DNA of 64,000 nt from contig CM049316.1 of the NCBI GenBank assembly GCA_026874595.1, positions 68,534,676 through 68,598,675 of the forward strand, given 5' to 3'. The stretch is from Sipunculus nudus (taxonomy: Eukaryota; Annelida; Sipuncula; Golfingiida; Sipunculidae). The notes under the pieces were generated by a model. The model made no database searches and was not told the DNA's origin. It was given only the letters and a program-made list of their open reading frames with translations. Position 1 is the stretch's first letter. Every line of letters starts with the position of its first letter. Positions 1-64,000 of this stretch are shown one piece after another. A program made the translations under genes and the position numbers.

Positions 1-1686
1 AGACTGGCACGTTTCGACACCATTGGACCTACAAATCTGAAATTCCGCATACAGTTAGATGTCCCCAAAATCTCCTACCATGCCGAAAATTGGGTCAATA
101 TGACTTCGTTCCTTTGAGATATTAAGGAAAACCTCAATTTTTTATTAGAAATCAATTTTCACACTTCAGGACTGCCTAATATCAAAACCACTCATCTGGT
201 TTTCTTCATATTTACCTTAAATATTCCTCTATATAGTTCCTATGTACATGCCAGAAATTAAGTCAGTAATTTTTTAATTTAAAAAAGTTATGGGCCAAAA
301 CATAATGGACTTTGTAAAAAAATCAGGAAAGATATTTGGTCACTTAAGACCAAAAGTGTTTTAAAGGTAGGGACTTTTTTCAGTAATACAACTATAATTA
401 ATCAAAATTTAATTGTATACCAAAAATTAGATCAAAATCTGTTCAATATTTTTTTAAATATCGGCAAAAATATAAAATTGGTAACTTAAATTTTGCCCAA
501 GTTTGACCACGGCACGTTTTTTTCCTGTAAGTACTGTGGATTTAATTTTCATAGCATGTACACATAAGGATTTAATCTGTTAAAATCTGAAATTTGAAAA
601 TAAAAGCTGCAAAATTAGGCTAGTTATTAAATTTTTTTTTAGGCTCTTGTTGTATACCCTGACATTGTCAAGCAGTCCACTTTGATGACTGTAGGTCATT
701 GAGTGTACATCTCTATGCTCCCCAGGCTGTTGGCATAATGTTAGATGTCCCCAAAATCTCCTACCATACCAAAAATTGGGTCATTAGGACTTCGTTCCTT
801 CAAGATATTAAGAAAAAAGCTCCGTTTTCCATAAAAAAAGCCTTTGTTACACTACAAGGCTGCCTATTTTCAAAACCACTGATCTGTTTTTGATCATATT
901 TAGTATTCACATTCTTTCCTACATTTTCTATGAACATACCAAAAATTAGGTCAGTATTGGGTATTATTTTGAAGTTATGGACCAAAATGTAATGCAATTT
1001 TTAAAAAATCAGGATATATATTTACTCACCTAACCTGAGAATTGCTGAAGCTAGAGACTTTTTTTTCAGGAGTATAACTTTATTTAATCAAGATTCAATT
1101 GTTAACCCCAAATTAGATCTGGATTTTGCAAATTCTTCAAGTTATTAGCATAAATAAAAAATCAATACCTTAAATTTTGTCCAACTTTGGCAATGGCACG
1201 TTTTTTCCCTGTAAGCACTGTTGATTTAATTTTCACAGCATATATACATAAGGATTTAATCTATTAAAATCTGAAATTTCAAAGAAATTGATTGGAAAGA
1301 ATAGCTTTTATTCATGTTTTCATACACAATGTCAAGTGTTGTTTACATTTAGCCCACCTAGTGGTACAGCCTTCACTTGCATTATGTAACCCACCCCAGG
1401 CAGCTTCCTTGGCTCAGCTTGGCCAATACCAGCAGGCTTCCCCCCTCAGATGGTGCATAAACTAGATGAATGTTATTATTTTCTGTAGTTGATTCATTCT
1501 TATTATAGGCTATGCTATGCTATTTTAGATTTTGTATTGTACCACCAGGGTTACAATGATTAAAGTGTACATTTAATTGTGTCCACAAAGTGGTGTATTG
1601 CTATGAAAGTGCGGATGTTCATCAGATAAGTAATTCCTTACTTCAGAAGAGTAAAAACTTCACCAGGTGTGAAATTGACTATTAAT

Positions 1687-3636
1687 TGTATCGCCAGACA
1701 TAGTCTGGAGATACTATGGTTTTGGCACGGTCGCGCCGCCGCGGCCGCCGAGATTTCTTTTGGACACAATAACTCAAAAAATATTTCACGGATCTTTACC
1801 AAACTTGGTATATGTATAGATATGGGTGAGAGGACGATGCCTATTTAAAATGAGGTCATGACCTCAACTAGGAGAGTGACCTTGACATTGAATATGTTCA
1901 ATTTTGGGGAAAATCACACAAATTCTTTAATATCTCAAGAAATCTTGCATGGATTTATCCCAAAATCAACTTGATGGAAGATCATGGATAGGGTTGTCAT
2001 GTTCCAGAAACTGGTGGCGCCACCTATTATTCTTTACTTGTTTTCATGCCGTTTAATATCCCCAAAATAGCTACTTGACAGTACTGTGAGCATTATAAGT
2101 CAAAAACTAATGGGCAGATTTCTTTCATATTATGCAAATACATAGATATGGGTTATGGGATGATGTTTATTTAAATTGGGGTCATGACCTTTCCTATGAG
2201 AGTGGCCTTGACCTTGAATATTGCCATATATGGTGAAAATCACACAAAATCATTAATTTCTCAATAAGGGATGCATGCATTGGTCCAAAAATCAACTTGA
2301 CCGAAGATCTTGGATAGTAATGTCATGTACCGGAAACAGGTGGCGCCACCTTTATTCTTTTACTTGTTTTCTTGCCGTTTAATACCCAATCATTGCCACT
2401 TAACAGTACATTTATAACCTGTGAGCATTATAAGTCAAAAACTAATGGACAGATTTCTTTCATATTATGCATATACATAGACATGGGTTATGGGATGATG
2501 TATATATAAATTGGGGTCATGACCTTTCCTATTAGAGTGGCCTTGACCTTGAATATTGCCATATATGGTGAAAATTACACAAAATCATTAATATCTCAAT
2601 AAGGGATGCATGCATTGGTCCAAAAATCAACATGTTTGAAGATCTTGGAAAGTTTTGTCATGTACCGGAAACAGGTGGCGCCACCTGTTATTCTTTTACT
2701 TGTTTTGTGCCGTTTAATACCCCATCATAGCCATTTATCAGTACTGTGAGCATTATAAGTCAAAAACTAATTTACAAATTTCTTTCATATTATGCATATA
2801 CATAGATATGGGTTATAGGATAATGTTTATTTGAATAGGGGTCATGACCTTTCCAATGAGTGGTCTTGACCTTGAATATTGCCATATATGGTGAAAATCA
2901 CACAAAATCATTAATTTCTCAATAAGGGATGCATTGATTGGTCCAAAAATCAACTTGACTGAAGATCTTGGATAGTAATGTCATGTACCGGAAACAGGTG
3001 GCGCCACCTGTTATTCTTTTACTTGTTTTCGTGCCGTTTAATACCCCATCATTGCCACTTAACAGTACATTTATAACCTGTTAGCATTATAAGTCAAAAA
3101 CTAATGGACAGATTTCTTTCATATTATGCATATACATAGACATGGGTTATGGGATGATGCATATATAAATAGGGGTCATGACCTTTCCAATGAGTGGCCT
3201 TGACCTTGAATATTGCCATATATGGTGAAAATCACACAAAATCATTAATTTCTCAATAAGGGATGCATTGATTGGTCCAAAAATCAACTTGAACGAAGAT
3301 CTTGGATAGTGTTGTCATGAACGGGAAACAGGTGGTGCCACCTGTTATTCATTTACTTGTTTTCGTGCCGTTTAATACCCCATCATTGCCACTAAACAGT
3401 ATTGTGAGCATTATAAGTCAAAAACTAATGGACAGATTTCTTGCATATACATGGACATAGGTTAGGGGATGATGTATATTGAAATTTGGATCATGACCTT
3501 TTCTATGAGAATGACCTTTTTTATGAGTGTGGTCTGATATTAATTGTTGCTGAAGATGGGGGGCCTATTCTTAAAGGGGGGGGGGATTAATTGTCTGGCG
3601 ATACTATGGCACCTGCGGTGCCAAGAAATATCTAGT
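1687..3636 (+). mobile_element. Family D HINE-like element nested in family A
   Basis: The 5' end GTATCGCCAGA forms a hairpin with TCTGGAGATAC. The same sequence returns inverted near the 3' end (TCTGGCGATAC, about 3594-3604), followed by a GGCACC-tgc-GGTGCC hairpin and a CTAG terminus (3632-3635). The flanks match the uninterrupted paralogs at 29311-29320 and 54478-54486, where attaaTTccag is continuous. The insertion therefore lies between two T residues; the exact edge is ambiguous by 1-2 bases because both sides carry TT. Confidence 0.8.
2037..3540 (+). repeat. Tandem array of about 330-bp units in family D
   Basis: Four units and a partial one, with the phrase TTTACTTGTTTT recurring at about 2040, 2366, 2702, 3025 and 3359 (spacing 323-336). 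Each unit carries GGTCATGACC, CCTTGACCTTGAATATTGCC and, at its end, the palindrome GGTGGCGCCACC (2013, 2339, 2674, 2997; the last at about 3331 is GGTGGTGCCACC). There is no open reading frame across units. Confidence 0.85.
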
Positions 3637-5025
3637 TCCAGTAATAAATTAAAACTGGGATAGTAATTAGCACAATGATATTGTTTGTCCCTCATTCAAC
3701 CAACAGTGTGTATACTTTATTTGAAAAGATGTTTTATTTTATCAAATTTACTGAATCTTTTATTTTATTTTGGTGAATAAAATTAAGCATGTACTGAAAA
3801 CTTCTATGTGCAAAACTTTTTAATAGTGATTCAAGGAATAATCTTGTAGATGCCATGTTGTGGCATTATATTCTTTTAAATTCAGTTTAAACATTTGTGA
3901 TTTAAAAATAAAAAAAATATATGTGTATGCATAATATGACCCAATATGAGCTACACTCTGGATATATAATGATTGCAACTTTTGCAACAATTCTAATATA
4001 GTAACTTATAGTTTCAGTTTTTTTATTAAAAATATATAAAACTTGTAAATAAAAAAAAAATGATTCAGATAAAAACTTCTAAATGAAAAAATGTATATAT
4101 GCTAAAAAAATAGGATTATATATAAAAACTTAAATGCATTATTTATTTGAAAGTGAAATAAAGGTATTAGTCCATTCTGTCCACTTGCCTGTCCATCTGT
4201 AAATTTTCATATGCATCACAGTATCTAAAAACTTTTACTGTTTTTCTTCATGACAGTCTTGTCAGAGTATTAGTTTGCAATCATATATTTAGAACTTTAC
4301 TATAACCAAGTAGGAGGGCCCCTTTCCTCTTAGCTTTTCATATTCTTATAATAAATGAAAAACATTACAATAGAATATTTCGACATCCACCTTCATGCTG
4401 CCCTCACTTTTCCCTTCTCATAACCCCATCCCAGAGTCAGCCTCAGTAAGCAAGAACAAGATGAATCAGATATATTCATACTTAAATATTTTGTTTAACT
4501 ATTTGTCTATAGGTACCTATGTACATACCAGAAATTATGTCAATATTGTGTAATATGTAGACATAGTGGGCATCACAATAATGTACCTTGTCAAGACTAA
4601 AGAGATATTGTGTCATACAGCACAAATTCATAAATCACTTCATCAGCATAGTTAATCATAACATCATATCTGTCAAATTGAAAGCTTGCAGACTACCATA
4701 CACTTTAGATCCTTCAACAAATAGCCTTATCATCATTCTACTACTGCTCATTACTGCCGTCATTGCATTCATATTTGCTCAAATATATCACAATTTTCAA
4801 CCCCTCCTAAATAAATGAAAAATAAACTACTATATTTTACTCTATTAATCCATCAGTCGGGTAATTTCATTTATCATTTACTCACATATTACATTACATT
4901 CCTTTATAATAGCCCAACATGTCCATGATATTCATAATCTTTATCAACTCGATATAGTATCACAGTGGAGTAACATTTATAGTCCAATCACAATCAGCTG
5001 AGCGCCATGACCCATGGGTCCCTTG

Positions 5026-5680
5026 TCTTTAAAAAGTAATTAAGAGAGCTTAATGCCATACCGGTTTGGCATCCCCATCCGCTTCTGCACTTTTAAAAGG
5101 CTTATATCACCTACATGCTGGCATCTATCAATATTATATCATAATTCTGTATTATTATTGCAAAAAATGTTCCTGGTGTTTTGATCTTGACTTATGCTCT
5201 CAAGGTCAAGTCACAGTAGATTCTGGGCATTGCTTGTTCATTAGCACAATAACAACAAGGGTTTTGATTTGATTTTGTTCTAATTTAGTGGAAGGCATCT
5301 ATTAATGCCACTATCGAAATGATTAACTTTTGGTTGACCTTGACCCATATTTGCGCAATTTTTTAGCACTTTGGCATTATCACCAATGACTGAATATCAT
5401 CAAAAAATGGTTTTCAGTGCTTCCTAGGCATACTGTCAAATATTCTTGTATATCAGTATTGCCCCATACTAATTCCAAATAGTTTTTTTTTTTTAATTTG
5501 GTCACTGATATAATTTAGCACAGTGACCAAATACTGTCAAAAAATGGTTTTAGGCGCAGCTAAGGCATATTATTAAATATTCTTATGTTTCAGTATTGTT
5601 ACATTCTGATTTCACAGTTTTCTGAAATTAGGTCATTCTGACCTGATTTAGCCTTAAAACTTTGTTTATATTAAAAACTA
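5026..5680. other. Low-copy AT-rich spacer with a degenerate duplication
   Basis: No gene seen. A loosely conserved unit of about 130-140 bp occurs twice between about 5340 and 5610: each contains a CACTGAyy/AATACTGTCAAAAAATGG-type segment and an ATTAAATATTCTT-type segment. A small ORF at 5066-5272 has no support from splice signals or recognisable sequence. Confidence 0.5.
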
Positions 5681-6242
5681 GGTCAGTATTGCGTCTTGTT
5701 CTGAAGTTATGGGCCCAAACATAATGCACTTTTTAAAAAATTAGGAAATATATTTACTCACTTAACAAGAGAATTGCTAAAGCTTGGGAATTTTTTTCAG
5801 GAATATAACTTTATTTAATCAAGATTCAGTTGTCTACCCAAAATCAGATCTGAATTTAATTTTTTTAAGTTATAAGTATAAATAAAAAATCAATACCTTA
5901 AATTTTGTCCAATTTTGGCAATGGCCCATTTTTTCCTGTAAGCACTGTTGATTTAATTTTCACAGCATATATACATAAGGATACATAATACTTCAAAATC
6001 TGAAACTTCAAAGGAATTGATTGAAAAGAGTAGCTTTTATTCAAGTTTTCATACATCATGTCAAGTGTTGTTCACATCAAGCCCACCTAGTAGTACAGCC
6101 TTCACTTATGTCATGTAACCCACTCCAGGCAGCTTGCCTTGGCTCAGCTTGGCCACTAATAGCAGGCTACCCCTCTGCCCTGCACTCCCCCCCCCTTCCC
6201 CCCCCCCCCCCCCCCCCGATCCATAAACTAGATGAATGTTAT
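5681..6242 (+). mobile_element. Family A internal fragment
   Basis: Matches the interior of the family A copies (for example 28590-29100 and 53745-54260), including the C-rich tract, here 31 bases almost all C at about 6187-6217. It lacks both family termini and is cut at 6242 by the 5' end of a family C element. Confidence 0.65.
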
Positions 6243-8377
6243 TGTATCCGCCAAAACAGAGTTTTGCGGATACTATGTTTTCAGCTGCACGCCGCCGCTG
6301 CTGCCGCCGTAGGTGTCCGGAGAACTCATCCGTAACCGCTGGGCAGAATTTTACGAAACCCAGGATTATGTTCGGGTCACATGTGAACTGCTGCGCCCCG
6401 ATTTTGTTTTGACCTCTGACCTTTCCTCTGCACTCTGAGTCCGTTTGTGCGTCTGTTTCCACACATAAATCCACATATCTCCGATACCGTTTGACGGATC
6501 AGGAAATTTTTTTGCACAAATGTAGCCCTTGGAGAGCTTTATAACATACACAAAAAATGGTGGCGCCACCTGCAACCATGTTTGCACAGTGTCCATCTGT
6601 TCGTCTGCCTTGGGTTAAAATCACTCATATCTCTGCAGTGATTTGACTAATTCACCTGAAATTTGGCATGCGTATACATCCTGGATAGCTTTTTTGATTT
6701 TATGACAGGTGGCGCCACCTACATTCACGTTTATGCTGCAGACATCCAAGCTCATATCTCGGGAACCGTTTAACCGATCAGGAAAATTTTTTTTGCACAA
6801 ATGTAGCCCTTGGAGAGCTTTATAACATACACAAAAAATGGTGGCGCCACCTGCAACAATGTTTGCACAGTGTCCATCTGTTCATCTGCCTTGAGTTAAA
6901 ATCACTCATATATCTGCAGTGACTTGACTAATTCACCTGAAATTCGGCATGCGTATACATCCTGGATTGCTTTTCTAATTTTATGATAGGTGGCGCCACC
7001 TACATTCACATTTACGCTGCAGACATCCAAGCTCATATCTCGGGAACCGTTTGACCGATCAGGAAAATTTTTTTGCACAAATGTAGCCCTTGGAGAGCTT
7101 TATAACATACACAAAAAATGGTGGCGCCACCTGCAACCATGTTTGCACAGTGTCCATCTGTTCGTCTGCCTTGGGTTAAAATCACTCATATCTCTGCAGT
7201 GATTTGACTAATTCACCTGAAATTTGGCATGCCTATACATCCTGGATAGCTTTTCTGATTTTATGACAGGTGGCGCCACCTACATTCACGTTTACGCTGC
7301 AGACATCCAAGCTCATATCTCGGGAACCGTTTAACCGATCAGGAAAATTTTTTTGCACAAATGTAGCCCTTGGAGAGCTTTATAACATACACAAAAAATG
7401 GTGGCGCCACCTGCAACAATGTTTGCACAGTGTCCATCTGTTCATCTGCCTTGGGTTAAAATCACTCATATCTCTGCAGTGACTTGACTAATTCACCTGA
7501 AATTCGGCATGCGTATACATCCTGGATTGCTTTTCTAATTTTATGACAGGTGGCGCCACCTACATTCACGTTTATGCTGCAGACATCCAAGCTCATATCT
7601 CGGGAACCGTTTGACCGATCAGGAAAATTTTTATGCACTAATGTAGCCCTTGGAGAGCTTTATAACATACACAAATTATGGTGGCGCAACCTGCAACCAT
7701 GTTTGCACAGTGTCCATCTGTTCGTCTGCCTTGGGTTAAAATCACTCATATCTCTGCAGTGATTTGACTAATTCACCTGAAATTTTTGGCATGCGTATAC
7801 ATCCTGGATAGCTTTTCTGATTTTATGACAGGTGGCGCCACCTACATTCACGTTTACGCTGCAGACATCCAAGCTCATATCTCGGGAACCGTTTAACCGA
7901 TCAGGAAAATTTTTTTGCACAAATGTAGCCCTTGGAGAGCTTTATAACATACACAAAATATGGTGGCGCCACCTGCAACCATGTTTGCACAGTGTCCATC
8001 TGTTCATCTGCCTTGGGTTAAAATCACTCCTATCTCTGCAGTGATTTGACTAATTCACCTGAAATTCGGCATGCGTATACATCCTGGATAGCTTTTCTGA
8101 TTTTATGACAGGTGGCGCCACCTACATTCACGTTTACATTGCAGACATCCAAGCTCATATCTCGGGAACCGTTTGACCGATTGGGCCAAAATTTTGCATG
8201 TGTATAGATCTCACATAGCTCTTTATCATACGCAAAACTGGTGGCACTACCTGCAGCCATTTTTGCACAGCTCCTGTCTGTTTGTCTGCCATTGGATAAA
8301 ATCACTCATATATCGGCAGTGGTTTGACATATCTGCCTGAAATTTTGCAGGTTTGGGCCAAAGTTTTGCATGTGTAT
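6243..8377 (+). mobile_element. Family C HINE-like element, 5' end intact, 3' end lost at the retroelement
   Basis: It begins with the hairpin GTATCCGCCAAAAC-aga-GTTTTGCGGATAC (about 6244-6273), followed by a GC-rich stretch, then the tandem core. The expected 3' end (present at 22826-22868 and 49415-49464) is missing, because the LTR retroelement begins at 8378 within a core unit (gcatgtgtat is normally followed by agatct) and is itself broken downstream. Confidence 0.75.
6559..8300 (+). repeat. About 280-bp tandem satellite array with paired GGTGGCGCCACC palindromes
   Basis: About six highly similar units. Palindromes lie at 6559, 6708, 6840, 6989, 7120, 7269, 7400, 7549, (7680 mutated), 7831, 7962 and 8111, with spacing alternating between about 149 and 131 bp. 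Each 280-bp unit is therefore two diverged half-units. Small open frames of 70 codons recur in every unit only because the period leaves one frame open; they have no coding signature. Confidence 0.9.
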
Positions 8378-9510
8378 TGTCACCAGAAATCGGTGACAAT
8401 ATGTACGGTGTTTTGTATCATAGTTTAACGAAGTCTGTTCTCTATTGATATTGACGTGAAACGTCATCCTAAAGCGTTGACAGGTCTTGATTGTATATAT
8501 ATATATATATTGTGTATTCTTGTATGGAATCCCATCGGCTATCAGCTGATTTATCCGTGTCACGCATCGTGTGTAATTATTTCTGGTATGTGGGTCGCCA
8601 AGGTGACGCTAACAGTCAAACTAGGTCACATATATCCTTATATGGGACACTTGAGAAATGAGCCAATCAGAGAACCGGATCGCCGTATTGTGACGACGAT
8701 TGTGACGTCAGAGTTCAGGGAGAGACGCTGGAAGCTGCCTTCAGTTGGGTCTTGAAGCTTGAGGTGGCAGCACGCACGCACGGGAGTAGGAACATTGAAA
8801 CGCCAGGAACGACATAGAAGCAAGCTTCTACAAGGACCCAGCTCATGAGAACTCAGCCGTGCTGCAGAAAGAGCTTCGTATTGGCGATATAGAGAGAGCA
8901 CGCTCGTCACCTGCCGGCCTAGTTCAGCTTGACCTAGATACATAACCGCCGTAAGCCGTGAAACCGTTGCTACACGAGCAAGGTCAAGGACTCTAAGCTC
9001 TACATAAACAAAGGGCGCTATTGCATGCATGTGAATGTAAACCTACCCGGGTCGCTGACAAGCAAGATCAGTTGAAGATCGCTAAACTCAGAAAGACTAT
9101 ATGCTGCTAACCATACGCTAGATTCTACACAAAACAGTAACCAGAGATCTCTGAAGGAACTGGACTTTATTGGTTTTTATACAAACCACGGACTCAGTAA
9201 ATATCCTGTATTTTTAATGTGAAGAACTGTCGTATTGACACATCAACGCACACACTCACACTTGTGTCTCTGTAAGTATTGTCTTGAATATATTTGTGAA
9301 TTTAACCTCATGTCTCATAGTTTCTATTGATCTGGGTGTATGATTGTCTGGTATTTTTTATACACGTCCTTAAAAGAACCTGGAAATGTCACCTGTAATG
9401 ACCGGGATCTAATTTCTTGATTAATGAAATCAAGTGGCGAGCGTTAACCCATCCTATTGTTTTATAGGATATATCCGTTGTAAAGTTTTCATGTTAAGTT
9501 AGGGGTGACA
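8378..9510 (+). repeat. Putative 5' LTR
   Basis: Begins TGTCACC (8378-8384) and ends GGTGACA (9504-9510), a perfect 7-bp inverted repeat as expected of LTR ends. The first 25 bases also fold as a hairpin (ATTGTCACC with GGTGACAAT, 8376-8400). Promoter-like motifs are present: a CCAAT box at 8663-8667 and a CRE palindrome TGACGTCA at 8703-8710. A (TA)n tract lies at 8494-8510. With no 3' copy in the window, the LTR assignment rests on ends and position only. Confidence 0.55.
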
Positions 9511-9535
9511 TTGTATGGCGAGCGTGCCAGGATAT
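9511..9535 (+). promoter_or_regulatory. Putative primer-binding region
   Basis: Immediately after the LTR end lies TTGTATGGCGAGCGTGCC. A TGG-initial, GC-rich segment a few bases past an LTR is the usual place for a tRNA primer site. The matching tRNA cannot be named without a search. A related TGGCGAGCG occurs at about 9435. Confidence 0.35.
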
Positions 9536-10231
9536 AATTAGCCTTAAAAAAAACTGGCTAATTACAGTGAGTTTCAGAAGTTTTGAACTGAGAAAACAGT
9601 ACTGAAACCAGACATTCATATACTCAAACCAGAGTTGATCTGAATTAATAATTGGAAATGACACCAAACTGATGTTATAGTGTATACTTGCTCAATGAAA
9701 TTACCCCACTATTAGGAGTTAATATTTATTCTGTGAGAATATTACCTGAAGCATAACATTGTTTCAGGATTAGCATATACCTTGAAGATTTGGCTAGAAC
9801 ACATGCATGTTTTGTGAGTAATGCTAGTTCAGTGATACCTGAACATCATTACTGATTTGATATAAACCCAGATTAGAGTGAACATTTTTGATGTTGTTAG
9901 ATACGCCCTGGTATAATTTTTCCTACACTGGTTTGTGATTGGTCACGTGGTAGGGTCTCTTTACAGGTAAGTTTACCCCTCCCGATTGGCATGGTAATCA
10001 TAGGTGCATGGTGTTTATTGATATCTTGATATCCATCCGTCCATCCGTCTGACCCTTCGTCCGACCTTCCGTCCGTCCGTCCGTATAAGTAGATTTTGAT
10101 GCGTAGAGCTACCGTAGTGTTATTGTACGGATACCGCCGGTTCGTTAGGTTGGCTTTGACAGTACGTATTTACGGATTTTTAAGAGCCGATATTACTAGA
10201 TACTGGAATCTTACTAGGTTAGAGCGTTACC
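9536..10231 (+). other. Retroelement untranslated leader
   Basis: No ORF of note. Contains a strong splice-donor-like ACAG|GTAAGT at about 9963-9972 and a TCCGTC-rich simple repeat at about 10030-10085, ending just before the gag start codon. Confidence 0.45.
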
Positions 10232-10597
10232 ATGGAAACGTTAGAGTCACTTGTTAGATGCGGGCAGGCCTTGGGGCTTAAGGACCAGGCTTTACAAGAT
10301 TATGTTGAGGCTAGACGGCGTGCGGATGAAGAACGTGAGGAAAGAGCTAGGCAACGTGAAATAGAGCGTGAGCAGCGGGAAATAGAGCGCGAGCGAGAGG
10401 CTAGAGCCCACGAATTAGAGGTTCTAAGGTTAAAGTCTGACTCTGGGGTTAAAGAAGAGAGAAGTAGGGATGTATTCCCGAAAATCCAGCTTCCACCTTT
10501 TGATGAGGCTCACGATCAGCTAGATGCGTTTCTTGAGCGATTTGAACGATTAGCTGTATGTCAAGGCTATGATAGGGAGAATTGGGGCTTCACCTGA
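10232..10597 (+). CDS. Retroelement gag N-terminal part (frameshifted)
   Basis: The ORF starts at an ATG in good context (ACCATGG) and runs 121 codons. Residues about 28-72 are an Arg/Glu-rich stretch (repeated REIERE-type heptads) predicted as coiled coil, followed by a segment with PKIQLPPFDE and FLERFERLA that resembles the start of Ty3/Gypsy gag capsid regions. In such elements gag packages element RNA into particles in the cytoplasm. The frame ends in a stop at 10597, while the homologous continuation is in the next frame from about 10582, in a short G run. No canonical slippery heptamer is seen, so a lesion is more likely than programmed frameshifting. Confidence 0.7.
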   Translation: METLESLVRCGQALGLKDQALQDYVEARRRADEEREERARQREIEREQREIEREREARAHELEVLRLKSDSGVKEERSRDVFPKIQLPPFDEAHDQLDAFLERFERLAVCQGYDRENWGFT

Positions 10598-12222
10598 GTC
10601 CGTTACTGCGGGGTAAGGCGCTAGGGACTTACACACACTTATCGGTTAGTGAGGCCATGGATTATGATAAGTTAAAGATAGCCTTGTTAAAGCGATACCA
10701 AACGACCGAAGAGGGTTATCGACACAAGTTTCGGACTTGTAGGCCTGAGCGAGGCGAAACGCCGAGTCAGTTTGCGGTGAGACTGAGTGGATACCTAGAC
10801 CATTGGATAGGGATGGCAGGGGTCGGAGGTGACTACGACGGGGTAGTTAACCTGTTGATGTGTGAGCAGTTCGTAAACTGCTGTAGTAGGGATCTCTCTA
10901 TGTTTTTGAAAGAGAGACGGTGTCGTGACTTTGATAGTATGGTAGACTTAGCCGAGAGATATACGGAGGCTCATGGTGTACACAGCCTTACAGCAGGTCC
11001 TCGTTATGGCAATAATGTGCCGCGTCCAGCGCAACCGGTATCTCAGCCTAGAGAGAAGCGAGAGGTTGAGCGCAGTTGGGACGGTCAGACATTTAAGCCA
11101 TCAGGAGGCATCAGATGTTATTTATGTAATGAACTGGGACATAAGGCGCGGGAATGTAAGACTAGTGCCCGGTCGAGGCCTAGGTCTTCCCCTCAAGTAG
11201 GGCGTGCTGCTGGCGATCAGCAGAGGTATAGGACTAATTTTAGCCCCCCGTATAACCCAAAACAGAAACCGGAGACTATGTCAATGGCAGTAGTCGAGGC
11301 GGAAACGGAGACAGTCGGTGCGGTGAAACCGGAAGTAGAGAGTCGTAGTCAGTCGTTAGGATTTGCTGCCCAGACAGAAGGCGGAATCTCGTTACCTGTG
11401 TGTGAAGGGCTGGTGAATGGTAAGTCAGCGAGGGTGCTGCGGGATTCGGGATGTTCCTCGGCAGGAATACGTGAGTCGTACGTGGAGCCGAATCAGTTCA
11501 CCGGACACCAGGTCGAGTGTAGGTTGTTCGACGGGTCTGTAAGACAATTTCCTACGGCTAGGATTAATGTGGACTGTGCGTACTTTGTCGGTACTATCGA
11601 GGCAATGGTGGTCGAGGATGCTGTATGTGATTTAGCGCTAGGTAACGTAGCAGGAGCGCGTGGTCCGTATGATCCGGACCCGACGTGGAAGTCTGAGCGG
11701 TCCTCAGGCATAGTGTGTGACGGTGTAGAGTCACAAAAGGAGGTGTCGTCCGTGGTGGAGACACGGAGCGCTGCACGAGAGAAACAGATACCGACGCGTA
11801 GCTTGAATGTTGCAAGCCCAGTTGCCGATGTGAGTCCGGCCGAATTTTTGAAGGCGCAGGAGGAGGATGGGTCTTTAGCGCCGTATTGGAGGCTAGCTAG
11901 AGAGGCTAGAAATGATAGTCCATTTAGAATTGAGGACGGATATTTAGTTCGGGTTGTGAGTGATAAACGGGGAGATCAAGATGGATCTCGAGTGGTGGTA
12001 CCTCAGACGTTACGGTACGACGTAATGAGGATGGGCCACGAAGCGGTTATGGCGGGCCATCAGGGCATAGACAAAACGCACGACCGCGTGAGAACTCAGT
12101 TTTTCTGGAAAGGGATGTATAATGACATTGCTGAGTTTTGCAAGTCCTGTCCCATTTGCCAGAAAACCATACCTAAAAGGCAAGGTGCCTGGAGCTACGT
12201 TAGGCCAGATGCCATTAATTGA
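10582..12222 (+). CDS. Retroelement gag-pol: SCAN-like, CCHC, aspartic protease, integrase zinc-binding domain
   Basis: This 546-codon open frame continues the shifted gag. Residues about 35-132 form a SCAN-like capsid region. Residues 179-192 are a zinc knuckle (CYLCNELGHKAREC, CX2CX4HX4C). Near residue 288 lies a retroviral-type protease site with DSG instead of the commoner DTG, followed about 65 residues later by a conserved LALGN segment. An H2C2 integrase zinc finger uses His486, His493, Cys523 and Cys526. Protease leads straight to integrase without reverse transcriptase, the order of Gmr1-like Ty3/Gypsy elements. GC content is visibly higher than in the flanks. The frame ends at a stop shortly after the zinc finger because of a second frameshift near 12180. 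The first codon is not a true start. Confidence 0.75.
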   Translation: MGLHLSPLLRGKALGTYTHLSVSEAMDYDKLKIALLKRYQTTEEGYRHKFRTCRPERGETPSQFAVRLSGYLDHWIGMAGVGGDYDGVVNLLMCEQFVNCCSRDLSMFLKERRCRDFDSMVDLAERYTEAHGVHSLTAGPRYGNNVPRPAQPVSQPREKREVERSWDGQTFKPSGGIRCYLCNELGHKARECKTSARSRPRSSPQVGRAAGDQQRYRTNFSPPYNPKQKPETMSMAVVEAETETVGAVKPEVESRSQSLGFAAQTEGGISLPVCEGLVNGKSARVLRDSGCSSAGIRESYVEPNQFTGHQVECRLFDGSVRQFPTARINVDCAYFVGTIEAMVVEDAVCDLALGNVAGARGPYDPDPTWKSERSSGIVCDGVESQKEVSSVVETRSAAREKQIPTRSLNVASPVADVSPAEFLKAQEEDGSLAPYWRLAREARNDSPFRIEDGYLVRVVSDKRGDQDGSRVVVPQTLRYDVMRMGHEAVMAGHQGIDKTHDRVRTQFFWKGMYNDIAEFCKSCPICQKTIPKRQGAWSYVRPDAIN

Positions 12223-12262
12223 TGAGCCCTGGCGTAGAATTTCGATGGATCTGGTTGGACCT
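12180..12262 (+). pseudogene. Start of integrase catalytic core, shifted frame, truncated
   Basis: In the frame after the second shift, residues reading DEPWRRISMDLVGPV match the start of a retroviral-type integrase core, including the first Asp of the D,D-35-E triad. The match ends at about 12262, where family A repeat sequence (TGTATTTTTTTC) begins. The remaining catalytic residues are missing, so the enzyme cannot be functional. Confidence 0.65.
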
Positions 12263-12807
12263 GTATTTTTTTCAATTTTTTAGGCATTTTTTCTCTATTT
12301 ATGAGACCTTCCAATGAAGTGGTCATCTGTTTACATGCCACAAACTGTAACTGCTGTACCTAGAATCTTCTTACTTAACATCCAGGGAGACTAATGAAAA
12401 ATCTCCTTGGAAACCTGAAATTAGGTTTCTGTAACCCATATTCTCTGAGCTATAGGGCTCATAAATACCCCCAAGAATAATTAAAAATTTGATACAAACA
12501 AAAGCTCCAGTATCTGAATAACTAATGCCTTGATAGCCATGATTCTTTGGATATAAATTGATCATGGAGTGTTTCATCAGTTCTTGCAGACTAGTGGCAC
12601 TCCATGTATTTTTTTCAAATTTTTACGCATTTTTTTTTCTATTTATGAGACCTTCAAATGAAGTTGTCATCTGTCCAAAAGCCCACTGAAACCCATTTCT
12701 AAGGACTTTTCACAAAATTCATGATTTGTTTGCACTCTGGCAGTCATTTTTTTCATTGTTCAACATTCCTTGAATTCAGCTGAGCGTTATGGCCCATGGG
12801 CCACTTG
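12263..12807 (+). mobile_element. Family A 3' portion
   Basis: Core repeat of the 'tandem 330-bp' family A subtype, ending in TCAGCTGAGC, the palindrome GGCCCATGGGCC and CACTTG at 12807. The 5' side is fused to the broken retroelement. Confidence 0.6.
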
Positions 12808-13971
12808 TTTCAGGAATATAAGATCATTTAATCAAGATTCAATTGTATACCGAAAATTAGATCTGAAATTTGCAATTTTTTTAAGTTATTAGCATAAATA
12901 TAAAATCAGTACCTTAAATTTTGCCCAACTTTGGCCACGGCACATTTTTTTCCTGTAAGTATTGTCGATCCTATTTTCACAGCATGTACACATAACGATT
13001 TAATCTGTTAAAATCTGAAATTTGAAAAATAAAAGCTGCAAAATTAGGCTAGTTATTGAATTTGTTTGGAGGCTCTTGTTGTATTCCCTGACATTGTCCA
13101 GCTGTCCACTGAGGTCACTGTAGGTTAATCAGTGCAACTCTCTATGCTCCCCAGACTGTTATGTAATCCCATCACTGGGGGCAAGCCCTCTCTCTTGTTG
13201 AGCTTGACCAGCTGCAGGCTGCCAGCATAAATACCACAGGGAGCCTTTCTCTCTCTCTTCCCCCCCTCCCCCCCCCACCCCATTCTGTTGATAGACCTAT
13301 ACTATGAACTAGATGAATCTTAAAGTTAACATTTTTACAGTTACAAAGGAGACCCCTCCTCCACCCACCCCTTCAATACACAGGACTAATAAACAAGATA
13401 TAATTTTAATGTTAAATAAATTCTTTTTAATGGGACTTGGACAATTTTGATTTTTTTAAAGAAAAAAATGTTCAGGAATTTAATCCTAATATTCAAATGT
13501 GATAAAATATTAGGATCTAATGTAAGTGCTAACTGACAAGATTTAAGAATATATTAATACTTTGTAGCATTTCATTCATATCTCTTAAAGTTGGCGGGGC
13601 CTAGGCGTGAATAACACTGTTAACTTAGTATTAAAAATAGGAATATTGGTCAAACTTTATGGGATTAATTTTTAACTCTTATGGCCATATATTTAACTTT
13701 TGAAAACTTAATTACCTTCACACATTATTTGTTTATGAAATGTTACTTTTATATAACACTTACTTTAGGCCTATTTGTTCCCTTGGTGCATCACTAAATG
13801 GTTTGCTCATGTCCATTATTCTATGATTTACAGAGTTTCATTTTAGCAGGGCCATTTTCTTATAGCTTTTCTAATGATAATATACATGAAAAACCAAAAG
13901 AAATAAAAATATTTTGCAGTTACTAATATTTTCCAAAATTCAGCTGAGTGATGTGACCCATGGGTCCCTTG
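12808..13971 (+). mobile_element. Family A fragment with 3' end
   Basis: Joins at an internal point of family A (matching about 28698 and 53870 of the longer copies), includes a C-rich tract at about 13259-13275, and ends in CAGCTGAGTG, GACCCATGGGTC and CCTTG at 13971. Confidence 0.6.
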
Positions 13972-15191
13972 TTTACGATTTTTTTTCTCTATTTTTGAGA
14001 CCTCAAAAGATGCTGTCATCTATTAACAGGGCACAAATTGTAACCATTGGACCTGGAATCTTCTCACTTTACATCTAGAGAGGTCCATGAAAAGTCTTCT
14101 TGGAAACCTGGAATTTGGTCTCTGTTACCCATATTCTTCCAGCTATGGGGCTCCAAAGTATCCCCCAAAATAATGAAAAATTTGATACAAAAGCACAAGT
14201 ATCTGAACAACTAAAGCATTGCTCACCATGATTCTTTGCATTGATATTAATCATGGAGTGTTTCATCAGTTTCTGCAGACTGGTTGCACCACCTGTATTT
14301 TTTTCAATTTTTTTTAACAATTTTTAGCTCAGCTGACTGAAAGTCATCTGAGCTATAGCGATCACTCTTTGTCCGTCGTCCGTCTGTCCGTCTGTCCATC
14401 TGTCCGTCCGTTAACCAGGCACAAATCGTAACCGCTGAACCTAGAACCTTGTAACTTGGGATTCTGAGAGGTCCATGAAAAATCTCCTTGGAAACCAGAA
14501 ATTAGGTCTCTGTTACCCATATCCTTCGAGCTATGGGGCCCCAAAGTACCCCCCAGAAAAGTAAAAAATTTCATACAAAAACTTCAATATCTCATTAACT
14601 ACTTGACTGATGGTCATGATTTTTGGCATACATATTGATCATGAGATGTTCCATCACTTCCTGCAGACTGGTGGCGCCATCTGTATTTTTCGATTTTTTT
14701 TACAATTTTTTCCTCTATTTTTGAGACGTTTAAAGATGCTGTCATCTGTTAACGTGGCACAAATCGTAACCGCTGGACCTAGAATCTTCATTCTCGACAC
14801 ACTGAGAAACCTATTAAAAGTCTCCGTGGAAACCATAAATTAGATCTCTGTTACCCATATCCTTCGAGCTATGGGGCCCCAAACTACCCCCCAGAAAAGT
14901 CAAAAATTTCAAACAAAAACTTCAATATCTCATTAACTACTTGACTGATGGTCATGATTTTTGGCATACGTATTGATCATGAGATGTTCCATCACTTCCT
15001 GCAGACTGGTGGCGCCACCTGAATTTTTCGATTTTTTACGAATTTAAAAATGTGAACAGCTGTTAACAGGGCACAAATCATAAAGAATGGACCTAGAATC
15101 TTCATTCTTGACACACTGAGAGGTCCATAAAAAGTCTGCATGGAAACCTGAAATAAGGTCTCTGTTACCCATATCCTTTGAGCTATGGGGG

Positions 15192-15200
15192 GCTCCCAAT
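15192..15200 (+). repeat. Left 9-bp target-site duplication
   Basis: GCTCCCAAT here is repeated exactly at 20085-20093 on the other side of the inserted element. Removing the insert and one copy restores the family A core order (ctatgggg.. to ..CAGAATAATGG). Confidence 0.8.
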
Positions 15201-15775
15201 TAGTCTCTTACACAGACACACGGTGGCGCTCCGCAACCCCCCAGTGGGTCTGTAAACGGAGACCATTTTGGGCCTGGGATTCCGCCCGAATCTATTCAGA
15301 TGAGTTCAAGCTGCGCATGCGTGCTACGCGATTCTGTTCAGGTACAGCTGCAAGCGAGTCACGGGCATGAAACACATTTTCTCTGTCAAAGGTCACTCAA
15401 ATTAGGATAACTGATGCTGTGTCATTGACGAACGGGATATACTCAGGTTATGGCAGCTTCTAAGTGTCACTCATACGGTTACTGCATGTACATTCATAAT
15501 GATATACTGTATTAAACGTTGCACTTCCTGATATCGCTCAAGTCCATGTGTGTACTGTACGTTTTGCCTGCATGCTTCGTGTGCCTGACTGTTATCAATT
15601 AATAAATAAAATATCAAAGTACGACCATGATTTGCTTTTTAAAAAATAAACTTTTTAAAAAGTACCATATAATCAGGAGGGCCAGTATTAAACCTGTACT
15701 GCCAAAGTTTTACTTCCAAGAAAATGTTCTTAGTGCCACGCCCCCTTTTCTTTGGTTGATGTGTGTGTGTGGGAT

Positions 15776-15793
15776 GGGGGGGGGGGGGGGGGG
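15776..15793. repeat. Poly-G run after a GT microsatellite
   Basis: Eighteen consecutive G residues preceded by a short GTGTGTGTGT tract. Confidence 0.9.
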
Positions 15794-15859
15794 CAATGTT
15801 TTTACACAAATGTAGACCGTGAGAAAATGCCAAAGTTTTGAGCCAAATCAACATATATT

Positions 15860-16490
15860 ATTATGTGATATTTAGATACAACAAAATGTTAATGTATGAT
15901 TTTCACTTTGTTTTTGTTTTAATTTTTGTACTGGATTAAATTTTTATGTATTTTTACAACAAATTATTATTCAAATGTGTTTCCTTTACCGCTAAATGTG
16001 AAATGTGTAACTTCCTGATTACCTTAAATGTTTAAAGATTAATTCATAAAACAACACATTAACTGAAAATATTAAAAAAAAAGTAATGCAGTTCAATCAT
16101 AGGTAGTATATATGCTTTTCCACCTTTTGATATAAAGATACATGCAATCAACAACAATCAGTACGACCCAAAATATAAGCATTGTGTTAAACAAATATCA
16201 TGTATTTATTTAAAAAAACATTCAATCAGAGAAAACCCTGTCATGATATAGTCATGTTGAGTTCATAAATAAGCTTTCCCAGATTTTTTTATTTCATTAT
16301 TTTATCATTACAAGCATTTCATGATTACATTCTATTGATATCCCTATTTTTAACAAGTCATGATAATCATACAATATAACCATATCGTATTCATTTTCTG
16401 TAATGCACATGAACTTTAAAATATCATCTCTTACAAAATGAAAGGTCTTAAACTCTGAATGAGTTTTAATAAATCTGCTGGCAGAACATG
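15860..16490. other. AT-rich element interior, nothing recognised
   Basis: No open frame, splice pair or repeat signature recognised in this interior part of the TIR element. Confidence 0.5.
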
Positions 16491-16499
16491 GTAGTGTTG

Positions 16500-17200
16500 T
16501 AGAATTCCAGTCTACACTTGTACTCTAGTTCAGACTTGAGTTCACTTTTTAAGGACTCGGACTTGGACGCGAGGGTCCTGAACTTGGACTTCTACTTAGA
16601 CTCGCAGGTATAAGGACTCAAGAAATCACCCAGAGTCTATCTCAAGCAGAAGCGGATTGAGGGGGGTCCAGAGGTCAGGACCCCCTTTTTTCATACGCCG
16701 CAACCTTTTCGAGGGTTTCTGGTAACATTTTGTGGCCTGGATCCCCCTTTTACCAGGCCTTGGGACCTTATTTTGACTGTTGAGTCCAATAAAAAAGAAA
16801 ACTCACATATTATGTTAAGATTGTGCACATGGGTTAATTACTTATTGAATATTATAAAAAAAAATAAGACAAAACATACCAAGGTTTAGCTCTGTATCAG
16901 GAGTTAAATGTAATTAAACATTCAAATAAAGCGCACTTAAAAATTAATAAATTTGCATGATTATCCAAAATATCCGTTTCCAAGTTCTTTTAATAAGAAA
17001 ATTTGTGTAAAACTTGGACTAGTGTGCCAAATGACTTGGACTCAATGATGGTGGACTTGGACTCATGTTCCAAATGACTTGGACTTGAAGAAGGTGGACT
17101 TGGACTTAAACCTTAAGGATTCATATTTAGAATTGGACTTGAGTGACCTGGACTCTGACTTGCACTTGGACTTGAATGGGGTGGACTAAACTACATCACT
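16500..17200. repeat. Degenerate GACTTGGACT-type minisatellite
   Basis: Many imperfect copies of a 9-12 base motif around GGACTTGGACTTG occur at about 16530-16620 and 17015-17190, separated by unrelated sequence. Simple-sequence origin; no reading frame. Confidence 0.6.
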
Positions 17201-20050
17201 GCAAAGTGGTAGGAAATGCAAATCATCTTCCCTTAAAGATGAACTTTTCAGTATATATCAAAAGAATACAGAAATACACTACACTGAAGCAGATCAAAAG
17301 CAACAGTCTGGCATGTGTCAGCTTCTCTACTTATTACTTTATATCAGGTGCTTGATTTGAAACAAAAATTATGTTCTCATGGTTAAAGCACAAACTTGAG
17401 TGAAATAAAATGTAAAGTTACATAGACCTGGTATGGACTCTTTGTTTTAAGCAAGTCTGGTCTTTATCATTGGTACATGTATCTCCTTTACTTTGATTTC
17501 CTATATTTAAATAAGTATTTTTGTTGGACCTTGTGGACTTCCATTAGGATATATTTTACCATAGAAAAAGATCTGTGCTTGTATCTATGTTTTACTAAGG
17601 AATTGTTATATGTATTAACATTATATAGATATCTAAATACAATGTAGTTATTCACATGACATGAATAGAATGATCAGAAGTCTATGTGTCTGCATGCATA
17701 GTATTTGACCATTGGTCTCGTTCAAATCTGCAGTTCTATACATGTAATTGGCACCATGTAAATGCTGTCCTTAAACAATTTTCTCCTTCATGTAAAGTGA
17801 TCTTAATTGCTTTTTTCCTGCAATATTACAGGACTTTTTATTTCCACATATTGTGGGTTAAGTAGGAATTTGATTTTTTTTTTTCACATGAAATCCCCAT
17901 TGAAAATTTATTAGTGTGCAAATCAAGGTTTATAGGTTTCAGCTTTAACTTTCACCTCAAAAAATGCAAGTAATTTATTAATGCAGCAGACCTATACCTT
18001 AATATATGAATCACATAGACTAACATGGAGCATGTATTCACCTTTTTTTTCATTTCCCAGGGAGGGAGTTTAGGACATCCAATCTTCCCCTAAGCATACA
18101 TCCCTACAGAGACAGTGGGCTTTATTTTGTCATGGAGATCAGGGTGCTTCTTCAGTATCTTACTGGAACTAAAACTTTAAATTTTAGAACTGCACCAGTC
18201 TGAAATTAATAGTAGTACAACAGCATGTTTTTTATTTACAGCTGAACATAATATAGTGATAAGCTGTTGAGATGTACCCAGCTGCATATGGGAGCATGTC
18301 AGTTGCAAAAAAAAACCCAGTTTGGGTTGAATGGGTTTTACCAAGTTATTCCTCAGAATTGGTTTTACCACTAATTTCTATTATTCAGAATGATGTGCCT
18401 TTTAATGCTGGTTGACTGGCTTTGATTCAGTGAATTATTTGATGCATTGTTACCTGCAGCCCTTATATATTCTGATAGTCATGTGTGAGAGAGAGCATGT
18501 GGACAAATGGACACTAGGAACCTCAACTGATCTTTAATACTGAACATAGTTCATAAACATAGCTAATATATTGCATTTCCACCAAGAAACACATCTGACC
18601 AAAAATAATAAATTGAAATGCTGTAACAGTGAATGCAGGTTTATCAAGCACATGCTAATAAATCTTCAGCATTATAGCATTTAACTGATGACATTATGCC
18701 TATACATATTAAACTGCAGTGCAACATTCCATATCTGAGCACATCTCTATATCCAACTGGAAATGATCAAATACACACAAGCTAGTAATACACAGGGTAG
18801 CTGGTATTTTGTACAAAGATGTAACTGAACTGCGAGCATTAATGCCATATCTTTTCACATTAAAATTTAGGACAGATTATCCTCTTAAGATATCTATGAC
18901 ACACACTTTTGGTCCTCAGACTTGACCCTGAGGTAAAATGTTATTCAGAGTGGACCAGTGACATTTGTTTGACTTTTAAAACCACTGAAATTCCTATTTA
19001 ACCTTGAACAAAGGTCTCCTCTTCATAAAACACAGTTGGACAAACTCAAACTTTGTCAATTATTTTTATTTGCTGCCAAAAAGTTCCATCATTTTTCTTT
19101 TAAAGTAACATGTCTGTATTTTCTTTTCTAATGTATTTGTTTTTGTACCTTCATTTTTATTCAAGTATATTAATTTATCAACGCCCATTTTTCATAGATA
19201 AATCAGAATTACTGCACATATTTATATGACAAATATATATTTTAAATTTGAATTATTTGTTTTAAGGTTATTGCATGATACTTGGAATGTATATTACACA
19301 ATGTATGAAATATTAGTTAAAATATATGAATCTTTTGTGCTGAATGTGATTAAGCACCAGGTCATATAATATACATTCATCCTGTTACAGCATGACACTT
19401 AACCAACAGAATATATACTGGTATACATACATACATGCCTCTATATATACATATATATATATATAAAATGGATCTAAGGCCCAGTAAAGTAACACCCGTT
19501 GAACATATTTATACAGACTATACATGACACTATAAAAAAATATATACAGGTATAATATAAAAAAAGGTTTATGCTTGAAATCTTAAATGATTTGGGGGGA
19601 AATATAATAAATTTTACTCTTTCTAAGTGTTTGGTTTAGGGAGCATGCTGTCCCACAAATTTTGACAAACCTCAGGCAATGGGCTGTTAGTCAGAAATAA
19701 ACACTTCACGACTTACCCTGACGACAAGCCGTGAGGCTTGAGGTGAGGGGCACACCGACCTTCTGTTTAGCCTTAGGTTTGACATGTATGCATATCCAAC
19801 TTCGTGTTCTTTACCCATAAAGCTGGCATTATGCTTCCGTAATAATTAGCAGTTGTATTTACAATATGTGTCTATTGTTCCTTCATCATGAAGCCCGATA
19901 TTAAAAAGATCCCAATGAAGTACTCGTCAGCTGACAGCCAGCACCATGTGCGCTTGTTTATTGACAGAGCCAAGCAGGGGCTTTCCCGGGATTGGCCAAT
20001 GAGAAAATTCAGTAAATCTGGCCAATCAGAGAAGGCCTTTTATTCCCCAT
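17200..20050. other. AT-rich element interior, nothing recognised
   Basis: Only short open frames (for example 18177-18371, reverse strand), none with recognisable domains or supporting splice borders. An (AT)n tract lies at about 19450-19466. Confidence 0.5.
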
Positions 20051-20084
20051 CCACAGGCTCAATCGGAGCCTGTGGAAGAGGCTA

Positions 20085-20093
20085 GCTCCCAAT
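20085..20093 (+). repeat. Right 9-bp target-site duplication
   Basis: GCTCCCAAT, identical to 15192-15200. Confidence 0.8.
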
Positions 20094-21259
20094 AACCCCC
20101 CCAGAATAATGGAAAATTTGATAAAAACAAACTGCAACATCTCAATAACTACAACACTGATGGTCATGATTTTTGGCATACATATTGATCAAGAGGTGTT
20201 TCATCAGTACCTGCAGACTGGTGGTGCCACCTGTATTTTTTCAAATTTTCACAATTTTTTTTTCTCTATTTTCGAGACCTTTCAGGATGTAGTTATCTGT
20301 CAACAGGGTACAAATCGTAAGGACTGGACCTAGAATCTTCATTGTTGACACACAGGGAGACCCATGATAAGTCTCCATGGACACCTGAAATTAGGTCTCT
20401 GTTACCCATATCCTTTGAGCTATGGCACTCCAAAGTACAGCTCAGAATAATGGAAAATTTGATACAAAAGCTGAAGTATCTGAACAACTAATGCAGAGAT
20501 CACCATAATTGTTTTCATGGATATTGATCATGGAGTGTTTCATCAGTTTCTGCAGACTGGTGGCACCACCTGTATTTGTTCTGGTTTTTTTACGAATTTT
20601 TTCTCTATTTTTGAGACCTTTAAAGTTATGAACATCTGTTAACAGGGCACAAATAATTAAAACTGGACCTAGAATCTTCATTCTTGACACACAGGGAGAC
20701 CCATGAAAAGTCTCCATGGAAACCTGAAATTAGGTCTCTGTTACCCATATTCTTTAAGCTGTATGGCTCCAAATTGGCCCCCAGAATAATGGAAAATTTG
20801 ATACAAAAACTGCAGTATCTCAATAACTACAACACTGATGGTCATGATTTTCGGCATACATATTGATCAACACTTGTTCCATCAGTTTCTGCAGACTGGG
20901 TGCGCCACCTCTATTTTTTTCAAATTTTTACGATTTTTTTTCTCTTTTTTTGATACCTTTAAAGATGTGGTTATCTGTCAACAGGGTACAAATCACAACA
21001 ACTGGACCTAGAATCTTCATTCTTGTCATGCAAGAAGGCCCATGAAAAGTGCCTGTGGAAACTTAAAATTAGGTGTCTGTAACCCATATCCTTCAAGCTA
21101 TAGGACTCCGAAGTATCCCTCAGAATAATGGACAATTTGATACAAAAGCTGAAGTATCGGAACAACTAATGGGGAGATCACCATGATTCTTTGCATGGAT
21201 ATTGATGTTTGTAAGTGTTTTTATTAGTTTCTGCAGACTGGTGGAGCCACCTGTATTTT

Positions 21260-22868
21260 TGTACCCGCCAAAACGAAGTTTTGTGGATACTTTGTTTTTG
21301 ACCGGGTTCCTCCGCCGTTGCTGCGTTCGTTTCCAGAGAGCTCCTCTGGGACTTGATTTTATCAGCTTTCCAAGCTCATATCTCGGGAACCGTTTGACTG
21401 ATCAGAAATAAAATTTATACTAATGTAGCCCTTGGATAGCTCTATAACATACACAAAAAATGGTCGCCACCTGTAACCATGTTTGCACAGTGTCCATCTG
21501 TTCATCTGCCTTTGGTTAAAATCACTCATATCTCTGCAGTGAATTGACTAATTCACCTGAAATTCGGCATGTGTATACATCCTGGATAGCTTTCTTGATT
21601 TTATGACAGGTGGCGCCACCTACATTCTCATTCACGCTGATGACATCCAAGCTCATATTTCGGGAACCGTTTGACCAATCGGGCCAAAATTTTGCATGTA
21701 TATAGATCTAACATAGCTCTTTATCATACGCTAAACTGGTGGCACCACCTGCAACCATTTTTGCACAGCGTCTGTCTGTTTGTCTGCCGTGCAATAATGT
21801 CACTCATATCTCAGCAGTGGTTTGACATATCTGCCTAAAATTTTGCAGTTTTATACATCCTGGATAGCTTTCTTGATTTTATGACAGGTGGCACCACCTA
21901 CATTCACGTTCACGCTGATGACATCCAAGCTCATATCTCGGGAACCGTTTGACCGATCGGGCCAAAATTTTGCATGTGTATAGATCTAACATAGCTCTTT
22001 ATCATACACAGAACTGGTGGCACCACCTGCAACCATTTTTGCACAGCGTCTGTCTGTTTGTCTGCTGTGCAATAAAGTCACTCACATCTTGGCAGTGGTT
22101 TGACATATCTGCCTAAAATTTTGCAGTTTTATACATCCTTGATAGCTTTCTTGATTTTATGACAGGTGGCGCCACCTTTGTTATAGTTTATGCTGCAGAC
22201 ATCCAAGCTCATATCTCAGGAACCGTTTGAACGATTGGGCCAAAATTTTGCATGTGTATAGATCTCACATAGGTCTTTATCATACACAAAACTGGAGGGG
22301 CCACCTGCAACCATTTTTGCACATTTTGCACAGCGTCTGTCTGTTGGTCTGCCATGGCCTAAAATCACTCATTTCTCTGTAGTGGTTTGACATAACTGCC
22401 TAAAATTTTGCAGGTTTATACATCCTGGATAGCTTTCTTGATTTTATGACAGGTGGCGCCACCTACATTCTAGTTAACGCTGCATACATCCAAGCTAATA
22501 TCTCAGGAACCATTTGACCGATTGGGCCAAAATTGTGCTTGTGTTTAGATCTCACATAGGTCTTTATCATACACAAAACTGCAACCATTTTTGCACAGCG
22601 TCTGTCTGTTTGTCTGCCGTGGGCTAAAATCACTCATATCCATGTAGTGGTTTGACTTTTCTGCCTAAAATTTTGCATTTGTATACAACTTGGACAGCTT
22701 TCTGGATTTGTGGTAGGTTGCACAACCTACATACACATTTAGGCTGCAGACATCCATGCTAATATGCAACATACCTCACTCTGTTTCCCCTTGCCACTCA
22801 ATCCATGCCTCACTTCACTCTGATTTTGGCAGATACACGTAGTCACTTGTCGGCTACCCGTATTCTAG
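21260..22868 (+). mobile_element. Complete family C HINE-like element
   Basis: Starts with GTACCCGCCAAAAC-gaa-GTTTTGTGGATAC hairpin and ends with the inverted terminal copy TGATTTTGGCAGATACA (22821-22837), a GTAG..CTAC hairpin and CTAG at 22865-22868. The core contains diverged half-units with palindromes at about 21608, 21738, 21886 and 22166, more decayed than in 6559-8300. The flanks are the T tract of a family A core, so this is a nested insertion. Confidence 0.8.
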
Positions 22869-24115
22869 TTTTTAAAGTTTACACATTTTTTCTCTATTTT
22901 TCAGATATATAAATACAGACTAAATATTGGCCTGTTGGTTAATCTGTTTGATGCTTCAGTTGAATGGGTATCTACCATTCTGATGATAAAATTTCCTTTT
23001 GTGAATCTCTTCCCAGTCAGCTGAGCGTCATGACCCATGGGTCACTTGTTTTTTCTCTATTTTGATACCTTAAAAGATGCCTTCATCTGTCAACAGGGCA
23101 CAAATTATAACCTCTGGACCTGGAATCTTCTAACTTTACATCCAGATAGGTCCATAAAAAGTCTCCTTGAAAACTTAGAATTAGGTCTCTGATACCCATA
23201 TTCTTCAATTCATGGGGATTCCGAAAAAAACCCTAGAATAATGGAAAATTATATACAAAAGCTCAAGTATCTGAACAACTAATGCATTGATCACCATGAT
23301 TCTTTGCATGGATATTGATCATGGGGTGTTACTCAAGTTTTGCTGACTGGTGGGGCCACCTGTATTTTTTTTATTTTTTACAATTTTTTTCTCTATTTTT
23401 GAGACCTTAAAAGATGCCGTCATCTGGTTTTTAAAAGGGCACAAATCGTAATGACTAGACCTAGAATCTTCTTTCTTGAGATGCTGGGAGGCCCATGAAA
23501 AGTCTCCTTGGAAACCTGAAATTAGGTCACTGTCACCCATTTTGTCCGAGCTATGAGGCTCAGAAGTACCCCCAGAATAGTTGAAAATTTGATACCAAAG
23601 TAGGGCACAAATCATAACCATGGGGCCCAGAATCTTCTAACTTATATCCTGAGATTCCTCAAAAGTTCTCCCCAGAAACCTGAAATTGGGTCACAGTGAC
23701 CTATATTCTCAGATTTTTGGGGTGTGTGTGAGCACCCCAGAAATAATGCAATATGCACACAAATAGCCAGATTCCTCATGAAAGGCTGGTTGGATTGTCA
23801 TCAAATTTGTTGTGCTTATGGGTCTTGAATAACTTAAGCAAATATCCATGAACAATGATGCCACCTGTCTTAATTGGCTGTCTGTGCAAGGACATATTAT
23901 CAACATGTCACTTGTTCTTCAAGACAGTCTTGTCAGAGTATTAGTTTTGCCATCATATATTTAGAACCTTACTATAACCAAGTAGGAAGGCCCCTTTCCT
24001 GTTAGCTTCTAATATGCTTATATATATGAAAAACATTACAATGGAATATTTTGGATATTTTGCATTTGCAAAAATTTTAAACTTCAGCTGAGCGCCGTGA
24101 CCCATGGGTCTCTTG

Positions 24116-24779
24116 TTATGTATTAGTAAAGCAGTGTGACATGTTGATATGATTTCCTGAAATAATGTGACCATGAGGTGCTTCATGTTTTTTCATGCAA
24201 ATGCAGCTTTATCTGTTTTTCTTTTAAATTAAGTTGAAACATGATATGATCAAAGAAAATTAATTATATGTGGATACACAATTTGACATGATGCGAGCCG
24301 AACTCAGGGTAAATAATGATGCAACTTATAATTCTGAACTATCTTATATTTTCAATTTTTTTTACATTGTAAATTTATAAAATTGGTCAAATGTATGTGA
24401 TAAAAATTATTCTTCTGCCAAAAATGGATATGCTAAAAAAATAGGGTTTAACATAAACATGAAAGCATTATTCCCCTGCCTCAGCAGAAAGTAAAATTAA
24501 GTGATGAGTCCTCTCTGTCCACTGGTCCATCCATCTGTAAGTATTTCAAATGTGCACAGTATCTGAAAAACTTTTACTGTTTTTTTTCATGGCAGTCCTG
24601 TCAGAGTATTAATTTGGCAATCACATATATAGCCATTGGTTATAACCAAATAGCAGGGCCATTTCCACTTAGTTTTACAAATGCAAATATGAAAAAAATA
24701 GCAGTATTAGTAAGTATATTTTGCTTATGCTAATATTTTTATAAAGTTCAGCAGGGCACCATGACCCATGGGTCCCTTG
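24116..24779 (+). mobile_element. Family A 3' fragment
   Basis: Related to the 3' third of family A (compare about 3900-4340) and ending CAGCAGGGCACC, GACCCATGGGTC-type palindrome, CCTTG at 24779. Confidence 0.55.
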
Positions 24780-25223
24780 TTTCCAGTTTATTAACCATTT
24801 TGGCTGGTAACATGTATATAGCTCTGTATTTTTACACATGTTATTACTATCACATTTTTGAAATACTGATACACTTACAAATATTTGGTCTTAAGAGGCT
24901 TTTGCATCTTTGATGTAGTTCATAAAATTGCACAGTATTAGTTTGGCAATTATATATTTAGTATTTGATTACTACAAAATAATGCTTTCAAATAATTGTT
25001 AATTCTTACTTTATACAGGTAATTGTCACACCTGTATTGAAACATAATCAAGTGCTTTTCAAATATGGTATATATGTTATCAAAGAAGGATAAGATCTGA
25101 TTTATATTCCATTACAATTACTTGTAGGCCTTGTTAATCTTCCCAGTGAATAATGTCTGTTTATAGGCAATTGCTGGTTATTCTTTAATATATAAAAAGG
25201 AAACTGTTTATTAGATTTTGCAG
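24780..25223 (+). other. Low-copy sequence upstream of the candidate first exon
   Basis: AT-rich, with no family termini or core. It contains a TATA-like TATAAAAAGG at 25191-25200, about 40 bp before the ATG at 25232. Whether this is a promoter, or the end of an intron with the acceptor TTTTGCAG at 25216-25223, cannot be told from sequence alone. Confidence 0.35.
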
Positions 25224-25313
25224 AGGGAAATATGTCAGACAATTATACAGTCAACAAAAAGGATGGTCCCAAGGTCAATGTAAGATGTAATCAATGTGTG
25301 GAGGATATTGACT
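25224..25313 (+). CDS. Candidate first or early exon of the CARD gene
   Basis: An open segment with ATG at 25232 and a consensus donor (T|GTGAGT at 25314). From the ATG it encodes 27 residues, starting MSDNYTVNKKDGPKVN and containing a Cys-X2-Cys pair (RCNQC). If the TTGCAG at 25218-25223 is an acceptor, the exon is 90 nt and phase 1 at both ends, matching all the CARD exons; if not, it may begin with the ATG. Ending in T, it would join in frame to 32005. Unlike its surroundings it shows no repeat homology. No known domain is recognised. An alternative donor (CAAT|GTAAGA, 25280) would give phase 0 and not fit. Support is moderate to low. Confidence 0.35.
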
Positions 25314-25319
25314 GTGAGT

Positions 25320-25672
25320 TCTAAGGTTAAATTAACCTGTATAATTGTTGTAAACAGTCTATTAAAAGTATTCATAGGATTTAGTATATTGTTTATTGCT
25401 CCATCATGCTAAAAAATAAGACAGAGACAAGCATCTAAAGGTTTCCAGTATAGCTTCTTCCATTTTTGTATTTCTGAAATCAGTACCTGCTGAAGGTTAC
25501 ACTTATATTGTCACTCATAATTTTAACTATACAAAGACGTTCAGATCAGATAAGAAAAAGTGTTATGGTAATTTCTGTGTAATACATGAATATTATTGGA
25601 ATAATTGATGTATGATAAGGTTGCTTGAAATTACTATATATTTGAAATAATGATGAAATAATGTGGGTTTTT
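25320..25672. other. Intron start, low-copy AT-rich sequence
   Basis: No repeat family terminus or open frame recognised before the family B element begins. Confidence 0.45.
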
Positions 25673-27533
25673 TAGCGAACCTGTGATTAGCGAACCTGTG
25701 AGCTTATGCAATGGTGTGTCATCATCCGGCATCCGTTGGCCGTCGTCCATCGTCCGTCATGTGTACGTTAACCCATACTATCTTGAAAACAGCAAGAGTT
25801 AGCATTACAAAATTTTATGAAAAAAATTATTCATCTAAAAAACTCTATAGGATTTTGCTTATTTTTTGGCTAACTGCATTTTCTTAGATTTTATAGGGAA
25901 AAAGCTTAAAAACCTTTAAAAATCTTCTTCTCTGAAACTGTTCAGCCAAATTGTCCAATATTTCACAGTAAGGACCCTTGGAACAATCTCTCTCAAGTTT
26001 GTTTGATTGGTTTAAGTTTGGTGATTTTTGGCTGAGTTACAGGAAGTTAAACTTAGTCATCTGTCAAAAAAAGCATACTGAAATTACAATCTCAGAAACG
26101 GCTGGAGCTAACATCACCAAATTTTAGGCAAATGTTTGTCACATGAGTCATATCTGAAATTGAGGTATTGGTGGCGCCACCTGCATCAGCCTTTTTTGTA
26201 AGGGGGTCATCAGTGCCCTTATCATACTGAGGGCTTCAAAAAACTTCTTCTCTGAAACCATATGGCCAAATTGTTTAATATCGCATGGAAATGATCTTAG
26301 GGTACTGCTTTCTGAAGTTTGTTCAAATGGTCTCAGTTCAGTGACTTTTCGCTGAGTTATGGGAAGCTTAATTTAGTCGTATGCCATGACAGCCCATTTT
26401 AGCTCAGTGACCACATAGATCTTCTTCTCAAAAACCGCTGGGCCAAATTCTTAAATCTCACACATTAATTATCCTTAGAACACCCTTAGATAATTCAAGG
26501 GTGTTCAAATGGTTTTGGTTCAGTGATTTTTGGCTGAGTTATGGGAAGCTTAACGTAGCCATTTTTCTGTATTTTCCTATATGAGTTATAAACCTGCAAA
26601 ACATTTTTGAATGACACCACTGAGGCTAATTTGTTTAATATTTTACAATGACTGGAGCCAGCATCATGAAATTTTATGCAAAAAATTAGCCATCTGAAAA
26701 ACTCTGCATTTTCTTAGATTTTGTAGGGAAAAAGCTAAAAAAAATTATTTAAATCTTTTCCTCCAAAACGGTCAAGCCAAATTGTTCAATCTCAAGTTTA
26801 TTCAAGTGGTTAAATTTTGGCCGAGTAAAGGGAAGTTGAACTTAAGTCATCTGTCAAAAAAGCATACTAAAATGACAATCTCAGAAAAAAACGGAGCTAT
26901 CATCACCAAATTTTATGCCATTGTTGGTTACATGAGTCATATATGAAATTCAGGTATTGGTGGCATATCACCTGCATTGACATTTTTTTGTACTGGGGTC
27001 ATTGGTCATCTGTACATTAATCCATGATTTCTCAGGTACAGCAGGAGCTACCATCCCCAGATTTTATGCAGTAATTTGTCACATATAATATGTTGTGGGT
27101 TTTAGCTTATTTTTTTGTTATCTGGATTTATTCAAATTTTATAGGGAAAAAGCTGAAAAACTTTAAAAGTCTTCTTCTTGTAAACAGTCCAGCCAAATGG
27201 TTCAATATTTTACAGAAATGGTCCCAGAGGCAAGCCTTCTCAAGTTAAATTTGTTCAAATGGTTTGCATTTGATGAATTTTAGCGGAGTTACATGAATTT
27301 GAACTTAGTCATTTGGCCAAGTAAGCATACTGACATAGTAATCTCAGAAATGACAGAACCGAGCATTTCCAAGTATTGTGCAAAGGTTGGTCACATGACT
27401 CATATTTGAAGTTGCAGATTTTGTGGTGCCACCTTCATTGACCTGTTTTTTTATGGGCAAAAACCTCATAATTTTAGCCTCTTTCTGCTTATAATGTTTA
27501 TGATGAAACTGTCAAGTTGAATCGTTCAGTTTT

Positions 27534-30500
27534 TAGCTCAGCTGACTATAAGTCATCTGAGCTATAGTCATGGTCCATTGTCCGTCTTCCGTCCGTCTGT
27601 CGGTCCGTCCGTCCGTCCGTCTGGATGTCCGTCCGTAAGACTGGCACGTTTCGACACCGTTGGACCTACGAATCTGAATTTCGGCATACAGTTAGATGTC
27701 CCCATAATCTCCTACCATGCCAAAAATTGGGTCAATAGAACTTCGTTCCTTTGACATATTAAGGAAAAACCTCAATTTTTTATTAGAAATCTATTTTCAC
27801 ACTTCAGGACTGCCTAATATCAAAACTACTCATTTGGTTTTCTTCATATTTACCATAAATATTCCTCTATATAGTTCCTATGTACATGCCAGATATTAAG
27901 TCAGTATTATATAATATAAAAAAGTTATGGGCCCAAACATAATGGACTTTGTAAAAAAAATCAGGAAGATATTTGGTCACTTAAGACCAAAAGTGTTGAA
28001 GGTAGGGACTTTTTTCCGGTAATACAACTTTAATTAATCAAAATTTAATTGTATACCAAAAATTAGATCAAAATTTATTAAATTTTTTTAAATATTGGCA
28101 AAAATATAAAATTGGTACCTTAAATTTTGCCCAACTTTGGCCATGGCACGTTTTTTTCCTGTAAGTACTGTGGATTTAATTTTCACACCATGTATACATA
28201 AGGATTTAATCTGTTAAAATCTGAAATATGAAAATAAAAGCTGCAAAATTAGGCTAGTTATTGAATTTTTTGGAGGCTCTTGTTGTATTCCCTTACATTG
28301 TCAAGCAGTCCACTTTGATGACTGTAGGTCATTCAGTGCACATCTCTATGCTCCCCAGGCTGTTGACAAAATTTTAGATGTCCCCAAAATCTCCTACCAT
28401 ACCGAAAATTGGGTCATTAGGACTTTGTTCCTTCGAGATATTAAGGAAAAAAAACTCTGTTTTCCATAAAAAAAAGCCATTGTTACACTTCAAGGCTGCC
28501 TAATATCAAAACCACTGATCTGTTTTTGATCGTATTTAGTATTCACATTCTTTTATACATTTTCTATGAACATACCAAAAATTAGGTCAGTATTGGGTAT
28601 TATTTTGAAGTTATGGGCCAAAACATATTGCAATTTTTTAAAAAATCAGGAAATATATTTACTCACATGAGAATTGCTGAACCTAGAGACTTTTTTTCAG
28701 GAATATAACTTTATTTAATCAAGATTCAATTAATTACCCAAAATTAGATCTGAATTTTGCAAATTTTTCAAGTTATTAGCATAAATAAAAAATCAATACC
28801 TTAAATTTTGTCCAACTTTGGCACTGTTGATTTAATTTTCCCAGCATATATGCATAAGGATTTAATCTTTTAAAATCTGAACTTTCAAAAGAAATTGATT
28901 GGAATGAATAGCTTTTATTCATGTTTTCATACACCATGTCAAGTGTTGTTTACATCTAGCCCACCTAGTAGTACAGCCTTCACTTGCATTATGTAACCTA
29001 CCCCAGGCAGCTTACCTTGGCCCTGCTTGGCCACTACTAGCAGGCTTCCCCTTTGACCTGCACTCACCCCCCCCCCCCCCAGCTGGTGCATAAACTAGAA
29101 GAATGTTATAATTTTTCTGTATTTTATTTTATTCTTGGACATGCTACATTTTAGATTTTGTATTGAACCACCAGGGTTACAATGATTAAAGTGTACAGTA
29201 TTTAATTGTGTCCACAAAGTGGTGTATTGCTGTGAAAGTGTGGATGTTCATGAGATAAGTAATTCCTTACTTCAAAAGAGTAAAAACTTCACCAGGTGTG
29301 AAATTGACTATTAATTCCAGTAATTAATTAAAACTGGGATAGTAATTAGCACAATGAAATTGTTTGTCCCTCATTCAACCAACAGTGTGTATACTTTATT
29401 TGAAAAGATGTTTTATTTTATCAAATTTACTTATTTTTTATTTTGGTGAATAAAATTAAGCATGTCCTGAAAACTCCAATGTGCAAAACTTTTTAATAGT
29501 GATTCAAGGAATATTCTTGATGATGCCATGTTGTGGCATTATTTTCTTTTAAAATCAGTTTAAACATTCATGATTTAAAAATAATAAAATATATGTGTAT
29601 GCATAATATGACCCAATGTTTTTTACTCTGTATATATAATGATTGCAACTTTTGTAACAATTCTAATATTTTAACTTATATTTTCAGGTTTTTAAATTAA
29701 AAATTTATAAACCTGAAAAAAAAATGATTCAGATAAAAACTTCCTAATGGAAAAAGTGGATCTGCTTAAAAAAATAGGATTATATATAAACTTAAATGCA
29801 TTATTCTCTTGAAAGTGAAATAAAGGTATTAGTCCATTCTGTCCTCTTGCCTGTCCATCTGTAAATTTTCGTATGCAACACAGTATCTCAAAACTTTTAC
29901 TGTTTTTCTTCATGACAGTCTTGTCAGAGTATTAGTTTGCAATCATATATTTAGAACTTTACTATAACCAAGTAGGAGGGCCCCTTTCCTCTTAGCTTTT
30001 CATATTCTTATATAAATGAAAAACATTACAATAGAATATTTCTACATCCACCTTCGTGCTGCCCTCACTTTTCCCTTCTCCGAACCCCATCCCAAAGTCA
30101 GCCTCAGTAAGCAAGAACAAGATGAATCAGATATATTCATACTTTAATATTTTGTATAACTATTCGTCCATAGGTACCTATGTACATGCCAGAAATTATG
30201 TCAATATTGTGTAATATGTAGACATAGTGGGCACACTTTAGATCCTTCAACAAATAGCCTTATCATCATTCTACTACTGCTTATTACTGCTGTCATTGCA
30301 TTCATATTTGCTCAAATATATCACAATTTTCAACCCCTCCTAAATAAATAAAAAATAAACCACTTTATTTGACTCTATTAATCCATCAGTCAGGTAATTT
30401 CATTTATCCTTTACTCACATATTAAATTACATTCCTTTATAATAGCCCAACATGTACATGATATTCATAAGCTTTATCGACTCGATATAGTATCACAGTG

Positions 30501-30558
30501 GAGAAACATTTATAGTCCAATCACGATCAGCTGAGCGCCGTGACCCATGGGTCCCTTG
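27534..30558 (+). mobile_element. Complete family A element nested in family B
   Basis: 5' end TAGCTCAGCTGAC-tataa-GTCATCTGAGCT then a GTCCGTCY tract; 3' end CAGCTGAGC, GACCCATGGGTC, CCTTG at 30558. Left flank ttcagtttt and right flank tttaaaagaattatcc reconstitute a family B core as seen at about 33085-33110 and 41510-41530. It contains a poly-C tract at 29067-29080 and the empty family D target at 29315/29316. Confidence 0.85.
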
Positions 30559-31038
30559 TTTAAAAGAATTATCCTAGGACATGGTTCTTCCAATCATATC
30601 AGAAAACTTAAGTTGGTCTTATTGCCATAATTATGTCTATTTCAAACTAAGGACTGCAAAACTGTTCTTCTTTAAAATTATTGTTTCAATTATAACTTCT
30701 GTAACATTGCACAAAAATTATTCTTAGGTGGCCCTTGTTCTAGTTTACTTGAATGATTTTTGGCAGAATTATTGGACCTTTAACAATGAAAGGACTGCAT
30801 CTTTTATTATTATAGATATTTTTGGTAAAACGTTTATGAATATGTCAGCTTGAAAAAAAAGCATTTTAGCCAAAGTCTTTCAGTATTTGCAAACAGATTT
30901 ACCAACAGGCAAAGATTGTGTCTGTATCATTGAATAGGTTGAAAAACTGCCAACTGTTTAAGATTTTGCAACAGATCAAGAGTTCATTCAGTGCAGCCAG
31001 ATATAGGTCAAGGGTTCAATCAGAGCAGCCAAGCACAA

Positions 31039-31112
31039 GGCATGTGATCAACCCATGGGTGTCATGTGAACACCTCATAGGCAGCATGTGATCACCTCAT
31101 GGGTAGCATGTG
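31039..31112 (+). repeat. About 25-bp minisatellite with GCATGTGATCA units
   Basis: Three to four imperfect units of the form GCATGTGATCACCTCATGGG; a related array is at 52431-52514 in another family B copy. Confidence 0.7.
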
Positions 31113-31233
31113 GAGTTAATCTGTGAGCTTATGCAAGGCTGTGGCTACTATTTTAGATTTGGCAACAGGCCAAATGTCAGTCTCTATCTATTTATAGCTT
31201 TGGCAGACTGCCAACTGCATCAGATTAGGCAAC

Positions 31234-31312
31234 AGGTCAAGAGTTCACTCAGTGCAGCCAGGTAAAGGTCAAAAGTTCACTTAGTCTAGCATGGTGCAGG
31301 TCAAAGAGTTCA
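31234..31312 (+). promoter_or_regulatory. Cluster of AGGTCA-N2/3-AGTTCA motifs
   Basis: Two perfect direct repeats with 2-bp spacing (31234-31247, 31266-31279) and one with 3-bp spacing (31298-31312). DR2 of AGGTCA/AGTTCA is the class bound by RAR/RXR-type nuclear receptors. Function here is inference; the motifs belong to a minisatellite of family B. Confidence 0.45.
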
Positions 31313-32004
31313 CTCAGTGCAGTAGCCTGAACCAGTAATTTGTCACAGTTCACTAGGGGCAACTGCCTTTCTCACCTAAGCCTGGTCAGCCCCGTGCATC
31401 AGACTTAAGGTAAGTTTGATGTATTATCCTGATATTTTGACCTGTCTATGTGTCTTTGATGGCTTTCTCATTCACAAGACAGGTGTCGCCACCTACAATG
31501 ACTTTTGCAGTGTATGCGCCTGCTTATTTCTACAGAGGAATTTGATATATCAGCCTGAAATTGGCATATTTATACCTATCAAATGGCTTTGTTGTATACA
31601 AGACTGGTGGTGCCACCTACAATCATTTTTGTATAGTGTGTGTCCCTGCTTATTTCTCGTAAGGGGTTTGATAAATCAGTCTTAAATTGGGCATATGTAT
31701 ATATCTCTGATAGCTTCGTTGTATACAGGACTGGTGGTGCCAGCTGCAATCATTTTGTGTTGTGTGCACCCATGCCAGAATTTCAGCAGTGATGTTTGTG
31801 TAATTGTTTCTTATTCAAATTGTTTAGTACTTGCATTGTTATTGTACATGAAAAGTAATGGTCCAGCATTGAAGCATAATTACCGATGTATATCCCAATG
31901 CACAGGTTCGCATTAGGCCTGTAGGCCTTGTTTTTAAAGAAATTTTAAGTCATGATCTGATTGATTGACTCAAAAATGTAGATGAACTGTTTTTGTGTAT
32001 TCAG

Positions 32005-32286
32005 CAGAACACCAGGCAATAGATCACAGAACTATAATTATCCGGCATTGGGATCAATTAAGCACAAACATCAACATTGGAGAGTTGGCTCAAAATCTGA
32101 TTGACCACAGGGTTTTGAATAAAGAAGAAATAAAACAGTTGTACAGAATCCCCAAAAAAGAAGCAAGAGGGCATGCTTTACTCAACAGTATTCTGCAATC
32201 TGATTACATGATATACAGACAGTTTCTGTCCGCTCTTAATGGCTGCAAAACTCATGCCAGTTTGTTCAAGCTGCTAGAACCAACAG
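32005..32286 (+). CDS. CARD domain exon 1 of multi-CARD gene
   Basis: This 282-nt exon (94 codons) has acceptor GTATTCAG at 31997-32004 and donor CAG|GTAC at 32287, phase 1 at both ends. The product is a clear caspase recruitment domain: six predicted amphipathic helices, with H1 around DHRTIIIRHWDQLST, H2 IGELAQNLIDH, the typical turn LNKEEIKQLYRI, then ARGHALLNSIL, YRQFLSAL and ASLFKLLE. CARDs assemble by homotypic contacts in cytoplasmic immune and apoptotic complexes. A second AG three bases on (CAGCAG) makes a NAGNAG acceptor; exon start 32008 keeps phase and would drop one codon. It lies 74 bp after a family B element end. The open frame runs on past the donor, so intron retention would add 53 codons before a stop. 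Confidence 0.85.
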
Positions 32287-32509
32287 GTACTGTACAGGCG
32301 CAAAATGTTTCACATAAAAAAAAGTATCTTCTGATCTCCAGGATTAGTTTTCCAAAGCAAGAGTTCCATCGAGCCATTTCATTAATATTATTTTTTATAT
32401 CAGCTAGACATGAATTATTGCCAATCAGCAAAAATATCCACACATGATATTCTATGCTTCCATTACATCTATATCATTAGCTGATAAACCTGGTATCTGG
32501 GCTTTTTAT
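32287..32509. other. Intron 5' part, low-copy
   Basis: Short unique segment between the CARD1 donor and the next family B element; the CARD1 frame stays open to 32447 but this is not evidence of coding. Confidence 0.5.
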
Positions 32510-35500
32510 TTGCGAACCTATGAGTTTTGCGATGGTGCAGTGTAGTGCGTCGTCTGTACTTTAGCCCATACTATCACGAAAATGGCAGGAGCTAGCTTCC
32601 CCAAATTTTATGCAAAAATCTGTCATATATCAAATGTTGTGGGATTTAGTGTTTTGTGGCGCTCTCTGCATTAACTTACATTTTATGGGGAAAAAGCTAA
32701 AAAACCTTTCAAAAATCTTCTTGATTCTTCTTTTTTCTCTGAAATCATTCAGCCAAAATGTTCAATATTTCACAGAAATGATTCCAGAGACCAACTCTCT
32801 CATTTTGTTCAAATGGTTTGCATTAGATAAATATTGGCCAAGTTACAGGAATTTGAATTTAGTCATTTGGCAAGTAAGCATAATAACGTAACAATATGAC
32901 AAACAATAGGAGCTAGGATCACAATATTTTGTGAAAATGTTGGTCACGTGACTCATATTTGAAATTGCAGTTTTTGTGGCGCCACGTGCATAGACCTGTT
33001 TTTTTATGATCAGAAACCTTTTAATTTTAGCCACTTTCAGCTTGAAAATGATTTAAAATGAAACTGTCAAGCTGAGTGGTTTAATTTTTCACAAGAATAT
33101 TCTAGGATAGGGCTTTAGCCAACCTGTGAGCTAATGCAATGGTGTGGCATCATCCAGCGGCAGTCATCTGTATGTTGACCCATACTATCTCGGAAACAAA
33201 AGGGGCTAGCATCACAAAATTTTATGTAAAAAAATAGCCATCTAAATAACTCTATCGGATTTTGCTCATTTTTTGGCTAACTGCATTTTCTTAGGTTTTG
33301 TAGAGAAAAGCTAAAAAAATCTTCTCCGACAAAATGGTCCAGCCAAATTGTTCAATATTTCATAGAAAGAATCTCTTATACCATCTCTCTCAAGTTTGTT
33401 TAAATGGTTTAAGTTCTGTGAATTTTGGCCGAGTTACAGGAAGTTGAACTTAGTCATATGTCCAAAAAAGCATAATAAAATGACAATCTCAGAAAAAAAC
33501 GGAGCTATCATCATCATATTTTATGCCATTGTTGGTCACATGAGTCACATATGAAATTGAGGTATTGGTGGCGCCACCTGCATTGACATTTTTTTGTACG
33601 GGGGTCATCAGTGCCTGTATCATACTGACGGCTACAAAGAACTTCTCTGAATCCATATGGCCAAATTGTTTAATATCCTCAGAAATGATCCTAGGGAGTG
33701 CTTTCTGAAATTTGTTCAAATGGTCTTGGTTAAGTAACTTTTGGCTGAGTTATGGGAAGCTGAATTTAGTCATATGCCATAACAGCCCATTTGAGCTCAG
33801 TAGCTAGATAGATCTTCTTCTCCAAAATCACCGGGCCAAATTCTTAAATCTCACACATTAATTATCCTTAGATGTTGATAATTCAAGTTTTTTTCAAATT
33901 GTTTTGGTTCAGTGATTTTTGGCTGAGTTATGGGAAGCTTAACTTAGCCATTTTACAGTATTTTCCCATATGAGTTATAAACCTGCAAAACGTTTTTTGA
34001 CTGACGCCACTGAGGCCAGTTTGTTAAATATTTTACAAGAATAATCCATTGAATAATTCTTATAATAATTGTCTTTTGTGGTTCCAGAGAATGAATTTTG
34101 TCTGAATTATAAAGATTGAATTGAGTCATTTTACCATATATGTTAGCTGTGTGAAGCAGATACATCCAGCCTGGCACCAGTTTATCAGCATCAGTTACAT
34201 CATGCCTCTAGACATTTAGATTTCAGGTTATCATTTAAAAGTTTTAAAAAAAAATGTAGATTTATGATTTTAGATATTCCTCATGCCAGACAATGTTTAC
34301 AATCACAGGTATACAGCTCTCTATGGGTATATAAAGACAGGTGTACATGGATTATAAAAAATTGGTATCCAAATTCAACATAATTCGAGATTTTGCCATC
34401 AGTGAGATGTATCTGTATTATGATTTTGCATTCAATATGCATCTGTAGTAATTTTTAGCAAAGCTGTGAGCTAATGCGATGGTGTAGCGTCATCCGTTGT
34501 CTGCACGTTAACCCATACTAAACAACTGGAGCTAGCATCATGAAATTTAATGCAAAAAATTAGCTATCTCAAAAACTTCATTTTCTTAGATATCATTGAG
34601 AAAAAGCTAAAAAAAAAAATTTTTTAAATCTTCTCCTTCGAAACAGTACAACTTAAATTTTTCAATATTTCAGAGAAATAATCTTTAATACCATCTCTCT
34701 CAAGTTTGTTTGAATGGTTCAAGTTCGGTGAAGTTTTGCCGAGTTACAGGAAGTTGAACTTGTCAACTGTACAAAATAGCATACTAAAATGACAATCTCA
34801 GAAAGGGCCGGAGCTATCATCACCAAATTTTATGCCAGTGTTGGTCGCATGAGCCATTTATCATATTCAGGTATTCGTTGCGCCACCTGCATTGACCTTT
34901 TTTTGTACGGGGGTCATTGGTCATCTGTTCATTAACCCATAATTTCTCAGGAATAGCAGGAGCTACCATCCCCAGATTTTATGCAATAATCTGTCACATA
35001 TCAAATGTTGTGGGATTCAGCTTATTTTTATAGGGAAAAAGCTGAGAAACTTTTAAGAGTCTTCTTCTTGTAAACAGTCCAGCCAAATTGTTAAATATTT
35101 TACAGAAATGATCCCAGAGGCAAGCCATCTCAAGTTTGTTCAAATGGTTTGCATTTTATAAATTTTAGTGGAGTTACACAAATTTGAACAGTCATTTGTG
35201 CAAGTAAGAAAACTGACATAGTAATCTCAGAATTGACAGAAGCTAGCATTACCAATTATTGTGCAAATGTTGGTCACATGACTCATATTTGAAGTTGCAG
35301 ATTTTGTGGTGTTATCTACATTGACCTTTTTTTTATGGACAAAAAAAAAGGGCCCCTGCATGAGCTTATGCAATGGTGTGGCTACTATTTCAGATTTGGC
35401 AACAAGCTAGAGGTCAGTCTAGATCCATATATATAGCTTTGGCAGACTGCCAACAGGTCAAGAGTTCACTCAGTGCAGCCAGGTATAGGTCAGGAGTACA

Positions 35501-36476
35501 CTCAGTGCAGTAGCTGCATTCTATTTATAGCACTGGCAGACTGTCCACTGCATCAGATTTGGCACCAAAGTTCAGCCATGATCTATTAATAGCTTTGGTA
35601 GAATGCCAAATGTGTCAGATTATGCAAAAGGTCAAGAGTTCACTCAATGCAGCCAGGTACAGGTCAAAAGTTCACTCAGTCTAACCAGGTGCAGGTCATA
35701 AGTTCACTCAGTGCAGTAGCCTGAGCCAGCACAGTTCACTCGGGGCAACTGCCTTTCTCACCTAAGCCTGGTCAGCCCCATGCATCAGACTCAAGGTAAG
35801 TTTGATGTATTGGCCTGACATATTTGACCTGTCTATGCATCTTTGATGGCTTTCTCATTCACAAGACAGGTGTCGCCACCTACATTCACTTTTGCACAGT
35901 GCATGCCCTTGCTTATTTCTGGCAGAGGAATTGGATACATCAGCCTGAAATTGGGCATATTTATACATATCGGGTAGCTTTATTGTGTACAAGACTGGTG
36001 GCGCCACCTATAATAATTTTTGCACAGTGTATGTCCCTGCTTATTAAGCAGGAGGGGTTTGACATATCAATCTGATTGGGCATATGTATTTATCTTTGAT
36101 AGATTCATTGTATACAAGATTGTTGGTTCCAGCTACAATCATTTTTGTGTTGTGTGCACCCATGCCAGAATTTCAGCAATGATGTTTGTACAATTGTTCT
36201 TGTTCTTGTTCAGAATGTTTAGTACTTGCATTGTTCATATACATGTAATCAATTGCACAGGTTTGCATCAGGCCTGTAGGCCTTGTTTGTTGTGTGCACC
36301 CTTGCCAGAATTTCAGCAGTGATGTTTGTTTAATTGTTTCTTGGTCTAAGTGTTTAGTACTTGCATTGTTCATATATACATGTTACACATGTTCTTGAAA
36401 ATAAATGGTCCAGCACTGAAGCGTTATACCTAGTATAATCTCATTGCACAGGTTTGCATTAGGCCTGTAGGCCTTG
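32510..36476 (+). mobile_element. Nested family B elements
   Basis: 5'-type starts at about 32510 (TGCGAACC), 33116 (TAGCCAACCTGTGAGC) and 34456 (TAGCAAAGCTGTGAGC). At the 3' side a duplicated end: AGGCCT-gt-AGGCCTTG at about 36272-36288 and again at 36460-36476. GGTGGCGCCACC lies at about 33569 and 35997. DR2-type motifs are perfect at 35455-35468, 35629-35642 and 35661-35674. The exact number of nested copies cannot be fixed by eye. Confidence 0.65.
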
Positions 36477-36908
36477 TTTAAGGTCACAGCCACCATTATG
36501 CTTAAGTGATGTTAATACAATAACTCAAAAAGAATTTGAATTACAGTCACCAAATTTGCAGCATTGCTTCATTTTATCAAGGGCTAGTCAAATCTGAACA
36601 AAGTTGACTTTGAAGCATTTTTCAAGGTCACATTAGCGATAATGCTACAATGATGTTAATGCAATAACTCAAATAGAATTGGAGGTACAGTCACTAAACT
36701 TAGAGCCTTGATGAACCTTATCAGGGCTAGATCAAGATCGAACATGGATGACCTGAACACATTTTTCAAGGTCACAGGGGCAATAATGTTAAATGATGTT
36801 AAAGCAATAACTGGAAAAGAATTTTAGGCACAGTCACCAAACTTGCAGCATTGACGTACCTCATGAAGGGCCAGGTCAGGTTCCAAAATTGATGACCTTC
36901 GTGCAGTT
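36477..36908 (+). repeat. Degenerate tandem repeat with AAGGTCACA units
   Basis: Three units of about 135-140 bp, each with ACAATAACTCAAA-type, CAGTCACCAAA-type and TTTTTCAAGGTCACA segments. Related in plan to family E. Confidence 0.55.
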
Positions 36909-37950
36909 TTTAGCCCTCAGCCCTTAGGCTGATGGGCTATTGTCGTCACCCAAGCTGTCTGTCCATCCGTCCGGCGTCCGTTAACTTTTACCTTGTGAGG
37001 GGGATATCTTGAAAAGGATTCACCGTCAGAATTTTATTTCCTCGGTAAAGATGTATTTCAACAAAATCTCGGTCAAGTTCGAAGATGGGTGACCTTGACC
37101 TATTTTTCTACATTTTAGAGCTGATTATAGAAAAACACTTAGATGCTTATTACTCAGGAACCATTTGGTGGATTTTCACAAAACTTACTATGATTATTGG
37201 GACTGATAGTCTGTACCTGCTATACAAGTTTGGTGGCCCCTGCTACAATTTCTGATTTTTAATGAATTTTTATCCGATTTTTCAACTTTGGGCTTGTGAG
37301 CGGGATATCTTGAAAAGGATTCACCGTAAGAATTTTATTTTTTCGGTGAAGATGTATATTGACAAAATCTCAGTCAAGTTCGAAGATGGGTGACCTTGAC
37401 CTATTTGTCTACGTTTTAGAGCTGATTATAGAAAAAACATTTAGAAGCTTATTTCTCAGGAACCATTGGACGGATTTTCACAATACTAACTATGATCATA
37501 GGTACTGATGGTCTGTAACTGCTGCACAAGTTTGGGGGCGCCACCTGCAATTTCTGATTTTTTATTGAATTATTCTTGGATTTTTCAACTTTGGCCTTGT
37601 TAGCGGGATATCTTAAAGAATTCTCAATAGGAATTTCATTTCTTTGGTGAAGATGTATATCGACAAAAATCTCGTTCATGTTCGAAGATGGATGACCTTG
37701 ACCTACTTTTCAAGGTCACAGAGCTTATAATAGAATAAAACTTAGAAGCTTATTTTTCAGGAAGCATTTGGTGGATTATTATGAATCATGGTACATACCT
37801 CTCCATTTTAAATTTATAACTGAGACATGTACAGATATACATCCATGTGAGAACAGATGTTTAGTACTTGTTACTGTTACCACCTCTAAACACTGTTCTT
37901 TTGGCTGAGGGCTTTTGTCAGCTTCTGCTGAGGCAATTTGGCTGTGTGTA
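36909..37950 (+). mobile_element. Family E HINE-like element
   Basis: 5' end TAGCCCTCAGCCCTTAG folds with GGCTGATGGGCT; the inverted copy GGCTGAGGGCT is near the 3' end (about 37912-37922) followed by a TCAGC-ttct-GCTGA hairpin. The precise 3' base is not clear. Core units carry GGATATCTTGAAAAGGATTC, CTCAGGAACCATT and TGACCTTGACCTA; one unit ends in GGGGGCGCCACC at 37534-37545. Confidence 0.6.
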
Positions 37951-38010
37951 AATGACACATATAAACTAATTTATTTTACATGGATTGTACAAATAGTTAT
38001 TATAACTAAT

Positions 38011-38200
38011 CGAGCCACTCTCCATGGCTCCGGTGATGGCGTTCGGTAGTCTGCAGTGGTGGAGGAAACCGGAGTACCCGGAGGAAACCACCGGCCTTGG
38101 ACGTGCAACTACAACCCACTCGCATAGCTACGCCGGGGATGGAACCCGGGTCGCCAGCGAAGAGTGCCAAGCGTTTTACCACTCAACTGTCCAGCTGAGT
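38011..38200 (-). mobile_element. tRNA-derived SINE-like element
   Basis: Read on the minus strand it starts with a tRNA-like region: an A-box-like TTGAGTGGTAAAACGC and a B-box-like GGTTCCATCC (38137-38146 on the plus strand GGATGGAACC). A body follows with GGTTTCCTCCGGGTACTCCG, a phrase widespread in metazoan SINE-like repeats. It is inserted into the 5' side of a family A copy whose paralog at about 61335 is uninterrupted. The forward ORF at 38024-38410 is a by-product. Target duplications were not identified. Confidence 0.5.
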
Positions 38201-40369
38201 TTTCATCACAAACCTTCCATCTTTCACATACAGCTCACCTACCAACAGGGGAAGAACCATAATTATTTTGAGGTCACAAGATCAAAGGTCAAGGTCACAG
38301 AACCAACTTCTTTGAAAAGCCTCAGGATGCATTTTAAGCCAAACATTACATCCCAATTCTTTGATCTTTCACATATAGCTCGCCTAATAAGTGGGAGAAG
38401 AATCCTATAGATGTTGAGGTCACAAGGTCAAAGGTCAGGGTCACAGGATCCACTTCTTTGAAAATGTTGTGGACACATCCAGCTAGACCTTTCATTCCAA
38501 ACCTTTCAGCACTGATATCGCTTCTCTGCCAACAAGGGAAAAGACCTGTTGATTTTGAGGTCAAAGGTCAAGTTCACAGCACCCTCTTCTTGCGTGGAGT
38601 CATTTTCAGCAAACTTTTCAATCTATACTTTCCATCTGTCATATATGGCTTACCTACCAATAGGAGAAGAAGCCTATTGATGTTGAGTTCAAAAGGTCGA
38701 AGGTCAAGGTCACAATATTGTTCTAAATGCTTGTGAACATATTTCAAGTGAAACTGTTCAACCCAAACCTTCAGTCTTTCACATATGTCACATCTATGCA
38801 TCACTGAATTTGATTCAAACTTCATATTTATGGGTCTTTTTGCATGAAGAAATAACTAATTGATTTTGAGGTCAGCTGGTCAGGAGGTTAAAGGTTGCAG
38901 GTCTAAGTTATTCACTCATTGGTTGCCAAGTAATTACACCCGGCCAGATGTAAGTGGTTAGTAGTTGCCCATCGTTTAGAAAGAATCCAGTTGATATGTG
39001 GGCAAAAGGCCAAGGTCATAGGTCAGGGATGTTCACAATAACTTATTTTGTAGACCATCTGTATTTTTCTTGTTTTCTTGTATATATAACCATATGGCAC
39101 TCACAACTGGTACATCTCACTATGTACCCATAATTGTCAGTGACACTTGTGATATATGACTCCCTTTTGTATCAGCTCATGGAGTGATAAGGATATATCA
39201 TTAGTGCATAACAAAAACACTGGTTCCGAAATGCTTTGGCCAGGCATTAAGACTATGAGAGTTAAGTGTTAAGTTTAGCTACTGATTTATAAAATGATGG
39301 GAACATTTTGCAGTTTATATCATGGAATCATAGCAATAAACTTAGTTTTCTAGATATCTGAATATTATTAGACAAATTATCAGATATACCAGCAAGTATT
39401 TGTTCTGATAATATGTGGGTCTGTACCTGGATTTAGGATGGCTTTATTTGATAACAAGACTCTTAGTGATGCTTTCTGCATTTCTTTTCTTTTAGGTTTT
39501 GCAGTTTACCTACCCTGCTGACCCCGTTGAATAGCAAGCTGATAATTAAAACAAATTGGACTTGCACTTTTTACATTTGCATGTTCATAAATCTGATATG
39601 AGAGCTCTCCAACCTGATCATGCCTTTTGAATTGTTTTGGACATTCATAACTGTTACATTCTTTGAAGCAATTGCTACAAGTTTAGTGTCTTATTGGTGG
39701 ATGTGTGACTTGTCAGAAAACCATTATGTCTGCCAGGTAGCCATTTTAGAAATCCTTTTGCCAGGACAGTTTCTGTGATTTTTTTATGATGTTTGGTCCC
39801 TTTAAGAGGATGTTTGTTGTTCAATTTCCGACCTGTCAGAAATCCAATATGGCCACCAGAACGCCATCTTTAAATTCCTTTAGAACATATTAACTCAAGA
39901 ACTATTAAAGTGAATGCAGTAGGATGTATATTAATGTAATCTTGCATTGGGTCAAAGATTTCTTAATAAATATGACCATCATTTATGAAAGCTCAGTACA
40001 GTTGGCTTGTATTGAATAAAAATTAATATGGAAGCACCCGTTTCACAATAATTCTTGCATGGATTTCCTTGATCTTTTGCTATATTTTGATCTTATATGT
40101 GGCCTGTGTGGTATTCCTTTTGAGACTGACAGGTATCGAGCAAGCTGTGGGATTAGTTCCTGATAGCTCAACAACCATACATTTTGCCTCAGACCATCAT
40201 TCATTATGTTTTAACCAGACATATATGATAAGAATTTATGGCAATGTAGAAAGTTTAAACAAAATTGGCATTTAGGTTCTGCAACAATTTTACTAGAAGT
40301 TGTGAATTGCAGCCCATGATGTCGCAGGTCATGCTTGGCAGCTGAGTGTCATGACCCATGGGTCACTTG
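38201..40369 (+). mobile_element. Family A element, 'AGGTCA' subtype, 5'-truncated
   Basis: Aligns over about 2.1 kb with 61335-63494. The 5' half is a tandem of about 140-bp units with AGGTCA runs (38286-38297 AGGTCAAGGTCA; others near 38410-38450, 38560 and 38700). The 3' end is GGCAGCTGAGTG, GACCCATGGGTC, CACTTG at 40369. It ends 94 bp before the linker exon. Confidence 0.7.
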
Positions 40370-40463
40370 TTTTCTAAATATTCCCACATCAGGCAGAGAT
40401 GAACTAGATCTGTTCCACGGATCAACTTTGCCCTTGTTCATTTCACACAAAAATTGATTGTAG

Positions 40464-40535
40464 GTTCCCTGGATGAAAGCATGGCCAGCGGAACAAGATC
40501 CTCTGGCAATAAACAAGTCCCAAGTGGTGCACCAG
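40464..40535 (+). CDS. Linker exon of multi-CARD gene
   Basis: A 72-nt segment between acceptor TGATTGTAG (ending 40463) and donor CCAG|GTGAGA (40536), phase 1 at both ends like the CARD exons. It encodes 24 residues rich in Ser, Gly and Asn (beginning SLDESMASGTRSSGN), low-complexity as expected for a flexible linker between domains. It shows no resemblance to the repeats on either side. Nothing identifies a binding function. Evidence is limited to splice borders, phase and position between CARD1 and CARD2, so it could be skipped in some transcripts without breaking the frame. Confidence 0.6.
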
Positions 40536-40939
40536 GTGAGACATCTTTTGCTTTTTTCAAGAGAATGCGAATAAGCTTAGTTTATTTTTGATTTCACCTG
40601 AGTTTGATCATGCTGAGTTTGCATGATCCCTCTTGATCCCTCATCTGTTAAGCAATCTGAATGCCTGTCCGACTATTTTTTCAGTTCTATGATGGGTAAT
40701 TTATTGGAATCTGATTGATAATTTATCTTTTATATCAAGTTCATTAAAAACAGTTACTACAATTCAGTTATAATTTTGAATAAATTTTGACATATTTTGA
40801 TCTTTTTGTGCATGAAATTAGATTTAAATATAGAAGATTATAAACTTGAAAACAAATAAATGTACAAACTCAAAGTTTAAATGGTTGCTTAAGAAAAAGA
40901 AAAAAAGTAATGATAATGTGGAGTAATGGATGCTTTTGT
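40536..40939. other. Intron, low-copy AT-rich sequence
   Basis: No repeat terminus or open frame recognised. Confidence 0.5.
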
Positions 40940-42328
40940 TAGCGAACCTGTGAGCTTATGCGATGGTGCGGCTTCATTTGTTGTGGGTCTTGAGTCATCT
41001 GTACGTTAACCATAGCTATCTCAAAAATGGCAGGAGCTTCCATCAAAGATTTTTTTGGAAATAATCAGTCATCTGAAAAACCCTATCTGATTCTGTTTAC
41101 TTTTTTCTAACTGCATTTTCTTAGATTTTATAGGGAAAAAGCTTAAAAAAGCTTTAAAAAACTTCTTCTCTGAAACTGTAAAGCCAAATTGTCCAATATT
41201 TGACAGAAATGATCCTTGGAACAATGTCTCTCAAGTTTGTTTGAATGGTTCCAGTTCGGAGAATTTTGGCCAAGTTACATGAAGTTGAACTTTGTCATCT
41301 GTCAGAAAAAGCATACTAAAATTAGAATCTCAGAAATGGCTGTAGCTATCATCACCAAATTTTATGCCAATGTTTTTCACATATGTCATATCTGAAATAG
41401 AGGTATTGGTGGCGCCACCTACATTGATCTGTTTTTTACAAGCAATAATGTAATTTTAGACTCTTCTAGCTGTTACACTGTTTTATGATGAAACTGTTAA
41501 GCTGATTGGTTTAAACTTTACAAGAATTATTCTGTGGTAGGGTTCTGCCAATTTATAAGAATAGATTGGGTAAATGCAGCTTTAAAAAATCAGTGTAGCC
41601 AATTGAAAAAAGGCTTTCAGAGTTTCAGATTTAACAAAATGCCAAGTTTCAACATGCAGAGTCAAGAGGTCACTAAGTTCAACCAGGTGAGGTCCAGACA
41701 TCACCATGGCAACTGACCTTGCTCTGTCTGGTGTCTAGACAATGTGTCTAGATGTCTAGACACATCGCCTAGACATCTAGACACATCATTTAGATCTAGA
41801 ATGCCCAGATTAGAACTAGTCGAACTATATCCTTCAACTGTTTGAAAAAACTTTGTTTGCATTTTTAGCGAATCTGTGAGCTTATTCGATGGAGTAGCAT
41901 CTTCCGCCATGTGTCATAGCTATCTCAAAAAGGGCAGGAGCTAGCATCACCAAATATTTTGCAAAAAATCATCTAAAAAATTCTATCAGATTTTGCTTAT
42001 TTCTTGGCTAACTGCAGATTTTATAGGGAAAAAGCTGAAAAACATTTTAAAATGTTCTTCTTCGAAACCATGCTGCCAAATTGTCCGTTCAACTGTCCCA
42101 ATAATCCTCCCTGGCAAAAAGAACATAACTGAAATATCCTGACTGATACATCCTAGTTTTAAAATGTCCTAGTCCAAAATGTGCAGGTCCAAAATGTCCA
42201 TTTTGCTGAAATCATAATGACGAAGGTTGATATGCAGGACATGAGAGGATCAATATTAAATTTTAAAAATAAACCTCGATTCATACTCCCAAACTTTATA
42301 CAGGTTCGCATTAGGCCTATAGGCCTTG
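40940..42328 (+). mobile_element. Family B elements, one nested in another
   Basis: 5' ends at 40940 (TAGCGAACCTGTGAGC) and 41866 (TAGCGAATCTGTGAGC); shared 3' end CAGGTTCGCA, AGGCCT-at-AGGCCTTG ending 42328. Contains GGTGGCGCCACC at about 41409. Confidence 0.65.
41733..41800 (+). repeat. Cluster of TCTAGA palindromes
   Basis: Units of about 10 bp such as TGTCTAGACA and ATCTAGACAC repeat six or seven times. A paralogous cluster is at 47999-48060. Confidence 0.75.
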
Positions 42329-42407
42329 TTCTTAGTTCATGAAAGGTCACATTATCTAAGGTTTCAGTGACAGTCAGCTGATCATCATGTAACCCATGGG
42401 TCACTTG
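42329..42407 (+). mobile_element. Family A 3' terminal remnant
   Basis: GTCAGCTGATC followed by an altered palindrome AACCCATGGGTCA and CTTG at 42407; only the last about 80 bp remain. Confidence 0.5.
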
Positions 42408-42529
42408 TTTATTTGTATTAAGTTCCCTGAGAAATCAGAATGAGCCATGTCAGTATGTTCTCTGATGGAGTGTAAGAACCTATACACAAACTGCATTGTG
42501 ATACATGTACTTGTACTCTATAAATAATT

Positions 42530-43662
42530 GCTGGGTAACCTGTGGACTTGTGCGATGGTGTGGCGCCATCCGTTGGCCGTAGTACGTCATCTATATGTTA
42601 ACCCATACTATCTTGAAAACAGCAGGAGTTAGCAGAAATGATCCTAGGGTAGTGCTTTCTGAATTTTGTTCAAATGGTCTCAGTTCAGTGACATTTGGCC
42701 AGGTGGTGAAAAGCTGAATTTAGTCATATGGCATAACAGCTCATTTAAGCTCAGTGGCTACAGAGATCTTCTTCTCAAAAACCACTGGGCCAAATTCTTA
42801 AATCTCACACATTTATTATTCTCAGATGTTGATAATTCAAGTTTGTTCAAATGGCTTTGGTTCAGAGCTTTTTGGCTGAGTTACAGGAAGCTGAACTTAG
42901 CCAGTTTGCTGTATCTTCCTTTATGAGTTATAAACCTGCAAAATGTTTTTCGACTGATGCCACCTAAGCCAGTTTAGATGTTTCTTGCGAATAAATTAGC
43001 CAGTTAGGATTTTTTTCACCAGATCTCCCCATTGCTAGCCATTGGTGAACTGGCGAATAGGCAGGGCCAGCACTGCAGCTGTGCCAGATTATGCAACAGG
43101 TTAAGAGCTCACTCAATGCAGCCAGGTACAGGTCAAAATTTCACTAAGTCTAGTGAGGTGCAGGACAAGAGTTCACTCAGTGCAGTAGCTTGAGCCAGCA
43201 TTTGTAACAGTTCACTTGGGGCAACTGCCTTTCTCACCTAAGCCTGGTCAGCCCAGTGCATCAAACTCAAGAGAATTTTGATGTATTGGCCTGATATTTT
43301 GACCTGTCTATGCATAGTCGCCACCTACAGTGACCTTGCACAGTGTATGTGTCTGCTTATTTCTTCAGAGGAATTTGATATATCAGCCTGAAATAGGGCA
43401 AATTTATACATTTTGATAAGGTCGTCATAAACAAGACCTGTGGCACCACCTGCAATAATTTTGCACAGTGTATGACCCTGCTTATTTCTCAGGAGGGGAT
43501 ATCACTTTTATCAGCCTGAAATTTGGCATATGTATACATCTCTGATACCTTTCGTCATATACAAGACATGTTGGCCTACTTGAAAAGTAATGGCATAGCA
43601 CTGAAGCATTATAACTGGTGTATAAACCATTGCACAGGTCTGCATTATTCCTGTAGGCCTTG
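42530..43662 (+). mobile_element. Family B element, degenerate 5' end
   Basis: Starts near GGTAACCTGTGGACTTGTGC and ends GCACAGGTCTGCATT, CCTGTAGGCCTTG at 43662, 54 bp before the CARD2 exon. Degenerate DR2-like motifs occur at about 43098-43180. Confidence 0.6.
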
Positions 43663-43716
43663 TTTTTAGGTTTCACAGAATAAGCAAATTAAACTTTTTA
43701 TCCCTTTATTTGCCAG

Positions 43717-43989
43717 GTTTTGATGACAAAGGATACAGGGGCCGTTTTGTGAAACATATGGACACTTTAATAGCCACTATAGATTTCAACAAATTGTTAG
43801 AGAGGGTGACTTTCCATGGACTTTTGGAAGAGGAGACTGTGGACATTTTTTATCAGATGTCTAATAGCCGTGATCGAATATCATTCCTGTTTGGCAAAAG
43901 TTTAGCTCTTGATATACACAAATATGAGCAGTTGCTGGATATTTTGGGCCAAACTGATATGTACCCAGAACTTCAAGAATTGCTTGAAG
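43717..43989 (+). CDS. CARD domain exon 2 of multi-CARD gene
   Basis: A 273-nt exon (91 codons) with acceptor TTTATTTGCCAG (ending 43716) after a pyrimidine tract and donor GAAG|GTATGA (43990), phase 1 at both ends. The translation is CARD-like across its length: RFVKHMDTLIATI for helix 1, FNKLLERVTFHGLL for helix 2, the acidic turn LEEETVDIFYQM, then a helix with LFGKSLAL, YEQLLDIL and a final LQELLEG. It is closer to CARD than to DD or DED by helix spacing and the LLEEE turn. Like its neighbours it would act in cytoplasmic homotypic assembly. The codon use and conserved hydrophobic pattern contrast sharply with the AT-rich repeats around it. Confidence 0.83.
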
Positions 43990-45027
43990 GTATGAGTTTT
44001 TATAGACTTTAATTGCCAAGCTTTTTGTAGCACATTTGAGCTATATTTATAATCCATTGTCCATCATCCTTCAATCTGTCTGTCCTTTAAAGTACCACAT
44101 TTTGAAACTGTTAAACTTACGGATCCAAAATTTGACATATATTTTGTCCATTATGGTTAAAGCCAATCACCGATCCTAAGAACACTACACAAACACATCA
44201 GCAGTGAGAAAGCTAACATTATCACTGCTGTCAAGCTTGGTAAAAATAGTCCCGCTTGACACAGCGGTATAACTTTTATAATGAGAGTCTACCTCATGGA
44301 TGGTTGAACAGAACTGTTTAAATACATTTGGGCACATATTTCTTGTGTAGTATGAAGACAGCAAATGACTGTGTCAAGTGGTACAATTTGTAGCTAATGT
44401 CAAGCCAAATATCGCTCCTTGCTTTCATTTTTTAAGCTCTTTTTAGTGCGTCCCCAATGTATTCAAAACCACACTTCTGGGATAATCGTAAAAGTTAAAA
44501 ATAGTGTTTACTCTTGTCGACAACTGTACATTCAGTGGGATATTCCTGGCAGCAAATGTCACATACCGATATATACCAGGTCAAAAACGCCTGAATATGC
44601 TATGTCAAGCTGAATCAGTTGAAAGTCAAAAGGAAAGTGTTATGAAAGCAAATTACGCAGTGCTGTTAAAGGTGCCAACCCCCTGTATTTCGATGGAACC
44701 AATATTACCAGTTGCATGCGGTACACAGTTAATGAAAGAGCAATGCCGTGTTCAGTATATACCAGGTTGGAAACACTTGAATATGCTGTGTCAAGCTGAA
44801 TCAGTTAAAAGATGGGAGGAAGGTGTCATGAAATGAATTACGCTGTGCCGTTGTAAAAAATTACCAACCCCCCACATTAAGATGGAACCAATGTAACCAG
44901 TTATATGTGATGCACAGTTAATGGAAGAGGCACTTCGTGTTAAGACCATGTAAACAATGTTACCAACTGCACACAGTGTAAAATAAATGATACAGCAACA
45001 GGAAACATGTTTCAACGTGTTCTTTTT
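43990..45027. other. Intron, mostly low-copy, with a 186-bp tandem duplication
   Basis: 44575-44950 holds two diverged copies of a 186-bp unit (each opening after TATACCAGG, with TGTCAAGCTGAATCAGTT and a GATGGAACCAAT segment). The open frame 44504-44836 spans both copies, but it shows no splice support or recognised domain and is probably fortuitous. Confidence 0.55.
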
Positions 45028-45718
45028 TAGCTCAGCTGTCTTTAAGTCATCTGAGCTGTAGTCGTGGTCCTTTGTCCATATGTTCGTCCATTAAACTGGC
45101 ATGTTTTAAAACCGTTGGACCTACGAATCTGAAATTCAGCATACCATTAGGTATCCCCAAAATCTCCTACCATACCGAAAATTGGGTCAATCAGACTTTG
45201 TTCCTTCAAGATTATTAAGGAAAAAAATCCATTTTCCATTAAAAACCTATTGTTACACTTCAAGACTGCCTAATATCAAAACCACTGATCTGATATTGAT
45301 CATTTTTATTATATTAATTTCTCCATATATTTTCTATGTACATACTGGAAATTATATCAATATCTTTTAAATTCTTGAAGTTATAGGCTCGAACATAATG
45401 CACTTTGTAAACATTCAGGAAATATATTAACCCCTTAACTTGAAAATTGCTGAAGCAAGAGACTTTTTTTTCAGGTATGTGATTATATTTAATCAAGATT
45501 CAATTGTATACCCAAAATTAAATCTTAATTGTTAAAATTTTATTGGTTATTAGCATAAATATCAAATCAGTACCTTAAATTTTGCTCAGATTTGACCATG
45601 GCACATTTTTTCCCTGTAACTGCTGTGGATTTAATTTTCACAGCATATGTTTTCATAAGCGTTTCATCAGTTATCATCTGAAATTTGAAACCAATTGATC
45701 AAAAACTGTAGATTTTAT
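45028..45718 (+). mobile_element. Family A 5' portion
   Basis: 5' hairpin TAGCTCAGCTGTC..GTCATCTGAGCT at 45028-45058, continuing into the interior and interrupted by a second family A start at 45719. Confidence 0.6.
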
Positions 45719-46626
45719 TAGCTCAGCTGACTATAAGTCATCTGAGCTATAGTCGTGGTCCATTGTCCGTCGTCCGTCCGTCTGTTCGTCCGTCCGTCCG
45801 TAGATGTGGCACGTTTTGAAACCGTAAGACCTAGGAATCCAAAATTCAGCATAATGTTGGATGTCCCCAAGATCTCCTACCAAGCCGAAAACTGGGTCTT
45901 TGCGACTTTGTTCCTTTGAGAAATTAAGGAAAAACCTCAATTTTTTATTAAAATCCTATTTTCACACTTCAGGACTGCCTAATATCAAAACCACTCATCT
46001 GTTTTTCTTTGCATGCATCTTGATCTTGGAGTGTTTCATCAGTTCCTGCAGGCTGGTGGTGCTTCCTGAATTTTTTTTTCTAATTTTTATGCATTTTTTT
46101 TCTATTTTTTGAGACCTTCAAAGATGCAGTCGTCTGTTAACAGGGTACAAATTGTAACCATTCAACCTAGAATCTTCTTATTTAAAATGCAGAGATGAAA
46201 AATCCCCATGGAAACCTGAAATTAGGTCTCTGTTACCCATGTTCTCTGAGCTATTGGGCTAATAAGCACCCCCAATCATAATTAAAAATTTGATACCAAA
46301 GCAGGGCACAAATCATAAACATTGGACCTGGAATCTTCTAACCTAAAATCCAGGGAGGTCTATGAAAATCTCCTTGGAAACCTGAAATTGGGTCACAGTG
46401 AACTATATTCTCAGAGTTTTGGGGTATGTTTGAGCACCCTAGAAAATACACACAAATTGCCAGATTCCTCATGAAGGGCAGGTTGGTTTGTCATCAGATT
46501 TGTTGTGCTTGTGGGTCTTGATAAACTTAAGCTATTATGCATGAACAATGATGCCTCCTACATTATCTTAATTAGTTGTCTGTGCAAGGACAAATTGTCA
46601 ACATATCATGACCCAGGGGTCACTTT
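45719..46626 (+). mobile_element. Short family A element abutting the CARD3 exon
   Basis: 5' end TAGCTCAGCTGACTATAAG; internally deleted from the early interior to a core unit near 46020; 3' end with a mutated palindrome GACCCAGGGGTC (46610-46621) and CACTT. The end is only about 13 bp from the acceptor at 46639. Confidence 0.6.
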
Positions 46627-46639
46627 TTTATCTTTTAAG

Positions 46640-47002
46640 GTAATCACCAGGGGAAAGATGCTTCCGAGGACGAATACCACACAGTTGAACAGATGAAATG
46701 TCTCTTGAAAAAAAACAGAAATTTCTATGTGAGGAAACTTCAGGTTAACCAAGATATGTTAACTGCTCTACACAGAAGTGGAGTCATTTCTTTCCAAGAC
46801 TTTTCATTCCTTCCAACCTTACCAGATAATAAGAAAAATGGAAAAATTATAGATGTGGTGTTAAAATTAAGTGACCAAATGTTCAGTATTTTCCTTGAAG
46901 TCCTGGAGACATATCAGCCTGACCTTTACAGACAGCTGAGGAAGCCACAGAAGCCACAGAAGCAATCACAAACACAGAAGCAATTGCTTACACAGCAGAC
47001 AG
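46640..47002 (+). CDS. CARD-like domain exon 3 of multi-CARD gene
   Basis: A 363-nt exon (121 codons), acceptor TCTTTTAAG (ending 46639) and donor ACAG|GTATTA (47003), phase 1 at both ends. The alternative AG at 46650 would be phase 0 and is rejected. About 18 polar residues precede a divergent CARD-like fold: MKCLLKKNRNFYVRKL, NQDMLTALHRSGVI, FQDFSFLPTL, IDVVLKLS, FSIFLEVLETY, LYRQLRKP. The C-terminal 20 residues are Gln/Lys/Pro repeats (KPQKPQKQSQTQKQ), probably a flexible tail. Compared with the first two CARDs, helices 3-4 are more divergent, so another death-fold class is possible. The frame stays open 53 nt past the donor. Confidence 0.75.
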
Positions 47003-47460
47003 GTATTAATTTTAAAGTTTCTTACGATATATACTTGAGAGAAATAAGTATATGATTATATAAATGTAAATAAATATGTACCGTAGACCCCTTTTTTTAT
47101 GGTTGCAAGCCCCCTGAGTTTGCAAGGTCCCTTTAAGGAGTTCCCACTAAGGTCCAAATACTAAAAAACTCCCTTAAATCTACACCCAGACTCTGTCCCA
47201 GGCCCAAGTGTAGTGATAGTCAGCTGCACTGAGCAAGTAAATCAAGACATAGCTACTTCAATGTATAATAAAATAAAAAGTTATGATCATCAAGGTTAAA
47301 TATGTGGCCTCATTCCATTATATACCTCAGTTTTCCCAAAAATTTCTTAAGCTCAATCCCCTTATAGGAGGATAATTATTAAGAAAAATAAAGCATTTTC
47401 CATACTTAAAATCAGTCTTGACAAGGTTTAATTTAAACTCGAAATATTTCCTTACATCTT
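47003..47460. other. Low-copy intron sequence
   Basis: AT-rich; no family termini or open frame recognised. Confidence 0.5.
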
Positions 47461-47998
47461 TAACAAAGGTGTGAGCTGTCCCGGCGTTGTCCGTCTTGCG
47501 TCGTGTGTCGTGCGTCGTACGTCGTCTGTACGTTAACCATAGCTATCTCAAAAAAGGCAGAAGCTAGCATCACCAAATTTTTTTCAAATGATCATTCATC
47601 TGAAAAACTCTATTGGATTTTGTTTATTTTTTTCTTACTGCATTTTCTTAGATTTTATAAGGAAAAGCTGAAAAAGCTTTAAAAATCTTTTTCTCCAAAA
47701 CTGTCCAGCCAAATTGTCCAATATTTCACAGAAATGATCCCTGAAAGTATCTTTCTCAAGTTTGTTCGAATGGTTTAAGTTCGGAGATTTTTGGCCGAGT
47801 TACAGGGGGTTGAACTTAGTCAATAGATTGGGTAAATACAGCTTTAAAAAAGCATTGTAGCCAATTCAGAAAAGGCTTTCTGTGTTTGAAAACAGATATG
47901 ACAACATGCTGAGTTTCAACAGCCAAGTCAAGAGGTCACTCAGTACAAACAGGTGGGTTCCAGACATCACCATGGCAACTGACCTGGCTCTGAAGGGT

Positions 47999-48060
47999 GT
48001 CTAGACAATGTGTCTAGACGTCTAGACACAGCGTCTAGAAGTCTAGACAATGTCTAGATG
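47999..48060 (+). repeat. Second cluster of TCTAGA palindromes
   Basis: TGTCTAGACA/GTCTAGACGTCTAGAC-type units, paralogous to 41733-41800. Confidence 0.75.
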
Positions 48061-48127
48061 CAGAATTCCCAGATAATTGGAACTATATCTTTCAACTGTT
48101 TGAAAAAACTTGGTTTGCATTTTAAGT

Positions 48128-49464
48128 GAATCGGATTTATCATCAGGTCACATGTGAACTGCTGCATTTCTGGATGACCTCTGACCTTCCTCACTGCCCA
48201 GCGTCCATTTGTGCGTCTGTTTCTACACATAAACCCACATATCTCCTGAACCTTTGACCGATCAGGCTAAAAATTTTGCACTAATGTAGCCCTTTGATAG
48301 CTTTATAACATATACAAAAAATGGTTGGGCCATCTACAACCATTTTTGGACAGCGTCCATCTGTTCATCTGCCTTAGGATAAAATCACTCATATCACTCA
48401 TATCTCAGCAGTGATTTGAACCTGAAATTTTGCAGGTTTATACATCATGGACAGCTTTTTCGATTTTATGACAGGTGGCGCCACCTACATTCATGTTTTC
48501 TCTGCACACATCCAAACCCATGTCTTGGGAAACATTTGACCGATTAAGCCAAAATTTTGCATGTGTATAGATCTCACATAGCTCTTCATCATAGGCAAAA
48601 CTGGTGGCGCCACCTGCAACCACTTATGCACAGCGTCCATCTGTTCATCTGCTTTGGGATAAAATCACATCTCAGAAGTGGTTTGACTTATGCACCTGAA
48701 ATTTTGCAAGTTTATACATCCTGGACAGCTTTCTCGATTTTATGACAGGTGGCGCCACCTACATTCACATTTACTCTGCAGACATCCAAGATCATATCTC
48801 GGGAACCAATTGACCAATTTGGCCAAAATTGTGCATGTGTATAGATCTCACATAACTCTTCATCATAGGCAAAACAGGTGGCGCCACCTGCAACCACTTA
48901 TGCGCAGCGTCCATCTGTTCATCTGCTTTGGGATAAAATCACTCATATCTCAGAAGTGGTTTGACTTATCCACCTGAAATTTTGCAGGTTTATACATCCT
49001 GGACAGCTTTTGCGATTTTATGACAGGTGGCACCACCTACATTCACGTTTACTGTGCAGACATCCAAGCTCATATCTCTGGAACCATTTGACCGATTGGG
49101 CCAAAATTTTGCATGTGTATAGATCTCACATAGCTCTTCATCATAGACAAAACTGGTGGTGCCACCTCCAACCACTTATGCACAGCATCCATCTGTTCAT
49201 CTGCTTTGGGATTAAATCACTCATATCTCAGCAGTGTTTTGACTTATCCACCTGAAATTTTGCAGGTTTATACATCATGGACAATTTTCTCGATTTTATG
49301 ACAGGTGGCACCACCTACATTCATGTTTACACTGCAGACATCCATGCTAATATGCAACACACCTTACTCTATTCCCCATGCCACTTAATCCATGCCTCAC
49401 TTCACCTGTCCCACTCTGATTTCTGCGGATACACATAGTCGCTTGTCGACTACCCATATTCTAG
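48128..49464 (+). mobile_element. Family C element, 5'-truncated, with tandem core
   Basis: Half-units with palindromes at 48474, 48603, 48748, 48877, 49026 (GGTGGCACCACC), 49154 and 49304; spacing alternates about 129 and 145-150. The 3' end has TTTCTGCGGATACA (inverted 5' end), the hairpin TAGTCG-cttg-TCGACTA and CTAG at 49461-49464. The typical 5' hairpin is missing. Confidence 0.75.
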
Positions 49465-52430
49465 TTTTAAAATGTCCTAGTCTGAAACTTGCAAGTCTGA
49501 AACGTCCATTTTGCTGAAATCATAATGACTAAGGTAGATATGCAGGACTTAAGAGGATCAATATTAAATTTTAAAAATAAACCTCCATTCATGCTCCTTA
49601 ACTTTGCACAGAATTACAGGAATTTGAACTTACTCATTTGGCCAATTAAGCATACTGACGTAACAATCTCAGAATCGACAAAAGGTAGCATCACCAAGTT
49701 TTTTGAAAATGTTGGTCACATGACTCATATTTGACATTGCAGTTATTGTGGCCCCACCTACATCATCTTTTTTTTTACGGACAGAAACCTCATAATTTTA
49801 GCCTATTTCAGTTTAAAAATGTTTTATGATGAAATTGTCAAGCTTAATCATTTAATTTTTCACAAGTTTTATCCTAGGATAGGATTCATTCAATCGTATA
49901 AGAATAGATTTGGTTAATTTATTTTTCATAGAGTCATAGAAAGCTGCATGAAATTGGCATTGTGGCCATTAGTAAGCCTATCTCAAACTGAGGAGTCTTC
50001 AGCAAAACTGTCATTTCAACTTCTGTAACATTGTTGAAAAATGATTTTTAGGAGGCCTTTCTTCAAGTTTACTTAAATGATTGTTGGCAGAATTATTGGA
50101 CCTTTAACAATGAAAGGACTCTATCTTTTATTATTCTAAGAATTTTGTAAAACAACCTTATGGATATGTCAGCTTGAAAAAAAGCATTGTAGCCGAAGTC
50201 TTTCAGTGTGCATAAACAGATTTACAAACAGGCCAAGATTGTGTCTGTATCCATAAATAGCTTGATAGACTGCCTGCTATTTAAGATTTGGCAACAAAAC
50301 AAAGGTCAGTCTGGATCTATTTATAGCTTTGGCAGACTGCCAACTGTGTCAGATTTTGCAACAGGTCAGGTGTTCATTCAAAGCAGCCAGGTAGAGGTCA
50401 AGAGCTCACTCAGTGCAGCCAGGTGTAGGTCAAGTGTGAACCCAGTGCAGTAGTTGCAGAGAGCAATTTGTTCTGGTTCACCCAGGGCAACTGCTTTCCT
50501 CACATAAGCCTGGTCAGTCCAGTGTACCTAACTCAAGAGAAGTTTGATATATTGGCCTGATATTTTTACCTGTCTTTCTCATCCACAAGACTATTGATGC
50601 CACCTGCAATTACTTTTGCACAGTGTATGTGCTTGCTTATTTCTAGGGAGGAATGTGATATATCAGCCTAAAATTTCGCATATTTATACATATTTGATAG
50701 CTTTGTTGTATGCAAGACTGGTGTTGCCACCTACAATAATTACAGTGTATGTCCCTGCTTATTTCTCTTGGGGGGGGGGGGGTTTCATATATCAACCTGA
50801 AATAGGGCATATGTACACATCTTGGATAGCTTCTTTGTATACAAGACTGGTGACACCACCTAAAATCATTTTTGCATTGTGTGCACCCATGCCAATATTT
50901 CTGCAGTGATGTTTCTTTAATTAGTTCTTGTACAAAATGTGTAGTACTTGCATTGTTCATATGCATGTTACACATGTAATATAAAAGTAATGGTCCAGCA
51001 TTGAAGCATAAAACCTGGTGTATTAACCATTGCACAGGTTTGCATTAAGCCTGTAGGCCTCATTTTTAGCTCAGCTGACTATAAGTCATCTGAGCTATAG
51101 TCGTGGTCCATTGTCCGTCGTCCGTCTGTCTGGCTGTCCGTCCTTAAGACTGGCACGTTTCAACACCGTTGGACCTACGAATCTGAAATTCAGCATACAG
51201 TTAGATGTCCCCAAAATCTCCTACCAACTCACACATAAATTATCCTTAGATGTTGATAATTCAAGTTTGTTCAAATGGTCTCAGTTCAGTGACTTTTGGC
51301 TGAGTTATGGGAAGCTGAATTTAGTCATATGCCATAACAGCCCATGTAAGCTAAGTGGCTACGAAAATCTTCTTCTCAAAAACTACGGGGCCAAATTCTT
51401 AAATCTCACACATTAATTATCCTTAGATGTTGATAATTCAAGTTTGTTCAGTGACTTTTGGCTAAGTTATGGGAAGCTGAATTTAGTCATATGCCATAAC
51501 AGCCCATGTTATCTGAGTGGCTACAAAAATCTTCTTCTCAAAAACCACTCAGCCAAATTCTTAAATTTCATACATTAATTATCCTTAGCAGTTGATAATT
51601 CAGGTTTGTTCAAATGGTTTTGGTTCAATGATTTTTGGCTGAGTTATGGGAAGCTGAACTTTGCCATTTTGCTGTATTTTCCCATATGAGTTATAAACCT
51701 ACAAAACGTTTTTCGACTGATGATACTGAGGCCAGTTTGTTTAATATTTTGCATGAATAATTCCCTGAATCATTCTAATAATAATTGTCTTTTATGGTTC
51801 CAAAAAATGAATTTTGGCTGAATTATAAAGATTGAATTGAGTCATTTTACCATATATGTTAGCTGTGTGAAGCAGATACATACATCTAGCCTAGCACCAG
51901 TTCATCAGCATCCATTACATCATGCCTCTAGACATTTAGATTTCAGAATATCTATGGAAAATATTGACAATGTTTTTTAAAAGCTTTTAAAAGATGTAGA
52001 TTTATGATATTACATATCATCTGTACACTATTCATAATTTCTTAGGAATAGCAGGAGCTACCATCTCCAAATTTTATGCAATTATCAGTCACATATCAAA
52101 TGTTGATGGATTCAGCTCATTTTTGCTATCTGCATTTACTTAGATTTTACAGGGGAAAAGCTGAAAAAAACTTCTTCTTCTTGTAAAGAGTCCAGCCAAA
52201 TTGTTCAATATTTTACAGAAATGATCCCAGAGGCGAGCCTTCTAAAGTTTGTTCAAATGGTTTGTGTTGGATAAATTTTAGCAGAGTTACATAACAGGCC
52301 AAGATTGTGTATGTTTCTTGAATAGGTTGAGAAACTGCCAACTGTTTCAGATTTGGCAACAGATCAAGAGTTCATTCAGTGCAGCCAGATTTAGGTCAAG
52401 AGTCAGAGAATCAGTGCAGCCAAGCACAAG

Positions 52431-52514
52431 GCATGTGATCACCTCATGGGCAGCATGTGATCATTTCATGGGTAGCATGTGATCACCTCATGAGTATCAT
52501 TTGATCACCTCATG
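52431..52514 (+). repeat. 25-bp TGATCA minisatellite
   Basis: Four imperfect units GCATGTGATCACCTCATGG, matching 31039-31112. Confidence 0.75.
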
Positions 52515-52536
52515 TTCATTCAGTGCAGCCAGGTAC

Positions 52537-52582
52537 AGGTCAAAAGTTCACTCAGTCTAGCCAGGTGCAGGTCAAGAGTTCA
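52537..52582 (+). promoter_or_regulatory. Two perfect AGGTCA-N2-AGTTCA motifs
   Basis: 52537-52550 and 52569-52582, direct repeats with 2-bp spacing, in the same family B minisatellite as 31234-31312. Regulatory function is inferred from the motif only. Confidence 0.45.
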
Positions 52583-55500
52583 CTCAGTGCAGTAGCCTGA
52601 GCCAGTAATTTGTCACAGTACACTCGGGGCAACAGCCTTTCTCACCTAAGCCTGGTCAGCCCCGTGCATCAGACTCAAGGTAAGTTTGATGTATTGGGCT
52701 GATATTCTGACCTGTCTATATGTCTTTAATGGCTTTCTCGTTCACAAGACAGGTGTTGCCATCTACAATGACTTTTGCAAAGTGTATGTGCCTGCTTAAT
52801 TCTACGGAATAATTTGATATATCAGCCTGAAATCGGGCATATTTATACATGTCAAATAGCTTTGTCGTATACAAGACTGGTGGTGCCACCTACAATAATT
52901 TTTGTGTTGTGTGCACCCATGCCAGAATTTCAGCAGTGATGTTTGTGTATTGTTTCTTGTTCAAAATGTTTAGTACTTGCATTGTTCATATATATGAAAA
53001 GTAGTGGTTCAGCATTGAAGCGTTATACCTGGTGTATATCCATGTGCACAGGTTCGCATTAGGCCTGTAGGCCTTGTATAATTTAAAAAAGTTATGGGCC
53101 CAAACATAATGGACTTTGTAAAAAAATCAGGAAGATATTTGGTCACTTAAGACCAAAAGTGTTAAAGGTAGGGACTTTTTTCCAGTAATACAACTTTAAT
53201 TAATCAAAATTTAATTGTATACAAAAAATTAGATCAAAATCTGTTAAATTTTTTTAAATATTGGCAAAAATATAAAATTGGTACCTTAAATTTTGCCCAA
53301 CTTTGGCCATGGCATGTTTTTTTCCTGTAAGTACTGTGGATTTAATTTCACAGCATGTATACATAAGGATTTAATCTGTTAAAATCTGAAATTTGAAAAT
53401 AAAAGCTGCAAAATTAGGCTAGTTATTGAATTTTTTTGGAGGCTCTTGTTGTATTCCCTTACATTGTCAAGCAGTCCACTTTGATGACTGTAGGTCATTC
53501 AGTGCACATCTCTATGCTCCCCAAGCTGTTGACATAATTTTAGATGTCCCCAAAATCTCCTACCATACCGAAAATTGGGTCATTAGGACTTCGTTCCTTT
53601 GAGATATTAAGGAAAAAACTCTGTTTTCCATAAAAAAAGCCATTGTTACATTTCAAGGCTGCCTAATATCAAAACCACTGATCTGTTTTTGATCGTATTT
53701 AGTATTCACATTCTTTCATACATTTTCTATGAACATGCCAAAAATTAGGTCAGTATTGGGTATTATTTTGAAGTTATGGGCCAAAACATAATGCAATTTT
53801 TTTAAAAATCAGGAAATATATTTACTCACCTAACATGAGAATTGCTGAACCTAGAGACTTTTTTTTAGGAATATAACTTTATTTAATCAAGATTCAATTT
53901 TTTACCCAAAATTAGATCTGAATTTTGCAAATTGTTCAAGTTATTAGCATAAATAAAAAATCAATACCTTAAATTTTGTCCAACTTTGGCACTGTTGATT
54001 TAATGTTCACAGCATATATACATAAGGATTTAATCTTTTAAAATCTGAAATTTCAAAGAAATTGATTGGAAAGAATAGCTTTTATTCATGTTTTCATACA
54101 CCATGTCAAGTGTTGTTTACATCTGGCCCACCTAGTAGTACAGCCTTCACTTGCATTATGTAACCAACCCCAGGCAGCTTGCCTTGGGTCAGCTTGGCCA
54201 CTACCAGCAGGCTTCCCCTCTGCCCTGCACCCCCCCCCCCCCCCGATGGTGCATAAACTAGATGAATGTTATTATATTTTTCTGTATTTTATTCATTCTT
54301 ATTCTAGGCTATGCTACATTTTAGATTTTGTATTGTACCACCAGGGTTACAGTGATTAAAGTGTACATTTAATTGTGTCCACAAAGTGGTGTATTGCTAT
54401 GATAGTGTGGGTGTTCATGAGATAAGTAATTCCTTACTTCAGAAGAGTAAAAACTTCACCAGGCGTGAAATTGACTATTAATTCCAGTAATTAATTAAAA
54501 CTTGGATAGTAATTAGCACAATGATATTGTTTGTTTCTCATTCAACCAACAGTGTGTATACTTTATTTGAAAAGATGTTTTATTTTATCAAATTTACTGA
54601 ATCTTTTATTTTATTTTGGTGAATAAAATTAAGCAGGTACTGAAAACTCCAATGTGCAAAACTTTTTAATAGTGATTCAAGGAATAATCTTGTAGATGCT
54701 ATGTTATGGCATTATTTTCTTTTAAATTCAGTTTCAACATTTATGATTTAAAAATAATAAAATATATGCTAATATGACCCAATATGAGCCACACTCTGGA
54801 TATATGATGATTGCAACTTTTGCAACAATTCTAATATTTTAACTTGTAGTTTCAGTTTTTTTTACTCTGTCTATATAATGATTGCAACTTTTGCAACAAT
54901 TCTATATTTTAACTTATATTTTCAGGTTTTTTTATTAAAAATTTGTAAAACCAGTAAATAAAAAAATGATTCAGATAAAAACTTCTTAATGAAAAAAGTG
55001 GATATGCTTAAAAAAAATAGGATAATATATAAACTTAAATGCATTATTCCCTTGAAAGTGAAATAAAGGTATTAGTCCATTCTGTCCACTTGCCTGTCCA
55101 TCTGTAAATTTTCATATGCATCACAGTATCTAAAAACTTTTACTGTTTTTCCTTCATGACAGTCTTGTCAGAGTATTAGTTTGCAATCATATATTTAGAA
55201 CTTTACTATAACCTAGTAGGAGGGCCCCTTTCCTCTTAGCTTTTCATATTCTTATATAAATGGAAAACATTACAATAGAATATTTCTACATCCACCTTCG
55301 TGCTGCCCTCACTTTTCCCTTCTCCGAACCCCATCCCAAAGTCAGCCTCAGTAAGCAAGAACAAGATGAATCAGATATATTCATACTTTAATATTTTGTA
55401 TAACTATTCATCCATAGGTACCTATGTACATGCCAGAAATTATGTCAATATTGTGTAATATGTAGACATAGTGGGCATCACAATAATGTACCTTGTCAAG

Positions 55501-55931
55501 ACTAAAGAGATATTGTGTCATACAGTCACAAATTCATAAATCACTTCATCAGCATAGTTAATTATAACATCATATCTGTCAAATTGAAAGCTTGCAGACT
55601 ACCATACACTTTAGATCCTTCAACAAATAGCCTTATCATCATTCTACTACTGCTTATTACTGCTGTCATTGCGATCATATTTGCTCAAATATATCACAAT
55701 TTTCAACCCCTCCTAAATAAATAAAAAATAAACCACTATATTTGACTCTATTAATCCATCAGTCAGGTTATTTCATTTGTCATTTACTCACATATTACAT
55801 TACATTCCTTTATAATAGCCCAACATGTCCATGATATTCAAAAGCTTTATCAACTCGATATAGTATCACAGTGGAGAAACATTTATAGTCCAATCACGAT
55901 CAGCTGAGCGCCAAGACCCATGGGTCCCTTG

Positions 55932-56165
55932 TTAAGTTTAAGACTGCAAGATAAAAGGTCAAGGTCACACAACCCCACTTTTTGAAAAAAACATGTGCCT
56001 ATGTTTTAAGCAAAGTTTGCATCCAAAACCATTCTTCTTTTACTTATAGATCACCTGACAATAGAAGCAGAACCATCTATATATCAACATCACAAGATCA
56101 AATGTCAAGGTCAGAGGACCATCCTACTAATTCTTATGCTGACCAGGCTTACAGTTTAATAATCA
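55932..56165 (+). repeat. Fragment of the AGGTCA-type tandem repeat
   Basis: Two units related to 38260-38700, with AAAGGTCAAGGTCACA at about 55952 and AATGTCAAGGTCAGAG at about 56100. Confidence 0.5.
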
Positions 56166-57565
56166 GATAATTCCTCTGTTGTCTGGGATACTCTACTCCA
56201 ATATCTTTATACACAACTATCACTGATTCCAACCTCAACATCTTTATTAATTTGTTTAAATACTGTTTTGAGTCAGTGCCCTCTGTCTCTGCATGTAATC
56301 AGGTCTATTAAGTATTATTATATTTTTTCCAGCATCTCTCACCTCATACAAGAAGTCTATAGTCCTTTTGTTGGGCCCTTTTTGACCTGTCTGTGTTCTA
56401 GTCTGTCTTGAGAATCTTAAAAAAGTGGTTGAGTTGAATGCCAAATGGACCTCTTGTCTGATTCTAGGGATCCGGGCCTGTTCAAAGGCGTTAGATAAAC
56501 TTACAAGTCTCTTGGTTGCAGTATAAAAACTTATTATAACTACAGCAAATGAGCGGCCAAGCCCCATACTCAGGACTGGACCCCCAGTTTCTGTTTCTCA
56601 ATACATCGCATGTCTCCCAGCAAGACTTCTACATAATGATTAAACCAATCAGAAATTTACTTGAAGTGTCACAAAAGCTACAATAAAAAGATGGTGTACA
56701 TGGGAGGTGAATGAAAGTGCAATTAGGGTCTTTATCCATTAGAATCTAAGTAAATAATTCTGCATATCTTCCTTACATTTTATCAGTATATTTAAAAATA
56801 ATGCAGCATTGGAAGACAATCTTCTTAAAAAAACAGCTTGATAGTTTATCATGTCCTGTATAAGAAACTGGTTGCCAAATAAACTTGACTGATAGTGTAA
56901 ATTTGAAGTTTGTATCATGGTCAGTGTAAATACAAAGCTTATGACAAATAATTTCAGACTATTTTGAATTTTTGTCACAGAGGATCAGCAGTGGGTGATT
57001 TTCTTTTGTTATGTAATTCATAATGTAGTTATATCTATCGCATTTGGTCAATTAACTTTAAAAAAATCAATTTTGATGATTTTTATGACTTTGTACAGTG
57101 ATTTAAATCATGATTTAAATCACAATTTAAATCAAGTGATTTAAATCATACCAGGCCTGTTTGCTCATACCAGGAATTCAGTTACCCCACAATATACATT
57201 TTGAATAAAGACCACACAATTTAAGTCCAAAATAATATGTCAATATTATCTGAAGCTTAGGTATATGTGATCTTCTCTAAAAATAGATATGCACAGATGG
57301 ATGCCATGCACAAAATATTAAAACTGGTAGATGCACTACCAGTATTTTGTATGAGGGAAAAACTGTTGTAAGATTGTAGGTAGAATAGTGTATATGGTAA
57401 AATTATTCAGATCTATAACATGCTGCCATATGCTTTTTAATTCTGGTGGGATAATTTGGACTACACAGTATCTAGTTACATAATCTTAAAAAAAATAATA
57501 TGTTCAGCAATATTTAATTGAATGGTAATTAAACTCTAAAAGCTCAATTAATTAAACTGCATTAT
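56166..57565. other. Low-copy AT-rich sequence
   Basis: No gene is established. A minus-strand open frame (56256-56567, 103 codons) is basic and not clearly repeat-derived, but no domain is recognised. At 57099-57149 four copies of the palindrome GATTTAAATC lie in tandem. Confidence 0.4.
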
Positions 57566-57840
57566 TTTCTCCTGCTTCCGCGGAACGGGGGACATTGATT
57601 TGGGTTTGTCTGTCTGACATTGCTGTCTGTCTAGCTGTCTGTGTATCCCTCTGTCTGTCTGTCTGTCAGGTTTCATTTCCATGTGATAACTAAATATTAT
57701 CCGATTTCATTCAAATTGGGTCTGTGATTGCTCTCATGCATACCTTGGTTAGGATTGGTTTTGGAGTGTCTCTCTGAAAAATTATTATCACCAGCTCCAG
57801 AAAAAAAATTCCCTTTGTTTCCAGTTCACAACCAATATTA
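57566..57840 (+). mobile_element. Possible 5' end of a further repeat family
   Basis: Opens with CTTCCGCGGAACGGGGGACA (an internal CCGCGG palindrome), then a GTCTGTCT-rich stretch, the same layout as the 5' ends of families A and E. No 3' partner was identified. Confidence 0.35.
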
Positions 57841-57843
57841 TGA

Positions 57844-57936
57844 CATGTGGAGACATCTTCAGGGGACAATGAAAACTAAAACACAGGCACGATGCCATGT
57901 GGAAACATCTTCAGGGGATAATAAAAACTAAAACAT
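57844..57936 (+). repeat. 52-bp tandem duplication
   Basis: Two units beginning CATGTGGARACATCTTCAGG. Confidence 0.75.
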
Positions 57937-58355
57937 ATTAAGTAGGACATCAATTCAACAAATTTACTTGTTTTGAGTAAGTTAATCTATAATTAAGTTA
58001 AAATGGAAATACCTAGGTAAGTACCATAACTGCTGATAAAAAGTAGGTTTATAGAAGTTTATTCAACTCAGAAGGACCCCTTTCGGGGTATACAGAGTCA
58101 TGCAATACATTATAAAGAAATTCTTACATGGCAAGATCACATGTGATATAAAACAAATTTTACATAGTCATTGAATGACCAATAACAATCAATATACGAC
58201 AAAGGCACATATTTCTAACCTAAGTATAAAAAGAAGATAATATGCAACATACCAATATACTAATATTTGCATAAAGATAGGAACACCTATCTGAAAATAA
58301 TACTGACACTAAGATGGTAAAATAATTATTTGTAATGTCTCTCTATAAATAATTT
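57937..58355. other. Low-copy sequence, nothing recognised
   Basis: AT-rich with no open frame or family terminus. Confidence 0.5.
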
Positions 58356-59048
58356 TGGCACAGTGCCAGGATTGGAAGAAGTGCAGCCAGGTATAGGTCA
58401 AGTGGTCATTCAGTGCAGTAGCTGCATTCTATTTATAGCTTTAGCAGACTGCTCACTGCATCAGATTTGGCACCAAAGTTCAGCCTGGATCTATTTATAG
58501 CTTTGGCAGACTGCCAACTGTGTCAGATTATGCAACAGGTCAAGAGTTCACTCAGTGCAGCCAGGTACAGGTCAGAAGTTCATTAGTCTAGCGAGGTGCA
58601 GGTCAAGAGTTCACTCAGTGCAGTAGCTTGAGGCAGCAATTTGTCACAGTTCACTCTGGGGCAACTGCCTTACTCACTTTAGCCTGGTCAGACCCATGCA
58701 TCAGACTCAAGGTAAGTTTGATGTATTGGCCTGATATTTTGACCTGTCCATGTGTCCTTGATGGTATTCTCATTTATAAGACAGGAGGTGCCACCTACAT
58801 TGACTTTTGCAGTGTATGCGCCTTCTTATTTCTACAGAGGAATTTGATACATCAGCCCAAAATTGGGCTATTTATACATATCGGGTAGCTTTATAGTGTA
58901 CAAGACTGGTGGTGCCTCCTACAATCATTTTTGCGCAGTGTATGTCCCTGCTTATTTCACAGGAGGGGTTTGACATATCAGTCTGACATTGGGCATATGT
59001 AATATCTCTTGGTTGAATACAAGACTGGTGGTGCCAGCTACATTTATT
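58356..59048 (+). mobile_element. Family B 3' fragment with DR2 motifs
   Basis: Contains three perfect AGGTCA-N2-AGTTCA motifs (58537-58550, 58569-58582, 58600-58613) and GGTGCCACC remnants. The family B 3' hairpin is missing; the fragment is cut by a family C 5' end. Confidence 0.6.
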
Positions 59049-59110
59049 GTATCTGCCAATACAGAGTTTTGCAGATGCTATGTTTTCAGTTGGACAAGTG
59101 GACATGCATT
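59049..59110 (+). mobile_element. Family C 5' end fragment
   Basis: GTATCTGCCAATAC-aga-GTTTTGCAGATGC hairpin, then family C-like ATGTTTTCAG; the rest is not recognisable. Confidence 0.55.
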
Positions 59111-60027
59111 GACTGGTGACAGAAGAAAGAGGGAAGTTGCGTTGCTAAATTTCTAGCTGATAAGTCAAACCATGCACTCCTAAGGTGTGTGATATTTTCA
59201 CCCAAAATAGGCTTGCAAATGGACACCACACAAACACTGTGGAGGTGGTGCCATCAGTTTTGTTTGTTTGAGATATTTTATTGTCAATGAATATGAACAT
59301 ATATATCACATAATACAAGTATCAATTGGATTGAGTGCAAGCTACTCAAAGCTTACCTTGACTCTCTCCCAAATGTTTCAGAGGTGACTAAAAATTTGTG
59401 ATGGCAGTATTCAGGGTGTTTGGGTGTGATTGAGTTTAAGTGAAATAGGGTGGTATTGATGTTGGGTAAGCGAGGGTAAGTTGTATATTTTCTCAGTATT
59501 AATGGTAGCAATTATTTATTGATTTATTAAGGCCCCACTTGAAAAGCAGTACCCTATAATGATCACCATGTCAGTCCATCCTACCCTACTTCCGTCAGTT
59601 ATACTTTCTTTCGCACGCAAAATCTCAACAAGAACAAGCTTGATCTTTTTCAAATTCACAGGTATGATTGATACCTACGAGGGTTCCAGACCTTTTGAAT
59701 TACAGAATTGCAATATGGCTGCCACGTACAGCAAAAGCGGTGAATTAAAAGCGGTTGAATATTGTGTCTAGACGTATGTTTTCTTGGTCAAAGATCCCAA
59801 TTAAGCCATAATAGCAAAGGTTAAGTTGGTATTTTGAATTTTAATATGCAAATTAGGGCAGCCTGTTGATGAAAAGTCGCGGAATTCGGTTAATTCTCCT
59901 GTTAGCAGAACCAGACCTGGCGAACCTTGAAGCATGACATTTGGCAGGAACACAGGAAATCTTATTTGGGGATGGGGGTAGGGTGGGGATGTCTTTAGAT
60001 AGTCCTACAATGTTACACACATTTAGT
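59111..60027. other. Low-copy sequence with one candidate exon
   Basis: Apart from the candidate at 59662-59771, no gene or repeat family is recognised. Confidence 0.45.
59662..59771 (+). CDS. Candidate terminal exon (weak)
   Basis: After an acceptor-like TTCAAATTCACAG (ending 59661) a frame entered in phase 1 encodes 36 residues (MIDTYEGSRPFELQNCNMAA and more) and ends in TAG at 59769-59771. Phase 1 would allow joining to the exon ending at 47002. No domain is recognised, no AATAAA lies close downstream, and the intron would be 12.7 kb. This could be a chance ORF. Confidence 0.2.
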
Positions 60028-60930
60028 TAGCTCAACTGACTGAAAGACATCTGAGCTATATCAATCACTCTTTGTCAGTCGGCCGTCCAGCCGTCCGTCT
60101 GGCCGTCCGTTAACAGGGCACAAATCGTAACCACTGTACCTGGAATCTTGTAACTTGACATCCTGGGAGGTCCACAAGAAATCTGCTTGGACACATGAAA
60201 TTGAGTCTCTGTTACCCATATTCTTTGAGCTTTAGGTCTCCTGAGTACACCCCAGAATAATAAAAAATTTGATACAAAAGCTCAAGTATCTGAATAATAA
60301 CTACTGCATTGATCATCATCATTCTTTGCATGAATATTGATCATGGAGTGTTCCATCAGTTCCTGCAAACTGGTGGTGCCACCTGTATTTTTTTCTAATT
60401 TTTACTCACCTTTTTTTCTCTTTTTTTTGATACCTTCAAAGAAGCTGTCATCTGTTAAAAGGGCACAAATCGTAACCCCTGGACCTTGAATCTTCTAACT
60501 TTGAATTTAAAGAAGTCCATGAAAAGTCTTCATGTAGACCTGAATTTAGGTCTCTGTTACCCATATCTTCTGAGCAATGGGGCTCGTAAGTACCTCCAGA
60601 ATAATTAAAAATGTGATACAAAAGCTCCAGTGTCTGATCAACTAATACATTGATCACCACAATTCTTAGCATGCCTATTGATCATGGAGTGTTTCAGCAG
60701 TTCCTGCAGACTGGTGGTGCCACCAGTATTTCTTCTAAATTTTACCCATTTTTTTTCTCTGTTTGAGACCTTCAAATGAAATGGACTTCCATTAAAAAGC
60801 CACAAATTGTAACCGTTGCACCTGGAATTTACTTACTTCACATCCTGGAGGGGTCTATGAAAAAACTCCTATGAAACATGAAATTAGGTCTCTGTTACCC
60901 ATATCCTCCAAGCTTTGGGGCTTGCAAGTA

Positions 60931-60944
60931 CCCCCCCCCCCCCC
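60931..60944. repeat. Poly-C tract
   Basis: Fourteen C residues inside a family A core; other copies have 4-6 C here. Confidence 0.85.
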
Positions 60945-61406
60945 AGAATAATGAAAAGTTTGATACAAAAGCTCCAGTATCTGAATAACTAATGCATCGA
61001 ATGCCATGATTTTTTGCATGCATATTCATCAATTGGGGATTCATTAGTTCTTGCAAACTGGTGATGTCACCTGTTTTTTTTAGCTCAGCTGACTTTCAGT
61101 CATGCTGGGCTATAGCAATGGGTCTTTGTCCGGCGTCCTTCCGTCTGTCCGTCCGGCTGTCCGTCCGTTAGCAGGGCACAAATCGTAACTGTAGGGGCTA
61201 GGGCCATGAACCCTATGCAGTCTTAGAGGTTATAAAAAGATCTCCTTGCAAACCTGAAATTAGGTCACTGTGACCTATATTCTCGAAGTTCTGGGGTGTG
61301 TTTGCACCCCACTGAAATAACTCTTTGAGACAAAATTTTCATCCCAAACCTTCCATCTTTCACATACAGCTCACCTACCAACAGGGGAAGAACCATAATT
61401 TTTTTC

Positions 61407-61433
61407 AGGTCAAAAGGTCAAAGGTCAAGGTCA
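61407..61433 (+). promoter_or_regulatory. Four consecutive AGGTCA half-sites
   Basis: AGGTCA at 61407, 61415, 61422 and 61428, giving DR2, DR1 and DR0 spacing in a row and a TCAAGGTCA extended half-site. These match nuclear-receptor half-site consensus; activity is inferred. Confidence 0.45.
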
Positions 61434-63494
61434 CAGGAGCCTCTTCTTTGAAAAGCCTGTGGATGCATTTTAAGCCAACCCTTTCATCCCAATTCTTTGA
61501 TATTTCTCATATAGCTCACCTACTAAGAGAAGAATCCTATAGATTTTGAGGTCAAAGGTCAGGGTCACAGGATCCACTTCTTTGAAAAGGTAGTGGACAC
61601 ATTTCAAGCTAGACTTTTCATTCCAAACCTTCCAGCACTGATATCGCTTCTCTGCCAACAGGGGAAAAGACCTGTTGATTTTGAGGTCAAAGGTCAAGTT
61701 CACAGCACTCACTTCTAGCGTGGAGTCATTTTCAGGCAAATTTTTCAATCTGTACCTTCCATCTGTCATATATGGCTTACCTAACAATACGGGAAGAAGC
61801 CTATTGATGTTTAGGTCAAAAAGTCAAAGGTCAAGGTCACAATATTTAATTGTTCTAAATGCTTGTGAGCATATTTCAAGTGTAACTGTTCAACCCAGAC
61901 CTTCAGTCTTTCACATATGCCACATCTATGCATCACTCAGTTTGACTCAAACTTCATATTTATGGGTCTTTTTGCTTGAATAAATAACTTATTGATTTTG
62001 GGGTCAGCTGGTCAGCAGGTTAAAGGTTGCAGGTCAAAGTTATTCACCCATTGGTTGCCAAGTAATTACACCAGATTTAAATGGTCAGTAGTTACCCATC
62101 ATTTAGAAAGAATCCAGTTGATATATGGGCAAAAGGCCAAGGTCATAGGTCAGGGATGTTCACAATTACTTATTTTATAGACCATCTTTATTTTTCTTGT
62201 ATATATAACCATCCAACTCCAGCTGGTACATCTCCCTGTGTGGCTGTAATTGTGAGTGACACTGGTGGCATATGACTCCCTTTTGTATCAGCCTATTAAG
62301 TGATAAGGCTCAGTGATAAGTACCTTGTTACTTCATAACAAAAACACTTGTCAGAATGCTTCAGCCAGGCATTAAGACTATGAGAGTATAGTATTAAGGT
62401 TTAGCTACTGATTTATAAGATGATGGGAACATTTTGCAGTTTATTTTATGGAATCCCAGCAATAAACTTAGTTTCCTAGATATCTGAATATTTTAATATA
62501 TATCACCACATATAAAAGCAAGTGTTTGTTCTCATAATATGTGGATGTGTACCTTGATTTAGGATGGCTTTTTGTTTTATTTCAAGACTCTTAGTCATGC
62601 TTTCTGCATTTCTTTTCTTTCAGGTTTGGCAGTTTACCTACCCTGCTGACCCCGTTGAAAAGCAGAGTGATAATAAAAAAATATTGGACTTACACTTTTT
62701 ACAATTGCATATCTATAAATCTGATATGAGGGCCTGGACATGCCTTTTGAATTATTTTGGGCATTTATTACTGGATAATTTGCCCCAAGTTTGGTCTCTT
62801 ATTGGAGAATGTGGGATATCAAATGTCATACTTGTCAGAAATCCATTATGTCTGCCAGTTGGCCACCTTAGAAATTCTTTCTTCAGGGCAGTTTCAGTAA
62901 TTTTTCTTTAATGTTTGGTCCGATTTAGAGAATGTTTGTTATCTGATTTCAGACTTGTCAGAAGTCCAATATGGCCACCAGGCAACCATCTTTTAATTCC
63001 TTTTGATCTTATTATCTCAAGAACAGTTAAAGTGAATGCAGTTGGATGTATATTTATGTAATCTTGTAAAGGATTGGGTCAAATATTTCTGAATAAATAT
63101 TACCATCATTTATAAAAGTGCAGTACAGTTGGCTTGTATTGAATAAAAATTCATACAGAAGCACCTGTTTCTCAATAATTCTTGCATGTATTTCCTTGAT
63201 TTTTGCTATATATTTTGATCTTATATTTGCCCTTTGTGGTGTTCCTTTTGAGACTGACAGGTTTCAAGCAAGCTGTTGGAATAGTTCCTGATATCTTAAC
63301 AATCATGCATTTTCCTCAGACCATCAATTCACTGTGTTTTAACCAGACATAGGTGATATATATTTCTGTTGTCATAGAAAATTTTCAACAAATTGGCAAA
63401 TTGGTTCTTCAAAATTTGACTGGAAGTTGTGAATCTGTCCATGATGTCACAGGTCATGCTTGGCAGCTGTGCGTCATGACCCATGGGTCACTTG

Positions 63495-64000
63495 TTTTGT
63501 CTCACCATCCCCCCCCCATTATCATCCTTATCTGTAGAATATCTTGTGAACTATTGAAGGGCTGCATATTTTCTGCCAAAATTTGAAACACTCAATTGTT
63601 CATACCAAAATCTCGGAGGAGTTCGAAAACAGGTGACCTTGGCTTTCATATTCAAGGTTAAATCTGCCAAAATGTGAAATTGTTGTGAACCCTATAACCT
63701 TTGATGTATTCCACATTTTGTCCTCAAATTTGGTAAACCTATTGTTCCTGCCAAGTTCTCAGTGGATTTTGAAAACTGGTGACCTTGACTAGGATCTTCA
63801 AGGTCAAATCAGTCAAATTATGCTTATTGTCTCTTGAACATAATAACTTTTGAAGTATTTCCCATTTTGTCCTCAAATTTGCTACACCAATTGCTCCTAC
63901 CAAGCTTTGATGATTTTGGAACCTAGTGACCTTGACCAGGATCTTTATGGTCAAATCAGTTGAATTTTAGTTATTGTCTTGTGGACGAGATCATTTTTGA
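63495..64000 (+). repeat. About 145-bp tandem repeat with inverted TGACCTTGA/TCAAGGTCA
   Basis: Units from about 63600, 63745 and 63885, each with CCATTTTGTCCTCAAATTTG-type sequence and a facing pair GTGACCTTGAC..TTCAAGGTCA (clearest at 63779-63815). The reverse-strand open frame at 63739-63954 is a product of the periodicity. Confidence 0.6.

Follow-up and report, generated by a model that had tools for sequence, protein, structure and literature searches.

A palindrome-ended core shared by the central repeats of probable HINEs in Sipunculus nudus

A core module of ~100 bp that ends in a palindrome is present in dozens of copies in a 64-kb window of Sipunculus nudus DNA (the window being the whole stretch analysed, 64,000 nucleotides), mostly as a subunit of tandem repeats inside what are probably HINEs. 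Four of the families that carry it, A, C, D and E, are likely HINEs, and the core is likely a related ~100-bp subunit of their satellite-like central repeats that was spread by rolling-circle transposition. The end anatomy of A, C, D and E, the empty sites of D, the nesting of C in A and the similarity of the core among A, C, D, E and a further family, F, can all be seen directly in the window. HINEs, as characterized in the available parts of two descriptions, are non-autonomous Helentrons of oysters and Drosophila with subTIRs, a microsatellite, an array, a 3' palindrome and a T-rich target (PMC7492417, PMC4067079). The elements, ends and arrays of the four families are the following.

1688..3635, + strand: D element, a HINE with both ends and two paralogous empty copies
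1816..3518, + strand: D central array, unit of ~334 bp, palindromes at 2013, 2339, 2674, 2997 and 3331
6244..8370, + strand: C copy 1, dimeric array preceded by a left end (subTIR/IR, GCC microsatellite)
14325..15190, + strand: A left end and A array, 338-bp units, palindromes at 14670 and 15008
20097..21260, + strand: A array, palindromes at 20220, 20559, 20898 and 21240
21261..22868, + strand: C copy 2, array between a left end (by eye) and a right end
23015..23050, + strand: A-class right end, AGTCAGCTGAGCG with TGACCCATGGGTCA and CTTG/T
36911..37939, + strand: E element, 301-bp units, palindromes at 37232 and 37534
48137..49464, + strand: C copy 3, array and right end, left end missing
59048..59085, + strand: C-class left end (by eye), directly behind an F unit
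60028..61080, + strand: A left end and A units, palindromes at 60372, 60713 and 61060

The left end of D consists of the 5' subTIR GTATCGCCAGAC and its IR, followed by a GCC-rich microsatellite and then by the array, and its right end of the 3' subTIR GTCTGGCGATAC, the hairpin GGCACC-TGC-GGTGCC and CTAG/TT. The element is absent from the paralogous copies at 29190-29440 and 54356-54606, with no target duplication. Its palindrome at 3331 has one mismatch, and the half-units starting at 2095, 2430 and 3089 carry GGTCATGACC at +90. C copy 1 holds a 280-bp dimer (C1+C2) with 13 palindrome units; a right end was looked for in this copy and none was found. The sequence-only reading had listed neither this dimer of two related units nor the module-bearing family F (31.4-59.0 kb). 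The right end of C copy 2 comprises ATTTTGGCAGATAC (2/14 mismatches to its partner in copy 1), a hairpin and CTAG/TTTT, and the copy sits in the T-run of an A unit that resumes behind the insertion at 21261. A comparable right end was read by eye in copy 3 (ATTTCTGCGGATAC at 49419, hairpin, CTAG/TTTT).

The A left end at 14325 is made of TAGCTCAGCTGACT..AGTCATCTGAGCTA and a GTCC microsatellite, and the one at 60028 has three mismatches between its arms. A-class right ends occur at 11 places, all on the + strand (the one at 23015..23050 among them); four lie within 2 mismatches of their left-end partner and the other seven were recognised by their common sequence. No single A array is paired with both ends. 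In E, the left end AGCCCTCAGCC..GGCTGATGGGCT with its GTCC-like microsatellite was read by eye, and the right end is TGGCTGAGGGCT at 37902 followed by a hairpin, the 3' terminus being approximate.

Taken across the A, C, D and E classes, 12 left ends show a 5' subTIR, its inverted partner and then a microsatellite, eight of them detected by the end finder and four by eye (21261, 36911, 59048 and 61080). Of the five remaining + rows of the finder, three are duplicates, one lies within a C unit and the last is a TCTAGA repeat; the same repeat gives its single - strand row (48055). A 3' subTIR followed by a short palindrome is found in D at 3593 (0 mismatch), in E at 37902 (1), in C at 22823 (2) and, by eye, in C at 49419. 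The target is T-rich (TT), as seen in the two empty copies of D without duplication and in the A-unit T-run occupied by C copy 2. The orientation of the arrays relative to the ends is constant: all 12 left ends lie on the + strand, as do the 102 supported matches to the upstream box of the core, the - strand having six weak matches (E-values 0.027-0.44). Self-matches of the window are 422 direct and 0 inverted. The 11 open frames of at least 120 aa, all inspected by eye and five of them also searched against Pfam, include no recognisable Helentron Rep/helicase.

In four of the 12 left ends, the start follows a core palindrome at a distance of 8-31 bp; the palindrome might take the place of the HINE 3' hairpin inside the element, an early stop of rolling-circle copying then giving truncated and head-to-tail elements. 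This spacing is near the ~8-35 bp between 3' palindrome and terminus given for mite HINEs in the accessible part of their description (PMC4067079), and the excess is clear against plain TT positions (P 0.0046, one eye-read left end being entered at the rough start 36917). However, longer T-runs account for much of it, with P rising to 0.018 against TTT, 0.069 against TTTT and 0.24 against TTTTT positions, and at 21261 the A unit continues beyond C copy 2, which makes this insertion a nested one. Early termination is thus very unlikely and was set aside as the excess fades against TTTTT positions.

The reading of A, C, D and E as HINEs places the carriers and their central repeats in a class that is already described, the HINE/pearl-type Helentrons, according to the portions of the sources at hand (PMC7492417, PMC4067079, PMC5139131). 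Like Cg_HINE of Crassostrea gigas, the elements have subTIR, IR and a GTCC-like microsatellite at the left end, a satellite-like array in the centre and subTIR plus palindrome at the right end, and they share with it a T-rich target, the lack of TSD and an array orientation fixed relative to the ends (PMC7492417, from its available sections). The same sections report GTCY, GTCC and GTCK microsatellites, TT insertion and a constant array orientation, and describe a cluster, CL4, in which otherwise different monomers have only two boxes in common, resembling the core found here. By contrast, the Cg_HINE monomers are mostly 140-180 bp, whereas the repeat periods here are ~127 to 339 bp, Cg_HINE elements lie in both orientations whereas all recognised ends here are on the + strand, and a palindromic core spanning two end classes is not mentioned in these sections (PMC7492417). 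HINE / DINE-1 elements, which differ in their host animals (mites, Drosophila), are likewise described, in the part available, with subTIRs, a near-end 3' palindrome, a TT target and empty sites without duplication (PMC4067079). Bivalve pearl elements (CvA, DTC84) and BIV160/Cg170 also have satellite-like central repeats in mobile elements with boxes conserved across divergent monomers, and in DTC84 a palindrome close to the junction of the repeats is conserved and is likened to the core palindrome by description only (PMC5139131, in part). The four published primers for BIV160 and CvA, which are shorter than full monomers, match the window no better than 12 shuffled windows and so give no direct tie at that level. 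As far as the available text of a review goes, the same array type is reported in different Helitron elements, with no palindromic core named and, unlike here, with differing array directions (PMC12628747). The sequence-only reading knew of no named description of the module; this holds for the exact string in the literature searched, where a single unrelated paper was listed for it, whereas the carriers, their central repeats and arrays shared across Helitrons are described in the sources cited, as far as these were available. A search for relatives of the core gave zero matches in virus and prokaryote contig collections, a result of little weight given that scope.

The palindrome, GGTGGCGCCACC, had been claimed to occur more than 20 times, and it has 65 sites with at most two mismatches in the window, against 0.47 expected and a maximum of 3 in 100 shuffles. 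Allowing three mismatches gives 77 sites, of which 68 were kept as core units (dropped were the overlapping site 49158 and those at 1729, 8602, 8763, 11754, 15222, 42559, 49684 and 59244); 27 of the 68 are perfect. Two of the units of the sequence-only reading, E at 37534 and A at 14670, have it with one mismatch. The order of landmarks described before (TATCTC / AAC / GAT / AAATTTTGCAT / TAT.ATC / palindrome) is seen again when 74 units are aligned with weights by family (the upstream box had picked 75, of which one without family assignment was dropped). Likewise, among the 51 perfect palindromes of at least 10 bp located 40-140 bp behind a box match, 31 are centred at 87-92 bp, in keeping with the 75-100 bp from unit start that had been proposed. 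The upstream box is also found in the window without palindrome.

Two further families, B and F, have no HINE ends assigned in the window by the end finder and the end comparison.

25889..27463, + strand: B units, palindromes at 26170 and 27422
31400..31756, + strand: F array, ~127-bp units, palindromes at 31482, 31606 and 31733

Other B palindromes are at 32975, 33567, 34876, 41408 and 49747, and other F units at 35869-36147, 43439, 50720-50860, 52752-52890 and 58784-59038. When each family was scored with the palindrome masked against profiles from which it had been left out, all units of C (29/29), F (13/13), D (5/5) and E (2/2) and 10/12 units of A scored above all shuffles. Therefore, the idea that only the 12-mer is shared fails for these five families. 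B is the weak point of the earlier claim of a core common to A, B, C, D and E, which stands for the other four: one of its seven masked units exceeds all 196 shuffles, five exceed the 95% level of the shuffles and three the 95% level of random window segments. These random segments sometimes equal the scores of true units (maxima 27.7 to 48.1 bits), which we attribute to additional copies of the core in the window, revealed by the upstream-box search, so that the shuffles are the cleaner control. Pairwise comparisons of the left flank connect the families mainly via C, with one of seven pairings with B supported (C2-B, z 2.8) and no supported similarity of A with F1, F2 or E, of F2 with D or of C2 with E. 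In the 30 nt of the right flank, only 4/28 family pairs have at most one of 100 shuffles reaching their score.

The left ends themselves do not fall into the five unrelated kinds that had been proposed. Those of C and D match (score 16.5 versus 1.9 for shuffles, sd 1.1; 0/200 shuffles reach it) and those of A and E match weakly (7.0 versus 2.1; 1/200), and thus two end classes, C/D and A/E, can be distinguished. The suggestion of an ancient core exchanged among families fits the presence of a common core in A, C, D, E and F within these two classes; exchange is plausible, although the data do not distinguish it from common descent. The spread of the core may be pictured as follows. In a HINE, the left end (subTIR, its inverted partner and a microsatellite) and the right end (second subterminal repeat and hairpin) enclose a tandem array. 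Copied by the rolling circle, such an element would insert into T-rich DNA and leave the target unduplicated, its movement presumably being driven by an unseen autonomous partner. As the array would travel with the ends, a single transposition could spread several core units (two in E, five in D, 13 in C copy 1). Arrays could also be gained, lost or swapped between ends, which would explain related cores in two end classes; the core would then perhaps have been swapped between elements, rather than the whole elements sharing a very old common descent. The SINE superfamilies CORE and V combine one central domain with differing heads and tails; unlike them, the carriers described here have Helentron ends and tandem arrays.

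Whether the palindrome is kept by selection, as had also been proposed, was approached by ranking conservation along the box-picked units. The landmarks peak and the palindrome is the top window, 1 of 121, which suggests selection, with the caveat that palindrome-anchored units served to train the box profile. Between three C arrays (14 of the 16 listed C dimers), the two palindromes rank only 49 and 8 among 269 windows. The similarity could reflect nothing but shared history, the units being functionless, diverging satellite monomers in which chance or gene conversion within the arrays has preserved the palindrome. This is a real possibility, though not the expected one: it agrees with the rank of 49, with core similarity extending outside the palindrome and with boxes lacking a palindrome, but less well with the top rank across families and with the T at +12, outside the selected 12-mer, in 67/68 units. 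This T belongs to a right flank TRYA (R at +13 in 63/68, A at +15 in 62/68), and within the palindrome decay is strongest at the central CpG (35 CG, 16 TG, 11 CA, 6 other among 68 units). The palindrome and this flank are probably a part kept for a reason, most likely putative binding of a protein to double-stranded DNA, which is favoured by the asymmetric flank and by the absence of an RNA-fold signal in 7/8 unit types. An RNA hairpin or ribozyme was indeed rejected, as folding one unit of each of the eight types on both strands gave z of -1.24 to 1.57 in seven of them (the exception being F1, -3.3) and no Rfam family matched the window at gathering score. An E-box, CAGGTG, was also rejected: at +13, 33 of the 68 units have G and 30 have A, so that the E-box is not kept.

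A candidate host protein-binding site under selection, for example of CTCF type, is unlikely. Read on the minus strand, the slot is TRYAGGTGGCGCC; the human CTCF consensus CCASYAGRKGGCRS (as given in the available part of PMC6746451) ends in the ten positions YAGRKGGCRS, and the core of the slot agrees with these. The R at +13 is allowed by the Y of this motif and not by CAGGTG, CTCF orthologues exist in molluscs (PMC10658182, in its accessible portion), and the matches to YAGRKGGCRS lie inside modules in 18/18 cases on the + strand and 34/35 on the - strand, against a mean of 1.37 (maximum 5) in 30 shuffles. However, this enrichment is partly a consequence of palindrome-based selection, and the full 14-mer CCASYAGRKGGCRS reaches at most 11/14 positions in the slot on either strand, while 75 14-mers reach 11 window-wide, modules included, and the three that reach 12 are all outside modules. 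Moreover, decay of the CpG to CA on the + strand (11/68) would abolish the C that the minus-strand motif requires, and no link between Helentrons and CTCF was found in the literature searched. It is distinctly unlikely that Helentron repeats hold a fixed slot ~84-90 bp behind the TATCTC box with a putative binding palindrome (GGTGGCGCCACC-TRYA in most families, GGTCATGACC in D half-units), nested and duplicated insertions laying dozens of co-oriented CTCF-like sites into one CARD-domain exon region.

With A, C, D and E read as HINEs, a puzzling series of palindromes is recognised as known transposon anatomy, and the presence of one central-repeat core in two Helentron end classes bears on whether arrays are inherited or captured. 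If the palindrome is bound, such elements would provide a way for regulatory or architectural sites to be dispersed across an animal genome.

The 12-bp palindrome GGTGGCGCCACC, which closes the core module (a repeat unit of about 100 bp with an upstream TATCTC box), occurs at 65 sites in 64 kb with at most two mismatches, against 0.47 in dinucleotide shuffles, far above chance as the sequence-only reading had held. The 77 sites with at most three mismatches yielded 68 kept units of eight types (C1 14, C2 15, A 12, F2 9, F1 4, B 7, D 5 and E 2), which contain 62 of these 65 sites; the other three (1729, 42559 and 59244) are isolated. The palindrome is perfect in 27 of the 68 units and varies mainly at its central CpG (35 CG, 16 TG, 11 CA and 6 other), the pattern that deamination would give. 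Its context is asymmetric: the four bases on its 3' side are, in order, T (67/68 units), R (63), Y (65) and A (62).

The same reading proposed that one core is shared by five families with unrelated ends. When the units of each family were scored against shuffles with profiles built from the other families, the 12-mer being masked, all shuffles were beaten by every unit of C (29/29), F (13/13), D (5/5) and E (2/2) and by 10/12 of A. The common core thus extends beyond the palindrome in these families, and in B for only one unit of seven (5/7 exceed the shuffles' 95% level). C1, C2, F1 and F2 are closely related (consensus pairs, left-flank z 4.3–8.4), and the left flank ties A, D and E to C (z 3.2–4.6), except for C2–E (z −0.2). 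The sole left-flank link of B is with C2 (z 2.8, consensus pairs), and consensus pairs give no left-flank support for A with F1, F2 or E, or for F2 with D. Only 4/28 family pairs stand out in the 30-nt right flank. The upstream-box profile has 102 matches on the plus strand of the window and six weak ones on the minus strand (E up to 1); its best score in the reversed window, used as a control, is 3.4 bits. String and topic searches covering the running text of open-access papers did not find the module in print; monomer alignments are published as figures, for instance in PMC7492417.

Among 75 units found through the upstream box, 74 were assignable and aligned. The palindrome is their most conserved window (rank 1 of 121), with a mean relative entropy of 1.69 where the left module has 0.64 and the right remainder 0.39; the test is not fully independent, since palindrome-anchored units had served to train the box profile. 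Additional peaks at TCTC, AAC, GAT, AAA.TTT and CAT agree with the landmarks of the sequence-only reading. A comparison of the three C arrays places their two palindromes 49th and 8th in conservation among 269 windows. A hairpin RNA, one of the roles envisaged, is not supported in 7/8 unit types, which have no RNA-fold signal (one unit folded per type). Read on the minus strand, the palindrome might be a CTCF-type site, as ten core positions fit, but the best module agrees with only 11/14 positions of the full consensus. Three D half-units devoid of the main palindrome (2095–2189, 2430–2524 and 3089–3183) carry a different one, GGTCATGACC, at +90, and in the half-unit 1769–1866, counted from its box at 1769, TGAGGTCATGACCTCA has this +90 offset too; as all belong to one element, these palindromes at equal offset are a lead rather than proof.

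D sits in a ~1.95-kb insertion that two paralogous copies of its surroundings lack, and comparison with these empty copies reveals no target duplication. The insertion begins with GTATCGCCAGAC..GTCTGGAGATAC and a GCC-rich microsatellite and finishes with GTCTGGCGATAC..GGCACC-TGC-GGTGCC..CTAG|TT. The left ends of C copies 1 and 2 (6244–8370 and 21261–22868) follow the pattern GTATCCGCCAAAAC..GTTTTGCGGATAC, and on the right copies 2 and 3 (48137–49464) carry a partner repeat together with a hairpin and CTAG|TTTT. A units are preceded by TAGCTCAGCTGACT..AGTCATCTGAGCTA and a GTCC microsatellite. A-class right ends, with the pattern CAGCTGAG, CCCATGGG, CTTG|T, number 11 in the window, four matched to the left-end repeat at up to two mismatches and seven by common sequence. 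E begins with AGCCCTCAGCC..GGCTGATGGGCT and a GTCC-like microsatellite and has TGGCTGAGGGCT on its right side. The ends of A, C, D and E thus have the defining parts of HINEs (non-autonomous Helentrons), as described in PMC4067079 and PMC7492417, and the resemblance to published bivalve elements would suggest a molluscan host; neither the B nor the F arrays of the window were assigned such ends. Left ends fall into two classes, C with D, whose score is reached by 0/200 shuffles, and A with E, where 1/200 does so; not all ends are therefore unrelated as had been proposed, and in the shuffle test the other four pairings are not significant. In 4/12 cases a left end starts just behind a palindrome, but T-run preference explains much of this closeness.

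Three of the open frames in the window are:
31986–32444, plus strand, CARD-like (E 3.6e-4, below Pfam's cut-off)
43626–44009, plus strand, without Pfam match at E 1e-3
46639–47052, plus strand, CARD (E 3.2e-7, Pfam)
The first two follow F units at a distance of no more than ~250 bp, which may mean that exon and repeat were duplicated jointly. The segment 10223–12222 is a remnant LTR-retroelement polyprotein; its frame 10576–12219 matches SCAN, zinc-knuckle and integrase H2C2 models, and neither this frame nor 10223–10594 has a reverse transcriptase match. Near B-type repeats, 21-bp inverted units resembling TCTAGACA form short arrays (41732–41800 and 47999–48053). An A-class element with ~684-bp central repeats is apparently present in three copies, at 27534–30560, at 51067–55933, which holds F units, and at 1–5026, which bears the D insertion.

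At E 1e-8, the 422 matches of the window (1–64000) to itself are all direct, with 0 inverted, which points to serial duplication or to insertion in one orientation across the entire 64 kb. All left ends (12/12) and A-class right ends (11/11) are on the plus strand. Large blocks are duplicated (e.g. 27907–29693 and 53074–54861, 93%), and an A unit is interrupted within a T-run by the insertion of C copy 2, beyond which it continues. Taken together, the one-way orientation likely results from serial block duplication combined with nested same-strand insertion into T-runs.
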